A DNA stretch of 64,000 nucleotides, from the NCBI RefSeq assembly GCF_019456655.1, contig NZ_CP080332.1, positions 2,418,001 through 2,482,000 on the forward strand, read 5' to 3'. The stretch is from Mycolicibacterium diernhoferi. Lineage in GTDB: Bacteria > Actinomycetota > Actinomycetes > Mycobacteriales > Mycobacteriaceae. The notes below the pieces were generated by a model. That model searched no databases. It was not told the DNA's origin and saw only the letters and a list, made by a program, of their open reading frames with translations. Of this stretch, positions 1 to 64,000 are shown piece by piece; the first letter of the stretch is position 1, and the number at the start of each line of letters is the position of its first letter. The position numbers were made by a program, and so were the translations under genes.

Positions 1-144
1 AAGGTGCGCCGGTTGCGCCGGCTGGCCGGGCTGTGGCTGGCCGCGCACGCGGGCAGCTGGTCGGCGGTACGTCTCGATGTCATCGGGGTGCGGTTCGGTC
101 GCACGAAGACCCCGGAGCTGAGCCATGTGCAGGCGGTCGGCTGA
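1..144 (+). CDS. YraN/UPF0102-family protein, 3' end only
   Basis: The first 47 codons of the window are the tail of a gene entering from the left; the stop TGA is at 142-144. The visible end is basic and contains RLDVIGVRF, like the C-terminus of the YraN/UPF0102 family, which has a restriction-endonuclease-like fold and unknown physiological role. In M. tuberculosis the family member Rv2898c sits directly upstream of the Mg-chelatase-like gene, as here. The stop overlaps the next start as TGATG, so the two are probably translationally coupled. The catalytic part lies outside the window. Confidence 0.7.
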   Translation, partial: KVRRLRRLAGLWLAAHAGSWSAVRLDVIGVRFGRTKTPELSHVQAVG

Positions 145-1655
145 TGGCGCTCGGGCGGGCGTACGCGGTGGCGATCCGCGGGCTGGACGGCATCACGGTG
201 GAGATCGAGGCCGACATCACCGGGGGGCTGCCCGGGGTGCACCTGGTCGGTCTCCCCGATACCGCGCTGCAGGAATCCCGGAACCGGGTGCGCGCGGCGA
301 TCACCAACTGCGGCAACAGTTGGCCGGACACCCGGCTCACCTTGGCGCTGTCTCCGGCGACGCTGCCCAAGGTCGGTTCGATGTACGACGTCGCTCTGGC
401 TTCGGCGGTGCTCTCGGCGCATCTGAAGAAGGCGTGGCCGCGGCTGGAGAAGACGGTGCTGCTCGGGGAACTGGCCCTCGACGGCCGGGTGCGGCCGGTC
501 AACGGGGTGCTGCCCGCGGTGCTGGCAGCCAAACGGGACGGCTGGCCGACGGTCGTGGTGCCGTGCGGGAATCTGGCCGAGGCCAGCCTCGTCGACGGGA
601 TCGAGGTGTGGGGTGTGCAGAGCCTGGACCAGTTACAGCGCTGGTTCACCGGCCAGGCGCGGTTGGCCGCGCGTATCGAGGACGCCGGTGCCGGCGCTGC
701 CCCGCACTGCCTGGACTTGGCCGACCTGATCGGGCAGACCGAAGCGCGGGTGGCGGTCGAGATCGCCGCCGCGGGAGCGCATCACCTGCTGTTGACCGGG
801 CCGCCGGGCATCGGGAAGACCATGCTGGCGCAACGGTTACCCGGCCTGCTCCCGGAGCTGACCGAGGAAGAGGCCATCGAGGTCACCGCCATCCATTCCA
901 TCGCAGGCACCCTGGCCCCCGAGACCCCGCTGATCACCCGGCCGACCTTCATCGCCCCGCATCACTCCTCGACGGTGGCCGCGATGGTGGGCGGCGGTAC
1001 CGGGATGGCCCGCCCGGGTGCGGTCAGCCGGGCCCATCGTGGGGTGCTGTTCCTCGACGAATGCGCCGAGATCGGTACCCATGTGCTGGAGGCGCTGCGA
1101 ACCCCGTTGGAGGACGGCGAGATCCGGCTCGCCCGCCGCGACGGGGTGGCCCGGTATCCGGCCAGGTTCCAGTTGGTGATGGCGGCGAACCCGTGCCCGT
1201 GCGCGCCCACCGACCCGAAGGACTGTCTGTGCAACGCCGGGGCCAAGCGGCGCTACCAGGGCAAGCTGTCGGGCCCGCTGATGGATCGCGTCGATCTCAA
1301 GGTCGAGATGCATCCCATCCGGGCCGGTGCGTTCACCCATGAGGTAGGGGAGCCGACGGCCGCGGTGCGAGCCCGAGTTGCCGCGGCCCGCGAGGCCGCC
1401 GCTACGAGGTGGCGAGGGTTGGGGGTGCGGACGAACGCCGAGGTGCCGGGCCCCGCGCTGCGTCACGAGTTCCGGCCCGGCGAGGCCACCATGGCGTTGC
1501 TGCGCACCGCGGTCGACCGCGGAAAGCTCAACCTGCGCGGCGCCGACCGCACGCTGCGAATCGCGTGGTCGATTGCCGATCTGGCCGGGGCGAACTCGCC
1601 GACCCCGGATCATGTTGCCACCGCGCTGAGCTTCCGGCAGGGCGGTGCACGATGA
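144..1655 (+). CDS. Mg-chelatase-subunit-ChlI-like AAA+ ATPase, ComM/YifB family
   Basis: A protein of 503 aa starting at the ATG that overlaps the preceding stop; longer upstream reading is rejected because it would run through the YraN end. The first ~200 residues form the Lon-protease-like ChlI N-terminal region. The ATPase follows, with Walker A GPPGIGKT at 219-226 and Walker B VLFLDE near 300, then a four-Cys cluster (CPCAP..DCLC) and the C-terminal ChlI domain. The family (ComM) is a hexameric helicase promoting branch migration during natural transformation and recombination; its role in mycobacteria is unproven. Its stop overlaps the dprA start (ATGA), which fits a DNA-processing operon. 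Confidence 0.9.
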   Translation: MALGRAYAVAIRGLDGITVEIEADITGGLPGVHLVGLPDTALQESRNRVRAAITNCGNSWPDTRLTLALSPATLPKVGSMYDVALASAVLSAHLKKAWPRLEKTVLLGELALDGRVRPVNGVLPAVLAAKRDGWPTVVVPCGNLAEASLVDGIEVWGVQSLDQLQRWFTGQARLAARIEDAGAGAAPHCLDLADLIGQTEARVAVEIAAAGAHHLLLTGPPGIGKTMLAQRLPGLLPELTEEEAIEVTAIHSIAGTLAPETPLITRPTFIAPHHSSTVAAMVGGGTGMARPGAVSRAHRGVLFLDECAEIGTHVLEALRTPLEDGEIRLARRDGVARYPARFQLVMAANPCPCAPTDPKDCLCNAGAKRRYQGKLSGPLMDRVDLKVEMHPIRAGAFTHEVGEPTAAVRARVAAAREAAATRWRGLGVRTNAEVPGPALRHEFRPGEATMALLRTAVDRGKLNLRGADRTLRIAWSIADLAGANSPTPDHVATALSFRQGGAR

Positions 1656-2782
1656 GTGACGAACTGCGACGGCGGGCGTGGGCATATCTGTCCCGGGTGG
1701 CGGAATCGCCGAGCCCGGAACTTGCGGCCTTCGTGGCGAAGTACGGCCCGGTCGAGGCGGCGTGCAGGATCAAGGGTGGGCTGGCGCCGCCCGAGCTGAA
1801 GGGGCGAGTGGAAGCACGTCATGAAGTCGACACCGCCGCGGACGATCTCGACCTGCTGGACCGCCGTGGCGGGCGGCTGATCACCCCCGACGATGCGGAG
1901 TGGCCGCAGCTGGCGTTCACAGTGTTCGGCTCGGCGAAGGTACAGGAGAAGGAATCCGGGCGGGCACCGCTGGTGCTCTGGGCGATCGGTCCGGCCCGGC
2001 TGGACCGGGTCGCCGCACGCGCGGCGGCGATCGTCGGGACCCGCGCGGCCACCGCCTACGGCGAACACGTCGCCGCGGATCTGGCAGCCGGCCTGGCCGA
2101 GCGGAATGTGGCGGTGGTGTCCGGAGCCGCCTACGGCATCGATGGTGCCGCGCACCGGGCAGCCCTCGGTGTGGACGGGGTCACCGTCGCGGTGCTGGCC
2201 TGTGGCATCGATGTTCCTTATCCCGCAGGGCATTCCGCGCTGCTACACCGGATCGGCGGCAGCGGGGTGGTGGTCACCGAGTATCCGCCCGGGGTGCGGC
2301 CGGCGCGGCACCGCTTCCTGACCCGCAACCGGTTGGTGGCCGCACTGAGCGGGGCGACGGTGGTGGTGGAGGCGGGACTGCGCAGCGGCGCCGCGAACAC
2401 CGCGGCCTGGGCCGAGGTGATGGGCCGGGTGGTGTGCGCGGTGCCCGGCCCGGTGACCTCGGCGGCCTCTGCCGGTTGTCACGCTCTGCTGCGCCGCGAC
2501 GACGTGCACCTGATCAGCCGCCCCGAGGAGGTGGTCGAGATCGTCGGGCGCATCGGTGAGCTGGCCGAGGACCCCGAGCATCCGCAGACCCCGCTGGACG
2601 GGCTGTCCCGAGAGGAAGCGCTGGTGTACGAGGCGCTGCCCGGGCGCGGCACCCGCAGCGTCGAGGAGATCGCCGTGGCCGCCGGCATACCGGCTGAACA
2701 GGTGCTCGGCCCGTTGGCGTTACTGGAGATCGCCGGGCGGGTACAGCGACGAGAGGGTCGGTGGCGCATCGCGCGGGGATGA
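1652..2782 (+). CDS. dprA: DNA-processing protein DprA (Smf)
   Basis: A protein of 376 aa, starting ATGAGTGACG four bases inside the upstream stop. It has an N-terminal helical region, then the extended Rossmann DprA domain with IVGTRAATAYGEH, VVSGAAYGIDGAAHRAAL and VPYPAGH, and a C-terminal winged-helix-like segment (last ~70 aa, SREEALVYEALPGRG...VEEIAVAAG). DprA binds single-stranded DNA and loads RecA in transformation; mycobacterial members are conserved without proven competence. It follows the ComM-like ATPase, as in M. tuberculosis (Rv2897c-Rv2896c). Confidence 0.93.
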   Translation: MSDELRRRAWAYLSRVAESPSPELAAFVAKYGPVEAACRIKGGLAPPELKGRVEARHEVDTAADDLDLLDRRGGRLITPDDAEWPQLAFTVFGSAKVQEKESGRAPLVLWAIGPARLDRVAARAAAIVGTRAATAYGEHVAADLAAGLAERNVAVVSGAAYGIDGAAHRAALGVDGVTVAVLACGIDVPYPAGHSALLHRIGGSGVVVTEYPPGVRPARHRFLTRNRLVAALSGATVVVEAGLRSGAANTAAWAEVMGRVVCAVPGPVTSAASAGCHALLRRDDVHLISRPEEVVEIVGRIGELAEDPEHPQTPLDGLSREEALVYEALPGRGTRSVEEIAVAAGIPAEQVLGPLALLEIAGRVQRREGRWRIARG

Positions 2783-2841
2783 ACGGTGCCCGCCGCGTAG
2801 CCGACCACCCGGGTACACCGGCTCGTAGAGTGGTCCGGGAG

Positions 2842-3720
2842 ATGCTGAAACGATTGCGAAGGAAGATTGTGGCGGGACGTCCGATTCACACATTCGAGGT
2901 GATCAGCACCGAGCAGCTGGCACCGCACATGATCCGGCTGGTTCTCGGCGGGGTCGGGTTCGACACCTTCACTCCGGGTAAGTTCACCGACTCCTACGTC
3001 AAGATCGTCATCGTCGAACCGGATGTCGACGTGGTCGCGCTGCCGCACCCGCTCACCCTGGACAGCTTCAACGACCTTCCGGAGCACAAGCGGCCCACCG
3101 TGCGCACCTACACCGTGCGTTCGGTCGACGACTCACTGCGCCAGATCGCCATCGACTTCGTCGTGCACGGCGAGCTGGGCGTAGCCGGGCCGTGGGCCGC
3201 GGCGGCCAAGCCCGGCGACCCCGTCTATCTGATGGGCCCGAACGGCGCCTACGCCCCCAACCCGGACGCGGACTGGTACCTGTTCGCCGGTGACGAGGCC
3301 GGCCTGCCCGCCATCAGCGCGAGCCTGGAGGCGTTGCCGCCCAACGCGATCGGCAAGGCCTTCATCGAGGTGAGCGGCCCGGACGACGTGATCCCGCTCA
3401 AGGCGCCCGACGGCGTCGATGTGCACTGGATCTACCGCGGTGGGCGCGCGGATCTGGTCAGCGACAGCGTCGCCGGGGACAACGCACCGTTGATCGCCGC
3501 GGTCAAGGAGACACAGTGGCTGCCCGGGCAGGTGCAGGTGTTCGTGCACGGCGAAGCCCAGGCCGTGATGCACAATCTGCGGCCCTATCTGCGCAAGGAA
3601 CGTGGGGTGGACGCCAAGTGGGCGTCCATCTCCGGCTATTGGCGACGCGGCCGCACCGAGGAGACGTTCCGGCAATGGAAGGCGGAACTGGCCAAGGCGG
3701 AGGCCGGCCAGCAAGACTGA
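2842..3720 (+). CDS. viuB: siderophore-interacting FAD/NAD(P)H reductase, ViuB-like
   Basis: A protein of 292 aa; I take the ATG at 2842 because upstream codons overlap dprA and look unstructured. It has an FAD-binding beta-barrel with RTYTVRSVD near residue 95, followed by the SIP C-terminal NAD(P)-binding part containing [12 protein letters not shown] and the terminal [16 protein letters not shown]/ViuB proteins reduce ferric siderophores to release iron in the cytosol. The M. tuberculosis homologue Rv2895c occupies the same place between dprA and xerC. No iron box was recognised in the short upstream gap. Confidence 0.88.
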
Positions 3721-3724
3721 CCCC

Positions 3725-4885
3725 ATGGCATTCGGCGACTATCAGCTCGAGATCTATCTGCAGGGCCTGGCCGGGGTGGTGCCATCGCTGCCGATGGCCT
3801 TCGCCGAACTGGAGGCCCGGGCCCAGGCGGCGATGTCGCCGTCGGTGTGGTCCTATGTCGCCGGCGGGGCCGGTGACGAACGGACCCAGCAGGTCAATGT
3901 CAGCGCCTTCGAGAACTGGGGGCTGATGCCGCGGATGGGGGTCGGCGCCACCGAACGCGACCTGACCGTCGATCTGTTCGGGATGACGCTGCCCTCCCCG
4001 GTATTCATGGCGCCGATCGGCGTCACCGGGATCTGCAGCCGCGACGGGCACGGCGACCTGGCCGTCGCCCGCGCCGCCGCCCGCACCGGGGTGCCGATGA
4101 CCGTGTCCACCCTGACCGCCGACCCGCTCGAAGACGTGGCGGCCGAATTCGGTGATACCCCAGGGCTTTTCCAGCTCTACACGCCCAAGGATCGCGACCT
4201 GGCGGCCAGCTTCGTCGCGCGCGCGGAGGCCGCCGGCTACCAGGCGATCGTGGTCACCCTGGACACCTGGGTGCCCGGCTGGCGTCCCCGCGACCTGAGC
4301 ACCTCGAACTTCCCGCAGCTGCGCGGGCACTGCCTGTCCAACTACACCAGCGACCCGGTGTTCCGGGCCGCGCTGGCCCAGCCGCCCGAACAGAACCCGC
4401 AGGGCGCGGTGCTGCAGTGGGTGTCCACCTTCGGCCAGCCGGTCACCTGGGACGACCTGGCCTGGCTGCGCACCTTGACGAAGCTGCCGCTGCTGGCCAA
4501 GGGCATCTGTCATCCCGACGATGTGCGCCGGGCCCGCGACGCCGGCGTCGACGGCATCTACTGCTCCAACCACGGCGGCCGCCAGGCCAACGGGGGCATC
4601 CCGGCCATCGACTGCCTGCCCGACGTGGTGGCCGCCGCCGACGGCATGCCGGTGCTCTTCGACTCCGGGGTGCGCAGCGGCGCCGACATCGTCAAGGCGC
4701 TGGCACTGGGCGCCACCGCGGTCGGCGTCGGGCGACCCTACGTCTACGGGCTGGCCCTGGGCGGCACCGACGGCGTGGTGCACGTGCTGCGCTCGCTGCT
4801 GGCCGAGACCGATCTGATCATGGCCATCGACGGCTACCCGGCCCTGTCGGATCTCACCCCGGACACGCTGCGGCGCGTCCACTAG
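3725..4885 (+). CDS. FMN-dependent alpha-hydroxy-acid oxidase, lactate 2-monooxygenase-like
   Basis: A protein of 386 aa starting 4 nt after viuB stops, so probably co-transcribed. It is an FMN TIM-barrel enzyme of the glycolate oxidase/lactate monooxygenase family. YVAGGAGDE lies near residue 45. The catalytic base is His283 in SNHGGRQ, with substrate Arg286, and the phosphate-binding loop is DSGVRSG and GVGRPY. Length and many segments (GLMPRM, TLDTW..GWRPRDL) resemble M. smegmatis lactate 2-monooxygenase, which turns L-lactate plus O2 into acetate, CO2 and water. Oxidase versus monooxygenase cannot be settled from sequence. It is an insertion relative to the M. tuberculosis viuB-xerC order. 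Confidence 0.85.
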
Positions 4886-4916
4886 ACAGTCCGCTGAGTT
4901 CTGCGACGGTAGGGGA

Positions 4917-5804
4917 GTGCAAGCCCTTCTCGAGGAGTTCGACGAGTACCTGGCGTTGCAGCGTGACCGCTCGGCGCACACCCGGCGGGCCTACCTCGGT
5001 GACCTGCGCTCGTTGTTCGAGTTCACCGGCGGCGGGCTGGAGACGCTGACACTGCCGCGGCTGCGGTCCTGGCTGGCCGCCCAGGCCGGGGCGGGCGCGG
5101 CGCGCACCACGCTGGCCCGGCGCACCTCGGCGATCAAGACGTTCACCGCCTGGGCGCTGCACCGCGGGCTGCTCACCTCCGATCCGGCGGCCCGGCTGCA
5201 GACCCCCAAGGCGCATCGCACGCTGCCCTCGGTGCTGCGCCAGGACCAGGCCCTCGACGCGATGGACGCCCTCAATTCCGGTGCGCAGCAAGGGGACCCG
5301 ATCGCGCTGCGGGACCGGCTGATCGTGGAACTGTTGTACGCCACCGGGATCCGGGTCAGCGAGCTCTGTGGTCTGGACATCGACGACGTGGACCGCTCCC
5401 GGCGGGTGTTACAGGTGCTGGGTAAGGGCAACAAGCAGCGCACCGTCCCGTACGGCGAGCCCGCCGAGGACGCGTTGACGGCCTGGCTGGACATCGGCCG
5501 GCCCGCGCTGGCCATCCCGGCGTCGGGACCGGCGCTGCTGCTGGGCGCCCGCGGCGCCCGGCTCGATCAGCGCCAAGCACGCACCGTGGTGCACCAGACC
5601 ATGTCCGCCGTCGACGGCGCCCCCGACATCGGCCCGCACGGCCTGCGGCACAGTGCGGCCACCCACCTGCTGGAGGGTGGCGCGGACCTGCGCGTGGTCC
5701 AGGAGCTGCTCGGGCATTCGACGCTGGCGACCACCCAGCTCTACACCCATGTCACGGTGGCCCGGTTGCGCGCCGTGCACGACCAGGCGCACCCGCGCGC
5801 CTGA
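4917..5804 (+). CDS. xerC: site-specific tyrosine recombinase XerC
   Basis: A protein of 295 aa with a GTG start at 4917. The N-terminal SAM-like core-binding domain covers about residues 1-90. The catalytic domain carries the full tyrosine-recombinase set: Arg146 ([10 protein letters not shown]), Lys170 (GKGNKQR), His241 and Arg244 (HGLRH), His267 (LGHS) and nucleophile Tyr276 (TQLYTHV). XerC acts with XerD at dif to resolve chromosome dimers. Length and position match Rv2894c. No integrase-like features or att site were seen next to it, so this is the housekeeping recombinase. Confidence 0.93.
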
Positions 5805-5805
5805 C

Positions 5806-6705
5806 ATGGTCGACGCCGGCCGCGCCACCATCGATCTCCAGACGGGGCCCGTCTCCTATCTGACCTGGGCCCCCGCCCGGCCGGTCCCCGCGTCGACGGT
5901 GCTGTTGCTGCACGGCGGCGGGGTGGACAGCGCCTCGTTGTCGTGGGGGTCGATCGGCCCGCGGCTCGCCGATGCGGGGTACCGCGTCCTCGCGCCGGAT
6001 CACCCCGGCTACGGGCACAGCCCACCCGCGCCCCAGCCGGTGACCCAGGAGCGACTGGTCGGCTACGTCGGGGAACTCACCGATGCGCTCGGCCTCGGCC
6101 GCTATGCGATCGGCGGGTTGTCGCTCGGTGGCGGCATGACCATCGGGCACCTGCTGGACCGTCCGGACCGGGTGACCGGCGCGATGCTGCTGGGCTGCTA
6201 CGGCATCATGCCCCGGCTGTCCGACGGCCCGCTGTCGCTGCCCCGGCAGACCCTGACCTGGGCGATGCTGCGCACCGGCCTGCTGGGCGCGATGACCCGG
6301 TCGGTCGGCACGAACCGGGCTGCGATGGTCGCGAGCCTGCGCCAGTTGATCAGGAACCCGGCCCAGCTGTCCGACGACCTGATCGACGAGGTCCTGGCCG
6401 CCGCCGCCCGTCCGGGCGGGTTCACCGCGTTCTCACAGTGGCAGCGCGATCAGGTCCGGTGGAACCGGTTGCGCACCGACTACACACCGCAACTGCCGTC
6501 GATCACGGTGCCGGTGCTGTTCGTGCACGGAGACCGGGACACCGGTGTGCCGATCGCCCGTGCCAGGGCCGCGGCGCGGGCGATGCCGGGTGCCCGGCTC
6601 ACGGCCGTCCCCGGCGCCGGGCACTGGGTGCAGCGCGACGCCCCCGACGTGGTGCTCGACGCGATGGTCGCCTTCCTGGGCGGGCCCGCTCACCCGACGG
6701 CCTGA
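5806..6705 (+). CDS. alpha/beta-fold hydrolase
   Basis: A protein of 299 aa; the ATG lies 1 nt after the xerC stop. It has an alpha/beta hydrolase core with oxyanion segment LLLHGGGVD, nucleophile elbow GLSLGGG (Ser), an acid in VHGDRDTGVP and the terminal His in PGAGHWVQRDAP. The substrate is unknown; the family includes esterases, C-C hydrolases and lactonases. No signal peptide, so it is cytoplasmic. It may be read through from xerC. Confidence 0.85.
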   Translation: MVDAGRATIDLQTGPVSYLTWAPARPVPASTVLLLHGGGVDSASLSWGSIGPRLADAGYRVLAPDHPGYGHSPPAPQPVTQERLVGYVGELTDALGLGRYAIGGLSLGGGMTIGHLLDRPDRVTGAMLLGCYGIMPRLSDGPLSLPRQTLTWAMLRTGLLGAMTRSVGTNRAAMVASLRQLIRNPAQLSDDLIDEVLAAAARPGGFTAFSQWQRDQVRWNRLRTDYTPQLPSITVPVLFVHGDRDTGVPIARARAAARAMPGARLTAVPGAGHWVQRDAPDVVLDAMVAFLGGPAHPTA

Positions 6706-6719
6706 CCTGACCCGCCACC

Positions 6720-6766
6720 TTGATGTCACCCGCGGCGCGGCTCTATAGTTTCGGGCACCCGAAACT
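6720..6766 (+). promoter_or_regulatory. promoter with palindromic operator for the metal ABC operon
   Basis: A perfect inverted repeat, AGTTTCGGG-CA-CCCGAAACT, lies at 6747-6766. It overlaps a -10-like TATAGT (6744-6749) that has a -35-like TTGATG (6720-6725) 18 nt upstream. A repressor bound here would block RNA polymerase. The GTG of the lipoprotein gene is 35 nt downstream with a strong GGAGGAG site. A metal-responsive repressor (MntR/DtxR or Fur class) is likely from the gene content, but the repeat is not the classical IdeR box. Confidence 0.75.
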
Positions 6767-6801
6767 TTGAGATCGAATTAGCGAAATATCGAGGAGGAGT
6801 C

Positions 6802-7731
6802 GTGCGCCGACACGGCCGCAGGCTGGCGGCACGAGCGACGGCCCTGGCAGGCTTGGTCGCGCTGGTGGCCGGTTGCGCACCCGGAGGAACCGAGGCGGCC
6901 GCGGATCGTCCGGTGGTGCTCACCACATTCACGGTGCTGGCCGATATCGCCGCCCATGTGGCCGGCGACCATCTCACGGTCGAGTCGATCACCAAGCCCG
7001 GGGCCGAGATTCACGGCTACGAGCCGACTCCCGGGGATATCAGGAAAGCCGTCGGTGCCGACCTGATCCTCGACAACGGACTGAACCTCGAGGCCTGGTT
7101 CGGTCGATTCGTGGCGGGTGTCGACGTCCCCCACGTGGTGGTGAGCGACGGTGTCCAGGTCATCGACATCGCCGAGGACGCTTACACCGGACAGTCCAAT
7201 CCGCACGCCTGGATGTCACCGCTGAACGTGCAGATCTACGTCGACAACATGGCCGCGGCCTTTGCGGAACTCGACCCGGAACACGCCGCGGATTACCGCG
7301 CCAACGCCGAGAACTACCGCACGCAACTCCAGCAGGTGCACGACGACCTCGTCGAGCGGCTCGACGTACTGCCGGTCAACCAGCGTGCACTGGTCACCTG
7401 CGAAGGAGCGTTCTCCTATCTGGCCCGCGACGCCGGGCTGACCGAGAAGTACATCTGGGCGGTCAATGCCGAACAGCAGGCGACCCCACAACAAATCGCC
7501 TCGACGATCGACTTCGTGAACACGTTTGAGGTCCCGGCGGTGTTCTGCGAGTCGACCGTCTCCGATGCGCCCATGCAGCGGGTGGTCGAAGCCACCGGTG
7601 CCGATTTCGGTGGGGTGCTGTACGTGGACTCGCTGTCCGGGCCCGATGGTCCCGTACCCACGTATCTGGACCTGATCCGTCACGACGTGAAGACCATTGC
7701 CGCGGCACTCACCGCAGACCGGGTCTCGTGA
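6802..7731 (+). CDS. metal ABC transporter substrate-binding lipoprotein (Mn-type)
   Basis: A protein of 309 aa from GTG 6802 after GGAGGAG. The signal peptide ends in a lipobox LVAGC (lipidated Cys25), so it is anchored outside the membrane. It belongs to the cluster A-I (PsaA/ZnuA/SitA) binding proteins: metal ligands are expected at His in EIHGYEPTPGD, His in NPHAW, Glu in CEGAFSYLARDAG and Asp in YVDSLSG. Glu rather than His at the third place is the Mn/Fe pattern of PsaA, and there is no His-rich loop as in ZnuA. It heads an overlapping three-gene operon and is preceded by a palindromic operator. Confidence 0.9.
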   Translation: MRRHGRRLAARATALAGLVALVAGCAPGGTEAAADRPVVLTTFTVLADIAAHVAGDHLTVESITKPGAEIHGYEPTPGDIRKAVGADLILDNGLNLEAWFGRFVAGVDVPHVVVSDGVQVIDIAEDAYTGQSNPHAWMSPLNVQIYVDNMAAAFAELDPEHAADYRANAENYRTQLQQVHDDLVERLDVLPVNQRALVTCEGAFSYLARDAGLTEKYIWAVNAEQQATPQQIASTIDFVNTFEVPAVFCESTVSDAPMQRVVEATGADFGGVLYVDSLSGPDGPVPTYLDLIRHDVKTIAAALTADRVS

Positions 7732-8474
7732 CAACCCCTGCGCTGGAAACCGATTCGGTCACCGTTCGTTACGGGACGGTGACGGCCCTGAAGGACGTCA
7801 CGTTGGCTGTCCAACCCGGCCGGGTCTGCGGTCTGATCGGGCTGAACGGCTCGGGTAAATCCACGCTGTTCAAGACGATCATGGGATTGGTCCGACCCGA
7901 GACCGGCACGGTGCGCATCCATGGCTGCGGCCCGGCGCAGGCACGCAAGGCTGGCCTGGTGGGGTACATGCCGCAGAGCGAGGACATCGACTGGTCTTTC
8001 CCGCTCTCGGTGCGCGACGTCGTGCTGACCGGGCGGTACGGGTTCATGGGCCCGTCGCGCCGGGCCCGGCCCGCCGATCATTCCGCGGTGGACGAGGCGT
8101 TGCAGCGGGTGGACCTCACCGAGTACCGACACCGTCAGATCGGGCAATTGTCCGGGGGCCAACGTAAGCGGGCGTTCCTCGCCCGCTGCATCGCCCAGGG
8201 CGGCGCGTTACTGCTCCTCGATGAACCGTTCGCGGGCGTCGACAAACGCAGCGAAGCCACCATCAGCGCCCTGCTCCGCGAACTCGCCCAGAACGGAACG
8301 ACGATCGTGGTGTCCACCCATGACCTGCATGCGTTGCCCGGGCTCGCCGATGAAGCAATCCTGCTGATGCGCACGGTACTTGCGCATGACCTGCCCAGCG
8401 TGGTGCTGCAGCCCGAACACCTGGCCCGCGCCTTCGGTCTCGACGTCCTCGACGAGGATCGGGGCGACCGGTGA
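7728..8474 (+). CDS. metal ABC transporter ATP-binding protein
   Basis: A protein of 248 aa with GTG start overlapping the lipoprotein stop (GTGA). It is a complete ABC ATPase: Walker A GLNGSGKST near residues 38-46, Q-loop MPQSEDIDWSFP, signature LSGGQRKRAF, Walker B LLLLDEPFAGVD and the switch His in STHDLH. The Q-loop context (DIDWSFP) is typical of the Mn/Zn/Fe MntB/ZnuC group. It powers import by the neighbouring permease. Confidence 0.93.
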   Translation: MTTPALETDSVTVRYGTVTALKDVTLAVQPGRVCGLIGLNGSGKSTLFKTIMGLVRPETGTVRIHGCGPAQARKAGLVGYMPQSEDIDWSFPLSVRDVVLTGRYGFMGPSRRARPADHSAVDEALQRVDLTEYRHRQIGQLSGGQRKRAFLARCIAQGGALLLLDEPFAGVDKRSEATISALLRELAQNGTTIVVSTHDLHALPGLADEAILLMRTVLAHDLPSVVLQPEHLARAFGLDVLDEDRGDR

Positions 8475-9352
8475 CCATCCTCGACTTCCTCATCGACCCG
8501 CTGCGGCTGGAGTTCATGGTCCGCGCCACCGCCACCACGCTGATCGCCTCGGTCGTTTGTGCGACCTTGTCGTGCTGGCTGGTGCTGATCGGCTGGTCGC
8601 TGATGGGCGATGCGGTCTCACATGCCGTACTGCCCGGCGTCGTCCTCGCCTACATCGTCGGGGCGCCGTTCGCGTTGGGCGCCATCGTGTTCGGCTTCAT
8701 CGCGGTGGCCCTCATCGGCCTGGTCCGCGACACCAGCCGGACCAAGGAGGACGCGGCCATCGGCGTGGTGTTCACCACCCTGTTCGCCCTCGGCCTGGTC
8801 CTCGTCTCGGTCACCCCCAGCCAGGTCGACCTCAACCACATCATCTTCGGCAACCTGCTCGGGGTGTCACGCGCAGACCTGGTGCAGGTCGCGGTCCTCG
8901 GTGCCATCGTGCTCGTCGTGCTGCTCTACAAGCGCCGCGACCTCACCCTCTATGCGTTCGACCCGAGCTACGCACACGCCATCGGTCTGCGTCCCCGCCT
9001 GCTCGGCGCCACACTGCTCGGTCTGCTCGCCCTGACCGCAGTGGTGGCGCTGCAGGCTGTCGGGGTGGTGCTCGTCGTCGCTCTGCTCATCACCCCCGGC
9101 GCGACCGCTTACCTGCTCACCGACCGATTCGGCCGCATGCTGATCATCGCGCCGGCCCTGGCCGCGTGCTGTGCCCTGATCGGCCTCTACGCCAGCTACT
9201 ACCTGGACACCACCTCCGGTCCGATGGTCGTGCTGGCGAACGGGGTGGCCTTCGCGTTGGCCTACCTGGGCAGTCCGCGGCACGGACTGCTCACGGCCCG
9301 GCGCCGCAGGCTCAACCCGGAAGGCCATGACCACTCCCACCCAGCGGTTTGA
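8471..9352 (+). CDS. metal ABC transporter permease (ABC-3 family)
   Basis: A protein of 293 aa, GTG start overlapping the ATPase stop. It is hydrophobic throughout with about eight transmembrane segments and the ABC-3 hallmark region LMGDAVSHAVLPGVVLAY near residues 38-55. It forms the channel of a Mn/Zn/Fe importer with the two upstream genes. The C-terminus ends in a His-containing tail (GHDHSHP). Its last 41 bp overlap the convergent M23 peptidase gene. Confidence 0.93.
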   Translation: MTILDFLIDPLRLEFMVRATATTLIASVVCATLSCWLVLIGWSLMGDAVSHAVLPGVVLAYIVGAPFALGAIVFGFIAVALIGLVRDTSRTKEDAAIGVVFTTLFALGLVLVSVTPSQVDLNHIIFGNLLGVSRADLVQVAVLGAIVLVVLLYKRRDLTLYAFDPSYAHAIGLRPRLLGATLLGLLALTAVVALQAVGVVLVVALLITPGATAYLLTDRFGRMLIIAPALAACCALIGLYASYYLDTTSGPMVVLANGVAFALAYLGSPRHGLLTARRRRLNPEGHDHSHPAV

Positions 9353-9824
9353 GCACCATCGGTATCTCGGCCAGCAGGCCCAGCGGATCCACATAGTCCG
9401 CCCGCGCGGCCGGGCCCCACATCGCGCCCCAGTGCAGGCACGCCTCGACCGGGCAGCCGGCATGCCCGGCCAGCAGCGCTCCGAGCGCGGATCCGGCGCG
9501 CACCGCCTGCCCGGGCCGCACCGCCGCGCGCACCGGTTCATAGCTGGTGCGCAGCCCGCTCGGATGCTGCACCGAGACCAGCGGCCGACCGGCCAGCTCG
9601 CCGGCGAACACCACCGTGCCGGCCGCACCCGCGTATACCGGCTGACCTGCGACGCCGGCGAGATCCACGCCGCGATGCCCGCGCGTCCAGTCCGGCCGGG
9701 GTGCGTCGAACGCCCGGGTCACCGCGGGATCGGGCTGCAGCGGCCAGTGCAGCCGTCCGGCCTCGGCCACCGCCGGGGCGGCAACGGCCAGCATCGCCGC
9801 CGCGAGCGCCGCGATAAGCTTCAT
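9312..9824 (-). CDS. M23-family peptidase-like secreted protein
   Basis: A protein of 170 aa with an N-terminal signal peptide (MKLIAALAAAMLAVAAPAVA). The LytM/M23 fold is recognised from HRGVDLAG (H-x3-D zinc ligands), QPVYAGAAGTVVFAG and the C-terminal CLHWGAM. In active M23 enzymes the last motif is HxH; here the first His is Cys, leaving three possible zinc ligands but removing one catalytic His, so activity is doubtful. It corresponds in position to Rv2891 near rpsB. The gene runs opposite to rpsB and converges with the metal permease. Confidence 0.85.
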   Translation of the reverse strand: MKLIAALAAAMLAVAAPAVAEAGRLHWPLQPDPAVTRAFDAPRPDWTRGHRGVDLAGVAGQPVYAGAAGTVVFAGELAGRPLVSVQHPSGLRTSYEPVRAAVRPGQAVRAGSALGALLAGHAGCPVEACLHWGAMWGPAARADYVDPLGLLAEIPMVLKPLGGSGHGLPG

Positions 9825-10126
9825 CAGCCCAGTTCAGCGCATCCCCGCCGACGTGGGTACCCACCGCGGCCCGCGCTGTGGACAAACCGGGGACTGTGTA
9901 CCTCTCGGGTGGCAAAAGCACAGGTTCCGACGGTGTAAACTTTTCCCCGCAGCTCACATCCGTGGGCTGACTTCGCGCGTCTGCAGGCAATCGCGTTTTA
10001 CGGGTTGCCACCAGCATGCCGGGCGGTCCTGACCGGTTCACCGGGCAGGTCCGGCAGCAGCAGGCGCCAGGGTTCGACACCACCCCGGTGCCGAACGACA
10101 ACCGACAACAAGAGGACAAGGCACCC
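9825..10126 (+). other. intergenic region with rpsB promoter and leader
   Basis: A 302-bp gap between the divergent M23 gene and rpsB without a plausible gene. TGTAAACT at 9934-9941 contains a -10-like TAAACT; I could not find a convincing -35 at 16-19 nt. If used, it gives an rpsB leader of about 180 nt. Such long leaders are common for ribosomal protein autoregulation, but I see no conserved structure I can name. A purine-rich AGAGGACAAGG precedes the rpsB start. Confidence 0.5.
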
Positions 10127-10948
10127 ATGCCTGTTGTAACAATGCGGCAGCTGCTCGACAGCGGCGCTCATTTCGGACACCAGACCCGACGCTGGAACCC
10201 CAAGATGAAGCGGTTCATCTTCACCGACCGCAACGGCATCTACATCATCGACCTGCAGCAGACGCTGACCTACATCGACTCGGCCTACGAGTTCGTCAAG
10301 GAAACCGTCGCGCACGGCGGCAGCATCATGTTCGTCGGCACCAAGAAGCAGGCGCAGGAATCGATCGCCGAAGAGGCGACCCGCGTCGGCATGCCGTACG
10401 TGAACCAGCGCTGGCTCGGCGGCATGCTCACCAACTTCCAGACCGTGCACAAGCGCCTTCAGCGGATGAAGGAGCTGGAGGCCATGGAGCAGACCGGTGG
10501 CTTCGAGGGTCGCACCAAGAAGGAAATCCTCATGCTCACGCGTGAGAAGAACAAGCTGGAGCGGTCGCTCGGCGGTATCCGGGACATGGCCAAGGTTCCT
10601 TCGGCCGTCTGGGTCGTCGACACCAACAAGGAGCACCTCGCGGTTGCCGAGGCTCGCAAGCTGAACATCCCGGTCATCGCGATCCTGGACACCAACTGCG
10701 ATCCCGACGTCGTCGACTACCCGATCCCGGGCAACGACGACGCGATCCGTTCGGCTGCACTGCTGACCAAGGTGATCGCCTCCGCGGTTGCCGAGGGCCT
10801 GCAGGCACGTTCGGGTGGCAAGGCCGAGGCCGGCCAGGATGCCCCGGCCGAGCCGCTCGCCGAGTGGGAGCAGGAGCTGCTGGCCGGTGCGACCACCAGC
10901 CCCGCCGAAGGCGCTGCTGCCGCCGAAACCCCCACCGACGCTTCTTAA
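10127..10948 (+). CDS. rpsB: 30S ribosomal protein S2
   Basis: A protein of 273 aa. The ATG at 10127 gives the family start [20 protein letters not shown]2 signatures include [39 protein letters not shown] and [13 protein letters not shown]. The last ~45 residues are an Ala/Glu-rich extension as in other actinobacterial S2 proteins. It is followed 19 nt later by tsf, the usual pair. Confidence 0.98.
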
Positions 10949-10967
10949 TCTCCAGGAGAGAGCTGTT

Positions 10968-11783
10968 ATGGCGAACTACACCGCAGCCGACGTCAAGCGA
11001 CTTCGGGAGCTGACCGGCGCAGGAATGATGGACTGCAAGAACGCGCTGGCCGAGAGCGACGGCGATTACGACAAGGCCGTCGAGGTGCTGCGCATCAAGG
11101 GTGCCAAGGACGTCGGCAAGCGCGCTGAGCGTGCGACCGCCGAGGGCCTGGTGGCAGCCAAGGACGGCGCACTCATCGAGCTGAACTCGGAGACCGACTT
11201 CGTCGCGAAGAACGCCGAGTTCCAGGCGCTGGCCGAGAAGGTCGTCACCGCCGCCGCGGCCGCCAAGGCCGCCGACGTGGACGCCCTCAAGGCCGTCGAG
11301 GTCGACGGCACCACGGTCGAGCAGCTGATCGCCGACCTGTCGGCCAAGATCGGCGAGAAGCTCGAGCTGCGCCGGGTGGCGTACTTCGACGGCCAGGTCG
11401 AGACCTACCTGCACAAGCGCGCGGCCGACCTGCCGCCCGCCGTGGGTGTGCTCGTCGAGTTCACCGGCGATTCGCAGGACGCCGCGCACGCGGTCGCCCT
11501 GCAGATCGCCGCGCTGAAGGCCAAGTACCTCACCCGTGAGGACGTGCCCGAGGACATCGTCGCCAACGAGCGTCGTATCGCCGAGGAGACCGCCAAGGAG
11601 GAGGGCAAGCCCGAGCAGGCTCTGCCCAAGATCGTGGAAGGTCGCGTGACCGGCTTCTACAAGGACGTCGTGCTGCTGGACCAGCCGTCGGTGTCCGACA
11701 ACAAGAAGTCCGTCAAGGCGCTGCTCGACGAGGCCGGCGTGACCGTGTCGCGGTTCGTCCGCTTCGAGGTCGGCCAGGCCTGA
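10968..11783 (+). CDS. tsf: translation elongation factor Ts
   Basis: A protein of 271 aa from ATG 10968, with AGGAGAG upstream. The N-terminal UBA-like domain reads [20 protein letters not shown], followed by the EF-Ts dimerisation domain ([12 protein letters not shown]). EF-Ts exchanges GDP for GTP on EF-Tu. It is co-transcribed with rpsB, and a strong hairpin closes the unit. Confidence 0.98.
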
Positions 11784-11794
11784 TCCAGCCCAGA

Positions 11795-11828
11795 AGAACC
11801 CCGCGTCACCTCGGTGGCGCGGGGTTCT
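11795..11828 (+). terminator. intrinsic-type terminator after tsf
   Basis: An 11-bp perfect stem, AGAACCCCGCG/CGCGGGGTTCT (11795-11805 and 11818-11828), extends inward with CACC/GGTG. It is followed by TCTGCATTTG, a weak T tract. It begins 12 nt after the tsf stop and ends the rpsB-tsf operon. Confidence 0.88.
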
Positions 11829-11873
11829 CTGCATTTGCGGCCACCGTCTGGTACGTGCTGGTACCGTCGGGTC

Positions 11874-13268
11874 ATGGTTCGCATCCACGCAGTCGGCGAT
11901 GACGCTCTCGGCGATCTGGACGCGGTGGGGCTGGTCGCCGCCCTGCGCGACGGCTCGGTGTCCCGGGAAGAACTGATCGACGCCGCCATCGCCCGCGCCG
12001 AGGCCGTCAACCCGGCGCTCAACGGGCTGGCCTACCGGGCGTTCGATTCCGCGCGCGCGGCCGCCCCGCACGGCGGCTTCCTGTCCGGGGTGCCGACCTT
12101 CGTCAAGGACAACGCCGATGTGGCGGGCATGCCGACCATGGAGGGCACCGACGCCTGGACGCCGCGACCGGCCGCCACGGACGGCGACTGGGCCCGCACC
12201 TACCTGGGTACCGGACTGGTGCCACTGGGCAAGACGCAGCTGTCGGAATTCGGTTTCAGCGCCTCGGCCGAGCATCCCCGCCTCGGCGCCGTCCGCAACC
12301 CGTGGAACACCGACTACACCGCCGGGGCGTCCTCGTCGGGGTCCGGGGCCTTCGTCGCCGCCGGGGTGGTGCCCATCGCGCACGCCAACGACGGCGGCGG
12401 GTCGATCCGGATCCCGGCGGCCTGCAACGGGCTGGTGGGCCTCAAACCCTCCCGCGGACGGCTGCCGCTGGACAAGCAGATGCGCCAGATGCCGATCCGC
12501 ATCGTCGCCAACGGCGTGCTGACCCGCTCGGTGCGCGACACCGCGGCCTTCTACCGGGAGGCCGAACTGCTCTGGCGCAATCCGAAGCTCCCGCCGATCG
12601 GCGATGTGACCGCCCCCGGACGGCAACGGCTGAACATTGCCGTGTGCACGGAATCGATTGTGCGCCAAGCTGGCCCGGAGGTCCGTGAGATCGCCGAGAA
12701 GACCGCGGCACTGTTGGAAGGGCTCGGGCACCGGGTGACCCAGATCGGCAACCCGGCGCCGGTCAGCTTCAAGGAGGACTTCCTGCTCTACTGGGCGCTG
12801 CTGTCCTACGCGCTGGTGCGCGGCGGCAAGCGGACGTTCGGACCGAGTTTCGACCGCACCCGACTCGACAATCTCACCCTCGGGCTGGAGGATCACGCGG
12901 CCCGCAATCTGCGCAAGCTGCCGCTGACGATGGCCCGCCTGGCCCGGACCCGGCGGGCCACCGCCCGGGTCACCGGACGATACGACGTGGTGCTCACCCC
13001 GACGCTGGCCGATGTGACGCCGCGGATCGGGCATCTGGACCCCACCGCCGACTACCACCAGATCATCGACCGGCTCGTGGACTGGGTGGCGTTCACGCCG
13101 CTGCAGAACGTCACCGGCGAGCCGGCGATCTCGCTGCCGCTCGGGCGGTCCGAGTCCGGGCTGCCGGTCGGGATGATGTTCGGCGCCCCGCTGGGCCAGG
13201 ACCGGCGGCTGCTGGAACTGGCCTACGAGATCGAGGAAGCCGCCCCGTTCCGATCCATCCAGGACTAG
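11874..13268 (+). CDS. amidase (amidase signature family)
   Basis: A protein of 464 aa; the ATG at 11874 is preferred over upstream in-frame codons lying in the terminator loop. The Ser-cisSer-Lys triad of amidase-signature hydrolases is visible: Lys in FVKDNADV, and the Gly/Ser-rich AGASSSGSGAFVA with GGGSIRIPAA. It hydrolyses amide bonds of unknown small substrates. In M. tuberculosis an AS amidase (amiC, Rv2888c) lies at the same place after tsf, so it is probably that orthologue. Convergent overlap of 4 bp with the next gene. Confidence 0.9.
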   Translation: MVRIHAVGDDALGDLDAVGLVAALRDGSVSREELIDAAIARAEAVNPALNGLAYRAFDSARAAAPHGGFLSGVPTFVKDNADVAGMPTMEGTDAWTPRPAATDGDWARTYLGTGLVPLGKTQLSEFGFSASAEHPRLGAVRNPWNTDYTAGASSSGSGAFVAAGVVPIAHANDGGGSIRIPAACNGLVGLKPSRGRLPLDKQMRQMPIRIVANGVLTRSVRDTAAFYREAELLWRNPKLPPIGDVTAPGRQRLNIAVCTESIVRQAGPEVREIAEKTAALLEGLGHRVTQIGNPAPVSFKEDFLLYWALLSYALVRGGKRTFGPSFDRTRLDNLTLGLEDHAARNLRKLPLTMARLARTRRATARVTGRYDVVLTPTLADVTPRIGHLDPTADYHQIIDRLVDWVAFTPLQNVTGEPAISLPLGRSESGLPVGMMFGAPLGQDRRLLELAYEIEEAAPFRSIQD

Positions 13269-14788
13269 TCGAACGCGGGCACCTGCACTGCCGCAGCGCA
13301 TCCCGCATCGTAATCGGTTGGCGCATCGAGGAAGTCGATGGTGATCTGCTGCGCGCACGGCGATTGGCTCAGCACGTCGTGGCCCGATCCCGGGATGCGA
13401 ACCACCCGCCCGTTGGGCAGCCCCTCGGCAGCGAGTTCGGCCTGACTCGGAGGCGTGACCGCGTCCAGGGTGCCGGTCAGCAACAGGGTGGGGATGTCGC
13501 TGCGAACCGGGGCGAGGACGGCGGGATCGGCGCGGCCGACATTCCAGACGCCGCATTCCTCGATGATCCGGGGTATCTGCGGCACCAGCGACAGGACCTC
13601 GGCGGGTAGGCCGGGAAGCGCGGGCTGCGCCAGCGCCAGGACGGTCGGCGTATCGGTCGAAGCCGCGCCTTCACGGCAGAACACCCCGTAGGTCAGGCCG
13701 GCGCCGACCAGGCTCGCACCGGTGGCGACGGGGGCGAGCATACCGTCGAGCAGGGTGGGCACATCGTTGGTGGCGAACGCGTGAATGGCCTTGGGCAGAC
13801 CGGGAATCGCGCTGGTGTTCAGCGTCGCGGAGATCACCATGTTGGCCAACTGGTAGCCGTCGACGATGACGCGCCTGGGCGGGATGTCCCCGGCGCCGGG
13901 CACGTTGACGACCATCGGCTCGGCGGCCAGCCGCCGCACGGTGGCGCTGAACTGGCCGGCGAGATCGGGATAGGCGCGATCGCAGGACGGTTGGGCCGCG
14001 CACGCGTCGAACAGCGCTGCCAGCCCCTCCGCCGCGCTGGGCCACATCTGCTCGACCAGATTGACCTGCGGGGGCACCAGAGAATCGAGCACCACGCTGC
14101 GGATCCCGTCGGGGCGGTCCCGCACCAACTGCAACGCGATATCGCTGCCGTAGGACACGCCGTAGACGTTCCACTCCGCGATGCCGAGCGCGGTGCGTAG
14201 ATCGGCGATGTCGGCGACGTTCTCGGGGGTGTTGAACGCCGACAGGTCGATGCCGTCGCCGGTCAGCCGGTCGTGGCAGGCCCGCAGGGCGTTCAGACCT
14301 CGTTCGCCGGTGGCCGGATCCTGGGTCGACATGCTCAGCGCGGCGGCGTTGAACTCGTCCAACTCCGGGCAGAACAGCGCGGGTTCGGCGTGCAGGGTGC
14401 CGCGCTGGTCGACGAGGATGAGATCGCGGTCCCGGTTGAGGCCCATGCCGACCAGGCTGTTGCCGAGCGCCAGTCCGGAGCCGCCGGGCCCGCCGGTGAG
14501 GTAGACCAGCGGATCGGGTCTGGGCTGCGGTGATTGCGCGGCGGCGCGGGCCACCGCGACCTTGATGGTGCGTCCGTCGGGGATGCTGCGGTTCTCCGGG
14601 ACGGTCAGGAAGCCGCAGGAGAATTCGGGCCCGAGGTCGGCCGCGGGGACACCGGGCACGTTGGGTTGGGGGCACGGCGCCGCCTCGAATATCGCGGAGG
14701 TCGGGGTGGATTCGGAGCCGGACGGTCCCGCGCATCCGCCGGTGAGCACGGCGAGGAGCATGACGAGCACAGCGCCGTGGTTTCGCAC
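13265..14788 (-). CDS. secreted alpha/beta-hydrolase lipoprotein, TAP-like C-terminus
   Basis: A protein of 507 aa. The signal peptide ends in lipobox LTGGC (Cys19), so it is likely a cell-envelope lipoprotein. The hydrolase core shows VYLTGGPGGSG (oxyanion region), nucleophile elbow GVSYGSD and, in the C-terminal TAP-like domain, LLLTGTLDAVTPP (Asp) and PGSGHDVLSQSPCA (His). This arrangement is that of mycobacterial tripeptidyl-peptidase/proline-iminopeptidase-like enzymes and esterases such as CaeA/Hip1; the substrate is not predictable. Single gene convergent with the amidase and divergent from the ABC operon. Confidence 0.87.
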   Translation of the reverse strand: MRNHGAVLVMLLAVLTGGCAGPSGSESTPTSAIFEAAPCPQPNVPGVPAADLGPEFSCGFLTVPENRSIPDGRTIKVAVARAAAQSPQPRPDPLVYLTGGPGGSGLALGNSLVGMGLNRDRDLILVDQRGTLHAEPALFCPELDEFNAAALSMSTQDPATGERGLNALRACHDRLTGDGIDLSAFNTPENVADIADLRTALGIAEWNVYGVSYGSDIALQLVRDRPDGIRSVVLDSLVPPQVNLVEQMWPSAAEGLAALFDACAAQPSCDRAYPDLAGQFSATVRRLAAEPMVVNVPGAGDIPPRRVIVDGYQLANMVISATLNTSAIPGLPKAIHAFATNDVPTLLDGMLAPVATGASLVGAGLTYGVFCREGAASTDTPTVLALAQPALPGLPAEVLSLVPQIPRIIEECGVWNVGRADPAVLAPVRSDIPTLLLTGTLDAVTPPSQAELAAEGLPNGRVVRIPGSGHDVLSQSPCAQQITIDFLDAPTDYDAGCAAAVQVPAFD

Positions 14789-14958
14789 ACGACGACTCTA
14801 GGCCGGATCGGACCGCATCCGACGCCGATTCGTCGCAGCCGGACAACGAAATCCGTTGCGCCTGCGGATACGCGCCCGTAATCGTGACCCGATGCCGTTA
14901 ACGAGACGGACACCGCAGGGCTCGGTCGACGAAACACGACGCGCTCACCATCTGATCC

Positions 14959-16122
14959 GTGGAGCCCTTCGCACCCACAATCGTTCGGTCACCGGAGATC
15001 GCCACCGCATCGGGAAACACCTTCGGGTGTCTGGTCCGATTCGCGGTCGCGAACATCCGGCGGCGCCCGGAACGCTTTGTGCTCGCTGTCCTCGGCATCG
15101 CCCTGGCGATCGCCTGCGTCACCGTCGTGCGCACCATCTCGGCGAGTTTCGCCATGACCGGTGCCGATTCGGTCGCCGATGTGCTTGGTGCAGAGCAGCT
15201 TTGGGTGGTTCCGGCCGGCGGGGTGCACTACGACGTGAGCGCCCAGGCGCTGATCGCCGACGGAGCCGCGCCGGCCCTCGTCACCGTGCCCGGCTGGGCC
15301 GCGACCCGCACGCTGTCGGGCACCACCACCGTCGACGGCGCCACCGTGTCCCTGCGTGGGTCCGATTCGGTTGCCGGCGGGCAGGCATGGGTGGGTGCGG
15401 GCCTGGCAGACAGGCTCGGCGTCGCACCCGGAGCCACCGTGCCGATCGCCGGGAAGCCCGTGATCGTCGAGGTTGTCGGGACCGGCCAATCCATCACCGT
15501 GTCAACAGAGCTGGCCCGCAGCGTCGTCGGGGAGAACGGTTGGTGGACGGTCGCCGCACCGGCAGGGGAGGAACACCGCCGCGATCTGGCCAAGGTGTTC
15601 GGCGCCGCCACCGGGCTGCCGTCGACGGCCGATCCGTCGGTGCGTCCCGAACCCGGCGGGCCCGGCCTGATCTACGACGCCGTGGGGGGTTCGGGGCCGT
15701 TGACCTTCGAGCAGAAGTTCTCCGCCCTGTTCTCCGGCAAGGTCACCAGTTCCACCCTCGGGGTCATCTCCACGATCGGCCTGGTCCTGGGCTTCGTCAT
15801 CGCGGTGTCCTCCTTCCTGGCTGCAGTGTCCGAGCGCAAGCGCGAGTTCGGCATCATGTCCAGCATCGGGCTCGCAGACGAGGTGCTGTACTTCTTCCTG
15901 GTCGAATCCGGCATCGTCTTCCTGACCGCCTACCTGGTCGGCGTCGTGGGCGCCGGAGTCGCTGTCGCCCTGGTCATCCCGCAGATCACGACGCTGGCCG
16001 CATGGGCCCAGGCCGCGGGCATGGTGGCGGCCTTCATCCCGGCCATGGCCATTGTCGGCGCGCTGGTTCCCGTGCACCGGCTGCTGCAGCAGCGGCCCGT
16101 CGATCTCCTGGGGGATCGCTGA
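14959..16122 (+). CDS. ABC transporter permease, FtsX/MacB type
   Basis: A protein of 387 aa from GTG 14959. It has the FtsX-like layout: transmembrane segment 1 near residues 33-55 (RFVLAVLGIALAIACVTVV), an extracytoplasmic domain to about residue 255, then three transmembrane segments with the E-K-R-E-F-G-I motif between TM2 and TM3. These permeases belong to type VII (MacB/LolCDE) exporters. It is the first gene of a five-gene unit reaching the amine oxidase. The start is uncertain; a start at a later codon is possible. Confidence 0.83.
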   Translation: MEPFAPTIVRSPEIATASGNTFGCLVRFAVANIRRRPERFVLAVLGIALAIACVTVVRTISASFAMTGADSVADVLGAEQLWVVPAGGVHYDVSAQALIADGAAPALVTVPGWAATRTLSGTTTVDGATVSLRGSDSVAGGQAWVGAGLADRLGVAPGATVPIAGKPVIVEVVGTGQSITVSTELARSVVGENGWWTVAAPAGEEHRRDLAKVFGAATGLPSTADPSVRPEPGGPGLIYDAVGGSGPLTFEQKFSALFSGKVTSSTLGVISTIGLVLGFVIAVSSFLAAVSERKREFGIMSSIGLADEVLYFFLVESGIVFLTAYLVGVVGAGVAVALVIPQITTLAAWAQAAGMVAAFIPAMAIVGALVPVHRLLQQRPVDLLGDR

Positions 16123-16153
16123 TGAGCGCTTGCGCGAAGAGGAGACGGCGCTG

Positions 16154-16717
16154 ATGAGACACGGGCTGAGCTACGGCTGGCTGTCGGCGCGGCGACGGCT
16201 GCGCGAGATGATCCTGCCCGCGGTCACCACCGCGACCGGCGCGTTCCTGGTCGTCATCGTGTTCGGGATGTCGGCAGGTATCAGTGCTCAAGCGGCCTCG
16301 CTCGGCAACGCCGATGAGATCGCCGCGGCGGTGGTGCTGATCGCGGTCACCGTGTTGCTCGTCGGCGTCGTGGAGGTCGCGGTGGCGACCACCCGCACCG
16401 TGGCCAACCGCACCCGCGAACTCGGTGTGCTCGGGGCCAACGGGATCCGGCGGCTGCCGGTCGTGACGGCGCTGCTGGTCGAGCCGGTGCTGGCGGCGGT
16501 GGCGGGGGCCGCCGGCGGTGCGGCCCTGGCCGCGATCACCGGAATCGTGCTGGCGCTCAGCGGGTTCGCACCCGGTGGCGTCGAGGCCACCGGTCTGGCC
16601 CTGGGGGCGGGGATTGCGGTGGCCCTCAGCGTCGTCGCGGCCCTGGCCACCAGCGTCGTCCCCACCTGGAATGCCGCGTCGCGGCCACCGATCCGATCAC
16701 TGAGCAGCGGAGGGTAG
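16154..16717 (+). CDS. compact second ABC permease, FtsX type
   Basis: A protein of 187 aa, starting at ATG 16154 (MRHGLSYG). It has the FtsX N-terminal helix, no extracytoplasmic domain, and then three transmembrane segments with TRELGVLGANGIRR matching the coupling motif of the larger permease. So it is a minimal half permease, likely pairing with the 387-aa permease. The reading frame is intact, so I do not regard it as a remnant. It lies 31 nt after the first permease and 2 nt before the ATPase. Confidence 0.8.
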   Translation: MRHGLSYGWLSARRRLREMILPAVTTATGAFLVVIVFGMSAGISAQAASLGNADEIAAAVVLIAVTVLLVGVVEVAVATTRTVANRTRELGVLGANGIRRLPVVTALLVEPVLAAVAGAAGGAALAAITGIVLALSGFAPGGVEATGLALGAGIAVALSVVAALATSVVPTWNAASRPPIRSLSSGG

Positions 16718-16719
16718 AC

Positions 16720-17439
16720 ATGACCGCCATCGATGAGACCGCCGTGCAGGTGGTCGCCGATACCGAGCCCACCCCGGTGGTCGACGTCACCGATGTCTGG
16801 AAACTCCACAAGCTCGGCGATGAGGTGGTCAAGGCCCTCATCGCCGTTGAACTCAAAGTCATGCCAGGTGAATTCGTCTGCCTGATGGGACCGAGCGGCA
16901 GCGGAAAATCCACCCTGCTGAACATCATCGGTGGCCTGGACCGGCCCACCAAGGGCACGGTGTCGATCACCGGCCGCGACACCGCGACGCTGACCGAGAG
17001 CCAGTTCGCCGCGCTGCGGCACGACACCGTCGGGTTCATCTTCCAGAGCTATAACCTGATCCCGTTCCTCTCCGCGGTCGAAAACGTGGAACTGCCACTG
17101 ATGTTCCAGCCGTATGACCGCAAGGCCCTGCGCAAGCGTGCCGTCGAGTTGCTGGAGATCGTCGGGCTCGGGCACCGCATACATCACCAGCCGACCAAGA
17201 TGTCCGGCGGCGAACAGCAGCGGACCGCCATCGCGCGGTCGCTGATCAGCAATCCCACCCTCGTGTTGGCCGACGAACCGACGGCCAACCTGGACCACCG
17301 TACGGGGGAGACGGTGGTCCGCATGCTGCGCGACCTGTGCTCGACGCTGGGCGTCACGGTCGTCGCCAGCACCCATGACCCCACGGTGGCCGACGAAGCG
17401 AGCCGTGTCGTACGGATGAAGGACGGACAGATCGTATGA
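16720..17439 (+). CDS. ABC transporter ATP-binding protein, MacB/LolD type
   Basis: A protein of 239 aa. It has Walker A GPSGSGKST, a Q-loop in FIFQSYNLIPFLSAVENVELPL, signature MSGGEQQRTAIARSL, Walker B LVLADEPTANLD and the switch STHDP. The FQ.YNL..-L.A.ENV pattern is that of the MacB/LolD/FtsE group that works with FtsX-like permeases, as found upstream. Its stop overlaps the next start by 4 nt (ATGA). Confidence 0.93.
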   Translation: MTAIDETAVQVVADTEPTPVVDVTDVWKLHKLGDEVVKALIAVELKVMPGEFVCLMGPSGSGKSTLLNIIGGLDRPTKGTVSITGRDTATLTESQFAALRHDTVGFIFQSYNLIPFLSAVENVELPLMFQPYDRKALRKRAVELLEIVGLGHRIHHQPTKMSGGEQQRTAIARSLISNPTLVLADEPTANLDHRTGETVVRMLRDLCSTLGVTVVASTHDPTVADEASRVVRMKDGQIV

Positions 17440-18956
17440 CAGCAGAACTCGACGCGGCGCCGACCGGCCCCGCCGACCGGGACAAGCTCATGACCACCGA
17501 GCTTGTCCCCGAACAGATCCTGCCCAAGGTGATGACCACGTTCGGCCTGACCGCCGCCTACGTGTTCATCATCTGCTGGATCACCGGGTCCTCGGTGATG
17601 GCCGGTGGCGGCTGGACCGCGATCCCGATGTGGGTGCTCGGCATCCTGACCTTCCTGGTGCCGGCCGGCATGGCCGTCGTCGAACTCGGCAACCTGTGGC
17701 CGGGCCAAGGCGGCGTGTACATCTGGGCCACCCGCACCATGGGGGAGACCTGGGGCTTCATCGGCGGGTACCTGTCCTGGGTGCCGGTGATCCTCAACGC
17801 CGCGTCCTCGCCGGCGATCGTGCTGCAACTGCTGCTGCTGGCCTTCCACGCCGAAATCGGGCTCACCGCAAGCATCATCCTGCAGCTGGTCATCCTGTGG
17901 ACCGTGATCGGGCTGGCGCTGGCCAAACTCGCTGCCAACCAGAAGATCATGAACATCGTGTTCGTCGTCTACGGCGTGCTCACTCTCACCATCTTCGTCT
18001 CCGGGCTGCTGTTCGCGGTCAACAACGGTTCGGCGACACCGTTCAGCTGGGCCGAGGCCACCATCCCGAACTTCGCGGTGGCCGGATTCCTGTACGGCAC
18101 CGTGCTGCTGTACCTGCTCGGGGTGGAGACGCCATACAACATGGGTGCGGAGTTCCTGTCGGTGCGCAAGAGCGGGCCGAAGATGATCCTGTGGGGTTCG
18201 GCCGCGCTGGTGGCGATCTATCTGCTGACCACCCTCGGCACCATGATGGCGCTGCCGGGCGATCAGATCGACCCGGTGACCGGGGTGATCAGCATGCTCG
18301 ACGTCGCGGGCTTCCCGGGCCTGATGGAGATCGGCGCCGTGGTGCTGGCCTTCATCGTGATCGTGGCCCTGATGACCTATCAGGTGGCCTACTCGCGGCT
18401 GATCTTCGTCTCCGGCCTGGAGCGGCATCTGCCGCGCATCTTCACCCACCTGAATCCACGCACCCGTAACCCGGTGAGCGCCATCCTGATCCAGGGAGTC
18501 ATCTCCTCGCTGATCCTGGTCGGGCTCTACTCGCAGAGCAGCATGGCCAATGTCACCGTGTACCTGCAGGGCGGCTTGAGTACGGTGTGGCTGCTGTCCG
18601 GGTTCTTCTTCCTCGTTCCGGTCATCGTGGCGCGCAAGCGGTATGCGGACCGCTACGCCAACGAGGAGTTCTGGCGGATTCCCGGCGGCATGGCCGGAGT
18701 GTGGATCACCGTCATCGTCGGTTCGCTGGCCACCGTTGCCGGCATCTACTACTCGTTCGTCACACCGTGGATCGATGTCCCGCAGGCGACCTGGATGACC
18801 TGGGTGGGCTGCATCAGCCTCGGCATGTTCGCGCTCGGCCTCACTGTGTACGTCTTCGGCCGCCGGTCGGCGCGCAAGGTGTCCCAGGACGACGCGCTGG
18901 CCCATCTGGCCGTATTCGACCTCACCAAAACAGAAGCGGAGGAACCAACCACATGA
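17436..18956 (+). CDS. APC-family amino acid/polyamine permease
   Basis: A protein of 506 aa with about 12 transmembrane segments. It has the APC features VELGNLWPGQGGVYIWATRTMG (TM2-3) and GTVLLYLLGVETPYNMGAEF (TM6 region). The start overlaps the ABC ATPase stop and its stop overlaps the amine oxidase start, so it is in the same operon. APC members import amino acids or amines by H+ or Na+ symport or by exchange. Next to a copper amine oxidase, an amine such as an aralkylamine or polyamine is the probable cargo; that is inference. Confidence 0.87.
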   Translation: MTAELDAAPTGPADRDKLMTTELVPEQILPKVMTTFGLTAAYVFIICWITGSSVMAGGGWTAIPMWVLGILTFLVPAGMAVVELGNLWPGQGGVYIWATRTMGETWGFIGGYLSWVPVILNAASSPAIVLQLLLLAFHAEIGLTASIILQLVILWTVIGLALAKLAANQKIMNIVFVVYGVLTLTIFVSGLLFAVNNGSATPFSWAEATIPNFAVAGFLYGTVLLYLLGVETPYNMGAEFLSVRKSGPKMILWGSAALVAIYLLTTLGTMMALPGDQIDPVTGVISMLDVAGFPGLMEIGAVVLAFIVIVALMTYQVAYSRLIFVSGLERHLPRIFTHLNPRTRNPVSAILIQGVISSLILVGLYSQSSMANVTVYLQGGLSTVWLLSGFFFLVPVIVARKRYADRYANEEFWRIPGGMAGVWITVIVGSLATVAGIYYSFVTPWIDVPQATWMTWVGCISLGMFALGLTVYVFGRRSARKVSQDDALAHLAVFDLTKTEAEEPTT

Positions 18957-20929
18957 CGATGGACAGCACCGTGCTGGGCACCGAACTCACCGAGGGTGCC
19001 ACCCGGTACCCGCTCGACCCGCTGACGGGGGCCGAGATCGAGGCGGCCGCCGCCGTCATCACCGGGTCGGACTACGCCACCCCGACGCTGAAGTTCGTGA
19101 TGATCCAGCTGGCCGAGCCGGCAAAGACCGCTGACCTGACGTTCAAGGGGTGCCAGGATGTTCCGCGGCAGGCGTTCGTGACGATGTACGACGCGGCGGC
19201 CAAGCTGATCTACGAGGCCATCGTCGACATCGAGGCCCGGGTCATCGACTCCTGGACGCCGATTCCGGGACGGTTCCCGTCCTACCTCGTCGAGCACATG
19301 ACCGGCGTGGAGGAGAAGGTGCGTGAGGACCCGCGCTGGCAGGAGGCGGTGCGCAAGCGGGGCGTCACCGACTTCAGCCTGGCCATGATCGATCCCTGGC
19401 CCGCCGGGTATTACGGCGCCCAGGACGACCATGACAACTCGCCGCTGATCTGCCGCCCGCTGACCTTCATCCGGGCCGCAGCATCGGAGAACGGGTACGC
19501 CCGCCCGGTCGAGGGACTGATCGTCACCTTCGATCTGGACACGATGACCGTGCTCGACATCGAGGATCACGGCGTGGTGGCACTACCGGGCAAGGGCGGC
19601 AACTACACCGAGCAGTTCATGTTCAGCCCCGACAACCGTCCGGCATTCAGCGGATTCCGCGAGGATGTGAAGACCATCGAGATCACCCAGCCCGACGGGC
19701 CCAGCTTCACCGTCGACGGCTGGAACGTCAAGTGGCAGAAGTGGTCCCTGCGGGTCGGCTTCAACCCGCGGGAGGGCTTGGTGCTGCACGAGATCACCTA
19801 CGACGACCGCGGCACCGTGCGGCCCATCATGTACCGGGCCGCGTTGTCGGAGATGGTGGTGCCCTATGGGGATTCCTCGCCGACGCATTGGAACAAGAAC
19901 GTCTTCGACATGGGCGAGGTGGGCATGGGCTTCTCGGCCAACCCGCTCACCCTGGGCTGCGACTGTCTGGGCGAGATCTTCTACTTCGACGGCACCGTCA
20001 ACGACTCCGACGGCAACGCCGTCACCATCCCCAACGCCATCTGCATGCACGAGGAGGACTACGGGATCTCCTGGAAGCACACCGATTTCCGCACCGGCGA
20101 GGTCGAGGTGCGGCGCTCCCGGCGACTGGTGATCTCGATGATCTGCACCGTCGGCAACTACGAGTACGGCTTCTTCTGGTACCTGTACAACGACGCCTCC
20201 ATCGAGATGGAGGTCAAGCTGACCGGCGTGCTGACCACCGGTGCGGTGCCCGAGGGGGAGACGCCGCGCTGGGGCAAGATGGTGGCCCCGGGGATGTACG
20301 GCCCGAATCATCAGCACTTCTTCAACTTCCGGATGGACATGAGCGTCGATGGTCCGGGAAACAGTGTCTACGAGGTCGATTCGATCCCGGAGCCGGATCC
20401 GGCGCTCAACCCGCACCACAATGCGTGGATCACCCGGGACACCTTGGTGGGCTCGGAGGCCGAGGGCGCCCGCGATTGGGACCACGCCACCGGGCGCTAC
20501 TGGAAGGTGGTCAACCCGTCCAAGCTCAACGAGTTCGGCGCACCGGTGGGCTACAAACTGATGCCCAAGGACATCGTGCCGGTGATGGTGCAGGAGGGCT
20601 CGGTGATCTATGACCGGGCGCGGTTCGTGCAGCACAACCTCTGGGTGACGAAGTACGACCCCAAAGAGCTCTACGCCGCCGGGGACTACATGTACCAGTG
20701 TGCCGAGGCGCAGGGCCTGCCCCAGTTCGTGGCCGACGACGCGCCGCTGGAGGACACCGATGTGGTGCTCTGGTACACCGTCGGCGCGCACCACGTCGTC
20801 TGCCCCGAAGACTGGCCGGTGATGCCGTGCCACTACACCGGATTCAAACTCAAGCCGGTGGGGTTCTTCGACGGCAATCCGGCGCTGGACCTGCCGCCGT
20901 CACCCCCGAAGGCCTGTCACGCCAAGTAG
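18953..20929 (+). CDS. copper-containing primary amine oxidase (TPQ cofactor)
   Basis: A protein of 658 aa starting at ATG 18953. All key residues are present: the TPQ precursor Tyr403 in NYEY, catalytic base Asp319 in FDMGE, and copper ligands His453, His455 (NHQH) and His614 (before VVCPEDWPVMP). Their spacing is nearly that of Arthrobacter globiformis amine oxidase. The enzyme converts R-CH2-NH2, O2 and water to aldehyde, NH3 and H2O2. No signal peptide is visible, so it is cytoplasmic, consistent with substrate import by the overlapping APC permease. A good terminator follows. Confidence 0.95.
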   Translation: MTMDSTVLGTELTEGATRYPLDPLTGAEIEAAAAVITGSDYATPTLKFVMIQLAEPAKTADLTFKGCQDVPRQAFVTMYDAAAKLIYEAIVDIEARVIDSWTPIPGRFPSYLVEHMTGVEEKVREDPRWQEAVRKRGVTDFSLAMIDPWPAGYYGAQDDHDNSPLICRPLTFIRAAASENGYARPVEGLIVTFDLDTMTVLDIEDHGVVALPGKGGNYTEQFMFSPDNRPAFSGFREDVKTIEITQPDGPSFTVDGWNVKWQKWSLRVGFNPREGLVLHEITYDDRGTVRPIMYRAALSEMVVPYGDSSPTHWNKNVFDMGEVGMGFSANPLTLGCDCLGEIFYFDGTVNDSDGNAVTIPNAICMHEEDYGISWKHTDFRTGEVEVRRSRRLVISMICTVGNYEYGFFWYLYNDASIEMEVKLTGVLTTGAVPEGETPRWGKMVAPGMYGPNHQHFFNFRMDMSVDGPGNSVYEVDSIPEPDPALNPHHNAWITRDTLVGSEAEGARDWDHATGRYWKVVNPSKLNEFGAPVGYKLMPKDIVPVMVQEGSVIYDRARFVQHNLWVTKYDPKELYAAGDYMYQCAEAQGLPQFVADDAPLEDTDVVLWYTVGAHHVVCPEDWPVMPCHYTGFKLKPVGFFDGNPALDLPPSPPKACHAK

Positions 20930-20986
20930 GCGTTCGCCGAGGGCGGCCATAGCCGGCACCTGACCCTTACCAACCACCCATTCGGC

Positions 20987-21018
20987 GCGTCCCGGCCACC
21001 CCGACGTGGCCGGGACGC
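20987..21018 (+). terminator. terminator after the amine oxidase operon
   Basis: A 12-bp perfect stem, GCGTCCCGGCCA/TGGCCGGGACGC, with an 8-nt loop, lies 57 nt after the amine oxidase stop and before pyrH. No clear T tract follows (CGTCATGAGG), as is usual for mycobacterial hairpins. Confidence 0.85.
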
Positions 21019-21102
21019 CGTCATGAGGCAGGATTGCAAGAGCCGTCCGCGCGGGAATCGCCCTGGATGGCGATTCGGTGTGTCGGGACAGCTAGGAGTC
21101 TG

Positions 21103-21846
21103 ATGACGGAACCAGACAACGCCGGCCCGGGAGTCATCCGGCCTGCGTACAGACGGGTATTGCTGAAGCTCGGTGGCGAGATGTTCGGCGGCGGTCAGGT
21201 CGGCCTGGATCCCGACGTGGTGGCCCTGGTCGCCCGTCAGATCGCCGACGTCGTCCGCGCCGGCGCGCAGGTCGCCGTGGTCATCGGTGGTGGCAACTTC
21301 TTCCGCGGCGCCCAGCTGCAACAGCGCGGCATGGAACGCACCCGCAGCGATTACATGGGCATGCTCGGCACCGTGATGAACAGCCTTGCCTTGCAGGACT
21401 TCCTGCAGAAGGAAGGCATCGACACCCGCGTGCAGACTGCCATCACCATGGGGCAGGTCGCCGAACCGTACATCCCGCTGCGGGCGCGGCGGCACCTGGA
21501 GAAGGGGCGCGTCGTCATCTTCGGCGCCGGTATGGGCCTGCCGTACTTCTCCACCGACACCACCGCCGCGCAGCGCGCCCTGGAGATCGGCGCCGAGGTG
21601 GTGCTGATGGCCAAGGCCGTCGACGGTGTCTTCACCGACGACCCGCGTAAGAACCCGGACGCCGAACTGCTGACCACCATCACCCACCGTGAGGTCATCG
21701 ACCGCGGATTGCAGGTGGCCGATTCCACCGCCTTCAGTCTCTGCATGGACAACGGCATGCCGATCCTGGTGTTCAATCTCCTCACCGACGGAAATATCGC
21801 GCGAGCGGTCGCAGGTGAGAAGATCGGAACACTGGTCACCACCTGA
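21103..21846 (+). CDS. pyrH: UMP kinase
   Basis: A protein of 247 aa; the ATG at 21103 follows TAGGAG. It has the amino-acid-kinase fold with [11 protein letters not shown] (phosphate loop), [21 protein letters not shown] and GTGNPYFST-like [14 protein letters not shown], ending [14 protein letters not shown]. It phosphorylates UMP to UDP. Position next to frr and cdsA is conserved in mycobacteria. Confidence 0.97.
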
Positions 21847-21871
21847 GCAGCTGCGCACCTAAGGAGAACCC

Positions 21872-22429
21872 GTGATCGACGAGACCCTCTTCGACGCCGA
21901 AGAGAAGATGGAGAAAGCCGTAGCGGTGGCCCGCGACGATCTGGCGTCGATCCGCACCGGCCGCGCCAACCCCGGCATGTTCTCCCGGCTGAACATCGAC
22001 TACTACGGTTCTCCGACCCCGGTCACGCAGCTGTCCAGCATCAACGTGCCCGAGGCGCGCCTCGTGGTCATCAAGCCCTACGAGGCCAGCCAGCTCAAGC
22101 CCATCGAGGACGCCATCCGCAACTCGGACCTGGGCGTCAACCCGTCCAACGACGGCAACGTCATCCGCATCTCGATCCCGCAGCTCACCGAGGAACGGCG
22201 CCGCGAACTGGTCAAGCAGGCGAAGGCCAAGGGTGAGGACGCCAAGGTGTCGGTGCGCAACATCCGCCGCAAGGCCATGGACGAGCTGGCCCGGATCAAG
22301 AAGGACGGCGAGGCCGGGGAGGACGAGGTGGGTCGCGCCGAGAAGGATCTGGACAAGACCACCGGGACCTACGTCGCGCAGATCGATGAGCTGGTGAAAC
22401 ACAAAGAAGGCGAGCTGTTGGAGGTCTGA
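21872..22429 (+). CDS. frr: ribosome recycling factor
   Basis: A protein of 185 aa with GTG start after AAGGAGAA. The standard RRF sequence is visible throughout: [47 protein letters not shown] and VRNIRR. It splits post-termination ribosomes with EF-G. The 25-nt gap to pyrH indicates one operon, and its stop overlaps the cdsA start. Confidence 0.98.
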
Positions 22430-23298
22430 TGACCTTTCAGCAGGGCATGCCCGTGGTAGACGCCGAACCACCCAAGAAAACATCGCGCGCAGGTCGTGAC
22501 CTGCCGGCCGCCATCGCCGTCGGCGCCGTCCTCGGCGCCATGGCGATCGGCACGCTGCTGTTCGCGCCGCTGTGGTGGCTGCCGTTGCTGGCCGTGGCCA
22601 TCGCGATCGCCACCCACGAAGTCATCCGCCGGCTGCGGGAGCACGGGTACGCGCTGCCCACCGTGGCGCTGCTGCTCGGCGGACAGGCGATGATCTGGCT
22701 GACCTGGCCGTTCGGTGCCGCCGGCCTGCTCGGCGCCTACGGCGGCACCATCGTCGTCTGCATGGTGTGGCGCCTCATAGGTCAGGGTCTGCACCAGCAG
22801 CCGGTCAACTACCTGCGGGACATCGCGGCCACCGTGCTGCTGGCCACCTGGGTGCCGATGTTCGCCGCGTTCACCGCGCTGATGATCTTCGCCGAGGACG
22901 GCGGCGCGCGGGTGTTCACCGTGATCGCGACCGTCGTGTTCGCGGACATCGGCGGTTACGTCGCCGGCGTGTTGTTCGGCAAGCACCTGATGGCGCCGGC
23001 GATCAGCCCGAAGAAGTCCTGGGAGGGCCTGGGCGGATCGGTGGTGTTCGGCACCGCCGCCGCCGTGCTGTCGGTGACCTTCCTGATGGACAAGCCGGCC
23101 TGGGTCGGTGTGCCGCTCGGCGTGCTGCTGGTCATCACCGGTGTGCTCGGGGACCTGGTCGAATCCCAGGTCAAGCGCGATCTGGCGATCAAGGACATGG
23201 GCACGCTGCTGCCCGGCCACGGCGGGATCATGGACCGCATCGACGCCATGCTGCCCTCGGCGGTCGTCGGCTGGATCGTGCTGACGCTGTTGGTGTAG
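22429..23298 (+). CDS. cdsA: phosphatidate cytidylyltransferase
   Basis: A protein of 289 aa with about eight transmembrane segments. The CDP-diglyceride synthase signature lies near the C-terminus (ESQVKRDLAIKDMGTLLPGH, then GGIMDRIDAM), and SPKKSWEGLGGS precedes it. It makes CDP-diacylglycerol from phosphatidic acid and CTP. The ATG overlaps the frr stop. Confidence 0.95.
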   Translation: MTFQQGMPVVDAEPPKKTSRAGRDLPAAIAVGAVLGAMAIGTLLFAPLWWLPLLAVAIAIATHEVIRRLREHGYALPTVALLLGGQAMIWLTWPFGAAGLLGAYGGTIVVCMVWRLIGQGLHQQPVNYLRDIAATVLLATWVPMFAAFTALMIFAEDGGARVFTVIATVVFADIGGYVAGVLFGKHLMAPAISPKKSWEGLGGSVVFGTAAAVLSVTFLMDKPAWVGVPLGVLLVITGVLGDLVESQVKRDLAIKDMGTLLPGHGGIMDRIDAMLPSAVVGWIVLTLLV

Positions 23299-23325
23299 CC
23301 GCCCTGGGCCGCCGAGCGGTCCGGA

Positions 23326-24036
23326 TCAGGCCGCCACGCTGCCGCCGCCGTCGGCCCGGATGACCTGGCCGGTGATGTACCCGGCGTCCGCGTCGAGCAG
23401 CGCACAGATCGCATGCGCGATCTCGCGTGGCGTCCCGACCCGGCCCAACGGGATGTCGGCCAACAGGCGTGCTTCGCGTTCCGATCCGATCGGGCTGCGC
23501 TGCCGGTACAACTCGGTTTCGGTGGGGCCGGGCGCGACCGCGTTGACCGTGATGCCGGTCGACGCCAGCTCCTTGGCCCAGATCCGGGTACAGGCCTCCA
23601 ACGCCGCCTTCGCTGCCGCGTAGGGGGTGCGTTCGGGGGTTCCCAGCGCGGTCAGACTGGTGACGTTGACGATCCGGCCGGACCCGGCCGCCAGCATGCC
23701 CGGCAGCGCCGCCTGCACCACCTGCACCGCGGTCCGCACGTTCAGGTCGTAGGCCTGCACCAGCGAATCCAGCTCGATCGACCCGATCCGCGCGAAGTGG
23801 GCGAACCCGAAGTTGTTGACCACCGCGTCGACGGTCCCACCGGCGACGACGCGCCCCAGCACCGCGGCGGTGGCCTCCCGGTCGGCGAAGTCGACCTCGT
23901 GGAACTCGCCCGGGAAGTCCGGCGGCGTGGTCCGCGCCAGACCGATCGGCAGATCGCCCGCGGCGGCCACCTTCTCGGCGACGGCCCGGCCGATGCCTTT
24001 CGAGGCACCGGTGATGAGCACCCGTTGTGCGGACAT
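23326..24036 (-). CDS. short-chain dehydrogenase/reductase
   Basis: A protein of 236 aa. It has the classical SDR elements: TGASKGIG cofactor loop, VVNNFGF, catalytic Ser in VNVTSLTA and YAAAK (Tyr and Lys), ending in GYITGQVIRADGG. The family context resembles FabG-like 3-oxoacyl reductases, but the substrate is unknown. It converges on cdsA and is divergent from rlmN. Confidence 0.88.
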   Translation of the reverse strand: MSAQRVLITGASKGIGRAVAEKVAAAGDLPIGLARTTPPDFPGEFHEVDFADREATAAVLGRVVAGGTVDAVVNNFGFAHFARIGSIELDSLVQAYDLNVRTAVQVVQAALPGMLAAGSGRIVNVTSLTALGTPERTPYAAAKAALEACTRIWAKELASTGITVNAVAPGPTETELYRQRSPIGSEREARLLADIPLGRVGTPREIAHAICALLDADAGYITGQVIRADGGGSVAA

Positions 24037-24092
24037 GACGCCTCCTGCGTGTGTCGAGGTTCGTTCGTCGTCGAGCGTTGTCGTTGAGCGCC

Positions 24093-24172
24093 GTCGATCA
24101 CGACGTCGATCACAACGCAGCGGCGGTCACCGATCATCCGCCGACTAGGTCTATCAATGCCGAGCGTTGATA
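24093..24172. promoter_or_regulatory. repeat and inverted repeat between SDR and rlmN
   Basis: The 147-bp divergent gap contains a tandem direct repeat CGTCGATCACGA/CGTCGATCACAA (24093-24116). Nearer rlmN it contains an inverted repeat TATCAA-N9-TTGATA (24152-24172), ending 11 nt before the rlmN ATG. Either could bind a regulator; neither matches a site I can name. Confidence 0.35.
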
Positions 24173-24183
24173 CTGGAAGGGTC

Positions 24184-25275
24184 ATGAAACAAGAACTGAT
24201 CTTCGAAGCGCCGCGCCGTGGGATGCCGCCGCGGCATCTGGCCGACCTCGATGAGGCGGGGCGCGCCGAAGCCGTGGCCGAACTCGGGCTACCGAAATTC
24301 CGCGCCAAACAGCTGGCCAACCAGTATTACGGGCGCCTGATAGCCGACCCGCACCAGATGACCGACCTGCCCGCCGCGGTGCGCGACCAGGTGTCCGAGG
24401 CGCTGTTCCCGGCGCTGATCAAACCGGCCCGCCAGATCCAGTGCGACGCGGGGGAGACCCGAAAAACGTTGTGGCGCGCGGTCGACGGCACCACCTTCGA
24501 GTCGGTGCTGATGCGCTATCCGCAGCGCAACACCGTGTGTATCTCGTCACAGGCCGGCTGCGGGATGGCCTGCCCGTTCTGCGCGACCGGGCAGGGCGGG
24601 TTGCAGCGCAACCTGTCCACCGCCGAGATCCTGGAACAGGTGCGCGCCGCATCCTCGGCGATGCGCGATGAGCATGACGGCCGGCTGTCCAACATCGTGT
24701 TCATGGGCATGGGGGAGCCGCTGGCCAACTACAACCGGGTGGTTTCCGCCGTCAAGCGCATCATCGCCCCACCGCCGGAAGGGTTCGGTATCAGCGCCCG
24801 CTCGGTGACGGTGTCCACCGTCGGCCTGGCGCCCGCCATCCGCAAGCTGGCCGACGAGAAGCTCGGGGTGACCCTGGCGCTGTCGCTGCACACCCCCGAC
24901 GATGAGCTGCGCGACACCCTGGTGCCGGTGAACAACCGGTGGAAGGTCGACGAGGTGCTCGACGCCGCGCGCTACTACGCCGATGTGACCGGGCGCCGGG
25001 TCTCGGTGGAGTACGCGCTGATCCGGGACGTGAACGATCAGCCCTGGCGCGCGGACCTGCTCGGGAAGAAGCTGCACAGCAAGTTGGGGCCGTTGGTGCA
25101 CGTCAACCTCATCCCGCTGAACCCGACCCCGGGCAGCGAGTGGGACGCCAGTCCCAAGCCCGTGGAGCGCGAGTTCGTGAAGCGCGTCCTGGCCAAGGGT
25201 GTTTCCTGCACGGTGCGCGACACCCGCGGCCGCGAGATCGCCGCGGCCTGCGGGCAGCTCGCCGCCGAGGGCTGA
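24184..25275 (+). CDS. rlmN: 23S rRNA (adenine2503-C2)/tRNA (adenine37-C2) methyltransferase
   Basis: A protein of 363 aa; ATG 24184 follows GGAAGGG and gives a start ([21 protein letters not shown]) like other mycobacterial RlmN. Radical-SAM cysteines are CGMACPFC (Cx3Cx2C), with GGxxxN-like [10 protein letters not shown] and the conserved late Cys in [11 protein letters not shown]. It methylates C2 of A2503 in 23S rRNA and A37 of some tRNAs. It marks the left boundary of the accessory island. Confidence 0.95.
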
Positions 25276-25279
25276 GCCC

Positions 25280-25693
25280 TCACCCGGGTGGGTTGCTGAA
25301 CCAGACGTTCTCCTCGCGCAGGCTGCGGCTGCGCCAGCCGTCGCCGGTGCGCACCAACTCGTGGTGGTAGTAGCCGCCGCACGCGCTCTGGGTGTCCATG
25401 CCCGGTAGCAGCATCGGGTTGTAGAACATCGCCCGCACAGTGGCGGTATCGCCGTCGATGTCCGCCTCGACGTTGGTGATGTAGTGCATGCTCCACGGGA
25501 TCACCCCGAAATTGGCGGCGAACCAGTCGACGACTTCGTCGCGGCCGCCGACGATGGCGCCGGCCGAGGAGTAGTCGATGTGGGCGTCCTCGGTGAACAC
25601 CGAACGGTAGGTCTCCCAGTCCTTGGTGTCCACGCCGCGCGCATACCGGGCCAACAGCGCCCGGATCTCCAGCTGATCCTCGACCTCGCTCAA
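25280..25693 (-). CDS. SnoaL/NTF2-like protein
   Basis: A protein of 137 aa with a TTG start overlapping the upstream stop (TTGA). It is a full-length SnoaL-like fold: helix DQLEIRALLARYARGVDTKDWETYRSVF, then TEDAHIDYSS, HYITNVEADIDGDTATV and a C-terminal strand pair GYYHHELVRTGDGWRSRSL. The family includes ketosteroid-isomerase-like cyclases, dehydratases and isomerases, and members are common in mycobacterial catabolic clusters. It is the last gene of an ALDH-led operon. The substrate is unknown. Confidence 0.82.
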   Translation of the reverse strand: MSEVEDQLEIRALLARYARGVDTKDWETYRSVFTEDAHIDYSSAGAIVGGRDEVVDWFAANFGVIPWSMHYITNVEADIDGDTATVRAMFYNPMLLPGMDTQSACGGYYHHELVRTGDGWRSRSLREENVWFSNPPG

Positions 25694-25941
25694 CCCAGCA
25701 CCTCCAATGTCAGATTGCGGATGCGCCAGCCGGTTTCGGTGCGCACCAGATCGTCGTGCCAGCGGCCGAAGAAGAACCGGACGTCCTCGGAGCCCACCCG
25801 CGCATCGTCGGTGAGCATCGAGCGGTAGGTCGGCCGGTCCCTGGCGTCCACGGCCCGGCAGTACCGGGTGAGCAGGTTCTCGATCGCCAGGGCGTCCGCC
25901 GCCGAGATTGACGTTCTGGCGGATTCTTCTCGCACTTTCAC
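25690..25941 (-). CDS. internally shortened SnoaL/NTF2-like protein
   Basis: Start GTG 25941 (or GTG 25935), 83 aa. The N-terminal half (AIENLLTRYCRAVDARDRPTYRSMLTDDA) and the C-terminal strand (GRWHDDLVRTETGWRIRNLTLEVLG) both match SnoaL proteins such as the neighbour. Compared with its 137 aa, about 50-60 central residues are missing, in frame. Either it is a decayed in-frame deletion or a shortened partner subunit. The TTGA overlap with the following gene would retain translational coupling. Confidence 0.65.
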   Translation of the reverse strand: MKVREESARTSISAADALAIENLLTRYCRAVDARDRPTYRSMLTDDARVGSEDVRFFFGRWHDDLVRTETGWRIRNLTLEVLG

Positions 25942-25966
25942 GCCCGTTTGTTCGTTTGGGCGGTAA

Positions 25967-27451
25967 TCAGTCGGGCATGCCGATGGTCTTGGCGTCCAGG
26001 TACTCCTTGTAACCTTCTTCGCCGTTGCGGTAGCCCAGGCCGCTCTGCTTGGTGCCGCCGAACGGGCTGTTGATGCCGAAGTGGCTCTTGCCGTTGATGG
26101 TGACGTTCCCGGTGCGCATCCGGGTGGCCACCGCGAAGGCCCGGTCGACGTCGGCGCTGCTGACCTCACCGGACAGGCCGTAGATGGAGTTGTTGGCGAT
26201 GGCGACCGCCTCGTCGTCGGTGTCATACGGGGTGACGGTCAGCACCGGGCCGAAGATCTCCTCCTGGGCCACCTGCGAGTCGGGATCCACATCGGCGAGC
26301 AGGGTGGGCTGGGTGTAGTAGCCGACCGGGAGGTTCTCCGGGATGCCGCCGCCGGTGATCAGGCGGGCCCCGGAATCGATGCCGCTGCGGATCAGGCCGA
26401 GCACCTTGTCGCGCTGGCCGGCGCTGATCTGCGGGCCCTGCATGTTGCCCGGGGTCCACGGGTCTCCGACCGGGAAGCCCTCCATCATGGTTTTGAGGAT
26501 CTCCAGGCCCTCGTCATAGCGGCTGCGGGGCAACAGGATCCGGGACGGCAGGATGCAGGACTGCCCGCTCATCACGCACGCCATCATGGCGGCCAGCGGC
26601 AACGACGAGGACAGATCGGCGTCGTCGAGCACGATGTGTGCCGACTTGCCGCCGAGTTCGAGCAGCGTCTTCTTCACGGTCGGGGCGCCGGCGGCCAGGA
26701 TCGCCCGCCCGGTCGCCGTCGAACCGGTGAAGGTGATCATGTCCACCCGCGGGTCCGCGGACAAGGCGGCGCCGACCTCGTTGGCGTTGGACGCCACCAC
26801 GTTGAACACCCCGGCCGGGATGTCGGTCTCCTCGGCGACGATGCGGCCGTACTCGGTCCCCGACCAGGGCGTGAGCTGGGCCGGCTTGAGCACGACGGTG
26901 TTACCGGCCATCAGGGCCGGCACGGTCTCGGCGATGTTGAGGTAGAACGGCACGTTCCAGGGGGTGATCGCGCCGACCACCCCGACCGCCTCGTAGTGGA
27001 TCTTGCGCCGCGCCGGGCCCAACGGCGTCTCGTGCACACCGTTGTCGACCAGATACTGGAAGTTCTTGCCGTGCTCGGCCCAGTGCCTGACCTCTTCGAT
27101 GGGGCTCTCGATCTGGCTGCCGCTGACGGTGACCGGGCAGCCCACCTCGGTGATCAGGATCCGGCGCAGCCGCTCCTTGTTGCGTTCGAGTGCCTCGTGC
27201 AACTGGATCATGCAGTGGTAGCGGAAATCGAGGTCGCGGCTCCAGTCGGTCTCGTCGAAGGCGCGCCGGGCCGCGCCGACGGCGCGCCCCATATCCTCGA
27301 CGGTCCCGTCGGTGGCCTGGCCGGCGACCTGCTCGCTGGCGGGGTGGACGACGTCGAAGCTCGCCCCGCTGCCGGTGAACTGCAGCTCCCCGTCGATCAG
27401 CATCCGTTGTTCGCCGGCCAGCACGCCGCTTTCAGTCTGCACCTCGGTCAT
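25967..27451 (-). CDS. NAD(P)-dependent aldehyde dehydrogenase
   Basis: A protein of 494 aa. It has PWNVPFYL, KPAQLTPWS, FTGSTATGR, catalytic Glu265 (LELGGKS), catalytic Cys299 (GQSC), EEIFGPVL and the terminal SPFGGTKQSGLGYRNGEEG. It oxidises an aldehyde to the acid or, in some members, a semialdehyde to a CoA ester; the substrate is unknown. Its ATG is 8 nt from a TAAAGC -10-like element in a CTTTACA-N14-TGTCA site, so the mRNA may be leaderless. Two SnoaL-like genes follow in the same operon. Confidence 0.92.
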   Translation of the reverse strand: MTEVQTESGVLAGEQRMLIDGELQFTGSGASFDVVHPASEQVAGQATDGTVEDMGRAVGAARRAFDETDWSRDLDFRYHCMIQLHEALERNKERLRRILITEVGCPVTVSGSQIESPIEEVRHWAEHGKNFQYLVDNGVHETPLGPARRKIHYEAVGVVGAITPWNVPFYLNIAETVPALMAGNTVVLKPAQLTPWSGTEYGRIVAEETDIPAGVFNVVASNANEVGAALSADPRVDMITFTGSTATGRAILAAGAPTVKKTLLELGGKSAHIVLDDADLSSSLPLAAMMACVMSGQSCILPSRILLPRSRYDEGLEILKTMMEGFPVGDPWTPGNMQGPQISAGQRDKVLGLIRSGIDSGARLITGGGIPENLPVGYYTQPTLLADVDPDSQVAQEEIFGPVLTVTPYDTDDEAVAIANNSIYGLSGEVSSADVDRAFAVATRMRTGNVTINGKSHFGINSPFGGTKQSGLGYRNGEEGYKEYLDAKTIGMPD

Positions 27452-27459
27452 GCCCCACA

Positions 27460-27486
27460 GCTTTACAAATCTCAGCCGAAATGTCA
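27460..27486 (-). promoter_or_regulatory. shared operator/promoter copy 1 (ALDH operon)
   Basis: CTTTACA (27461-27467), 14 nt, TGTCA (27482-27486) on the plus strand. Read toward ALDH it is CTGACA, 16 nt, TAAAGC, then 8 nt to the ATG at 27451. The 67-bp gap to hyuB is just large enough to hold it. See the copies at 36014, 39969, 47180 and 53761. Confidence 0.7.
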
Positions 27487-27518
27487 GCAGGATGGCAACA
27501 ATTCCCGACCCCGATTCT

Positions 27519-29660
27519 CTACGCCCGTAGAGTGCAGTCCCGCGGCGTGACGAGCTCGAGGTCGCGCAACGGCTGTTCGTCCTCGGCGCGCACCTCGACC
27601 GCGAGCAGCGTGCCGCAGCCCGGGCAGGCGTAACCGTCGGCGCGCAGCCCGGGGTGTAGCCGGATCTTGCGGCCGAGGTCCTCGGCCGCCAACCGGGCGT
27701 GCGCCGCGTAGCCCTTCCAGTTCTCCTCGGCGGGGGCCAGCACGTGCCCGCAATCGCAGGCGTACACCGGTGAGCCCTCGTCCCGCGCGATGACCAGGTG
27801 GTCGCCGATCCTGCGCACACCGTCGGCCGGGTCGACCCGCCGCGCACCGTGCGACTTGTCCTGTTTCCACAGTCGCCGCTGCGCCCGCGCCCGGTCGCGC
27901 TTGGCCGCGGTCGCCGCGACGTCCACCGCACCGTCGACCAACACCACCGCGTAACTTCGCTCGGCGCTCTCCGTGGAGATCCGCCCGGCCGAGACGTCGT
28001 GGGCCACCGCCTCCGGGTCGGCGTCCAGCGCATCGCCCCAGCCGCCGCCGCCGTGGAAGCTCCAGTCCACGACATCGCCTGCCGTCAGGTGTAATTCGCC
28101 CGGGGAGCCGGTGTAGACGACGGGCTCACCACCGCGCAGGATCGTGACCTGGTGCGTGGATCCGGGCATGCCGCCGTGAATGCCCTGGGAGTTGGGCATC
28201 GACATGCTGTGCCCGGCCATCACGCCGTGCATGAAGCCGGTGTCGTGCAGGGTGAACGACGAACTGACCGACACCCCGCCGTGGTTACGGCCTGCGCCGC
28301 CGCCGTCGGTGTTCGCCGACCGGTACAGGTAGAGAAGCGGGAAGACAGACTCCTCGCCCTCGACATTGTTGAACTGCCCGGTGAGGATCTCGTTGGGTCC
28401 GCGGTAGTCCACGCCGTTGCCGGCGACCGTAGCGCCGGCGCCGCCGGCCAGCACCTCGGTCATCGCCCCGCCGAACGGTTCACCGTACTGGTTACGGCCG
28501 GCGATGTGGAAGATCATCAACCCGCCGGTGGTGACCGCCTTTGCCTCCCCGCGCAATTCGTCGTGGGCGCTGACCAGCGTGGAGATCGCGGTGCTCGCGG
28601 TGCTCTGCACGACGCTGGCCGCGCCGGTGGTGGCCGCACCGCACGGTGCGGGATGGCGGGCGTTGACGATGCTGCCCTCCGGCGCGGTGACCTCGATGGC
28701 GCGCATGACGCCGCTGTTCCACGGGATGTCGTGGGCGATCACCGGCAGGATGGCGGCGAACACGCCGCCGCGCAGCCCGGACATGGTGCAGTTGAAGAAG
28801 CCGGGCAGCTGCTCGGCGGTGTTGCCGTAGTCGAATACCAGCCGGTCGCCGTCCTTGCGCAGCTCCACCTCGACCCGGGCCAGCGTCGCCTCGTGCCCGT
28901 TGTGGTCGAAATAGGTTCGGGCCCGGCTGATTCCGTCCGGCAGGGTGAGCAATCGCTCGCGCACCTGCTGCTCGGAACGGTCGAGCATGGTGGACATGAC
29001 GGTGGTGACCACATCGGCGCCGTAGCGCTCGACGAGGCGCAGCAGGCCCTCCTTGGCGTGGTTGTTCGCCGCGATCATCGCCTTGAGGTCCAGGCCCAGA
29101 TTGGCGGGCAACCGGGAGGCGGCCAGGATCAGGTTCCACACGTCCCGGCGGATCCGGCCGCCCTCGATGAGCTTGGTGGGCGGCAGGATCAGGCCCTCCT
29201 GGTACACCTCGCGGGCATCCGGGGACCAGCTCGACGGGGTCATGCCACCGATATCGAGCACGTGGGCGCAGCTGCCCACCCAACCGATGCGCACACCGTC
29301 GTGAAAGACCGGCTCGATCATCGTGACGTCGGGCATGTGCAGCGCGCCCTTGTACGGGTCGTTGGTGATGAACACATCACCCGCCCGGGCGCCCTCGACG
29401 ATTCCGTCGGTGTCGGTGCAGTCGGCGATGATGTGGTTCACCACCGTCTCCATCGATCCGGAGTGAAAGAGGTTGTGCGGCCCCATCGCAACCACCTCAC
29501 CGCTCGCGAGATACACGCCGGTGTTGCAGTCGTTGGCCTCGGTGACCAGCGGTGATCCGGAGACGTTCTTGAGCACCGCGGATTGCTGGGCGACGATGGC
29601 GGTGAGTCGGTTCCGGACGACCTCGTAGGTGATGACGTCGACGTCGGTGCGGGTTGTCAT
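27519..29660 (-). CDS. hydantoinase B/oxoprolinase-family subunit with fused acetone-carboxylase-gamma-like zinc domain
   Basis: A protein of 713 aa. Residues ~1-560 form the HyuB/acetone carboxylase alpha-type domain (THEVVRNRL-like ITYEVVRNRLTAIV, NDPYKGALHMPDV, FFNCTMSGLRGG, GGGAGRNHGG). The last ~110 residues carry two cysteine pairs, CDCG and CPGCG, separated by ENWKGYA...RKIRLHPGL, resembling the small gamma subunit of acetone/acetophenone carboxylases. With the HyuA-type partner this suggests an ATP-dependent carboxylase or an amidohydrolase. It starts 3 nt after hyuA ends. Confidence 0.83.
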   Translation of the reverse strand: MTTRTDVDVITYEVVRNRLTAIVAQQSAVLKNVSGSPLVTEANDCNTGVYLASGEVVAMGPHNLFHSGSMETVVNHIIADCTDTDGIVEGARAGDVFITNDPYKGALHMPDVTMIEPVFHDGVRIGWVGSCAHVLDIGGMTPSSWSPDAREVYQEGLILPPTKLIEGGRIRRDVWNLILAASRLPANLGLDLKAMIAANNHAKEGLLRLVERYGADVVTTVMSTMLDRSEQQVRERLLTLPDGISRARTYFDHNGHEATLARVEVELRKDGDRLVFDYGNTAEQLPGFFNCTMSGLRGGVFAAILPVIAHDIPWNSGVMRAIEVTAPEGSIVNARHPAPCGAATTGAASVVQSTASTAISTLVSAHDELRGEAKAVTTGGLMIFHIAGRNQYGEPFGGAMTEVLAGGAGATVAGNGVDYRGPNEILTGQFNNVEGEESVFPLLYLYRSANTDGGGAGRNHGGVSVSSSFTLHDTGFMHGVMAGHSMSMPNSQGIHGGMPGSTHQVTILRGGEPVVYTGSPGELHLTAGDVVDWSFHGGGGWGDALDADPEAVAHDVSAGRISTESAERSYAVVLVDGAVDVAATAAKRDRARAQRRLWKQDKSHGARRVDPADGVRRIGDHLVIARDEGSPVYACDCGHVLAPAEENWKGYAAHARLAAEDLGRKIRLHPGLRADGYACPGCGTLLAVEVRAEDEQPLRDLELVTPRDCTLRA

Positions 29661-29663
29661 GGG

Positions 29664-31784
29664 TCAGGCGTCCTTCTGGCTGGTGCGGATGACCGTGTTC
29701 TCGAGTTCGTCGATGACGGCGGTCTGGTCGGGCCCCACGAAGATGGTGGTGCCGGGGTGTTCGATCACGGCGGGTCCCTGGATGCGGTCACCGGGGCGCA
29801 GGTCGGTACCCCGCGCGACGTCCGCGGTCACGAACCCGTAGGTGGGCCCCAGGTATACCGGCCGCGAGGTCGGCATGTGGCATGCACCGGCATCGGCGCT
29901 GACGACGTGCTGGACCCGCGGTTTGTCCAGCTTGCCCTTGGCCTGCACACGCAGCGACACGATCTCGACGCCGGCGCCGAGGAACAGTGCCTCGCTGCCG
30001 TACAGCTCGACGAACTGATTCGCGAAGGTGTCCATGATGCGGATGATCGACGCGGTGTCCAGCGCGCCGGCCTCGACCGGAATCGACAGGCTCTTGCTCT
30101 GCATCCGGAACCGGACATCGGCGAAGCGCTGCAGGGTGATTCGCTCGGTGAGTGCGCCGCCTTCCAGGAGTTCCTCGGTGGCCTCGGCTTCCAGCGATGC
30201 GAAATTGCGGGTCAGCCGGGCGGGGTCGAATGCATCCAAGGCGGCGTCCCAGGTGGCCGAATGCATGGGATCGGACAGCTCGGCGGTGATGTGCAGGTCA
30301 CTCATCGCCGCACCGAACGCCGAGTGCACGGTCGCGGTGGCCGGGACCAGGATGGACTGGGCGCCGAGTTCCGCGCCGAACTGGTGGCAGTGCGCGCCGC
30401 CGGCACCACCGTAGGCGTACACCACGAAGTCACGCGGGTCGTGCCCGTGACCCACGGTGAGGGTGTCGAGCAGATCCGCCATCCGGTGGTCGGCGATGGA
30501 CTTGATGCCGTGGGCGGCCTCGGACACCGTCATCCCGAGCGGTTTGGCGATCATGTCGTGCATGGCGCGCTCGGCGCCTTCCCTGTCCAGCGCGAAGCTG
30601 CCGCCCAGGAAGTAGGACGGATCGATGATGCCCAGCACCACGTCGGCGTCGGTGACGGTGGGTTGGGTGCCGCCGCGTCCGTAGCAGACCGGGCCGGGAA
30701 CCGAACCCGCGCTGGTGGGACCGACGACGAGTTGTCCACCGACCACCCGCGCGATCGAACCGCCGCCGGCGCCGATCGCGGTGATCTGAACCGCCGGCTT
30801 GAGCACGCGGTACCCGTTGACCTGCTGCACCGGCGTGACGACGGGCTGATAGTCGGTGATCATGCCGACGTCGAAGGACGTACCACCCATATCGGTGGTC
30901 AGTACGTTCGGCGTGCCGAGGCGCCGGGCGAGCTGGGCGCTGGCGAGCACTCCGCCGGCCGGACCCGAAGTCAGGATGGAAACGGCTGTCTCGCCGCACC
31001 TTTCGGGTGTGATGACGCCGCCCCCGGAGTCCAGGATGCGCAGCGAGCCCTTGAGGCCGCGGTCCCGCAGCGACCCGTTGAGGTTGGTCATGTAGCCGCG
31101 CACGGCCGGGCCCAGGTAGGCGTTCAGTGCGGTGGTCGCGGTGCGCTCGTACTCGCCGAGTACCGGCGCCAGATCGCTGGACACGCTCAGGTACACGTCG
31201 GGGGCCATCTCCCGGATGATCGCCGCGACCCGCTGCTCGTGGCAGGGCTCGCGGAAGGACCACAGCAGGCAGACCGCGATGGCCTCGACGCCGTCATCCA
31301 GCAGTGCCTGAACCTGGGTGCGCACCTCGGCTTCGTCCAGGGGCGTGACGATGGCGCCCTTGTAGTCGATGCGCTCGGTGACCTCGCGGATCAGCGGCCG
31401 GCCGACGACCGGCTCGGCCTGTCGGCGTGCGGAGTCGCGCATGACCTCATGCAGTTCGCGGCCGGCCCAGTGCCCGGTGGCCCGCTGCATCAGGATGGCG
31501 TCGCGGAAGCCCTTGGTGGTGATGATCCCGGTCTTGACGCCCTTGCGTTCGATCAGCGCGTTGGTGGCGACGGTGGTGCCCAGGCCGAAGTAGTCGACGT
31601 CCTTGAGGATCGCCCCGGCTTCCAGGCCGAGTTCCTGCTCGGCGAGTGCCAGTGCGTTGTTCACGCCCTCGGACGGGTCATTCAGCGTGGTCGGCGTCTT
31701 GAGTAGGCGCGCGGTGCCGGACTCGTCGAGCAGCACGGTGTCGGTGAAGGTGCCACCGATGTCGATGCCTACGGAATATGCCAT
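29664..31784 (-). CDS. hydantoinase A/oxoprolinase-family ATPase subunit
   Basis: A protein of 706 aa beginning MAYSVGIDIGGTFTD, the phosphate-1 motif of the ASKHA-type N-terminal domain. The second half shows TTDMGGTSFDVG and IGAGGGSIA, the ATP-binding segments of HyuA/acetone carboxylase beta. The family activates a carbonyl or amide oxygen by phosphorylation in hydantoinases, 5-oxoprolinase and acetone/acetophenone carboxylases. It is first in a two-gene operon with the HyuB-gamma fusion and divergent from a TetR gene. GGGAAGAGG precedes the ATG. Substrate specificity cannot be assigned. Confidence 0.88.
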   Translation of the reverse strand: MAYSVGIDIGGTFTDTVLLDESGTARLLKTPTTLNDPSEGVNNALALAEQELGLEAGAILKDVDYFGLGTTVATNALIERKGVKTGIITTKGFRDAILMQRATGHWAGRELHEVMRDSARRQAEPVVGRPLIREVTERIDYKGAIVTPLDEAEVRTQVQALLDDGVEAIAVCLLWSFREPCHEQRVAAIIREMAPDVYLSVSSDLAPVLGEYERTATTALNAYLGPAVRGYMTNLNGSLRDRGLKGSLRILDSGGGVITPERCGETAVSILTSGPAGGVLASAQLARRLGTPNVLTTDMGGTSFDVGMITDYQPVVTPVQQVNGYRVLKPAVQITAIGAGGGSIARVVGGQLVVGPTSAGSVPGPVCYGRGGTQPTVTDADVVLGIIDPSYFLGGSFALDREGAERAMHDMIAKPLGMTVSEAAHGIKSIADHRMADLLDTLTVGHGHDPRDFVVYAYGGAGGAHCHQFGAELGAQSILVPATATVHSAFGAAMSDLHITAELSDPMHSATWDAALDAFDPARLTRNFASLEAEATEELLEGGALTERITLQRFADVRFRMQSKSLSIPVEAGALDTASIIRIMDTFANQFVELYGSEALFLGAGVEIVSLRVQAKGKLDKPRVQHVVSADAGACHMPTSRPVYLGPTYGFVTADVARGTDLRPGDRIQGPAVIEHPGTTIFVGPDQTAVIDELENTVIRTSQKDA

Positions 31785-31832
31785 GGAACGCCTCTTCCCG
31801 ATTCGCGCACAATTTGTCGATCTGTAATGTCA

Positions 31833-31849
31833 CTTTACGTGCTGTAAAG
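31833..31849. promoter_or_regulatory. palindromic operator between hyuA and TetR
   Basis: A perfect inverted repeat CTTTAC-GTGCT-GTAAAG. It lies in the 140-bp gap between divergent hyuA-like and TetR genes, so it probably serves the adjacent TetR. The arm CTTTAC is the same as the arm of the recurring CTTTACA-N14-TGTCA site, but arm spacing differs (5 versus about 14). Confidence 0.65.
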
Positions 31850-31924
31850 CGAAAATTTCTAACGCATGGGGTCGTGCGTTGGCTCACATCCCGGTCGGCG
31901 CGGGCGGCCCGCTAGTCTGGCCCG

Positions 31925-32515
31925 ATGGCCACCCTGCGCGACGTCCAGAAGCGGCAGACCCACGCGTTGTTGCTGGCCAAGGGGTTGGAGCTGTTCGGGT
32001 CGAAGGGTTATGCGGCCACGACCATCGACGACATCGCCGCCGCCGCCGGCGCCACCCGGCCGACCTTCTACGCCCACTTCGGATCCAAGGCCGCGCTGAT
32101 GATGGAACTCATCGCCGAGGTCGACGGGATCCTGACCACCGCCGACGATCCACCCCTGACGACGGTGGTCGAACTCGGCCGGCAGGAGTTGATCCGTGCA
32201 TGGCTGGACCGCAAGTTCGATCAGTGGCCGGTGATCCGGCCCTACATGCTGGTCGCGCACCAGGCCGAACCGAGTGAGCCGGAGGTGGCCGCGACGCTGG
32301 ACCGTTGGCACGACGGGACGATCGAGTGGATGTGCGCGGGCCTGGACAAGGCCGACCGGTTCGATCCGGCGAGCCGTCGGGCTCGGTGTGTGCTGGCCTT
32401 CGGAGAGTTCGAATACCTGTCGCGGCAATGGTTTCGGCGTGGCTGGCTGATCGATCGCCCGACCTGCCTGCAGACCCTGACCGACTCCTGGTGCGCGCTA
32501 CTGGGTGGCGAGTGA
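31925..32515 (+). CDS. TetR-family transcriptional regulator
   Basis: A protein of 196 aa. The N-terminal TetR helix-turn-helix reads GYAATTIDDIAAAAGATRPTFYAHFGSKAALM. The ligand-binding C-terminal domain is unassigned. It is divergent from the hyuAB operon with a palindrome between, so local auto- and cross-regulation is likely. Its end overlaps the convergent MFS gene by 18 bp. Confidence 0.9.
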   Translation: MATLRDVQKRQTHALLLAKGLELFGSKGYAATTIDDIAAAAGATRPTFYAHFGSKAALMMELIAEVDGILTTADDPPLTTVVELGRQELIRAWLDRKFDQWPVIRPYMLVAHQAEPSEPEVAATLDRWHDGTIEWMCAGLDKADRFDPASRRARCVLAFGEFEYLSRQWFRRGWLIDRPTCLQTLTDSWCALLGGE

Positions 32516-33745
32516 CCCGGCCAGAGCCTCCTCGGCTTCGTCGGCGGGCACGTGCCCACGGGTGAGCAGCAACAGTGCCACCGCCGCGGCCAGCGCGGCG
32601 CCGAACATCGTCAGCCCCATCGGCACGGCACTGTGCTGACCGGCCAGGCCGACCAGTGGAGCGGCCAGCGCGCCGGTGCCGTACTGCAGGAAGCCCAGCA
32701 CCGCGGATCCGGTGCCGGCGGCGTGCCGAACCTCGGTCGTCGCGAGCATCGCCGCGTTGGAGTAGATGAAGCCCATGCAGCCCATGAAGCAGGCCATCAG
32801 CGCGACCGTGGGCCAGTGTGGGACACCGCCGATGGTGACGGTCACCAGCAGCAGCGCGCTGACCACGACCATGGCGGCGACGCCGGCCATCAGCACCCGG
32901 CGCGGCGAGTGGGACTTCACCAGTCGGGCCGCCACCGCGGTGCCCGCCCCGACGGTCAGCGAACAGGCGCCGAAGGTCAGCGAATAGTGGCCGGGGGACA
33001 GGCCCATGATGTTCTGCAGCACGAACGGTGAGGCGGAGATGTAGCCGAACATCGCCGCCGAGGTGAAGGCCATGGTCAACGTGTAACCGATATAGAAACG
33101 GTTGGTCAGCACGCTGTGGGTGCTCGACGCCAGCGCCTTGAGGCCGCCCGGCCGGCGGAGTTCGACCGGTAGGGACTCCTTGACCACGAACAGCACGCCC
33201 AGCAGCATCAGCAGGCACAACAGCGCCAGTGCGCCGAAGACCGCGCGCCAGCCCAGGCTCGTCACGATGGCGCCGCCGATGATGGGCGCGGTGAGCGGGG
33301 CGAGCACGCCGATCAACATCATCACCGCGAACAGTCGGGCGGCCTGCGATCCGCGGGCGCGATCGGCGATGACGGCGCGGGCGATGACGACCCCCGCCGC
33401 CCCGCCGACACCCTGGATGAAGCGCAGGCCGACGAGGATCTCGATCGTCGGGGCAAAGGCGCACAGGATGCTCGCGGCCAGGCAGGCGATGGTGCCGATG
33501 ATCAGCGGTTTCCGGCGCCCGTACCGGTCCGAGAGTGACCCGATCACCAGTTGCCCGGTGGCCAGGCCGGCCAGGAACGTGGTCAGCGTCAACTGGATGG
33601 AGGTGGCGGGGGTGCCGAGGTCGGTGGCCATCTGCGGAAAGGCCGACAGGTACATGTCGATCGCGAACGGGGTGACCGCGTTGAGCAGTGCCAGGACCGC
33701 GATCAGGGCCATCGAGGGCGCGCTGGACTCCTTGGCAGAACTCAT
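32498..33745 (-). CDS. MFS drug-resistance transporter, Bcr/CflA type
   Basis: A protein of 415 aa; the ATG at 33745 is chosen because GGAAGG sits 5 nt upstream, while the GTG six bases earlier touches it. Twelve transmembrane segments; DMYLSAFPQMATDL is typical of Bcr/CflA, with motif A GSLSDRYGRRKP. It is probably a drug:H+ antiporter of the cytoplasmic membrane. It is divergent from a MarR gene with an AT-rich palindrome between, the usual efflux-regulator pair. Confidence 0.9.
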   Translation of the reverse strand: MSSAKESSAPSMALIAVLALLNAVTPFAIDMYLSAFPQMATDLGTPATSIQLTLTTFLAGLATGQLVIGSLSDRYGRRKPLIIGTIACLAASILCAFAPTIEILVGLRFIQGVGGAAGVVIARAVIADRARGSQAARLFAVMMLIGVLAPLTAPIIGGAIVTSLGWRAVFGALALLCLLMLLGVLFVVKESLPVELRRPGGLKALASSTHSVLTNRFYIGYTLTMAFTSAAMFGYISASPFVLQNIMGLSPGHYSLTFGACSLTVGAGTAVAARLVKSHSPRRVLMAGVAAMVVVSALLLVTVTIGGVPHWPTVALMACFMGCMGFIYSNAAMLATTEVRHAAGTGSAVLGFLQYGTGALAAPLVGLAGQHSAVPMGLTMFGAALAAAVALLLLTRGHVPADEAEEALAGSLATQ

Positions 33746-33792
33746 GAACACCTTCCGGTCATCGATCCCCGGCTCGGACGGCGCCCAGCCAG

Positions 33793-33814
33793 ATACATAT
33801 ATAAGAATATGTAT
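33793..33814. promoter_or_regulatory. MarR-type operator
   Basis: A perfect inverted repeat ATACATAT-ATAAGA-ATATGTAT inside a very AT-rich stretch (33793-33836), in strong contrast with the surrounding GC. It lies between the divergent MFS and MarR genes. A partial copy, ACGTATGT, follows at 33823-33830. Confidence 0.8.
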
Positions 33815-33841
33815 TTCTAGAAACGTATGTCAAAATAGGTT

Positions 33842-34312
33842 ATGGCCGAAGTGATGGACGACACCACGCGCATCCGGGACCTGGCGGTGACGCTGCACGA
33901 TCTGTCCTGGCGGATCTCACGATTCGCGCCGGCCCAGGTCGGGCTCGACCCGCTGCCGGCCTCAGAACTGCTGGTCTTACGTGCGGTGATGGACGATCCG
34001 GGCCGCAGCGTGTCGGAAGTGGCGACCGCGGTGGCGATGCAGCCGAGCAACGTCAGCGCCGCGGTCCGCGGACTGTGCGGCCGAGGGCTGCTGGAGAAAC
34101 GCGTGGATCCCGCCGACCGGCGGGTGTCGTTGCTGCACCCCACCGCGCGGGCGTCCGGTGACCGCACTGCGATCGAGGACGTCGTGGTCCAGACCGTGAC
34201 CGCCGCATTGGCCGAGTTGCCCCGCGAGGCGATCGAGTTGCTGCTGACCGCGACCCCGACGCTGCGGGAGCTGGCTGTCCAGGTGGCCGCGACCCGGGTC
34301 TCGGCGATCTAG
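33842..34312 (+). CDS. MarR-family transcriptional regulator
   Basis: A protein of 156 aa. The winged helix is visible: LVLRAVMDDPGRSVSEVATAVAMQPSNVSAAVRGLCGRGLLEKRVDPADRRVSLLHPT, with recognition helix and the wing D-x-R-R. It probably represses the divergent MFS pump and itself, released by a ligand. Its 3' end overlaps the convergent TetR gene by 4 bp. Confidence 0.9.
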   Translation: MAEVMDDTTRIRDLAVTLHDLSWRISRFAPAQVGLDPLPASELLVLRAVMDDPGRSVSEVATAVAMQPSNVSAAVRGLCGRGLLEKRVDPADRRVSLLHPTARASGDRTAIEDVVVQTVTAALAELPREAIELLLTATPTLRELAVQVAATRVSAI

Positions 34313-34854
34313 CTCTGCTTGAGCCCCACCGCGTGCCGCAGCTGAGCCAGGAACTGGCCCTCGTCGTCGCTACGGACGATGTAGTGCGACACCGCAACCC
34401 GGATCGCGGTGGACGCCTTCACCTGTGCATTGGAACCGCTCAGGAGTTTGAGCAGGCGGGCCCGCATCACCGGTAACACGTGACTCAGCTGGGCGATGAC
34501 CACCTCGGGCTCGATGTCGATGATCCGCACCCCGGAATAGGACTGCTGGTACTCGACGATGAATCGCAATGCCGCATCGAGCTTTTCGGTGCCACGCAGA
34601 CCTGCGGTCGCGGTGCTGATGCCGGTGTCGAACATCTCGCGCTCGTAGTCGCCGAAGGCCCCCAGCAGTTCCTCCTTGGAGGCGAACCACCGGTACAGCG
34701 TCGGCCGGGACACGCCGGCCTGCAACGCCACCTCCGACAGGCTCAACTTGGTCTGCCCGTTGCGTCCGAGCACCTCGGCCGTCGCGGCAAGAATCCGGCG
34801 TCGCGTCGAGGTGTCCTCGGCAACGTCGGAGTGCGCGGACGGCGGCTTGTTCAC
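34309..34854 (-). CDS. TetR-family regulator, paralogue of the one at 39419
   Basis: A protein of 181 aa with GTG start at 34854. The DNA-reading part TKLSLSEVALQAGVSRPTLYRWFASK is almost identical to that of the regulator at 39419, and the whole proteins are about 60% identical by eye, including DIEP and ATAIRVA.SHY.VRSDD. They may recognise the same operator. TACCAT ends 7 nt before the GTG, so leaderless expression is possible, but no CTTTACA-N14-TGTCA site precedes this gene. The APH gene lies 25 nt upstream on the same strand. Confidence 0.9.
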   Translation of the reverse strand: MNKPPSAHSDVAEDTSTRRRILAATAEVLGRNGQTKLSLSEVALQAGVSRPTLYRWFASKEELLGAFGDYEREMFDTGISTATAGLRGTEKLDAALRFIVEYQQSYSGVRIIDIEPEVVIAQLSHVLPVMRARLLKLLSGSNAQVKASTAIRVAVSHYIVRSDDEGQFLAQLRHAVGLKQS

Positions 34855-34879
34855 GGTACCGATGGTAAAGGGTGCGCCA

Positions 34880-36004
34880 TCACATCGAAGCCTTCAGTGC
34901 ATAAACCGTGTCGAGATCTTCCAGCGCGGCCACCGACCGGGCGAGCCCCTCCAACGCGATGTTCTCGTCCTGCATGCCGCCCATCCCGGCGGTGATCAGA
35001 GCCGCGATGTAGGCGTACAGCGCCCCCTGGCGGAACCGTTGCCAGAGCTGCTCCCGGTCGATCGCGGGACCCCCGGCGGCCCGCAGCTCGGCGCGGTAGA
35101 GGTCGAGCAGATCGTGTTGGGTCTGCACCCGCTCGGCGGTGGTCATGCCGGTGATCAGTGTGTAGGACAGCTCGCGGGACGGGTGGCCTCGGCGCACCGC
35201 CTGCCAGTCCAGCAGTCCCGCTCTTCCGTTGCGGAAGTACACATTTCCCGGATGTGCGTCACCGTGCATGACGGTGTGCGCGCCGCGGTCGATCACGGCG
35301 GCGACCGCGCGGTAGTTGTCGATGATGAACTGGCCCGCGCGCACCGGAATATCGGTTCTGCCCTCCAGCCGGCGGGCCGCGGCGTTGGCCAGCGCGCCGG
35401 TCAACAGCGAGGTCGCGTCCGCGGACGCGGAGTACACCCAGGGGTAGGGGTCCAGTCGCTGCCAGAAGGTCGCGTGCACCCGGGCCAGCAGCTCCACGAT
35501 CAGCGCCGCGCGGTCGGCGTCGAGCGGATGCAGAGTGTCGGGGAATTCACATGAGCCCCCGGCCGCCAGGTCTTCGAGCACGAGCACGAACCGTCCCGTC
35601 ACCGGATCGAAGGTGGCACCGTGGCAGGCCGGCACATCACCCAACTGGCCGGACAGTTCCCGGTAGAACCGCACCTCGGTGTCGGCCAGGCGGCCCAGTT
35701 CCCCCATCAGCCGGGTGGCCACCGTCTCGGCCGGCATCTTGACGAACACCGATGCGGGCACGTCGTCTCCGGTCAGAGCCATGCGGGCGCGTGTGGAGGT
35801 GCCGGCGTCCCCGTCGAGCAACGTGACCGAGGTGACCGTGCGCCCGAGCAGGCCGGACAGATACTCCGGGTCCAGATCGGCGATGTGGCGGGGGACGGCG
35901 CGGGTCCGCCCGAAGATGGCGTCGGTTGCGATACGTTGCAAACCGCGCCCGAGATGCGCGGCCAGACCGAACACCGGGGCGACGCTGCTGACCTGCGGAG
36001 GCAT
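34880..36004 (-). CDS. APH-family (aminoglycoside-phosphotransferase-fold) kinase
   Basis: A protein of 374 aa. The kinase core shows VFVKMPAE (ATP Lys), catalytic loop VMHGDAHPGNVYF and metal-binding DWQ in GLLDWQAVRRGHPSREL. The fold is shared by antibiotic kinases, choline/homoserine kinases and many uncharacterised enzymes in mycobacterial lipid and steroid catabolic clusters. Here a metabolic role (phosphorylating an alcohol) is more likely than resistance. The ATG is 6 nt from a TAAGCT in the shared operator, indicating leaderless expression. Confidence 0.85.
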   Translation of the reverse strand: MPPQVSSVAPVFGLAAHLGRGLQRIATDAIFGRTRAVPRHIADLDPEYLSGLLGRTVTSVTLLDGDAGTSTRARMALTGDDVPASVFVKMPAETVATRLMGELGRLADTEVRFYRELSGQLGDVPACHGATFDPVTGRFVLVLEDLAAGGSCEFPDTLHPLDADRAALIVELLARVHATFWQRLDPYPWVYSASADATSLLTGALANAAARRLEGRTDIPVRAGQFIIDNYRAVAAVIDRGAHTVMHGDAHPGNVYFRNGRAGLLDWQAVRRGHPSRELSYTLITGMTTAERVQTQHDLLDLYRAELRAAGGPAIDREQLWQRFRQGALYAYIAALITAGMGGMQDENIALEGLARSVAALEDLDTVYALKASM

Positions 36005-36011
36005 CGTGCAA

Positions 36012-36040
36012 GCTTACAAATCAAAACGAACTTGTAAAGC
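36012..36040. promoter_or_regulatory. shared operator/promoter copy 2, perfect palindrome (APH / CoA-transferase)
   Basis: TTACA (36014-36018), 14 nt, TGTAA (36033-36037), with arms extending to TTACAA/TTGTAA. Toward APH: TTTACA, 16 nt, TAAGCT, 6 nt, ATG. Toward the CoA-transferase: CTTACA, 16 nt, TAAAGC, 6 nt, ATG at 36047. It is thus a symmetric promoter-operator serving both divergent genes, both potentially leaderless. Confidence 0.72.
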
Positions 36041-36046
36041 GCTGTG

Positions 36047-37234
36047 ATGGGATTTCCGATGACTGGTCCGATGGACGGCTTCCGAGTGGTCGAACTCGGG
36101 GTCTGGGTGGCGGCGCCGGCGGCGGGGGCGATCCTGGCCGACTGGGGCGCCGACGTCGTCAAGATCGAACCACCCGGTGGTGACCCGGCCCGCTCCTTCG
36201 GCCGGATGATGGGCCTCGACGCGGACCTCGGCAGCGCCTCGAACCCGCCGTTCCAGATGGACAACCGGTCCAAGCGCAGTATCGTGCTCGATCTGGCCGG
36301 CCCGGAGGGGCGGGCGACCGCCGTCGAATTGATCGCCGGCGCAGACGTTTTCCTGACCAACGTCCGCCCGCCCGCGCTGGCCCGGCTGGAGCTGGATTTC
36401 GAGACGGTGGCCACCCGCAACCCGCGATTGGTGTACGGGCTGATCACCGGATACGGCACGGACGGCCCGGACGCCGGGCGCGCCGCCTACGACGTGGCCG
36501 CGTTCTGGGCCCGCGCCGGCATCGCCGACCTGCTGACCCGGCCCGGTGACACCCCGCCGTTTCAACGCGGCGGGATGGGCGACCACTCTGCCGGGATGAC
36601 GCTGGCGGCCGCGGTGTGCGCGGCGCTGCTCGCCCGGACCCGCACCGGCGCAGGGCAATTGGTCACCACCTCGCTCTACCGCCAGGGCGCCTACACGGTG
36701 AGCTTCGACCTCAATACGCTGCTGATGTCCGGTCAGCAGGTGGCCATCGGGCAACGCGAAACCATGGCGAATCCGTGCATGAACAACTACACCGCGGCCG
36801 ACGGTAAGAGGTTCTGGATCGTCGGGCTCGATGTCGCGCGGCACTGGCCGCCGCTGTGCCGGGCGGTGGGTCGCACCGAGTGGCTGACCCGCTACCCGAT
36901 GCCACGAGACCGGTTCACCCATGCCCGGGAGATCATCGCCGAACTCGACACCGTCTTCGCCACCAGGACGCTGGACGAATGGGAACAGGTGTTCGCCGGC
37001 GAACCGGACTTCTTCTGGTCGCCAATCAACTCTCTCGATGACGTGGTGGCCGATGAACAGTTCCACGCCGCCGGTGGCATCGTCTATGTGCCGGAAGGGG
37101 ATTCGAGCACACCGATGGTTGCCAGCCCCGCCGACTTCTCGGCCACACCGTGGCAACCGCGCGGCCCGGCCCCGGAACTCGGCGAGCACACCGAACAGAT
37201 CCTCGCCGAACTGAACGGAACTCAGGAGCGCTGA
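36047..37234 (+). CDS. CoA-transferase family III (CaiB/BaiF)
   Basis: A protein of 395 aa; alternatives are GTG 36044 and ATG 36059. I chose ATG 36047 because it lies 6 nt after a TAAAGC -10-like element. The family start VVELGVWVAAPAAGAILADWGADVVKIEPPGGDPAR and MDNRSKRSIVLDL are clear. The catalytic Asp is expected near residue 185 (GGMGDHSAGMTLA). It moves CoA between carboxylic acids or activates a substrate acid. It overlaps the convergent GH3 gene by 13 bp. Confidence 0.9.
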   Translation: MGFPMTGPMDGFRVVELGVWVAAPAAGAILADWGADVVKIEPPGGDPARSFGRMMGLDADLGSASNPPFQMDNRSKRSIVLDLAGPEGRATAVELIAGADVFLTNVRPPALARLELDFETVATRNPRLVYGLITGYGTDGPDAGRAAYDVAAFWARAGIADLLTRPGDTPPFQRGGMGDHSAGMTLAAAVCAALLARTRTGAGQLVTTSLYRQGAYTVSFDLNTLLMSGQQVAIGQRETMANPCMNNYTAADGKRFWIVGLDVARHWPPLCRAVGRTEWLTRYPMPRDRFTHAREIIAELDTVFATRTLDEWEQVFAGEPDFFWSPINSLDDVVADEQFHAAGGIVYVPEGDSSTPMVASPADFSATPWQPRGPAPELGEHTEQILAELNGTQER

Positions 37235-39426
37235 CGGTTCACGGTCTCCAGCATTCCGGCGAGCTGCTCCCGGCTGAACGCGCCGCCGCTGAAGGACACC
37301 AGCCGGCCGATCGGAATCGAGCCGAGCAGCCGCATCATGTCGGCGCCCGCCGCAGTTGAAAGGCCGGCAGTGGGCGCCTGCTGACCGGCCGCGGCCAGCA
37401 TGTCGGCCACGATCGGCCCGGCCACCGGGTCCCCGAGCAATTCGGCCAGGGTGGAGTCCGGGGTGAACGCGAGCACCGGGACAGCGTCGCCGTCCACCGC
37501 GACGACGGTGTGCAGCCGAAGATCCCGGCTCGACGCCCCGACCGTCACGCTGTAGTCACCCGACTCGACCAGTCGCCGCCCGGACCGCACATCCCAGTAG
37601 CCGAGCTCCTCGCGTGCGACGGGGATCTGCACTTCCCGCAGTTCCCCGGGATCCAGCGTCACACCGGTGAATCCGGCCAGCCAGCGGGGCGGGCGAGCCA
37701 CCCGGGACACCGGCAACCCGGCGTACACCTGCACCACCTCGCGGCCGGCCCGGGCGCCGGTGTTGACCACCGACACCCGCACGGTGAGCCCGTCGGCGTG
37801 CACGTCCACCGACAGATCGGTGTATTCGAAGGTGGTGTAGGACAGCCCGTGCCCGAAGGGGAACGTCACCGCCGCATCGCGGGCGTCGTACCACCGGTAT
37901 CCCACGAATACCCTTTCCCCGTACAGGATGTGGCCGTCCTCGGCGGGAAAGTTGATGTACGCCGGCGAATCCTGCAGTCGCACCGGCACCGTCTCGGCGA
38001 GCCGTCCGGACGGGTTGACGGCCCCGAACAGCACATCGGCGATGCCGCTGCCGCCACCCTGACCCAGCAGTGCACCGTCCAGGATCGCCGGAGCCAGGTC
38101 GGCCACCTCGTCGAGTCGCAGCACCCCACCGTGGGACAGCACCACGACCGTACGCGGTTGCACCTGCACCACCGCGGACAACAGGTGCAGTTGCTCGACG
38201 GGCAGATCGATGTGGGTGCGGTCGAAACCCTCGGATTCCTCCTCGGCGGCCAGGCCCAGGAACACCACCGCGGTATCCGCATCGGCCGCGGTGGCCAGCG
38301 TTTGAGCGGTCAGCTCCTCGGCGTAACTCACCGGGTACTCGCCGGCGCGGTGGCGAATCTCATCCAGCGGCACATCCACCCGGGTCGGATTCACGTGCGA
38401 ACTGCCGCCACCCTGGAACCGCGGTGACACCGCGAACCCACCGATGACCGCGATCGACGACGGGGTCAGCGGCAGCAGGTCATCGTCGTTCTTCAACAAC
38501 ACGATCGACCGTGCGGCGGCTTCGCGGGCCAGCTGATGATGGCCCTCGTCGTCGAACGTGGCTGTGCCGGAGATATTTTCGGTGACCCGGGCGGCCAGGG
38601 CGGCGACCCGGCCGGCGGACCGGGCCACCGCGGCGGCATCGAGAACCCCCGATTCGACGGCGGCGACGACATCGGCGTCGGTGACACCGTTGCTGGACGG
38701 CATCTCCAGGTCCAGCCCGGCGGCCACCGCGGCCACCCGGTCGCGGACCGCGCCCCAGTCGCTGATCACCGCGCCGTCGAAACCCCACTCGTCGCGCAGC
38801 ACATCGGTCAGCAACCAGCGGTTCTCGGCGGCGTACACCCCGTTGATCCGGTTGTAGGAGCACATCACCGTGGCGGGCCGGGCCTGTTTGACGACGTGTT
38901 CGAAGGCCCGCAGATACAGTTCGCGCAGCGTGCGCTCGTCGACATCCGAACTGACGCGCATCCGGTCGTCCTCGGCATTGTTGACCGCGAAATGCTTCAG
39001 CGATGCGCCCACGCCGTGCCCCTGCACCCCGCGCACCCATGCCGCGCCGAGCACACCGGCCAGCAGCGGATCTTCGGAGAAGTACTCGAAGTTGCGCCCG
39101 CAGCGCGGGTCCCGCTTGATGTTGATCCCGGGCCCGAGCAGCACCTGGACACCCAGGGCCCGGCTCTCGGCACCCAGGGCGGCGCCGACCCGTTCCACGA
39201 GCTCGGGATCCCAGGTCTGGCTCAGGCCGACGGCGGGCGGGAAGCAGGTCGCCGGTTCGCTGCGGGCCAGGCCGAGGTGGTCGGTGGCGCTGCCGGCCTG
39301 CCTGCGCACCCCGTGCGGACCGTCGGTCAGCAGGATCGCCGGGACATCGCCGACCTCCTTGGTGGTCCAGAACGTCGCGCCACTGCCCAGGGCGGCCTGC
39401 TCGGCGAGAGTGAGGTGCTCAGTCAC
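37222..39426 (-). CDS. glycoside hydrolase family 3 (beta-glucosidase-like)
   Basis: A protein of 734 aa, GTG start overlapping the TetR stop by 8 nt. The GH3 N-terminal barrel has DGPHGVRRQ, DPRCGRNFEYFSEDPLLAG, VKHFAVNN-like LKHFAVNNAEDDR and nucleophile Asp in GAVISDWGAV. The C-terminal alpha/beta domain and a fibronectin-III-like domain (YTTFEYTDL..) follow, then about 90 extra residues. No signal peptide, so it is intracellular. It hydrolyses beta-glycosides; in this island it may remove sugar from a glycosylated substrate. It is coupled to its TetR regulator. Confidence 0.92.
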   Translation of the reverse strand: MTEHLTLAEQAALGSGATFWTTKEVGDVPAILLTDGPHGVRRQAGSATDHLGLARSEPATCFPPAVGLSQTWDPELVERVGAALGAESRALGVQVLLGPGINIKRDPRCGRNFEYFSEDPLLAGVLGAAWVRGVQGHGVGASLKHFAVNNAEDDRMRVSSDVDERTLRELYLRAFEHVVKQARPATVMCSYNRINGVYAAENRWLLTDVLRDEWGFDGAVISDWGAVRDRVAAVAAGLDLEMPSSNGVTDADVVAAVESGVLDAAAVARSAGRVAALAARVTENISGTATFDDEGHHQLAREAAARSIVLLKNDDDLLPLTPSSIAVIGGFAVSPRFQGGGSSHVNPTRVDVPLDEIRHRAGEYPVSYAEELTAQTLATAADADTAVVFLGLAAEEESEGFDRTHIDLPVEQLHLLSAVVQVQPRTVVVLSHGGVLRLDEVADLAPAILDGALLGQGGGSGIADVLFGAVNPSGRLAETVPVRLQDSPAYINFPAEDGHILYGERVFVGYRWYDARDAAVTFPFGHGLSYTTFEYTDLSVDVHADGLTVRVSVVNTGARAGREVVQVYAGLPVSRVARPPRWLAGFTGVTLDPGELREVQIPVAREELGYWDVRSGRRLVESGDYSVTVGASSRDLRLHTVVAVDGDAVPVLAFTPDSTLAELLGDPVAGPIVADMLAAAGQQAPTAGLSTAAGADMMRLLGSIPIGRLVSFSGGAFSREQLAGMLETVNRQRS

Positions 39427-39961
39427 CGTTCCTATTCTTCACCCTCGCGGCGTGCCGCAACTGCTCCAAGAACTCGTCACCGTCATCGCTGCGGACCAGA
39501 TAGTGCGAGATGGCCACCCGGATGGCGGTGGCCGCGGCCACCGCGGCGTCATCGCCGGGGGTGAGACGCTCCAGCCGTTCCCGCATCATCGGGATGAACT
39601 GGGCCAGCCGGGCGATGACGTGCGCGGGTTCGATGTCGACCATCCGCAGCCCGGGGTAGGAGCGCTGGTAGTCCACGATGATCTGCAGGGTGGCGTCGAG
39701 GCGTTCATCGGGGCGCAGCTCGGCGGGTACCCGGGCCACCGCGCGGTCGTAGTGTTTGCGCTCCCAGACCACGAAGGCGTCGAGCAACTCGTCCTTGGAA
39801 GCGAACCAGCGGTAGAGCGTCGGGCGGGACACCCCGGCCTGGGCGGCGACCTCGGACAGGCTGAGTTTGGTCATCCCGTGGTTGCCCAGCACCTGTGCGG
39901 TGGCGGCCAGAATCCGCTCGCTGGTGCTGTTCTCCGCATCCGCGGGGGTGGCTTCCGGCAT
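39419..39961 (-). CDS. TetR-family regulator upstream of GH3
   Basis: A protein of 180 aa. Its helix-turn-helix TKLSLSEVAAQAGVSRPTLYRWFASK matches the regulator at 34309 almost exactly. The ATG is 7 nt from TAAAGG of a CTTTACA-N14-TGTCA element, so the gene is probably autoregulated and leaderless. The site is shared with the divergent P450. It is the best candidate for the regulator that reads the recurring element across the island. Confidence 0.9.
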   Translation of the reverse strand: MPEATPADAENSTSERILAATAQVLGNHGMTKLSLSEVAAQAGVSRPTLYRWFASKDELLDAFVVWERKHYDRAVARVPAELRPDERLDATLQIIVDYQRSYPGLRMVDIEPAHVIARLAQFIPMMRERLERLTPGDDAAVAAATAIRVAISHYLVRSDDGDEFLEQLRHAARVKNRNGD

Positions 39962-39968
39962 CGCTATA

Positions 39969-39999
39969 CCTTTACAAATATTCGCCGTACTGTCACGCT
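39969..39999. promoter_or_regulatory. shared operator/promoter copy 3 (TetR-GH3 / P450)
   Basis: CTTTACA (39970-39976), 14 nt, TGTCA (39991-39995), continuing CGCT. Toward TetR: GTGACA, 16 nt, TAAAGG, 7 nt, ATG. Toward the P450: TTTACA, 17 nt, CACGCT, with a 46-nt leader bearing AGGAGGG. Confidence 0.75.
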
Positions 40000-40045
40000 A
40001 ATTGCTCGCAACGCCGTCGTTGCACGCCCGTAGGAGGGAACCGCC

Positions 40046-41302
40046 GTGACAGTTGCCAGCGCACCGCAGGCACGCGACTACAGCCCGTTCGACATCACGT
40101 CCCACGACTTCTGGAGCCGGCCGTTCGACGTCCGCGACCAGACCTTCGCGCAGCTGCGGGCGCAGGAGGGGGTCAGTTGGCACCGGCCGCTGCCGACCCT
40201 GTTCGACATCGAGGAACCCGGTTTCTGGGCGCTCACCCGCCGCGCGGACATCCAGTTCGCCAGCCAGAATCCCGGGCTGTTCACCTCCACCCTCGGTGTG
40301 GCGCTGGATCCGATGCCTGCCGAGGTGCAGAAGTTCGCGACCTTCTTCCTGGGCATGGACCCGCCCGAGCACACCACCTACCGGCGACTAATCAGCTCGG
40401 CGTTCACCCCGCGCAATGTGCGCCGCATCGAGGAACAGATCCACGCCAACGCCGTCGCCATCGTCGACGATCTGATCGGCGCCGGTGACATCGATTTCGT
40501 CGAGGCCTGTTCGGCGCAGCTGCCGATGCGAACCATCTCGGACATGCTCGGTGTGCCTCCCGCCGATCAGCCCGCGCTGGCCAAGGCGGCCGAGAAGCTG
40601 TTCAGCATGAGCGATGACGAGTACTCCTCGCTGGAAGAGCGGGCGATGGACACCATCAACGAGATCATGCTGATCTCGGGTACCGGGGTGGAGCTGGCCA
40701 AGTTCCGCCGGGCCAACCCGGGCGATGACCTGATGACCGCCATCGTCAACGCCGAGGTGGACGGGCACCGGCTCACCGACGAGGAGATCGGTGCCTTTCT
40801 GATCCTGCTGGCCTCGGCGGGCAACGACACCACCAAGCAGACGACCACGCATGCGATGCTGGCGCTGGCCGCCAATCCGGACCAAAGGGATTGGCTGATG
40901 GAGGATTTCGAGGGCCGGATCGGGATGGCCACCGAGGAGTTCGTGCGCTGGTCCACCCCGGTACTGCAGTTCGCCCGGTTCGCCACCCAGGACGTCGAGG
41001 TCGCCGGGCAGCAGATCAGCGCCGGGGACAAGGTGGGCCTGTTCTACTGTTCGGCAAACCGGGACGAGAGTGTGTTCAGCGACCCGCAGCGGTTCGACCT
41101 GACCCGTTCACCGAACCCACAGGTCGGTTTCGGCGGGGGAGGCCCGCACTTCTGTCTGGGCAATCAGCTGGCCAAGAGCGAACTGCGGAACATCTTCCGC
41201 GAGTTGCTGACCCGGCTCAAGACCATCGAGCTCGGCGAGCCGGATCTGTTGTACAGCAGCTTCGTGCACGGCATCAAGAGGCTGCCCGCATACGTGCAGT
41301 GA
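40046..41302 (+). CDS. cytochrome P450
   Basis: A protein of 418 aa, GTG start with AGGAGGG 10 nt upstream. The P450 marks are I-helix ASAGNDTTKQ, the ExxR helix (EEFVRW) and the heme loop FGGGGPHFCLGNQ with proximal Cys370. It is a soluble bacterial monooxygenase, of the CYP125/142/124-like mycobacterial type by general look (EERAMDTINEIMLISG). No ferredoxin gene is adjacent, so redox partners are elsewhere. The substrate is unknown; an alicyclic or terpenoid-like compound is possible from the setting. Confidence 0.95.
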   Translation: MTVASAPQARDYSPFDITSHDFWSRPFDVRDQTFAQLRAQEGVSWHRPLPTLFDIEEPGFWALTRRADIQFASQNPGLFTSTLGVALDPMPAEVQKFATFFLGMDPPEHTTYRRLISSAFTPRNVRRIEEQIHANAVAIVDDLIGAGDIDFVEACSAQLPMRTISDMLGVPPADQPALAKAAEKLFSMSDDEYSSLEERAMDTINEIMLISGTGVELAKFRRANPGDDLMTAIVNAEVDGHRLTDEEIGAFLILLASAGNDTTKQTTTHAMLALAANPDQRDWLMEDFEGRIGMATEEFVRWSTPVLQFARFATQDVEVAGQQISAGDKVGLFYCSANRDESVFSDPQRFDLTRSPNPQVGFGGGGPHFCLGNQLAKSELRNIFRELLTRLKTIELGEPDLLYSSFVHGIKRLPAYVQ

Positions 41303-41306
41303 CCGC

Positions 41307-41915
41307 TCAGGCCGTCAGTTCGGCGGCCAGTGCCGCGCTGATCGCACGGTAGGCGAGATCGGCTGCGGCCTGCCAGTCATGAGCGGCGTCGACGACCAAG
41401 GCCGCGGTGAAATGTGGGCTCAGATGCGCCGCCACGGTGGTTACCAGGGCGACCGGTGGTGGACCGACACCACCCGCGGTGCGCCACACGGTGGCCGCGA
41501 TGTCGGCCATTGCGCCCCGGAAGTCACTGCGGCGCCGACGTTCTGCGGAAGCGAGATCGGCGGGCAGGTTCCGCCGCGATGCGAGCTCGAAGAAGCCCGG
41601 GCCGATGGTGGAGTTCATCCGGTGCGCGGTGTCGCAGGTGTTCCGCAGCCAGTCGTCGGGATCGCCGGCCGTATAGGTGGGCAGCCCGCGCAGGTAGCCG
41701 GTCATGCCCGCCTCGAATGCGGCGCCGAGGAGTTTCTCGCGGGTTTCGAAGAGCCGGAACAGCGTCCGCCGGCTCACCCCGGTGACCTCGGCCAGCTGAT
41801 CCATGGTGAGGTCCAGGCCGTTCTGCAGCACCGATCGCCGGGCCAGCGTCAGAATGTGGTCGACCGTGGCCTGGCGCTTGGCGCCGGCCACCGTGCCGGA
41901 GGCGGTCTTGGACAC
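41307..41915 (-). CDS. TetR-family regulator divergent from the BVMO
   Basis: A protein of 202 aa from GTG 41915; an in-frame ATG at 41975 is rejected because it would put the palindromic operator inside the gene. The helix-turn-helix is LTMDQLAEVTGVSRRTLFRLFETREKLL, different from the paralogous pair. It likely controls the Baeyer-Villiger monooxygenase through the 41948-41976 operator. It is convergent with the P450 gene. Confidence 0.87.
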   Translation of the reverse strand: MSKTASGTVAGAKRQATVDHILTLARRSVLQNGLDLTMDQLAEVTGVSRRTLFRLFETREKLLGAAFEAGMTGYLRGLPTYTAGDPDDWLRNTCDTAHRMNSTIGPGFFELASRRNLPADLASAERRRRSDFRGAMADIAATVWRTAGGVGPPPVALVTTVAAHLSPHFTAALVVDAAHDWQAAADLAYRAISAALAAELTA

Positions 41916-41946
41916 ACCTCGGAGTCTAACCCGGCCCGCCGCACCG

Positions 41947-41976
41947 TTGACACTCATGAGTGCCATAAGTGACACT
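41947..41976. promoter_or_regulatory. TetR operator and promoter of the BVMO gene
   Basis: TGACACTCATGAGTGCCA (41948-41965) is an 18-bp palindrome with one mismatch and a perfect 12-bp core CACTCATGAGTG. A further AGTGACACT follows at 41968-41976. TTGACA (41947-41952), a consensus -35, is part of it, with GACACT 18 nt downstream as a weak -10. A bound TetR dimer would cover the -35. Confidence 0.78.
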
Positions 41977-42001
41977 TGATCGTGCCGATACGGAGGTTCT
42001 C

Positions 42002-43933
42002 ATGACCGCGCGTCACCTGGCCACGCACTCCATCGTCGACGTCGACGACGCCACCATCGCCTCGGCACTCGAACAGCTGTCGGTGTCCGCGTTGATCGCC
42101 TCGGTCGTCCAGATCACCGGGGATCCCACGTTCATCCGCGGCTCGATCCGCCCGGTTCAGTTCGTGCAGAACGAATTTCAGGGCATGCTCGACGAGGACA
42201 GCAAGGCTCGGTTACGACGTCTGGCGCTCCGTGAGATCTGTGCCTGGCGCGACGCCGGGTGCCCGGACACTCCGCCGCTGAGCACCGAGCTCATCCGGGA
42301 AGTGATGGACTGGATCGCCTGCGAACCGGTGCCCGACGACAACGCCGCGCTCTACCTGGAGGAGATGGACCTCCACGGCCACAATCCGCGCGCCGTCGCC
42401 GGACCGGAAGGACTCGATCCGCCGCCGGGGTTCTCGGTGCTCATCATCGGTCTCGGTGCGTCGGGTCTGCTCGCTGCGATCCGGCTCAAGGAGGCCGGCA
42501 TCCCGTTCGAGGTCGTCGAGAAGAACCCCGATGTCGGCGGCACCTGGTTCGAGAACAGCTATCCGGGTTGCCGGGTCGACGTGGCCAGCCACTTCTACTC
42601 GTACTCGTTCGAGCACGTCGGCGACTTCAGCGCCTACTACACCCGCCAGCCCGAACTCTACGACTACTTCCGTTCGGTCATGACCCACCATGACATCGGC
42701 GCCCACGTGAGCTGGGGCCGCGAGGCGGTGCGTGCGCAGTGGGACGACGAGGCGGGGCGGTGGTCGGTGACGCTGCGCCGCACCGACGGCGGCGCCGAAC
42801 ACCGGACCGCCTCGGCCGTCATCTCTGGCGTCGGTTTCCTGAATCGGCCGATGATCCCGGATCTGCCCGGGCTGCAACGGTTTCAGGGTCCTGCCTTCCA
42901 TTCGGCCCGGTGGGACCACGCGGTGGACCTGCAGGGTAAGCGGGTCGCCCTGATCGGCGCCGGCGCCAGCGGCTTCCAGATCGGTCCCGCCATCGTCGAC
43001 GAGGTCGAGGAATTGGTGGTGTTCCAGCGCACGCCGCAGTGGATGGCGCCCAACCCGCGCTACCACGCCGGCGTCACCGACGGTGAACGCTGGGCGATGC
43101 GGCACCTGCCCGGCTACTCCCGCTGGTACCGCTTCATGCTGATGTGGCAGTCCAGCGACAAGATGCTGGAACTGGTTCGCGCGGACCCGGATTGGCACGA
43201 CTTCCCGCGCACCGCGAACGAGGCCAGCGCCGCGCGGCGCGAGATCTTCGCCAACTGGATCAACGATCAGGTCGGCGACATCCCGGAACTCGCCGAGAAG
43301 GTCACCCCGCAGTATCCGCCGATGGCCAAGCGGATGCTGCAGGACAACGGCAGCTGGCTGCGCTGCCTGCGACGTGAACACGTGCGCTACGTCAACGAAC
43401 CGATCACCGGTATCGACGAGTCGTCCATCAGCACCGCCGCCGATGAGTTCGAGGTCGACGTCATCGTGCTGGCCACCGGTTTCCGTGCCTCCGAGGTGCT
43501 CTGCCCGATGGAGGTGATCGGGCGCGGCGGAGTCCCGATATCGCAGGTATGGGACGGCAAACCCGAAGCCTTCAACGGCATCTCGGTACCCGGCTTCCCG
43601 AACTTCTTCATGATGGCGGGCCCGGGCACCGCGCTGGCCCACGCCGGCAGTGTGATCTTCATGCTGGAATGCCAGATGCGCTACATCGGTGCGGCGCTGC
43701 GGACCGTGATCGAAAAAGGCGGGCGCAGCATCGAACCCACCGCCGAGGCGTATGCGCGCTACAACCGGGAACTGCAGGACGAGGTTGCCACCCTGATGTG
43801 GGGGCACCCGTCCATCGAGCACTCCTGGTACAAGTCACCCGACGGTGGCGTCTACGTGCTCAGCCCGTTCGGGTCGGTGGAGTACTGGAAACGCACCCGT
43901 GCCCTGGCCGACGAGGACCACGTACTGGGCTAG
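42002..43933 (+). CDS. Baeyer-Villiger flavin monooxygenase, long (HAPMO-like) form
   Basis: A protein of 643 aa; ATG 42002 has GGAGG upstream, better than GTG 41969. The FAD Rossmann motif GLGASG is at 150-155, the BVMO fingerprint F-x-G-x3-H-x3-W is complete at 294-304 (FQGPAFHSARW), and the NADPH Rossmann motif GAGASG is at 319-324. About 146 residues precede the FAD motif, an N-terminal extension like that of 4-hydroxyacetophenone monooxygenase. It inserts one O atom next to a ketone, giving an ester or lactone. The HSL-type esterase at 51639 could act next. Confidence 0.93.
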   Translation: MTARHLATHSIVDVDDATIASALEQLSVSALIASVVQITGDPTFIRGSIRPVQFVQNEFQGMLDEDSKARLRRLALREICAWRDAGCPDTPPLSTELIREVMDWIACEPVPDDNAALYLEEMDLHGHNPRAVAGPEGLDPPPGFSVLIIGLGASGLLAAIRLKEAGIPFEVVEKNPDVGGTWFENSYPGCRVDVASHFYSYSFEHVGDFSAYYTRQPELYDYFRSVMTHHDIGAHVSWGREAVRAQWDDEAGRWSVTLRRTDGGAEHRTASAVISGVGFLNRPMIPDLPGLQRFQGPAFHSARWDHAVDLQGKRVALIGAGASGFQIGPAIVDEVEELVVFQRTPQWMAPNPRYHAGVTDGERWAMRHLPGYSRWYRFMLMWQSSDKMLELVRADPDWHDFPRTANEASAARREIFANWINDQVGDIPELAEKVTPQYPPMAKRMLQDNGSWLRCLRREHVRYVNEPITGIDESSISTAADEFEVDVIVLATGFRASEVLCPMEVIGRGGVPISQVWDGKPEAFNGISVPGFPNFFMMAGPGTALAHAGSVIFMLECQMRYIGAALRTVIEKGGRSIEPTAEAYARYNRELQDEVATLMWGHPSIEHSWYKSPDGGVYVLSPFGSVEYWKRTRALADEDHVLG

Positions 43934-43985
43934 TGGGACTGCCCTGGGAAATCGCCCTTGCGGAGGGCTCTGGGCGCCGGTATTG

Positions 43986-44001
43986 TCGAACATAAGTTCG
44001 A
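43986..44001. promoter_or_regulatory. LexA SOS box
   Basis: TCGAAC-ATAA-GTTCGA exactly matches the mycobacterial LexA box TCGAAC-N4-GTTCGA. It lies 142 nt before the 13E12-type gene. In M. tuberculosis several 13E12-repeat genes are DNA-damage induced through such boxes. Confidence 0.9.
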
Positions 44002-44143
44002 ATGCGACGTTGCTCCCATCGCTCCACGGTGAGCTTCAGACCGCGACTCCGGTCGCCGAGAGGTTCTTCAGTCCCGCGGGACTGGTCGAACCGCCTTGCC
44101 TGATCGTGCCTTTGTGCACCTTCTGTGAAAGTCGGTATCCGTC

Positions 44144-45445
44144 ATGGACGCCACCCATCTCGACACGTTCGTCGCTGCGTTGATCGATGATCTCGTTGAG
44201 GTTCCGACCTCGGACGACGATGCTGAGCGAACGCTGTTCCATCTACTCGACAGTCCCCGGCGGATCGTCGATGAAGCACCGCTGCTCGCGGTGCTGGTGG
44301 CTGCCGTGAACGCCCGTAACCTGCTCGACCACGTGATCGCGTCGGCGTCCGCGGCCGCGGAGCGGCTCGGGATCCCGGCGCGGCGTCACCTGCGCTCGGG
44401 GGCCGATCTGCTCACGAGCATCGGGGTGGCCCCGGGTGCGGCGCTGCGGGCTGCGCGGGTGGGCCGGGCGGCGCCCACGTTGGCGGCCTTGACCCGGCAG
44501 CAGCGTCTCGGTGGGATCGGTATCGAGTTCGCCGACGCGGTCGGAAGAGGAGTCGCCCACATCAACGCCCGGGTTGAGTTGACCGAGGACGACCGGGCCG
44601 GGGTCGTGACGAAACTGATGATCCAGACCACCCCCGCCGAGGTGGGCAAGAAAGCCCGCGAGATCGCCATCGACAAAGCCGCCACACAACCGGAGGCAGC
44701 GGGGACGGTGCCGGTCGCCGAGAACACTGACCTCAACGAGATGACCCTGGTGCAGACCGACGAAGGCCGGGTCGCCGCCACCCTGGATCTCGATGTGCTC
44801 ACCGGAGAGGAACTGTTCGCGGCGTTGGATCCGTTGTGTCGGCCCGTTCCACTCCCTGACGGGACGCCGGACCCGCGGCCGGCTGGGCGGCGTCGGGCGG
44901 ACGCGTTCGGTCAGCTGCTGCGCACCTACCTGTCGAACTCGCAGCGCCCGACCTCCGGTGGGGTGCTCCCGCACGTCACCCTGATCCGGCCGGAATCCGT
45001 GGACACTCTCGGGTTCGGCGGGCCGATCAGCGCCGTCACCGCCGACCTGATCTCCTGTGACAGCACCCTGACTTCGGTGATCGTCGACCACACCGGTGTA
45101 CCACTGGATATCGGGCGCAGCGAACGGCTGTTTCCGCCCGCGCTGCGAAAAGCTTTGGGGGTGCGTGACGGTGGGTGCGCGTTCCCCGGTTGCGGAAGAC
45201 CGGTGTCCTGGTGCGACGCCCACCACATCCAGCCCTGGAGCGAAGGGGGCGCAACGAGTCTGGACAACGGGGTGCTGTTCTGCCGATGCCACCACACCCT
45301 GGTCCACCACGGTGGCTGGCAGGTCTACCTCGGCCCCGACCGGCACCCCTGGTTCATCCCGCCCCACGACCCGGCCGGCCCCGAACCCGCACACCTACGC
45401 TCCCACGCACGACGCACCATGACCGATCTGCCGGCCGCTGCATAA
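44144..45445 (+). CDS. 13E12-repeat-family protein (DUF222 plus HNH endonuclease)
   Basis: A protein of 433 aa. The N-terminal ~300 residues are the DUF222 helical region. The C-terminal HNH motif is complete: CAFPGCGRP, CDAHHIQPWSEGGATSLDNGVLFCRCHH, including the zinc-binding cysteines. This is the mycobacterial 13E12 family, multi-copy and often linked with genome islands; the activity has not been established. An exact SOS box lies upstream, so DNA damage should induce it. It separates two halves of the catabolic island and may be a later arrival. Confidence 0.9.
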   Translation: MDATHLDTFVAALIDDLVEVPTSDDDAERTLFHLLDSPRRIVDEAPLLAVLVAAVNARNLLDHVIASASAAAERLGIPARRHLRSGADLLTSIGVAPGAALRAARVGRAAPTLAALTRQQRLGGIGIEFADAVGRGVAHINARVELTEDDRAGVVTKLMIQTTPAEVGKKAREIAIDKAATQPEAAGTVPVAENTDLNEMTLVQTDEGRVAATLDLDVLTGEELFAALDPLCRPVPLPDGTPDPRPAGRRRADAFGQLLRTYLSNSQRPTSGGVLPHVTLIRPESVDTLGFGGPISAVTADLISCDSTLTSVIVDHTGVPLDIGRSERLFPPALRKALGVRDGGCAFPGCGRPVSWCDAHHIQPWSEGGATSLDNGVLFCRCHHTLVHHGGWQVYLGPDRHPWFIPPHDPAGPEPAHLRSHARRTMTDLPAAA

Positions 45446-45506
45446 CCCAGACCTCAAGCGCACCTTGACAACTACACAGTGAACCGGGGACTGCGGAGCC
45501 GGACCG

Positions 45507-46322
45507 CTAACGCTTCTCTCGCCGGCGCACCAGCACCGACTGCTGGATTGCGCCGACCGGGCCCTGCTCGTCGAACAGGGTGCCCAGCGTGGTGCCGATC
45601 CCGTCGGGGCCGTAGTTGGTCTCGGCGCGGATGCCGATCCACTCGCCCTCGGGCACCCGGTGGATGTGCACGACCAGGTCGGTGTTCATGAACGTCCACT
45701 GCCGGATATCCAGCTTGGTGCCGATCCCATTGGCGTCATCGGCGACCGCGAACAACCGTTGCAGTGGTGTCATCGACTCGCCCTTGACCACGTCCACGGT
45801 CGGGCTGAGCCAGGATTCACCCGGACCGTCTGCCAATGGTGTTGTCAACCAACGCCAGTCGATGCTGTGCACATAGTTGCGGTCCCAATCCTTGGCCATG
45901 TCACGGCTGCGGGCCTGGGCCAGTGGGGGCAACGGCGCCGCGGCGGCGTGCAGCACCGCGCTGGTGTCCTGCTGCTGCAACCGCCAGCCGCTGGCCCGGG
46001 CCACCGGCCGCGGGGTGCCGTCCGGGCCGGGGGCCAGCATCTCGGCGGTCACCAACTCGATCTGCTTGCCGGAGCGTTCCCGCCGCGCCCGCACCCACAG
46101 ATCGCCCTCGGCCGGTACCGGACCCAGAAGGTCGATCAGTACCCGGCTGAGCCGGGTGTCCTCGCGCTGCTCGCAGCGTTCCAGGGCGCGGGCCAGCAGC
46201 GCCGACACCGGTGCGCCGTGCTGGATGGACGCCGACCAGGTGCTGCGCACCAGATCGGTGGCTGCGAACTTCTCGCCGACCGGGTCGTCGGCATCGACGA
46301 GTTCGTAATAGGAATCCGACAT
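45507..46322 (-). CDS. acyl-CoA thioesterase-like protein (double hot-dog)
   Basis: A protein of 271 aa from ATG 46322 (MSDSYYELVDADD). It resembles the TesB-like thioesterase superfamily: two hot-dog halves, with SIQHGAPVSALLARALE in the first and GIGTKLDIRQWTFMNTDLVVHIHRVPEGEWIG in the second. It likely hydrolyses or binds a CoA thioester. It lies 11 nt after the SMP-30 gene, so one operon. The specific acyl group is unknown. Confidence 0.8.
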   Translation of the reverse strand: MSDSYYELVDADDPVGEKFAATDLVRSTWSASIQHGAPVSALLARALERCEQREDTRLSRVLIDLLGPVPAEGDLWVRARRERSGKQIELVTAEMLAPGPDGTPRPVARASGWRLQQQDTSAVLHAAAAPLPPLAQARSRDMAKDWDRNYVHSIDWRWLTTPLADGPGESWLSPTVDVVKGESMTPLQRLFAVADDANGIGTKLDIRQWTFMNTDLVVHIHRVPEGEWIGIRAETNYGPDGIGTTLGTLFDEQGPVGAIQQSVLVRRREKR

Positions 46323-46333
46323 GGGGGCTTCTT

Positions 46334-47149
46334 TCAGGGTGCGGGAACGTCGACGCTGACCGCGTCGAGGGTGGACAACCTGGTGCCGATCAACCGCTCG
46401 GGGTAGGCGTCCGTGCTGGACAGCAGGAACAGGGTGCGGCCCTCGGGGCCGCCCAGTGCGCACGCGATCGCGGTACGCCCGGCCATGTCGATCCGGTCCG
46501 TGACGAGGGCTGTCGTCCCCCCGCCGGTGATGCGTTCGAACTGGTGGGCCAGGGTCATCGCCGCCCACACCCCGCCCTCGGCGTCCACCGCCAGCCCGTC
46601 CGGCGGGCCGTCCAGGCCGTCGGCGAACACCCGCCGGTCGTGCAGGGCGCCGGAGTCGGCGACGGTGAACGCGGTCAGCCGTCGTGCGGTGGACTCGGCG
46701 ACGATGAACGTGCCGTCGGGGGAGATGACCATGCCGTTGGGAAAGCTGAGGTCTTCGGCCATCACCGTCGCCCGGCCGTCCGGATCGAGCGCGACGATCA
46801 CCCCACCCTCGCGCGCCTGCGAACCGATGTAGGCACGCCCATGCGCGTCGACGACCATATCGCCGAGGTCGGCCGGCACCAGATCGGTGAGATCGGCCAG
46901 TGCCGAGACGGTTTCACCGTCATAGGCCAGGATCTGGCGCGTCTTGGTGGAGGCGATCAACAGAGTGCCGTCGGGTCGGAAACCCAGGCCCGACGGTGCG
47001 TGGCCGGGTAGCGCCAGGGTGGACATCTCACCCTGCAGCGTGACGGTGTGCACCGCTTCGCCGAGCATGTCGGAGAACCACACCAGCCCCTCGAACCAGC
47101 GCGCGCCCTCGCCGAAGCAGAACCCGTTGGCCAGCGGCTGGACTGTCAT
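46334..47149 (-). CDS. SMP-30/gluconolactonase-like lactonase
   Basis: A protein of 271 aa forming a six-bladed propeller: EGARWFEGLVWFSDM (metal Glu), SGLGFRPDGTLLIAS, LSFPNGMVISPDGTFIVAEST (metal Asn) and DGPPDGLAVDAEGGVWAAM (metal Asp). The family hydrolyses lactones with a divalent metal. In this island it could open a lactone formed by Baeyer-Villiger oxidation; that is inference. Its start is about 30 nt from the shared promoter element, unlike the leaderless neighbours. Confidence 0.9.
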   Translation of the reverse strand: MTVQPLANGFCFGEGARWFEGLVWFSDMLGEAVHTVTLQGEMSTLALPGHAPSGLGFRPDGTLLIASTKTRQILAYDGETVSALADLTDLVPADLGDMVVDAHGRAYIGSQAREGGVIVALDPDGRATVMAEDLSFPNGMVISPDGTFIVAESTARRLTAFTVADSGALHDRRVFADGLDGPPDGLAVDAEGGVWAAMTLAHQFERITGGGTTALVTDRIDMAGRTAIACALGGPEGRTLFLLSSTDAYPERLIGTRLSTLDAVSVDVPAP

Positions 47150-47179
47150 GCGGCCACGATAACCGACACGGTGCCCATA

Positions 47180-47210
47180 CCTTTACAAAACACGCCTCGA
47201 ATGTCACGCT
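47180..47210. promoter_or_regulatory. shared operator/promoter copy 4 (SMP-30 / NIPSNAP-P450 operon)
   Basis: CTTTACA (47181-47187), 14 nt, TGTCA (47202-47206), continuing CGCT. Toward SMP-30: GTGACA, 16 nt, TAAAGG. Toward the plus-strand operon: TTTACA, 17 nt, CACGCT, then 6 nt to GTG 47217, a leaderless arrangement. Confidence 0.75.
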
Positions 47211-47216
47211 CCCTGG

Positions 47217-47921
47217 GTGCGTAAATATCACCGCCACACGTTGTTGTATCTGCACGAGACGATCGAACTGGGTCGCGGCAACAGCGATGAGTTCACCGAG
47301 CGGTTCGACGGGATCTACCACCCCATGATGGAGCAGCTCGGGGCCCGGTTGTTCGCGCTCTGGGAGAGCACGCCCTACAACGGAAACTGGCCGCAGGTCA
47401 CCGTCATCTGGGAGATCGACGCATTCGCCGACTACGCCCGGATCGGCAAGGCCCAGGCTCGCGGCGGTAGCCATGCGACCGCGGCGGCGCAGTGGGCGGC
47501 CTACCTGTCCGGTATCGGCGCTCACGGTGAGGGCCGGATCATGTACGCCGCCCCGCAGAACCGGAACCTGGAGCAACTGCGGGACGAAGGATTCAAGGCC
47601 GAGCTGGTGATCCAGGAGATCATGCAGACCAAACCGGGCAAGCAGGACGACTACATCCGCGAACTGGAGCGGCTCTATGTGCCGTGGTCGGAGAGCACCG
47701 GTAAGCGTTGGCTCGGGTCCTTCACCACCACCTTCCGGTTCAATGAGGTCATCCACTACTGGGCGCTCGACGGCGGCTGGGATTGCTTCGAGAACCACTA
47801 CCCGTCCTGGAAGGACTCGCCCCCCGCCGAGATTGTCACCTGGATGTCGGTCGCTCCCGCGCTGCGCGACGGCTGGGAGGACTCCATCCTCGCCGCGTTG
47901 CCGCCGTCCCCGCTGCAGTAG
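47217..47921 (+). CDS. NIPSNAP/dimeric alpha-beta-barrel-like protein, unknown function
   Basis: A protein of 234 aa with GTG start 6 nt after a -10-like CACGCT. It appears to contain two related halves: each has a strand-helix unit (LLYLHETIELGRGNSDEFTERF and LVIQEIMQTKPGKQDDYIREL) followed by a W-rich strand (NGNWPQVTVIWEID, FRFNEVIHYWALDGG). This suggests a tandem dimeric alpha-beta barrel (ABM/NIPSNAP type). Such small proteins often accompany oxygenases. It leads a six-gene operon with a P450; the family assignment is tentative. Confidence 0.6.
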   Translation: MRKYHRHTLLYLHETIELGRGNSDEFTERFDGIYHPMMEQLGARLFALWESTPYNGNWPQVTVIWEIDAFADYARIGKAQARGGSHATAAAQWAAYLSGIGAHGEGRIMYAAPQNRNLEQLRDEGFKAELVIQEIMQTKPGKQDDYIRELERLYVPWSESTGKRWLGSFTTTFRFNEVIHYWALDGGWDCFENHYPSWKDSPPAEIVTWMSVAPALRDGWEDSILAALPPSPLQ

Positions 47922-47926
47922 GCATC

Positions 47927-49156
47927 ATGGAAAAGACAGTCGCGCAGGACTTCTCATACGACCCATTCGATCCGGCGGTGATGGCCGACCCGCTGCCGTT
48001 CTACCGGGTGCTGCGTGATGAGCATCCGGTGTACTACCTGCCGAAGTGGGACACCTACGCACTGTCCCGGTTCGCCGACATCTGGGAGGCGCTGCGCCTG
48101 ACCGACGGCACCTTCGTGGCATCCGAGGGCACCCTGCCGTCCGCGGCGGTGCTGGAACACCACAACAGCGGGCCGGTCGCCGATCCGCCGCTGCACCCCA
48201 TGCCGTTTCACGCCAACTTCGACTCACCGATCTATGAGAACGTGCGCCGCTGCACCTCGGCGCAGTTCCGGCCGCGTTCGGCGGCCACCCTGGCCGACCG
48301 CATCCGCACGGTGGCCAACGAACGCCTCGACGAGCTGCTGCCGCGCGGCACCTTCGATCTGACCCAGGACTACGGCGGACACGTCGCGGCCACCATGGTG
48401 TGCGAATTCGTGGGCCTGCCGGTCGAACTGGCGCCCGAGGTGCTGGCGACGGTCAACGCCGGCAGCCTCGCACAGCCCGGGGAGGGCGTCGAGGTCGCCA
48501 ATTCGCGGCCCGGCTTCCTGTCGTACCTGACCCCGATCATCGAACGCCGCCGCGCCGAAGGGGCGGACGGCAGTGTGCCGATCGCCGACAGTCTGATCAA
48601 CTTCGTGTTGCCCGACGGGTCCGGCTTCAGCGATACCGAGGCCGCCACCCAGATGCTCGGGGTGTTCATCGGCGGTACCGAGACCGTCCCGAAGATCACC
48701 GCGGCCGGGCTGTGGCAACTCGCCGAACACCCCGATCAGCTCGCCGCGGTGCGCGCCGACCCGGACGCCAATGTGCCGATCGCGCGCGAGGAGATCCTGC
48801 GCTACACCGCACCGGCCCAGTGGTTCGCCCGAACGGTGCGCCGCCCGTACACGATCCACGGCACCACCATCAACCCGGGCCAGCGCATCATCACCCTGCT
48901 GGCCTCGGCGGCCCGCGACGAACGCGAGTACCCGGACCCGGACGCCTTCATCTGGAACCGCCCCATCGAGCGGTTGCTGTCCTTCGGGCACGGCCAGCAC
49001 TTCTGCCTGGGCGTGCACGTCGCCCGCCTGGAGGTGACCATCATGATGCAGGAGTGGTTCAAGCGGGTGGGCGACTACCGGATCATCACCGAGGCCGCCG
49101 CCCGGCCCCCGTCGAGTTTCCAGTGGGGCTGGAACAACGTCCCGGTGGAGGTCTGA
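47927..49156 (+). CDS. cytochrome P450
   Basis: A protein of 409 aa from ATG 47927, 5 nt after the previous stop. It has I-helix GVFIGGTETVPK (acid-Thr pair ET), the ExxR helix (EEILRYTAP) and heme loop FGHGQHFCLGVHVAR with Cys360. It is unrelated in detail to the P450 at 40046, so two oxidations are likely in the pathway. The following ADH, aldolase, SDR and esterase are in one operon with 1-5-nt gaps or overlaps. No ferredoxin in the cluster. Confidence 0.95.
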   Translation: MEKTVAQDFSYDPFDPAVMADPLPFYRVLRDEHPVYYLPKWDTYALSRFADIWEALRLTDGTFVASEGTLPSAAVLEHHNSGPVADPPLHPMPFHANFDSPIYENVRRCTSAQFRPRSAATLADRIRTVANERLDELLPRGTFDLTQDYGGHVAATMVCEFVGLPVELAPEVLATVNAGSLAQPGEGVEVANSRPGFLSYLTPIIERRRAEGADGSVPIADSLINFVLPDGSGFSDTEAATQMLGVFIGGTETVPKITAAGLWQLAEHPDQLAAVRADPDANVPIAREEILRYTAPAQWFARTVRRPYTIHGTTINPGQRIITLLASAARDEREYPDPDAFIWNRPIERLLSFGHGQHFCLGVHVARLEVTIMMQEWFKRVGDYRIITEAAARPPSSFQWGWNNVPVEV

Positions 49157-49157
49157 C

Positions 49158-50129
49158 ATGTGGGGATACCGACTGATCGCGCCGTTCACCTTCGAACGCA
49201 CCGACCGCCCCGTTCCCGATCCGGACACCCTGGCCCCGGGCCAGGTGCTGCTGGGATTCCTGGCCGCCGGCATCTGCGGTAGCGACCTGCCCGGCTTCCG
49301 CGGCACCCAGGGCCGGCTGCCCGGCGACACCGGCTGCTGCGCCGCCGAGATGGACGGATTCCCGATCCACGAGATCGCCGGGGAAGTCCTGGCCAGCGCC
49401 CACGCCGACCATGCGGTGGGGGACCGGGTGGTCGGCTGGGCATCCGGTTTCGACGGACTGCAGGCCCAGGTGGTCGCCGACGGTGACGGATTGCTCTGTT
49501 ATGCACCGGATCTGAGCCCGGCCCACGCCATCGGTCTGCAACCGCTGGCCTGTGTGCTCTACGCCGTGGAACAACTCGGTGACGTGACCGGCAAACGCGT
49601 CGCGGTGATCGGACAGGGCTCCATCGGCCTGTTGTTCACCTATGTGCTCAAGGCCGCCGGCGCCGCCCACGTCACCGGGGTGGATCCCGTCGACCGGGCC
49701 GCCCTGGGGCCGGTCTTCGGGGTCGACGAGGTGGTGCGCGCGACCAGCGACCGGTGGGTGCGGCACCTGACAGAAACGTTCGACATCGTGGTGGAGACCG
49801 TCGGACATCAGGTGGCCACCTTGAACCACGCGCTGGAGGCCGCCGCCTTCGGGGCCACGGTGTTCTACTTCGGGGTCCCCGACGACGACAGCTACCCGAT
49901 CAGCATGCGCACCATGCTGCGTAACAATCTGACCCTGAAATCCGGTGTGACGCTGGAACGCCGGCGGGTGCTGGCCGCCGCCGACGCGTTCGCCCACGCG
50001 CATCCCGACCTGCTTCCCGCCTACCTCACCCACACCTTCGGAGCCGATCAGGCGCAGTCGGCGTTCGAACAGGCCTGTACGCCCGACCCGACCCGCGTCA
50101 AGATAGCGATCGTGGGGGACCCCGCATGA
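49158..50129 (+). CDS. zinc-type medium-chain alcohol dehydrogenase
   Basis: A protein of 323 aa. It has catalytic-zinc Cys in GICGSD (about residue 40), HE in IHEIAGEV, GDRVVGWA and the NAD(P) Rossmann loop GQGSIG. The four-cysteine structural-zinc lobe of classical ADHs is missing, making the protein short for the family. It oxidises an alcohol, possibly that made by the upstream P450. Its end overlaps the aldolase start (ATGA). Confidence 0.85.
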   Translation: MWGYRLIAPFTFERTDRPVPDPDTLAPGQVLLGFLAAGICGSDLPGFRGTQGRLPGDTGCCAAEMDGFPIHEIAGEVLASAHADHAVGDRVVGWASGFDGLQAQVVADGDGLLCYAPDLSPAHAIGLQPLACVLYAVEQLGDVTGKRVAVIGQGSIGLLFTYVLKAAGAAHVTGVDPVDRAALGPVFGVDEVVRATSDRWVRHLTETFDIVVETVGHQVATLNHALEAAAFGATVFYFGVPDDDSYPISMRTMLRNNLTLKSGVTLERRRVLAAADAFAHAHPDLLPAYLTHTFGADQAQSAFEQACTPDPTRVKIAIVGDPA

Positions 50130-50908
50130 GCCGCCTGCAGGACGCCCTGGCCGCCAGCGACCAGATCTGGGGCGGCTGGGTGGTCGGACCCACCATCATC
50201 GGCCCCGAGGAATTCGCCCAGGCCGGTTACGACTACGTCGGATTCGACGTCCAACACGGCTATCTCGACGACGCCGATGTCGCGCTGCTGCTGCGTCGCC
50301 TCGAGCACGTACCGATCGCCACCGCGGTGCGACTGCCCTCGGCCGATCCCGCCCCGATCGGCCGGGTACTCGACGCCGGCGCCGACGCCGTCATCATCGC
50401 CATGGTGGAATCCGCGGAGCAGGCCGCCGCCGCGGTCGCCGCCACCCGCTACGCCCCGGCCGGGGTACGCAGCTTCGGACCGCTGCGGGCGTCGCTGGGC
50501 CACGACACCGTGGCGCTGGAGGCCGAGGCCAGCGTCTACGTGATGATCGAAACCGCCCGTGGGCTGGCCGCGCTCGATGAGATCTGTGCCGTACCCGGCC
50601 TCACCGGCATCTATCTCGGGCCCGCCGACCTGGCGATCTCGATGGGACATCGGCTCTCCGATGCCTGGACCCACCCCGACGTCCGCGCGGCGATGGCCGA
50701 GATCCAGGACACCGCCGCCGCCGCCGGACTGGTCACCGGAATCCATGCCGGGACCGGACAGATCGGAAAGACCTTGGCCGACATGGGGTTCCGGATGATC
50801 ACCCTGGCGTCGGAATCCCAGGCGCTGCGCCGCGGGGCCGCGGCGCACCTGAGCGAGGCAACCGCCGGCACCACCGACCCGGCCGGACAGGACGGATACC
50901 TGCAGTGA
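50126..50908 (+). CDS. HpcH/HpaI-family aldolase
   Basis: A protein of 260 aa with TIM-barrel class II aldolase features: GYDYVGFDVQHGYLDD, MVESAEQA, MIETARGLAALDEI (metal Glu) and GIYLGPADLAISMG (metal Asp). The family cleaves hydroxy-oxo acids, as 4-hydroxy-2-oxoheptanedioate aldolase does, giving pyruvate or a similar 2-oxoacid plus an aldehyde. A ring-cleavage end product could be the substrate. Start and end both overlap neighbours by 4 nt. Confidence 0.88.
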   Translation: MSRLQDALAASDQIWGGWVVGPTIIGPEEFAQAGYDYVGFDVQHGYLDDADVALLLRRLEHVPIATAVRLPSADPAPIGRVLDAGADAVIIAMVESAEQAAAAVAATRYAPAGVRSFGPLRASLGHDTVALEAEASVYVMIETARGLAALDEICAVPGLTGIYLGPADLAISMGHRLSDAWTHPDVRAAMAEIQDTAAAAGLVTGIHAGTGQIGKTLADMGFRMITLASESQALRRGAAAHLSEATAGTTDPAGQDGYLQ

Positions 50909-51633
50909 CGACACAACCGGTGGCGCTGGTGACCGGCGCGGCGCGCGGACAGGGTGCGGCGATCGTCGCGCGACTGCACACCGACGGCTTCCGGGTCGCG
51001 GCCTGCGACCTGCTCCTCGATGAATTACACGACAGCACAGCCGGATACGGCGACGACGTCCTCGCCCTCGAACTCGACGTCACCTCCGAGGCGCAGTGGC
51101 ACGCCGCGGTCGCCGCGACCGTCGAGCGGTTCGGGTCCCTGCGCACCCTGGTGAACAACGCCGGCGTGCTGCACCGGGCCGGGATCGCCGACGAGACCGC
51201 GGCCGGATTCGAGGGCAGCTGGCGGGTGAACTGTCTGGGCCCGTTCCTGGGCATCCAGGCGGCGCTGGAGCACCTGAAGGCCGCCGAGGGCGCCTCGGTC
51301 GTGAACACCTGCAGCACCAGCGCCATCCGGCCATTCCCGAACCACTCGGCCTACGGCTCGTCCAAATGGGCGCTGCGCGGCCTCACCCAGGCCGTCGCCG
51401 CGGAACTGGCCCCGACCGGCATCCGGGTCAACGCGGTCTTCCCGGGCCCGATCGCCACCCCGATGCTCGACGAACGCACCCAGACCCGGCTGGCGCAGAC
51501 CTCCACCGCCGGGCGGCTGGGCAGCCCGGTCGAGGTGGCCGACGCGGTGGCCTTCCTGGTGTCGGCCAACGCCTCCTTCATCACCGGTTCGGAACTGGTG
51601 GTCGACGGCGGCCAGATGCTGCAGATCGGATAG
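50905..51633 (+). CDS. short-chain dehydrogenase/reductase
   Basis: A protein of 242 aa with GTG start overlapping the aldolase stop. It has TGAARGQG cofactor loop, LVNNAGV, Ser in NTCSTSAIRP, YGSSK catalytic pair and terminal GSELVVDGGQM. The pattern AARGQG is common in actinobacterial SDRs that use mycofactocin-linked or non-exchangeable NAD; no insertion was checked. It likely oxidises or reduces a ring alcohol or ketone in the pathway. Confidence 0.9.
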   Translation: MTTQPVALVTGAARGQGAAIVARLHTDGFRVAACDLLLDELHDSTAGYGDDVLALELDVTSEAQWHAAVAATVERFGSLRTLVNNAGVLHRAGIADETAAGFEGSWRVNCLGPFLGIQAALEHLKAAEGASVVNTCSTSAIRPFPNHSAYGSSKWALRGLTQAVAAELAPTGIRVNAVFPGPIATPMLDERTQTRLAQTSTAGRLGSPVEVADAVAFLVSANASFITGSELVVDGGQMLQIG

Positions 51634-51638
51634 CGCGC

Positions 51639-52556
51639 ATGAGTGAGGAGATCGCCGACCGGCTCGATCCCGCCCTGCGTCACCTGGCGGCGGCACGCAC
51701 CGACCTGAGCGCCGAGGCGCTGCCGGCGGTGCGCGCATTTCTGGACCAGCGCCGCGCCGACGGGGCGACCCGCATCGACACCACCGGTGTCACCGTGGAG
51801 GACGCGGTGGCCGGCGGGGACGTCCCGGTCCGCATCTACCGGGGCGGCACCGCGGGCGCCGTCCTGTACTGCCACAGCGGGGCGTTCGTGCTGGGCAACC
51901 TGGACACCGATCACCTGCAGTGCGTCGAACTGGCCCGCCGGGCCGGCGTCATCGTGGTGTCGGTGGACTACCGACTGGCCCCGGAACACGCCTACCCGGC
52001 CGGTCTCGACGATGCCCTGGCCGTCCTGCACTGGACGGCGCAGCACGCGGGAACGTGGGGGATCGCAGCGGACCGGCTGGCGGTCGCGGGCAGCAGCGCC
52101 GGTGGCGCACTGGCGGCCCGGCTGGCCCAGTGCGCCGCCGACGGGGCCGCGCCGCAGATCCGATTCCAGCTCCTGCATCAGCCGGTGCTCGACGACGGGC
52201 TCACCCCGTCCAAGCAGGAATTCCACGACACCCCCGGATTCGACGGTCCCGCAGCGGAACTGATGTGGCGCCACTACCTGGCCGGCGCCGAGCCGGCGGC
52301 GGGCGCGGTGCCCGCCCGGGCCGCCGACCTGAGCGGTCTGGCGCCGGCGTTCATCAGCTGCTCGGAACTCGACCCGCTGCGCGACGAGGCCGTCGACTAC
52401 GCGCTGCGGCTCATGTGGGCGGGTGTGCCGACCGATCTGCACGTGTTCGCCGGCACCTGCCACGGGTTCGATTCGCTGGTGCCGGACTGGGAGATCAGCA
52501 CGCAGCTGTTCGAACTGCAGGGCACGGCGGTGCGCCGAGCCCTGGCGCTCAGCTGA
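51639..52556 (+). CDS. HSL-family esterase/lipase with variant motifs
   Basis: A protein of 305 aa from ATG 51639. The hormone-sensitive-lipase group is recognised by VSVDYRLAPEHAYPAGLDDALA. The usual HGGG oxyanion motif is CHSGAFVLGN and the usual GDSAGG is GSSAGG. Acid and His are in SELDPLRDEAV and GTCHGFDSL. It probably cleaves an ester, possibly a Baeyer-Villiger product. The end overlaps the convergent SRPBCC gene by 8 bp. Confidence 0.88.
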   Translation: MSEEIADRLDPALRHLAAARTDLSAEALPAVRAFLDQRRADGATRIDTTGVTVEDAVAGGDVPVRIYRGGTAGAVLYCHSGAFVLGNLDTDHLQCVELARRAGVIVVSVDYRLAPEHAYPAGLDDALAVLHWTAQHAGTWGIAADRLAVAGSSAGGALAARLAQCAADGAAPQIRFQLLHQPVLDDGLTPSKQEFHDTPGFDGPAAELMWRHYLAGAEPAAGAVPARAADLSGLAPAFISCSELDPLRDEAVDYALRLMWAGVPTDLHVFAGTCHGFDSLVPDWEISTQLFELQGTAVRRALALS

Positions 52557-53061
52557 GCGCGTCGAGTTCGCGGGCGACCGCGGCGTGATAGGCGTCGATG
52601 TGGGATGGGTTGACGATCCGGAAGAACCCGTCACCCATCGGCGCGTCCCGGTAGGCCTCGATGGTCATGGTGCGCTTGAACAGCGTGACACCGGGATCGG
52701 GCCGGCTGAAGTGGTATTCGATGGTCATCCGGCCCTCGAAGCCGCCGTTGCCCTCATAGTCGGTGCCGAGGCGGCCGACCGAACTGAACACCCACATGCG
52801 CGGTCGGGTGGCGATCGCCAGCTGCCAGGTGAACACCCGGTCCTCGGTGGGATGGGCCTCCTGCCAGGTGTCACCCACCCGCAGCGGCAGGGTGTCCCGC
52901 ACGCCGGTGATCCGCGGCCCGCCCGGATAGGTCTTGGCCCAGTTGACCGGATTGGTGACGAAATCGTAGATTTTCTCCGCGGTTTGGGTGAACGCGGTCT
53001 CGGAGCTGGTGGTGACGATGCCCAACGGGGTGCCTTCCTGCACAGGGGTGGATGTCAGCAA
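52549..53061 (-). CDS. SRPBCC-superfamily protein
   Basis: A protein of 170 aa if the TTG at 53061 is the start; GTG 53043 would remove 6 residues and the overlap. The START/Bet v1-like fold is suggested by FTQTAEKIYDFVTNPVNWAKTYPGGPRITG and the C-terminal helix DAYHAAVARELDAL. Such proteins bind hydrophobic ligands or act as cyclases. It follows DUF427 in a two-gene operon under the shared promoter. Confidence 0.72.
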   Translation of the reverse strand: MLTSTPVQEGTPLGIVTTSSETAFTQTAEKIYDFVTNPVNWAKTYPGGPRITGVRDTLPLRVGDTWQEAHPTEDRVFTWQLAIATRPRMWVFSSVGRLGTDYEGNGGFEGRMTIEYHFSRPDPGVTLFKRTMTIEAYRDAPMGDGFFRIVNPSHIDAYHAAVARELDALS

Positions 53062-53753
53062 CCGCAGTCGCCGGTGCCGCCGCCGGGCAGCTCGGCGATC
53101 ATATCCACGCGGGTGTCATCAAAACTCAGGAATCCTTTGATGGCAGCAGATTCCGGAAGCGTATCGGCGTAACTCCACGCCACATCGGCCACCACCGCGC
53201 CGTCGATCACTGCCGACCAGTACGTCGCATGGCCCTTGTAATTGCAGTAGCTGGTGGTCTCGCTGCGGCGCAGCAGATCGGTGCGCACCGCCGCCGGGTC
53301 GACGTACAGCCTTGGCGCCAAGGAGGTCTCGTAGACGATCACGGTGTCGACGGTGTCCACCAGCACGGTGTCGCCGATACCGACCCGCAACCCCCGGCTG
53401 GTCGGCAGACAGTCCACCCGGTGATACGGATTCGGCGGATAGTGGACCAGCAGGCGTCCCTCCTCGAACCAACTGTCGACCGCGTCCCACGGCACCCGCA
53501 CATAGCCGGGCTTCTGTGGGACGGGCTCGCTGGGCAGGCCGCCGACCTCGGCGACGGGGAACGCGTAGCTCAGCGGGTGATCGCGCCGGTGCACCATCAA
53601 CGCAGATTCGGTGTCGATCACGTTGCGGCCGTTGCGGACCGCCCGGATGCGCCGCGGGTGGGGTTCGATGAACACCAGGTCATCGGGGACGGCCGGGAAG
53701 AACTCGCCGGCCGGATCCCGGCTCAGCGGGCCGCGTCCGGCATACAGAGTCAT
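53055..53753 (-). CDS. DUF427 protein
   Basis: A protein of 232 aa. DUF427-type repeats appear twice: IEPHPRRIRAVRNGRNVIDTESALMV and VDTVDTVIVYETSLAPRLYVDPA, with SETTSYCNYKGHATYWSAVID typical of the family. The molecular function is unknown. The ATG is 7 nt from TAAAGC of a CTTTACA-N14-TGTCA element, so leaderless expression is likely. It is coupled with the SRPBCC gene downstream. Confidence 0.85.
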   Translation of the reverse strand: MTLYAGRGPLSRDPAGEFFPAVPDDLVFIEPHPRRIRAVRNGRNVIDTESALMVHRRDHPLSYAFPVAEVGGLPSEPVPQKPGYVRVPWDAVDSWFEEGRLLVHYPPNPYHRVDCLPTSRGLRVGIGDTVLVDTVDTVIVYETSLAPRLYVDPAAVRTDLLRRSETTSYCNYKGHATYWSAVIDGAVVADVAWSYADTLPESAAIKGFLSFDDTRVDMIAELPGGGTGDCGC

Positions 53754-53760
53754 GCGGAGA

Positions 53761-53791
53761 GCTTTACAGATTGTCGAATAAATGTCACGCT
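53761..53791 (-). promoter_or_regulatory. shared operator/promoter copy 5 (DUF427-SRPBCC)
   Basis: CTTTACA (53762-53768), 14 nt, TGTCA (53783-53787), continuing CGCT. Toward DUF427: GTGACA, 16 nt, TAAAGC, 7 nt, ATG 53753. On the other side the plus-strand gene starts further away at 53846. Confidence 0.75.
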
Positions 53792-53845
53792 GGGGAAGCG
53801 GCCATGCCGCCTCCGTCCAGATGGATCGTGAAGGAGACAGCCAGC

Positions 53846-54430
53846 GTGAAACCCACCCCGATCAGACCCGATGAGCGTCACCCGTTCGGCGAGCGAAGAG
53901 GGGTGGGCGTGCGCGCCTCGGCGAGCGCGCTGCTGTCCTATGACCTCACAGTGGTGGCCGCCGATGTCCGGGACGTGGTCGGCGGCGCCGGGGGCTGGCT
54001 CTACGACCGGGTTCGTGCCGGATGGAAGGTCACCGTCGTGGTCCCGGCCTCCAGTGACGGGCGACCGTTGGAGATCCTCGGCGTCCGCGCCGTCGCCGCG
54101 GGTGCACAGGCCCGGTCGTTGGCGGCCGACCCCGCGGCGCTAGCGGTGCCCGCGAACCTGCTCGGCGCGGATCCGACCGTCCGTCGCCATGTCATCGACG
54201 CGCTCAGACGCGGCACCGCGGAGGTGACCATCTGGGGTGACTGCGGGAGCCTGGATGTCGGCTTCTCCGTGGGCCCCGCGCAGTACCGGCTCAGCCCGGC
54301 CGCGCGTGTGTTCAAGACCCACGCCCTGGCCGCCGCGGGGCTGGGCAGGGCGGCCGCCCCCGTCGAGCACTTCCACAGCCGCGCCCTCTGGTACCCGGCC
54401 GACGGGCCGGATCTGACCGCAATCCGCTGA
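53846..54430 (+). CDS. hypothetical protein
   Basis: A protein of 194 aa; GTG 53846 is selected for its AAGGAGA 8 nt upstream. I do not recognise a family. Visible are LTVVAADVRDVVGGAGGWLYDRVRAGW near the start, a short strand pair VTVVVPASSDGRPLEILGVRAV, and DALRRGTAEVTIWGDCG in the second half. No membrane segment or signal peptide. It follows site copy 5 but with a 55-nt leader, and a terminator closes it 12 nt later. Confidence 0.6.
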   Translation: MKPTPIRPDERHPFGERRGVGVRASASALLSYDLTVVAADVRDVVGGAGGWLYDRVRAGWKVTVVVPASSDGRPLEILGVRAVAAGAQARSLAADPAALAVPANLLGADPTVRRHVIDALRRGTAEVTIWGDCGSLDVGFSVGPAQYRLSPAARVFKTHALAAAGLGRAAAPVEHFHSRALWYPADGPDLTAIR

Positions 54431-54442
54431 CGCACACACGAA

Positions 54443-54485
54443 AACGCCCCGGGCCGGCCGTTTCTGGGGATGGCTCCGGGGCGTT
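54443..54485. terminator. bidirectional-type terminator
   Basis: A 10-bp perfect stem AACGCCCCGG/CCGGGGCGTT (54443-54452 and 54476-54485), preceded by AA and followed by GTCG. It lies between the convergent hypothetical gene and the DUF2631 gene, so it may serve both; the adjacent AA on the left gives TT for the minus strand. Confidence 0.75.
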
Positions 54486-54499
54486 GTCGTCGAGTGCGG

Positions 54500-54754
54500 T
54501 TAGCGGTACCAGCCGCGGCTGCGGGCGATCCAGTCGCGCGCGACGATCCCGAGGATCAACACGGCGAAGATGATGAGGAACAGGTCCTCGACATGACCGA
54601 CGTGGTTGCCGTGGGTCATCAGCAGGAGCAACACCGCCGAGAAGATGCCGATGAAGTGCAGGACGCGCGGGTTCTCTGCCGACCAGCCCCACTTGGCCGA
54701 CGGCACTTCTACTTCGTCGACGCCGGTGTAGCGCTCGACCTCGGTCTTGCCCAC
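54500..54754 (-). CDS. DUF2631 small membrane protein
   Basis: A protein of 84 aa: MGKTEVERYTGVDEVEVPSA followed by W-rich KWGWSAENPR, then two transmembrane segments (HFIGIFSAVLLLLMTHG and LFLIIFAVLILGIVARD). This matches mycobacterial DUF2631 proteins; in M. tuberculosis a similar protein is encoded beside mpt70. Function is unknown. It marks the return to the conserved core. Confidence 0.82.
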   Translation of the reverse strand: MGKTEVERYTGVDEVEVPSAKWGWSAENPRVLHFIGIFSAVLLLLMTHGNHVGHVEDLFLIIFAVLILGIVARDWIARSRGWYR

Positions 54755-54850
54755 GGATACTCCTCACGCGTATGCCTGGATTACTGCGGCCATTCTGGCA
54801 TACCACGGGGATATCACCCGATGGGGCATCACTATCGGTACGTTGCGTAC

Positions 54851-56338
54851 GTGACAGAGCGCTGGCGCAGGAAATCGGTCGAGCAGTCCCTCGCCGACAC
54901 CGACGAACCCGACACCCGGCTCCGTAAGGATCTGACGTGGTGGGACCTCACCGTGTTCGGGGTGTCGGTCGTCGTCGGCGCCGGCATTTTCACGGTGACC
55001 GCCTCAACCGCGGCCAACATCACCGGCCCGGCGATTTCGCTGTCCTTCATCCTGGCCGCCGTCACCTGCGGGTTGGCGGCGCTGTGCTACGCGGAGTTCG
55101 CCTCCACGGTGCCGGTGGCCGGTAGCGCCTACACGTTCTCCTACGCCACCTTCGGTGAGTTCGTCGCCTGGATCATCGGCTGGGACCTGATCCTGGAGTT
55201 CTCCATCGGCGCCGCCGTGGTCGCCAAGGGCTGGTCCAGTTATCTGGGCACGGTGTTCGGATTCTCCGGCGGTGTCGTCGCGATCGGTCCGCTGGACCTC
55301 GACTGGGGCGCCCTGCTGATCGTCGGCGTGGTGGCCGTCCTGCTGGCGATGGGCACCAAGTTGTCCTCGCACTTCAGTCTGGTCATCACCGCCATCAAGG
55401 TCGCGGTCGTGCTGCTGGTGGTGATCGTCGGCGCCTTCTACATCAAGGTCGCCAACTACGACCCGTTCATCCCGCCCGCCGAGACCGGCGCCGACGCCGG
55501 CGGTTCGGGCCTGGACCAGTCGCTGTTCTCCCTGCTGACCGGCGCGGCGAGTAGCCACTACGGCGTCTACGGCCTGCTGGCCGGTGCGTCGATCGTGTTC
55601 TTCGCCTTCATCGGCTTCGACGTGGTGGCGACCACCGCCGAGGAGACCAAGAACCCGCAGCGCGATGTCGCCAAGGGCATCCTGGCGTCACTGGCCATCG
55701 TCACCGTGCTCTACGTGGCGGTCGCGGTGGTGCTGGCGGGCATGGCGCCCTATCTGGAACTCAGGGAGGCCGGCGCGGGTCACCCGAACCTGGCCACCGC
55801 ATTCGAACTCAACGGGGTGGGCTGGGCCGCGAAGGTGATTTCCATCGGCGCGCTGGCCGGGCTGACCACCGTGGTGATGGTGTTGATGCTGGGGCTCTCG
55901 CGGGTGCTGTTCGCGATGTCGCGGGACGGTCTGCTGCCGCGGTCGATGGCGCGCACCGGGTCGCACGGCACCCCGGTGCGTATCACCGTGCTGGTCGCGG
56001 TGCTGATCGCCATCGCGGCGTCGCTGTTCCCGGTGGGCAAGCTCGAAGAGATGGTCAACGTCGGCACCCTGTTCGCGTTCATCCTCGTCTCGGCCGGCGT
56101 CATCGTGCTGCGCCGTACCCGCCCGGACCTCAAGCGCGGCTTCCGGGTGCCCCTGGTGCCGTGGCTGCCGATCGCCTCGATCATCGCCTGCCTGTGGCTG
56201 ATGCTGAACCTGACCGGGCTGACCTGGGTCCGGTTCGCCGTCTGGATGGCCATCGGTGTGGCGGTCTACCTGCTCTACGGACGGCGGCATTCGCTGCTGG
56301 GCAAGCGTCAGGCCGGGCTGGCCCCGGAGGTCCACTGA
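54851..56338 (+). CDS. APC-superfamily cationic-amino-acid-type transporter
   Basis: A protein of 495 aa from GTG 54851; an in-frame ATG at 54821 would add ten residues. TACGTT ends 6 nt before the GTG, supporting a leaderless start. About 12 transmembrane segments; VVVGAGIFTVTASTAANITGPA and IGFDVVATTAEETKNPQRD are typical of the CAT/YfnA amino-acid transporters. The substrate is not decidable. A GTACG-TTG-CGTAC palindrome lies at 54838-54850 over the putative -10. The LLM gene starts immediately after the stop. Confidence 0.88.
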   Translation: MTERWRRKSVEQSLADTDEPDTRLRKDLTWWDLTVFGVSVVVGAGIFTVTASTAANITGPAISLSFILAAVTCGLAALCYAEFASTVPVAGSAYTFSYATFGEFVAWIIGWDLILEFSIGAAVVAKGWSSYLGTVFGFSGGVVAIGPLDLDWGALLIVGVVAVLLAMGTKLSSHFSLVITAIKVAVVLLVVIVGAFYIKVANYDPFIPPAETGADAGGSGLDQSLFSLLTGAASSHYGVYGLLAGASIVFFAFIGFDVVATTAEETKNPQRDVAKGILASLAIVTVLYVAVAVVLAGMAPYLELREAGAGHPNLATAFELNGVGWAAKVISIGALAGLTTVVMVLMLGLSRVLFAMSRDGLLPRSMARTGSHGTPVRITVLVAVLIAIAASLFPVGKLEEMVNVGTLFAFILVSAGVIVLRRTRPDLKRGFRVPLVPWLPIASIIACLWLMLNLTGLTWVRFAVWMAIGVAVYLLYGRRHSLLGKRQAGLAPEVH

Positions 56339-57184
56339 ATGCAGTTCTGGAGCGGGACGCCGTTCATGCCCACCAGAGCGGCGCTGGAGATCGCCCAGAT
56401 CCTCGACGAGGCCGGGTTCGACGGTGTCATCTGCGCCGACCACATGATCTACCCGAAGGAACTGCGGTCGCGGTATCCCTCGGAGAGCGGGAAACCGGGT
56501 TGGGCGCCGGACACGGCCTGGCCGGACTCCTGGGTGATGATCGGCGCGATGGCGGCGCTGACCACCAACCTGCGGTTCTCCAATGCGGTGTACGTCGCCC
56601 CGTCCCGGCCGCTGCTGGAGGTCGCCAAGATGGTGGCCACGGCCGCCGAGGTCTCCGAGGGACGGGTGTCACTCGGCGTCGGCGTGGGCTGGATGCGCGA
56701 GGAATACGAGCTGATGGGCCAGGACTTCGCGACCCGCGGGAAACGGCTCGACGAGATGATCCCCGCGCTGCGCGCGCTGTGGCAGGGCGGCTGGGTGTCC
56801 TGGAGCGGGGAGTACTACGAGGTGCCCGAACTCATGCTCGAGCCGCACCCGCCGGCACCGGTACCGATCCTGTGCGGCGGTGAGTCCGAGGTGGCGTTGC
56901 GCCGGGCCGCCCGGCTGTGCGACGGCTGGGTCGGCACCGCCTATGTGCTCGAGGAGGCGGTGCGCTACGTGGACCGGCTGCGAGAACTGCGCCGCGAATA
57001 CGGCCGGGCCGACGAGCCGTTCGAGGTGCTGCTCGCGCTGCTGGACCGGCCCTCGGTCGAGCTGTATCAGCGGGCCGAGGAGGCCGGGATCACCGCGGTG
57101 CTCTGCGCCCCGTGGGCGGTGGCCGAGGATCAGCGCGGCGCGACCTTGCGGTTCGCGGAGAAGATCATCAGCCGGTTCCGGTGA
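56339..57184 (+). CDS. LLM-class (F420-dependent type) oxidoreductase
   Basis: A protein of 281 aa directly after the APC stop. The luciferase-like barrel shows FDGVICADHMIYP, APSRPLLEVAKMVATAAEVSEGRVSLGVGVGWMREEYELMG, typical of the mycobacterial F420-using group with TIGR03619-like length. The substrate is unknown. It is convergent with the MPT70-like gene, 13 nt apart. Confidence 0.87.
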   Translation: MQFWSGTPFMPTRAALEIAQILDEAGFDGVICADHMIYPKELRSRYPSESGKPGWAPDTAWPDSWVMIGAMAALTTNLRFSNAVYVAPSRPLLEVAKMVATAAEVSEGRVSLGVGVGWMREEYELMGQDFATRGKRLDEMIPALRALWQGGWVSWSGEYYEVPELMLEPHPPAPVPILCGGESEVALRRAARLCDGWVGTAYVLEEAVRYVDRLRELRREYGRADEPFEVLLALLDRPSVELYQRAEEAGITAVLCAPWAVAEDQRGATLRFAEKIISRFR

Positions 57185-57197
57185 TCCCGGCCCACCA

Positions 57198-57791
57198 TCA
57201 CATCGGCGGCATCAGCACCGAATCGATCAGGTAGACGGTCGCATTCGCGGTCTGCACGCCTCCACACACCACGTTCGCGTCGTTGACCTTGAGCTCACCG
57301 GGCGCACCCGAAGTCACGGTCACATCCCCGCCCTGCAGCGTGGTGTGGGTGCCCGCGACCTGCGCGGGCCCGGCCTGTCCCTGGACCACGTGATAGGTCA
57401 GGATGCTGGTCAGCAGCGCCGAATCGGTCTTCAACCGCTCGATGGTCGCCGGGTCGATCTTTGCGAACGCCTCATCGGTGGGCGCGAAGACCGTCAGCGC
57501 GGGTGCGCTGTCGAGCGTCTCGACGAGGTTGACCTGTGGGTTCAACTTGCCGGACAGCGCGGAGGTGAGCGTGGTCAGCAACGGGTTGTTCGACGCCGCG
57601 ACGGCGACCGGATCGTGCGCCATCCCGGAGACCGATGCCGGGCCCTCCGGGTGCTGCGCGGCGTAGGCGGCGCAGCCGGGACCGACCAGTTCGGCGTTCG
57701 CCACGCCGGTCGAGGTGAGCAGGAGGCCGGCCGCCGCCGCCGCGGCACACGCGGCACCGGTGATCTTCTGGCTGTTCATCGAGAGCTTCAT
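57198..57791 (-). CDS. MPT70-like secreted fasciclin protein
   Basis: A protein of 197 aa; starts at 57791 (MKLSMNSQ) or 57779. A Sec signal peptide ends near ANA ([12 protein letters not shown]). The fasciclin (FAS1) domain follows with [39 protein letters not shown] and [16 protein letters not shown]. Unlike the upstream paralogue it lacks a lipobox. M. tuberculosis MPT70 has the same form. Two cysteines (GCAAYAA, VVCGGV) are conserved with the paralogue. Confidence 0.9.
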
Positions 57792-57859
57792 GAGTATTCC
57801 TTCGTTGTGGCGTCTGGTTGCGGATGTCGTCTGGTTGTGGATGAGGTGTGCGAAGTCGG

Positions 57860-57897
57860 GGCGAGGCAGCCCGCTCGGGGGGAAAGACTGCCTCGCC
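57860..57897 (-). terminator. hairpin between the two fasciclin genes
   Basis: A perfect 10-bp stem GGCGAGGCAG/CTGCCTCGCC (57860-57869 and 57888-57897) with inner CCCG/CGGG pairing, 21 nt beyond the mpt83-like stop. It would terminate or attenuate transcription between the paralogues. No T tract is seen. Confidence 0.75.
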
Positions 57898-57918
57898 GGT
57901 CTCAATGGGCGCGCCGAG

Positions 57919-58596
57919 CTAGTTGGCCGGCGGCATCAACACGGTGTCGATCATGTAGACGGTGGCGTTGGCGGTCTTCACCCCGCCGCACACCAAGCCG
58001 GCGTCGTTGATCAACAGGTCGTCGCCGGAACCGGTCACGGTGACCGTTTCGCCCTGCACTGTGGTGTGGTCCCCGGCCACCTGATCGGGGGAAACCTGGC
58101 CGGGCACAACGTGATACGTCAGGATCGAGGTGAGCAGGTCGGAATCCGTCTTGAGTGTCTCCAGGGTGGCGGGGTCGATCTTGGCGAAGGCGTCGTCGGT
58201 GGGAGCGAAGACGGTGAACTCACCGCCGTCGAGGGTGGCGACGAGGTTCACGTCCGGGTTCAGCTGCCCCGACAGGGCCTGCGTCAGCGTCGTGAGCATC
58301 GGGTTGTGCGATGCGGCCACGGTGACCGGGTCCGCGGCCATGCCCTCGACCGAACCGGGTCCGGTCGGCACCTGCTCGGCGTACGCGGCGCAACCCTTGC
58401 CGACCAGCGCGCCCGCCGGCGCCGCCATCGTGGTCGAAGGCTCCGGTGCCATCGAGGAGGTCATCGACTCCGTCATGGAGGACACCGAAGAACTGGCGTC
58501 ACTGCTGTCGGTGGACGACCCCGAACATGCAGACAACCCCAGCGCCGCCACCGCCGCGACTCCGGCGAATGCGATCCGATGGTGAGTGAGTTTCAT
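57919..58596 (-). CDS. MPT83-like fasciclin lipoprotein
   Basis: A protein of 225 aa from ATG 58596, after AAGGAAG. Lipobox LSAC (Cys near residue 24) is followed by a Ser/Thr-rich linker, then the FAS1 domain closely related to the downstream gene ([44 protein letters not shown]). It is the MPT83 type, surface-anchored. A SigK-type promoter lies 62 nt upstream. In M. tuberculosis dipZ lies between mpt83 and mpt70; here the genes are adjacent. Confidence 0.92.
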
Positions 58597-58657
58597 CAGG
58601 CTCAACTTCCTTGTTGGCGGGCCGGCCGGTGCCGCACCCGTGTGCACCTACATCCGC

Positions 58658-58685
58658 TATTCGGTACCGCGTGCCGGATGGATGG
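58658..58685 (-). promoter_or_regulatory. SigK-type promoter of the mpt83-like gene
   Basis: On the minus strand, CCATCC (58685-58680), 16 nt, CGAATA (58663-58658). These are the -35 and -10 elements described for the M. tuberculosis SigK regulon (mpt70/mpt83). The predicted leader is about 50 nt. It sits between mpt83 and dxr, pointing away from dxr. Confidence 0.85.
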
Positions 58686-58716
58686 GTTCGGATCGAAGTC
58701 GGGGCACAATGGGTGC

Positions 58717-59877
58717 GTGACGACTCCCGCCTCCCGCTGCCGCGTCCTGATCCTGGGCAGCACCGGATCGATCGGTACCCAGGCGCTGGAGGTCATCGCC
58801 GCCAACCCGGACCGTTTCGAACTGGTCGGGCTGGCCGCCGGCGGCGGCAACCCGGACCTGCTGGCCGCTCAGGCCGCCGAGACCGGGGTGACCAATGTCG
58901 CGGTCGCCGATCCGGACGCCGGCGTCGAGGCCCGTTACCGCGGCCCGGACGCGGCCACCCGCATCGTCGAGGAGACCGGGGCCGACGTGGTGCTCAACGC
59001 CCTCGTCGGGGCGCTCGGTCTCAAACCGACCCTGGCCGCCCTGCACAGCGGCGCCCGGCTCGCGCTGGCCAACAAGGAATCCCTGGTGGCCGGCGGTCCG
59101 CTGGTCCTCAAGGCGGCCGCGCCCGGCCAGATCGTGCCGGTGGACTCCGAGCATTCGGCGCTGGCGCAGTGCCTGCGCTCGGGCAGCCCCGACGAGGTGG
59201 CCCGGCTGGTGCTGACCGCCTCCGGCGGCCCGTTCCGCGGCTGGGCGGCCGCCGACCTGGAGTCGGTCACCCCGGAGCAGGCCGGCGCCCATCCCACCTG
59301 GTCGATGGGGCCGATGAACACCCTGAACTCGGCATCCCTGGTGAACAAGGGCCTGGAGCTCATCGAGACGCATCTGCTGTTCGGCATCGACTACGACCGC
59401 ATCGACGTGGTGGTGCACCCGCAGTCCATCGTGCATTCGATGGTGACCTTCACCGATGGTTCCACCATCGCCCAGGCCAGCCCGCCCGATATGAAGCTGC
59501 CGATCGCACTGGCGCTGGGGTGGCCGGCGCGGGTGCCCGGGGCCGCGGCGGCGTGCGACTGGACGACGGCGTCGACCTGGACGTTCGAACCGCTCGACGA
59601 TGCGGTCTTCCCGGCGGTGCAGCTGGCCCGGGCGGCCGGGCAGCGCGGGGGCAGCCTGACCGCGGTGTACAACGCCGCCAACGAGGAGGCCGCGGAGGCG
59701 TTCCTGCAGGGACGGATCCCCTTCCCTGCGATCGTGCGGACGGTGGCCGATGTGCTGCACGCCGCAGATCAGTGGGCCGCCGAACCCGCTAACGTGGAAG
59801 AGATACTCGAAGCGCAGGACTGGGCCCGTGACCGGGCCCGCAGCGCAGTCAGCCAGGAGGTAGCAGCAAGCCGATGA
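58717..59877 (+). CDS. dxr: 1-deoxy-D-xylulose 5-phosphate reductoisomerase
   Basis: A protein of 386 aa from GTG 58717; CACAAT ends 6 nt before it, so a leaderless start is possible. It shows the NADPH loop [32 protein letters not shown] (metal Asp/Glu), ASGGPFRG and HPTWSMG (substrate and metal). It makes MEP, the second step of the non-mevalonate isoprenoid pathway. It is followed by rip1 (overlap) and ispG, the conserved mycobacterial order. Confidence 0.97.
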
Positions 59878-61112
59878 TGTTGTACGTATTGGGCATCGCG
59901 GCGATGGCGCTGGGCATCCTGCTGTCGGTGGCGTGGCATGAGTGCGGTCACATGTGGGTGGCCCGCGCCACCGGTATGAAAGTGCGCCGTTACTTCGTGG
60001 GCTTCGGGCCCACGTTGTGGTCGACCAAGAAGGCCAACAAACTCGGGTACACCGAGTACGGCGTCAAGGCCATCCCGTTGGGCGGCTTCTGCGATATCGC
60101 GGGCATGACCACCCACGACGAGATCGCCCCCGAGGACGAGAAGTACGCGATGTACCGGCAGAAGGTGTGGAAGCGCGTCGCCGTGCTGTTCGCCGGGCCC
60201 GGGATGAACTTCGTGCTCGGGCTGGTCATCATCTACGGCATCGCCAACATCTGGGGCCTGCCCGATCTGAACCCCCCGACCACCGCGATCGTCGGTGAAA
60301 CCTCTTGTGTCGCACCGCAGGTCGCCAAGAGCGGGGAGAACCCCTACGGCCCCTGCCCGCAGCCGGGTCCGGGTCCGGCCGCGTTGGCCGGAATCCAGAG
60401 CGGGGACACCATCGTCAAGGTCGGCGACACCGACGTGGCGACGTTCGCCGATATGGCCGCCGCCATCCGGGCGCTCGACGGCCCGGTCCAGGTGGTCTAC
60501 GAACGCGACGGGCAGCGGCTGTCCACGGTGGTCGACGTCGCGCAGACCCAGCGCTTCACCTCCAAGGACGCCGAGACCCCCGAGACCGTCGGGGCGATCG
60601 GCGTCAGCGCCGCACTGCCGCCCGGCCCGACGCAGTACAACCCGCTGTCGGCGGTCCCGGCCACCGTCGCCTTCACCGGCGAGCTCTCGGTCAAGCTGGG
60701 GGAGGCGCTGCTCAAGATCCCGACCAAGGTCGGTGCGCTGGTGGAGTCGATCAGCGGCGGTGAACGCGATCCGGAGACGCCCATGAGCGTCGTCGGTGCG
60801 AGCCGGTTGGGCGGCGAGGCGATCGAGAACGACCTCTGGGTGCTGTTCTGGTTCCTGCTGGCGCAGTTGAACTTCGTGCTCGGCGCGATCAACCTGCTGC
60901 CCCTGCTGCCGTTCGACGGTGGGCACATCGCGGTCGCCACCTACGAGAAGCTCCGCAACATGTTCCGCAAGGCACGTGGGCTGCTGCCCGGTGCCCCGGT
61001 GGACTACATGAAGTTGATGCCCGCCACCTACGTCGTTCTCGCCGTGGTCGGCGTCTATATGTTGTTGACCGTCACCGCCGACGTGGTCAACCCCATCAGC
61101 CTTTTCCAATAG
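59874..61112 (+). CDS. rip1: site-2 protease / intramembrane zinc metalloprotease Rip1
   Basis: A protein of 412 aa. Active-site HECGH (His22, Glu23, His26) lies in the first transmembrane segment and the third metal ligand in [10 protein letters not shown] near the C-terminus. Between is a PDZ domain ([31 protein letters not shown]). It cleaves membrane-embedded anti-sigma factors such as RskA, RslA and RsmA in M. tuberculosis, and so releases SigK, which reads the mpt83-type promoter nearby. The start overlaps dxr by 4 nt. Confidence 0.95.
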
Positions 61113-61122
61113 GAGACAAGCA

Positions 61123-62292
61123 ATGACGAACATCGGGTTGGGCATTCCGGCACCGCCGCCGCCGGTCCTCGCGCCGCGCCGCAAGACCCGTCAGCTCAAG
61201 GTCGGCAATGTCGGGGTGGGCAGCGAATCGCCGATCTCGGTGCAATCGATGTGCACCACCAAGACGCACGACATCAATGCGACGCTGCAGCAGATCGCCG
61301 AGCTGACCGCGTCGGGCTGCGACATCGTGCGGGTGGCCTGCCCGCGCCAGGAGGACGCCGACGCGCTGCCGATCATCGCCAAGAAGGCCAATATCCCGGT
61401 CATCGCCGACATCCACTTCCAGCCCAAGTACATCTTCGCCGCCATCGATGCCGGTTGCGCGGCCGTGCGGGTGAACCCGGGCAACATCAAGGAGTTCGAC
61501 GGCCGGGTCGAGGAGGTCGCGAAAGCGGCTGCGGCGGCGAACATCCCCATCCGGATCGGGGTCAACGCCGGCTCGCTGGACAAGCGGATGCTGGAGAAGT
61601 ACGGCAAGGCCACCCCGGAGGCGCTGGTCGAGTCGGCGCTGTGGGAGGCCTCGCTGTTCGAGGAACACGGCTTCGGCGACATCAAGATCAGCGTGAAGCA
61701 CAACGACCCGGTGGTGATGGTCGAGGCCTACGAGCAGCTGGCCGCGCAGTGCGATTACCCCCTGCACCTCGGCGTCACCGAGGCAGGGCCGGCCTTCCAG
61801 GGCACCATCAAGTCGGCGGTGGCGTTCGGCGCGCTGCTGAGCCGCGGCATCGGCGACACCATCCGGGTGTCGCTGTCCGCCCCGCCGGCCGAGGAGATCA
61901 AGGTCGGCAACCAGATCCTGGAATCGCTGAACCTGCGCCCGCGCGGCCTGGAGATCGTGTCCTGCCCGTCCTGCGGGCGCGCCCAGGTCGACGTGTACAC
62001 GCTGGCCAACGAGGTGTCCGCAGGCCTGGAAGGGATGGACATCCCGTTGCGCGTGGCGGTGATGGGCTGCGTGGTGAACGGGCCCGGCGAGGCACGTGAG
62101 GCCGACCTGGGTGTGGCATCCGGTAACGGCAAGGGGCAGATCTTCGTCAAGGGCGAGGTCGTCAAGACGGTGCCCGAGGCGATGATCGTCGAGACGCTGA
62201 TCGAGGAAGCGATGCGCATCGCGGCCGAATCCGAGGGCGCCGCCGGCGCCGGTGGAACTCCCTCCGGTCCGCCGGTTGTCACCGTAAGCTGA
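61123..62292 (+). CDS. ispG: 4-hydroxy-3-methylbut-2-enyl diphosphate synthase
   Basis: A protein of 389 aa. The TIM-barrel part starts [14 protein letters not shown]; 4Fe-4S ligands are in [11 protein letters not shown] and [11 protein letters not shown]. It converts MEcPP to HMBPP in the MEP pathway, two steps away from the Dxr product in the same operon. GGAGAC precedes the ATG; the gap to rip1 is 10 nt. Confidence 0.97.
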
Positions 62293-62329
62293 AACCTGGC
62301 CCTGTGAGCGGGCTCACCAGATCAGGTTT
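62292..62329 (+). terminator. large hairpin after ispG
   Basis: Nested inverted repeats: AAACCTG (62292-62298) with CAGGTTT (62323-62329), and within them GTGAGC-GG-GCTCAC (62304-62317). It starts at the ispG stop and lies 18 nt before the GNAT gene. It may terminate the isoprenoid operon or attenuate read-through. Confidence 0.65.
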
Positions 62330-62346
62330 GCCAGAAAGAGTCCCGA

Positions 62347-63201
62347 ATGTCGGCTCCACCACTGTCACGTGTCACCGGCGACCGACAGGTCTCGGTGGTC
62401 CGTGACCTCGGTCAGGTGCGGGCCGTCCTGGAAGCGGATGCGGTCGCGTCCTGCATGGTGGCCTGCCGGGTGCTGGAGTTCGGGGTCGACCCGAGCGCCA
62501 TCGGCGGCGAGTTGTGGACACGGGGGACACCGGCGGACTCGCTGTGTTACGCCGGGGCCAATCTGATCCCCTTGCGCGGCACCGACGCCGACCTGATGGC
62601 GTTCGCCGACAAGGCGCTGCGCGCGCCGCGGCGGTGTTCCTCCCTGGTCGGCCGCGCCGAACTGGTGTTGCCGCTGTGGCAGCGGCTGGAATCGGGTTGG
62701 GGTGTGGCCCGTGACGTGCGGGCCGATCAGCCGTTGATGGCGTTGCACGCCCCCTCGCTCTGTACGGCCGACCCCGCGGTCCGGCCGGTGCGGATGGAGG
62801 AGCTCGACGCCTACCTGGTGGCGGCGATCGACATGTTCATCGGCGAGGTGGGCATCGACCCCCGGCTCGGCGACGGCGGCCGCAGCTACCGGCGCCGGGT
62901 GGCCGGTCTGATCGCGGCGGGCCGGGCGTGGGCGCGGTTCGAGCGCGGCGAGGTGGTCTTCAAGGCCGAGGTCGGATCGCAGTCGCCGACGGTCGGCCAG
63001 ATCCAGGGCGTGTGGGTGCACCCGGCCTGGCGGGGCCGCGGCCTCGGGGCGGCCGGCACCGCCACGGTGTCGAATGCCGTGCTGCGCGGGGGCCGTATCG
63101 CCAGCCTCTATGTCAACGGATTCAACGAGGTGGCCCGCGCCACCTACACGAAGATCGGCTTCACCCAGGTGGGCACGTTTGCCACCGTCCTGTTGGACTG
63201 A
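62347..63201 (+). CDS. GNAT-family N-acetyltransferase
   Basis: A protein of 284 aa. The C-terminal GNAT domain shows the acetyl-CoA motif A region VWVHPAWRGRGLGAAGT, followed by ASLYVNGFNEVARATYTKIGF. An N-terminal ~130-residue domain precedes it, as in the mycobacterial orthologue Rv2867c. The acceptor substrate is unknown. Position after ispG is conserved. Confidence 0.9.
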   Translation: MSAPPLSRVTGDRQVSVVRDLGQVRAVLEADAVASCMVACRVLEFGVDPSAIGGELWTRGTPADSLCYAGANLIPLRGTDADLMAFADKALRAPRRCSSLVGRAELVLPLWQRLESGWGVARDVRADQPLMALHAPSLCTADPAVRPVRMEELDAYLVAAIDMFIGEVGIDPRLGDGGRSYRRRVAGLIAAGRAWARFERGEVVFKAEVGSQSPTVGQIQGVWVHPAWRGRGLGAAGTATVSNAVLRGGRIASLYVNGFNEVARATYTKIGFTQVGTFATVLLD

Positions 63202-63287
63202 GCCACTTCGCCATCTCGGCGGGATCACGGTTGCGTCTCGGTGCGCCTCCGACGCAACCCGCCGTCACACTCTTAACATCAGCCACA

Positions 63288-64000
63288 ATGACATCGCTGG
63301 CATCGTTAACCTCAACAGCATCACGGACGTCGCGCACGCTGAGCGCGGCCGCGGTCTTCGCTGTCGTCGTGACCGTCGGTTCCCTCACCGCCTGTACCCC
63401 CAAGCCGGACGGGCCCGAACCCGTTGCCGCGCAGTTCTTCGAAGCGCTGGTGGACGGCGACACCGCCGCCGCCGCGCAGCTGTCCGACAAACCGGCCGAG
63501 GCGCAGGCGGCGCTCAACGAGGCCTGGGCCGGACTGCAGGCCGAACGGCTGGACACCCAGATCACCGGCTCCAAGTACACGCTGGACACCGGCACCGTGA
63601 AGTTCCGCTACACCTGGCACCTCCCGAAGGCCCGCACCTGGGCGTATGACGGCGAGCTGAACATGGTGCGCAACGAAGGCCAGTGGCAGGTGCGCTGGAG
63701 TGCCACCGGACTGCACCCGGGCCTGGGCACGAACCAGACCCTGGCCCTGCGCGCCGATCCGCCGGGGCGGGCCTCGGTCAACGAGCGCGGTGGCAGCAAT
63801 GTGCTGGTGCCCGGCTACCGGTACCACTTCGCGCTGGACGCCAAGGCCGCCGGCGCGGAGCTGATGCCGACGGCGCGCGCGGTCGTCGACGCGCTGCGGC
63901 CCTTCGACGACACCCTCGATCCCCAGCGCCTGGCCGAGGAAACCAGCTCGCGGACCGGGCCGCGGAGCCTGATCACCCTGCGTAAGTCCGACTACGACAA
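63288..64000 (+). CDS. penicillin-binding lipoprotein (MecA-N domain), 5' part
   Basis: The ATG at 63288 opens a frame that runs to the window end (237 codons, no stop). The signal peptide ends in lipobox LTAC. The next ~120 residues are the NTF2-like MecA-N domain (EPVAAQFFEALVDGD, WAGLQAERLDTQITG, GQWQVRWSATGLHPGLG), then SVNERGGSNVLVPGYRYH toward the transpeptidase dimerisation region. It matches the penicillin-binding lipoprotein Rv2864c in M. tuberculosis. The transpeptidase domain lies outside the window. Confidence 0.9.
   Translation, partial: MTSLASLTSTASRTSRTLSAAAVFAVVVTVGSLTACTPKPDGPEPVAAQFFEALVDGDTAAAAQLSDKPAEAQAALNEAWAGLQAERLDTQITGSKYTLDTGTVKFRYTWHLPKARTWAYDGELNMVRNEGQWQVRWSATGLHPGLGTNQTLALRADPPGRASVNERGGSNVLVPGYRYHFALDAKAAGAELMPTARAVVDALRPFDDTLDPQRLAEETSSRTGPRSLITLRKSDYD

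Follow-up and report, generated by a model that had tools for sequence, protein, structure and literature searches.

Several described TetR systems come close to the locus reported here. In E. coli, AcrR is a TetR-family autorepressor that acts on both RNAs of the bidirectional promoter PacrA/acrR, whose divergence, in the available portion of the report, is ascribed to an inherent -10 symmetry, with transcription starts flanking or lying within the shared -10 element (PMC12825309). The QacR-type operator, as outlined in the available source, is a 28-bp palindrome (CTATA-n9-TATAG) on which the DNA-reading helices of a dimer lie about 37 A apart, and one TetR dimer spans about one turn of DNA (PMC6018408). 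A survey of mycobacterial TetR operators, which in the accessible part covers 30 regulators by M. tuberculosis gene number, located palindromic motifs next to TetR genes, in the gaps between divergent genes, and proposed 11 new motifs (PMC4482099). The standard mycobacterial -10 element, TANNNT, is found at 73% of primary transcription starts, with no conserved -35 element (PMC3898074).

The window analyzed here (the whole stretch of DNA, 64 kb in length) carries sites of an element, CTTTACA-N14-TGTCA, that has a fixed spacing, is conserved between genomes and is linked to a subfamily of TetR proteins (Table 1). With a probability of roughly 0.8, the element is the operator of this subfamily, which would regulate its own gene along with divergent catabolic operons and be released as a repressor by a pathway intermediate. 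No description of the element or the regulon was found in the literature searched, a search beyond whose reach most subscription papers lay.

Table 1. Element copies, TetR genes and proposed target genes in the window
Feature	Position	Strand	Remarks
Element 1	27461..27486	+	CTTTACA-N14-TGTCA; TTTACA 10 nt from ALDH ATG (minus strand)
Element 2	36014..36037	.	Perfect palindrome TTACA-N14-TGTAA; gap between APH-like gene (minus) and CoA-transferase gene (plus)
Element 3	39970..39999	+	CTTTACA-N14-TGTCACGCT; TTTACA 9 nt from TetR 39419 ATG (minus); P450a (plus) downstream
Element 4	47181..47210	+	CTTTACA-N14-TGTCACGCT; gap between SMP-30 gene (minus) and NIPSNAP-P450 operon (plus)
Element 5	53762..53791	+	CTTTACA-N14-TGTCACGCT; TTTACA 9 nt from DUF427 gene ATG (minus)
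TetR 34309	34309..34854	-	Proposed regulator
TetR 39419	39419..39961	-	Paralog of TetR 34309, 61% identical; directly under element 3
ALDH and SnoaL-type genes	25280..27451	-	Proposed target operon
APH/EcKL-type phosphotransferase	34880..36004	-	Proposed target
CoA-transferase family III	36044..37234	+	Proposed target; start perhaps ATG 36047
Glycoside hydrolase family 3	37222..39426	-	Proposed target, behind TetR 39419
P450a, ORF 41379 (no Pfam match), FMO-like	40046..43933	+	Proposed target operon
SMP-30 and acyl-CoA thioesterase	45507..47149	-	Proposed target operon
NIPSNAP (weak Pfam match), P450b, ADH, HpcH aldolase, SDR, alpha/beta hydrolase	47217..52556	+	Proposed target operon
DUF427 gene and 170-aa gene (no Pfam match)	52549..53753	-	Proposed target operon

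A search of the window for CTTTACA-N14-TGTCA returned elements 1, 3, 4 and 5, all on the forward strand, and no further copy. These are the four sites that a first-pass annotation had picked out, and 100 dinucleotide shuffles of the window gave a chance expectation of 0, in keeping with its estimate of far fewer than one occurrence per 64 kb. With one mismatch allowed in TTTACA-N14-TGTCA, the sole extra match was the palindrome at 36014, which had also been recognized as perfect, and TTACA-N14-TGTNA matched five places (six rows) versus 0.03 expected. CGCT follows three of the four copies, as annotated; element 1 lacks it. Elements 2 to 5 are situated in apparently divergent gene gaps. The claim that all copies precede catabolic genes holds for element 1 on the side facing ALDH, but on its other side it meets a hydantoinase-type gene at the 3′ end, and no gene start was found there. 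The hydantoinase genes at 27519-31784 were rejected as members, since no element precedes them and relatives have TetR 34309 near ALDH without them. At element 2, TAAGCT lies 6 nt upstream of the APH ATG, and relatives carry palindromic forms in the same APH/CoA-transferase gap. TetR 34309 and the APH gene probably form one operon under this element.

The first-pass annotation had noticed no copy outside the island. This holds for the rest of the window, but the 11-base core has six exact copies in the 6.0-Mb genome, four of which are in the island. The copy at 3482148 is weak (matrix score 24.4), and that at 3630908 is strong (43.6) and precedes an acyl-CoA dehydrogenase. A TTACA...TGTCA copy at 3462283, in a cyclase/P450 gene gap, is kept at orthologs. 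Genome-wide, TTACA-N14-TGTNA occurs at 14 distinct places (20 rows, six palindromes being doubled) versus four rows for the reversed control; most of the places outside the island have low scores and may be due to chance. Across 148 genomes of the same genus, the core gave 555 matches versus 31 for the reversed pattern, with up to 18 sites per genome, although such site counts are not independent because the sites are drawn from related species. The genome-wide search and the comparison of related genomes that the first-pass annotation had proposed both favor it: the element is rare, concentrated in the island and kept at orthologous promoters of related islands. A plasmid origin of the island was rejected, as the plasmid collection contained neither a P450b relative above 60% identity nor a TetR 34309 relative covering 80% of the query.

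Both TetR proteins match PF00440, the TetR_N helix-turn-helix (4.7e-13 for TetR 34309 and 4.9e-15 for TetR 39419), and have the all-helical TetR fold. Their recognition helices are identical, and the HTH segment SRPTLYR, common to both, is nearly invariant among 28 aligned subfamily members, an alignment from which one row in the wrong reading frame (L148) was excluded. A relative of TetR 34309 was present in related islands of all 12 genomes examined (loci L058-L077), and of the 148 genomes sampled from the genus, 123 have an ortholog. The core is present in 118 of these 123 genomes and, at background level, in 4 of the 25 without an ortholog (Fisher p 4e-17), a co-occurrence that within the island possibly reflects joint gain and loss because the TetR gene and its targets adjoin. 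At least two core copies occur in 113 of the 123 genomes versus 0 of the 25. One genome that has an ortholog but lacks the core, G042, carries the palindromic form between the APH and CoA-transferase genes; four others with an ortholog (G063, G070, G078 and G084, G070 being 73% complete) have no site at up to one mismatch in the stretch examined. At the level of the order (1e-25), TetR 34309 was found in 39 of 348 genomes and 1 of 79 genera, that of the window; a family-level search (1e-30), for which other genomes were drawn, found it in 38 of 301 genomes and 5 of 31 genera.

The first-pass annotation had already favored a TetR regulator; the co-occurrence in the 148 genomes backs this, and sites before diverged homologs outside the island do so more tellingly. 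For a test of spacing, 55 distinct loci were chosen on TetR similarity alone. A spacing of 14 gave 43+33 matches there, and all other spacings from 8 to 23 gave one match in total. The exact site was present at 45 of these loci; among the other ten, four (L123, L132, L134 and L136) show it with one mismatch close to the TetR start, and six have no site in the flanks examined, even with one mismatch. Four of seven further TetR 34309 loci carry the site. Outside the island, 9 of the 12 diverged homologs listed (41-57% identity) have the site upstream, 6-36 nt from the start of the protein match; three of these nine belong to the same genus (L152-L154), five to one other genus (L145-L149) and one to a further genus (L150). 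Of the three diverged homologs on a single contig (L151, genome G049), two have a one-mismatch site only, and the third (54% identity) has no site in the 400 bases upstream. Conversely, a pattern search had yielded two sites outside the island, L036 and L048, and these turned out to start next to TetR genes, at 9 nt from one of 54% identity and at 11 nt from one of 51%, respectively. A subfamily TetR gene adjoins 18 of 116 sites and is on the TTTACA side in every case. Homologs of a third TetR protein of the window, TetR 31925, served as a control, and the element was found at none of their eight loci (two above 60% identity, six at 30-34%). The tracking of the subfamily and the sites before its diverged homologs, together with their absence at homologs of the third TetR, therefore point to an autoregulated TetR regulon.

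In the proposed mechanism, TetR 34309 and TetR 39419 would bind TTTACA-N14-TGTMA, most likely as two dimers, covering the core promoter of the TetR gene itself as well as those of the divergent catabolic operons and blocking RNA polymerase both ways. A pathway intermediate, perhaps a CoA thioester or an isoprenoid ketone, would free the protein and turn on the whole island. One TetR switch could thus govern both directions at once, and the regulon is probably repressed rather than activated. The layout had been likened to dimeric TetR operators; the operator assignment is supported, but a single dimer was rejected on spacing. The N14 gap sets the half-site centers about 19.5 bp apart, a distance that exceeds the reach of a single ordinary TetR dimer, so that two dimers, as with QacR, fit better. 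Only in other genera (L145-L150) can inner half-sites be made out.

The arrangement of bases around the core suggests an operator interlocked with two opposed promoters, in which each half-site would lie at the -35 of one direction and beside the -10 of the other, which would be an unusual promoter layout. The rightward promoter would consist of TTTACA (-35) and CACGCT (-10) and the leftward promoter of GTGACA and AAAGnT, both with a spacer of 17. The presumed -10 boxes would be separate, each adjoining the opposite -35 box. T occupies the presumed rightward -7 at 77 of 81 sites with a rightward gene versus 3 of 23 without; the matching test for the leftward -7 T is weak (50/77 versus 10/27, p 0.014). 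The core is kept in left-only and right-only sites, the -10-like CGCT tracks the rightward gene, and this extension seems to belong to a promoter and not to the operator. Where a leftward start was found, the nearest one lies 8-12 nt from TTTACA at 43 of 88 sites. At element 4, 10 nt separate the end of TGTCA from the GTG at 47217; all 17 orthologous NIPSNAP gaps have a GTG at exactly this distance beyond TGTCA, with an open frame from it in only three, as if this position were a transcription start. The boxes of asymmetric sites (AAAGnT or CACGCT) do not match TANNNT, and weak basal promoters are therefore possible; TAAGCT of the palindromic site at 36014 does fit. Tentatively, at somewhat less than even odds, the element may be an interlocked bidirectional promoter-operator, a reused 28-bp unit that polymerase can bind either way and whose TetR half-sites are the same bases. 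Such opposed promoters, a less certain part of the model than the operator, would often yield leaderless mRNAs.

The two boxes could instead be the -35 and -10 of an alternative sigma factor promoter with no repressor bound, and TTTACA at -35 and the conserved T at -7 would agree with this, provided that the start codons close by are also where transcription begins. It is nevertheless very unlikely, as sigma spacers are usually less tight than a spacing of 14 with a single exception at the TetR-picked loci, the core persists in one-sided sites while CGCT depends on the rightward gene, none of 30 window proteins scanned has a sigma domain, and the site follows the TetR subfamily into unrelated contexts. 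Alternatively, the TetR pair could be a bystander target of a different regulator, located elsewhere or being MarR 33842 or TetR 31925, given that co-occurrence by itself cannot tell regulator from target. Both named candidates were rejected, neither being conserved with the element: a TetR 31925 relative above 60% identity occurs in only 1 of 59 other genomes and its eight homolog loci lack the element, and MarR 33842 was never the best match at 1e-10 for genes called in L058-L077. With an unlinked regulator it would be hard to account for the sites that precede diverged homologs of TetR 34309 in unrelated contexts and genera, and we regard this explanation, too, as highly improbable.

The same TetR proteins and site might also serve activation, or activation one way and repression the other. 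An activator would make use of the fact that the asymmetric sites always face the TetR gene in the same way (18/18), and the poor TANNNT matches of their -10 boxes leave room for weak basal promoters, but the operator spans the presumed -35 to -10 both ways, a placement typical of repression, and TetR proteins are described as often being repressors in the accessible part of the mycobacterial survey (PMC4482099). We consider activation unlikely and retain repression by the TetR subfamily.

Assignment of the regulon would place orphan enzymes (two P450s, SMP-30, NIPSNAP, aldolase, CoA-transferase and others) in one pathway, which is probably inducible. Its substrate can be guessed at from the enzymes, namely a CYP268/CYP124-like P450a, whose nearest solved relatives include CYP268A2 and CYP124, and a steroid-monooxygenase-like BVMO in relatives. 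A precise putative operator and a multi-operon regulon are assigned to a TetR subfamily of 123/148 sampled genomes. Copies of the fixed element form a clean natural series in which to study the sharing of 28 bp by one repressor and two polymerases facing opposite ways, and the extent to which leaderless mycobacterial genes couple translation start to promoter position. If the interlocked unit is true, one repressor governs both arms of several divergent operons with a fixed geometry.

Among known systems, KstR and KstR2 are alike in being conserved TetR-type repressors of a large mycobacterial catabolic regulon. Their operator is different from this element and shorter, and the NCBIfam KstR model scored TetR 34309 and its paralog at 26.2 and 27.2 bits versus a cut-off of 280. 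The mycobacterial survey, in its accessible part, likewise places palindromic motifs next to TetR genes where these gaps are divergent; its motifs, presented as logos, may overlap with this element. The QacR-type operator, as far as the available source describes it, shares the long interrupted palindrome and the TetR fold, whereas the inner gap here is 14 instead of 9, the genes encode enzymes instead of an efflux pump, and the number of dimers is a prediction. As at PacrA/acrR in its available description, a TetR-family autorepressor is proposed here to act on both directions of a bidirectional promoter. Unlike that promoter, each -10 here would adjoin the opposite -35, the presumed starts are ~45 bp apart, and the same module recurs at several operons.

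The four CTTTACA-N14-TGTCA copies and the perfect palindrome TTACA-N14-TGTAA described in the first-pass annotation are present in the window as claimed, with 0 and 0.03, respectively, expected by dinucleotide shuffling. The genome harbouring the window is a single contig of 5,998,503 bases, and a genome-wide pattern search returned the core, TTTACA-N14-TGTCA, six times (four of them in the catabolic island) and the reversed pattern 0 times. The two outlying core copies differ in quality on a matrix built from 116 sites: the copy preceding an acyl-CoA dehydrogenase gene scores 43.6 bits, like the island copies, and the other scores 24.4 and may be a chance match. A further TTACA...TGTCA copy separates a cyclase gene from a P450 gene; orthologs of this pair (76-77% and 67-71% identical) lie within the islands of two other genomes (G020 and G049) with the same kind of site. 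The core is therefore not confined to the island, and judged from these outlying sites the regulon seems to extend past it.

Positions of element copies and neighbouring features (window and contig positions, or locus identifiers)
Feature	Position or loci	Setting
CTTTACA-N14-TGTCA	window 27461	island
CTTTACA-N14-TGTCA (element 3)	window 39970	island
CTTTACA-N14-TGTCA	window 47181	island
CTTTACA-N14-TGTCA	window 53762	island
TTACA-N14-TGTAA (element 2)	window 36014	island
Core, outlying	contig 3630908	10 nt before likely start of acyl-CoA dehydrogenase gene
Core, outlying	contig 3482148	
TTACA...TGTCA, outlying	contig 3462283	between cyclase and P450 genes
TGTCAA 17 nt right of TGTCA	L011, L013, L015, L017, L058, L060, L063, L064, L066, L072, L077, L113, L115, L143	NIPSNAP gaps
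Nested half-site array, 9 bp apart	L149:9930-9975; also L145, L146, L147	before TetR homolog
TTTACAGCCTC(A/G)GTCAT...TGTCA	L041:1501-1525, L051:1501-1525	19 nt before ORF of at least 482 codons
Hydantoinase A/B, TetR 31925, MFS and MarR genes	window 27519-34312	separate ALDH from TetR 34309
ALDH and TetR 34309 close together	L059, L060, L063, L064, L066, L071	
BVMO-like FMO gene	L058, L060, L062, L065, L067, L072, L143	between SDR and alpha/beta hydrolase
SDR-alpha/beta hydrolase interval, no BVMO-like FMO gene	window 50905-52556; L069, L074, L077	
DUF222/HNH endonuclease gene	window 44144-45445; also L074	between FMO and thioesterase operon

Across 148 genomes of the same genus the core was matched 555 times, against 31 matches to the reversed pattern. 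Conservation in related islands was also borne out: in 20 island regions from 12 genomes, selected for holding pattern matches, much of the gene set recurs with elements in the same gaps or at the same genes (ALDH-SnoaL, APH/CoA-transferase, TetR/P450a, SMP-30/NIPSNAP, SRPBCC-like and DUF427), and the APH/CoA-transferase gap of relatives carries the palindromic form. In 17 orthologous SMP-30/NIPSNAP gaps, mean column identity reached 0.89 over the 25-bp core and 0.94 over the next 12 bases, whereas the flanks had 0.45 and 0.54. Across the 732,550 bases of fetched cluster and TetR regions, TTACA-N14-TGTCA matched 72 times and TTACA-N14-TGTAA 27 times, and each other spacing from 4 to 26 gave 0-4. 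Since part of that set was chosen by the N14 pattern itself, a fairer count comes from 55 distinct loci chosen by TetR similarity alone, where N14 matches numbered 43 and 33 and spacings 8-13 and 15-23 gave one in total. One genome, G067, stands out with 18 core copies, where 3-7 are usual, and has two or more loci of the TetR subfamily (L113, L114). The TTTACAGCCTC variant, present in five listed genomes and placed as tabulated in the two that were read, may be an unrelated conserved signal.

Two TetR proteins had been proposed as regulators. TetR 34309 is 94% identical to an M. adipatum protein and has a relative in the island regions of all 12 genomes. Its paralog TetR 39419 shares 61% identity and the whole recognition helix with it, and the closest named relative found for TetR 39419 comes from Mycobacterium aurum (92%). 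These two similarities place the genome among the mycobacteria near those species. An ortholog of TetR 34309 was called in 123 of 148 genomes (best E 1e-54 or lower; 3.5e-11 or weaker in the other 25). The core occurs in 118 of these 123 genomes versus 4 of the 25 without the ortholog, and at least two copies occur in 113 versus 0; the four ortholog-less genomes with the core have one match each, close to the background of 0.2 per genome. Among the five ortholog-bearing genomes that lack the core, one (G042) has a palindromic variant in the expected gap, one (G070) is a genome 73% complete, and three (G063, G078, G084) have no site at one mismatch or fewer in the stretch fetched. Because regulator and targets are neighbours here, a test outside the island is stronger. 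All 12 TetR homologs listed at 57% identity or less were fetched. Nine of them are preceded by a site, 6-36 nt from where the protein match begins; three of the nine come from the same genus (L152-L154), five from one other genus (L145-L149) and one from a further genus (L150), whose site is an exact TTACA-N14-TGTAA yet scores a low 10.2 on the mycobacterial matrix. The remaining three share a contig of G049 (L151), where two have a one-mismatch site upstream and the third (54% identity) has none. Conversely, among 179 proteins adjoining the 116 sites, two pattern-found sites outside the island (L036, L048) adjoin TetRs 54% and 51% identical to TetR 34309. For the window's third TetR, TetR 31925, the element was absent in all eight homolog loci. 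The segment carrying that gene seems to have been inserted into the island, because ALDH and TetR 34309 lie close together in several relatives. The BVMO-like FMO of relatives is about 32-34% identical to the window FMO.

The consensus of the 116-site matrix is CTTTACA(A/G)A(T/A)-N9-AA(G)TGTCACGCT, with half-site centres about 19.5 bp apart. According to excerpts of PMC6018408, a lone TetR dimer places its DNA-reading helices about one turn apart, so that two dimers per element are more probable than one. In another genus (g23), four of five sites (L145, L146, L147 and L149) hold two overlapping N14 pairs that are offset by 9 bp, one of the two having a mismatch in L146 and L147; the best case reads TTTACA-N3-TTTACA-N5-TGTAA-N4-TGTAA. 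Such overlap suggests two bound units, and the nested array is possibly a natural two-dimer site.

The element may also carry promoter information. With a crude coding filter and the nearest start codon taken, 43 of the 88 coding starts found on the TTTACA side lay 8-12 nt away, and 17 of the 91 on the TGTCA side lay at exactly 10 nt. If transcription starts at these codons, TTTACA would be the rightward -35 and CACGCT would occupy -12 to -7; leftward, GTGACA would be the -35 and AAAGnT would occupy -12 to -7, with a 17-bp spacer in both directions. Filtering by core score retained 104 of the 116 sites, and among these T stands at rightward -7 in 77 of 81 with a rightward gene versus 3 of 23 without, these 23 not being independent because they are mostly one orthologous group; the leftward equivalent is weak (50/77 versus 10/27). 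In all 17 orthologous NIPSNAP gaps TGTCA is followed at exactly 10 nt by a GTG, which opens a frame in only three (the window, L009 and L074), the frame stopping within 24 codons in the other 14. Kept without being a start codon, this position would look like a transcription start, onto which the NIPSNAP gene start seems to have shifted in the window lineage. Those 14 gaps carry a TGTCAA exactly 17 nt after TGTCA, which the three gaps with a gene starting at the GTG lack; it may be a leader element or another binding unit. Excerpts of PMC3898074 describe M. tuberculosis promoters as having TANNNT at -10 and lacking a conserved -35, with roughly a quarter of its genes leaderless. A conserved -35-like box would thus be unexpected for a housekeeping promoter and fits an operator, and the asymmetric-site -10 boxes do not match TANNNT, which counts against the promoter reading.

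In the proposed regulation, TetR dimers would cover the element when inducer is lacking and exclude polymerase in both directions, autoregulation would act through element 3 before TetR 39419 and element 2 before APH-TetR 34309, and a pathway metabolite would relieve repression on all arms. Solved folds closest to the TetR include FadR and FasR, both fatty acyl-CoA regulators, and also EthR2; none of them stands out, so they point to no one ligand. P450a is nearest to CYP268A2, a designed CYP125 ancestor and CYP124, and relatives encode a Baeyer-Villiger-type enzyme nearest to steroid monooxygenase; these likenesses would suit a steroid-like compound or a branched isoprenoid as substrate, which is a guess.

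A literature search found no description of the element or regulon; the motifs of a mycobacterial TetR survey (PMC4482099, in excerpt), which are logos, may overlap with it. We place the regulon among the autoregulated TetR regulons; the promoter layout may merit more, if start sites confirm it. The closest working parallel, from excerpts of PMC12825309, is the TetR autorepressor AcrR, which at the bidirectional promoter PacrA/acrR represses both arms.
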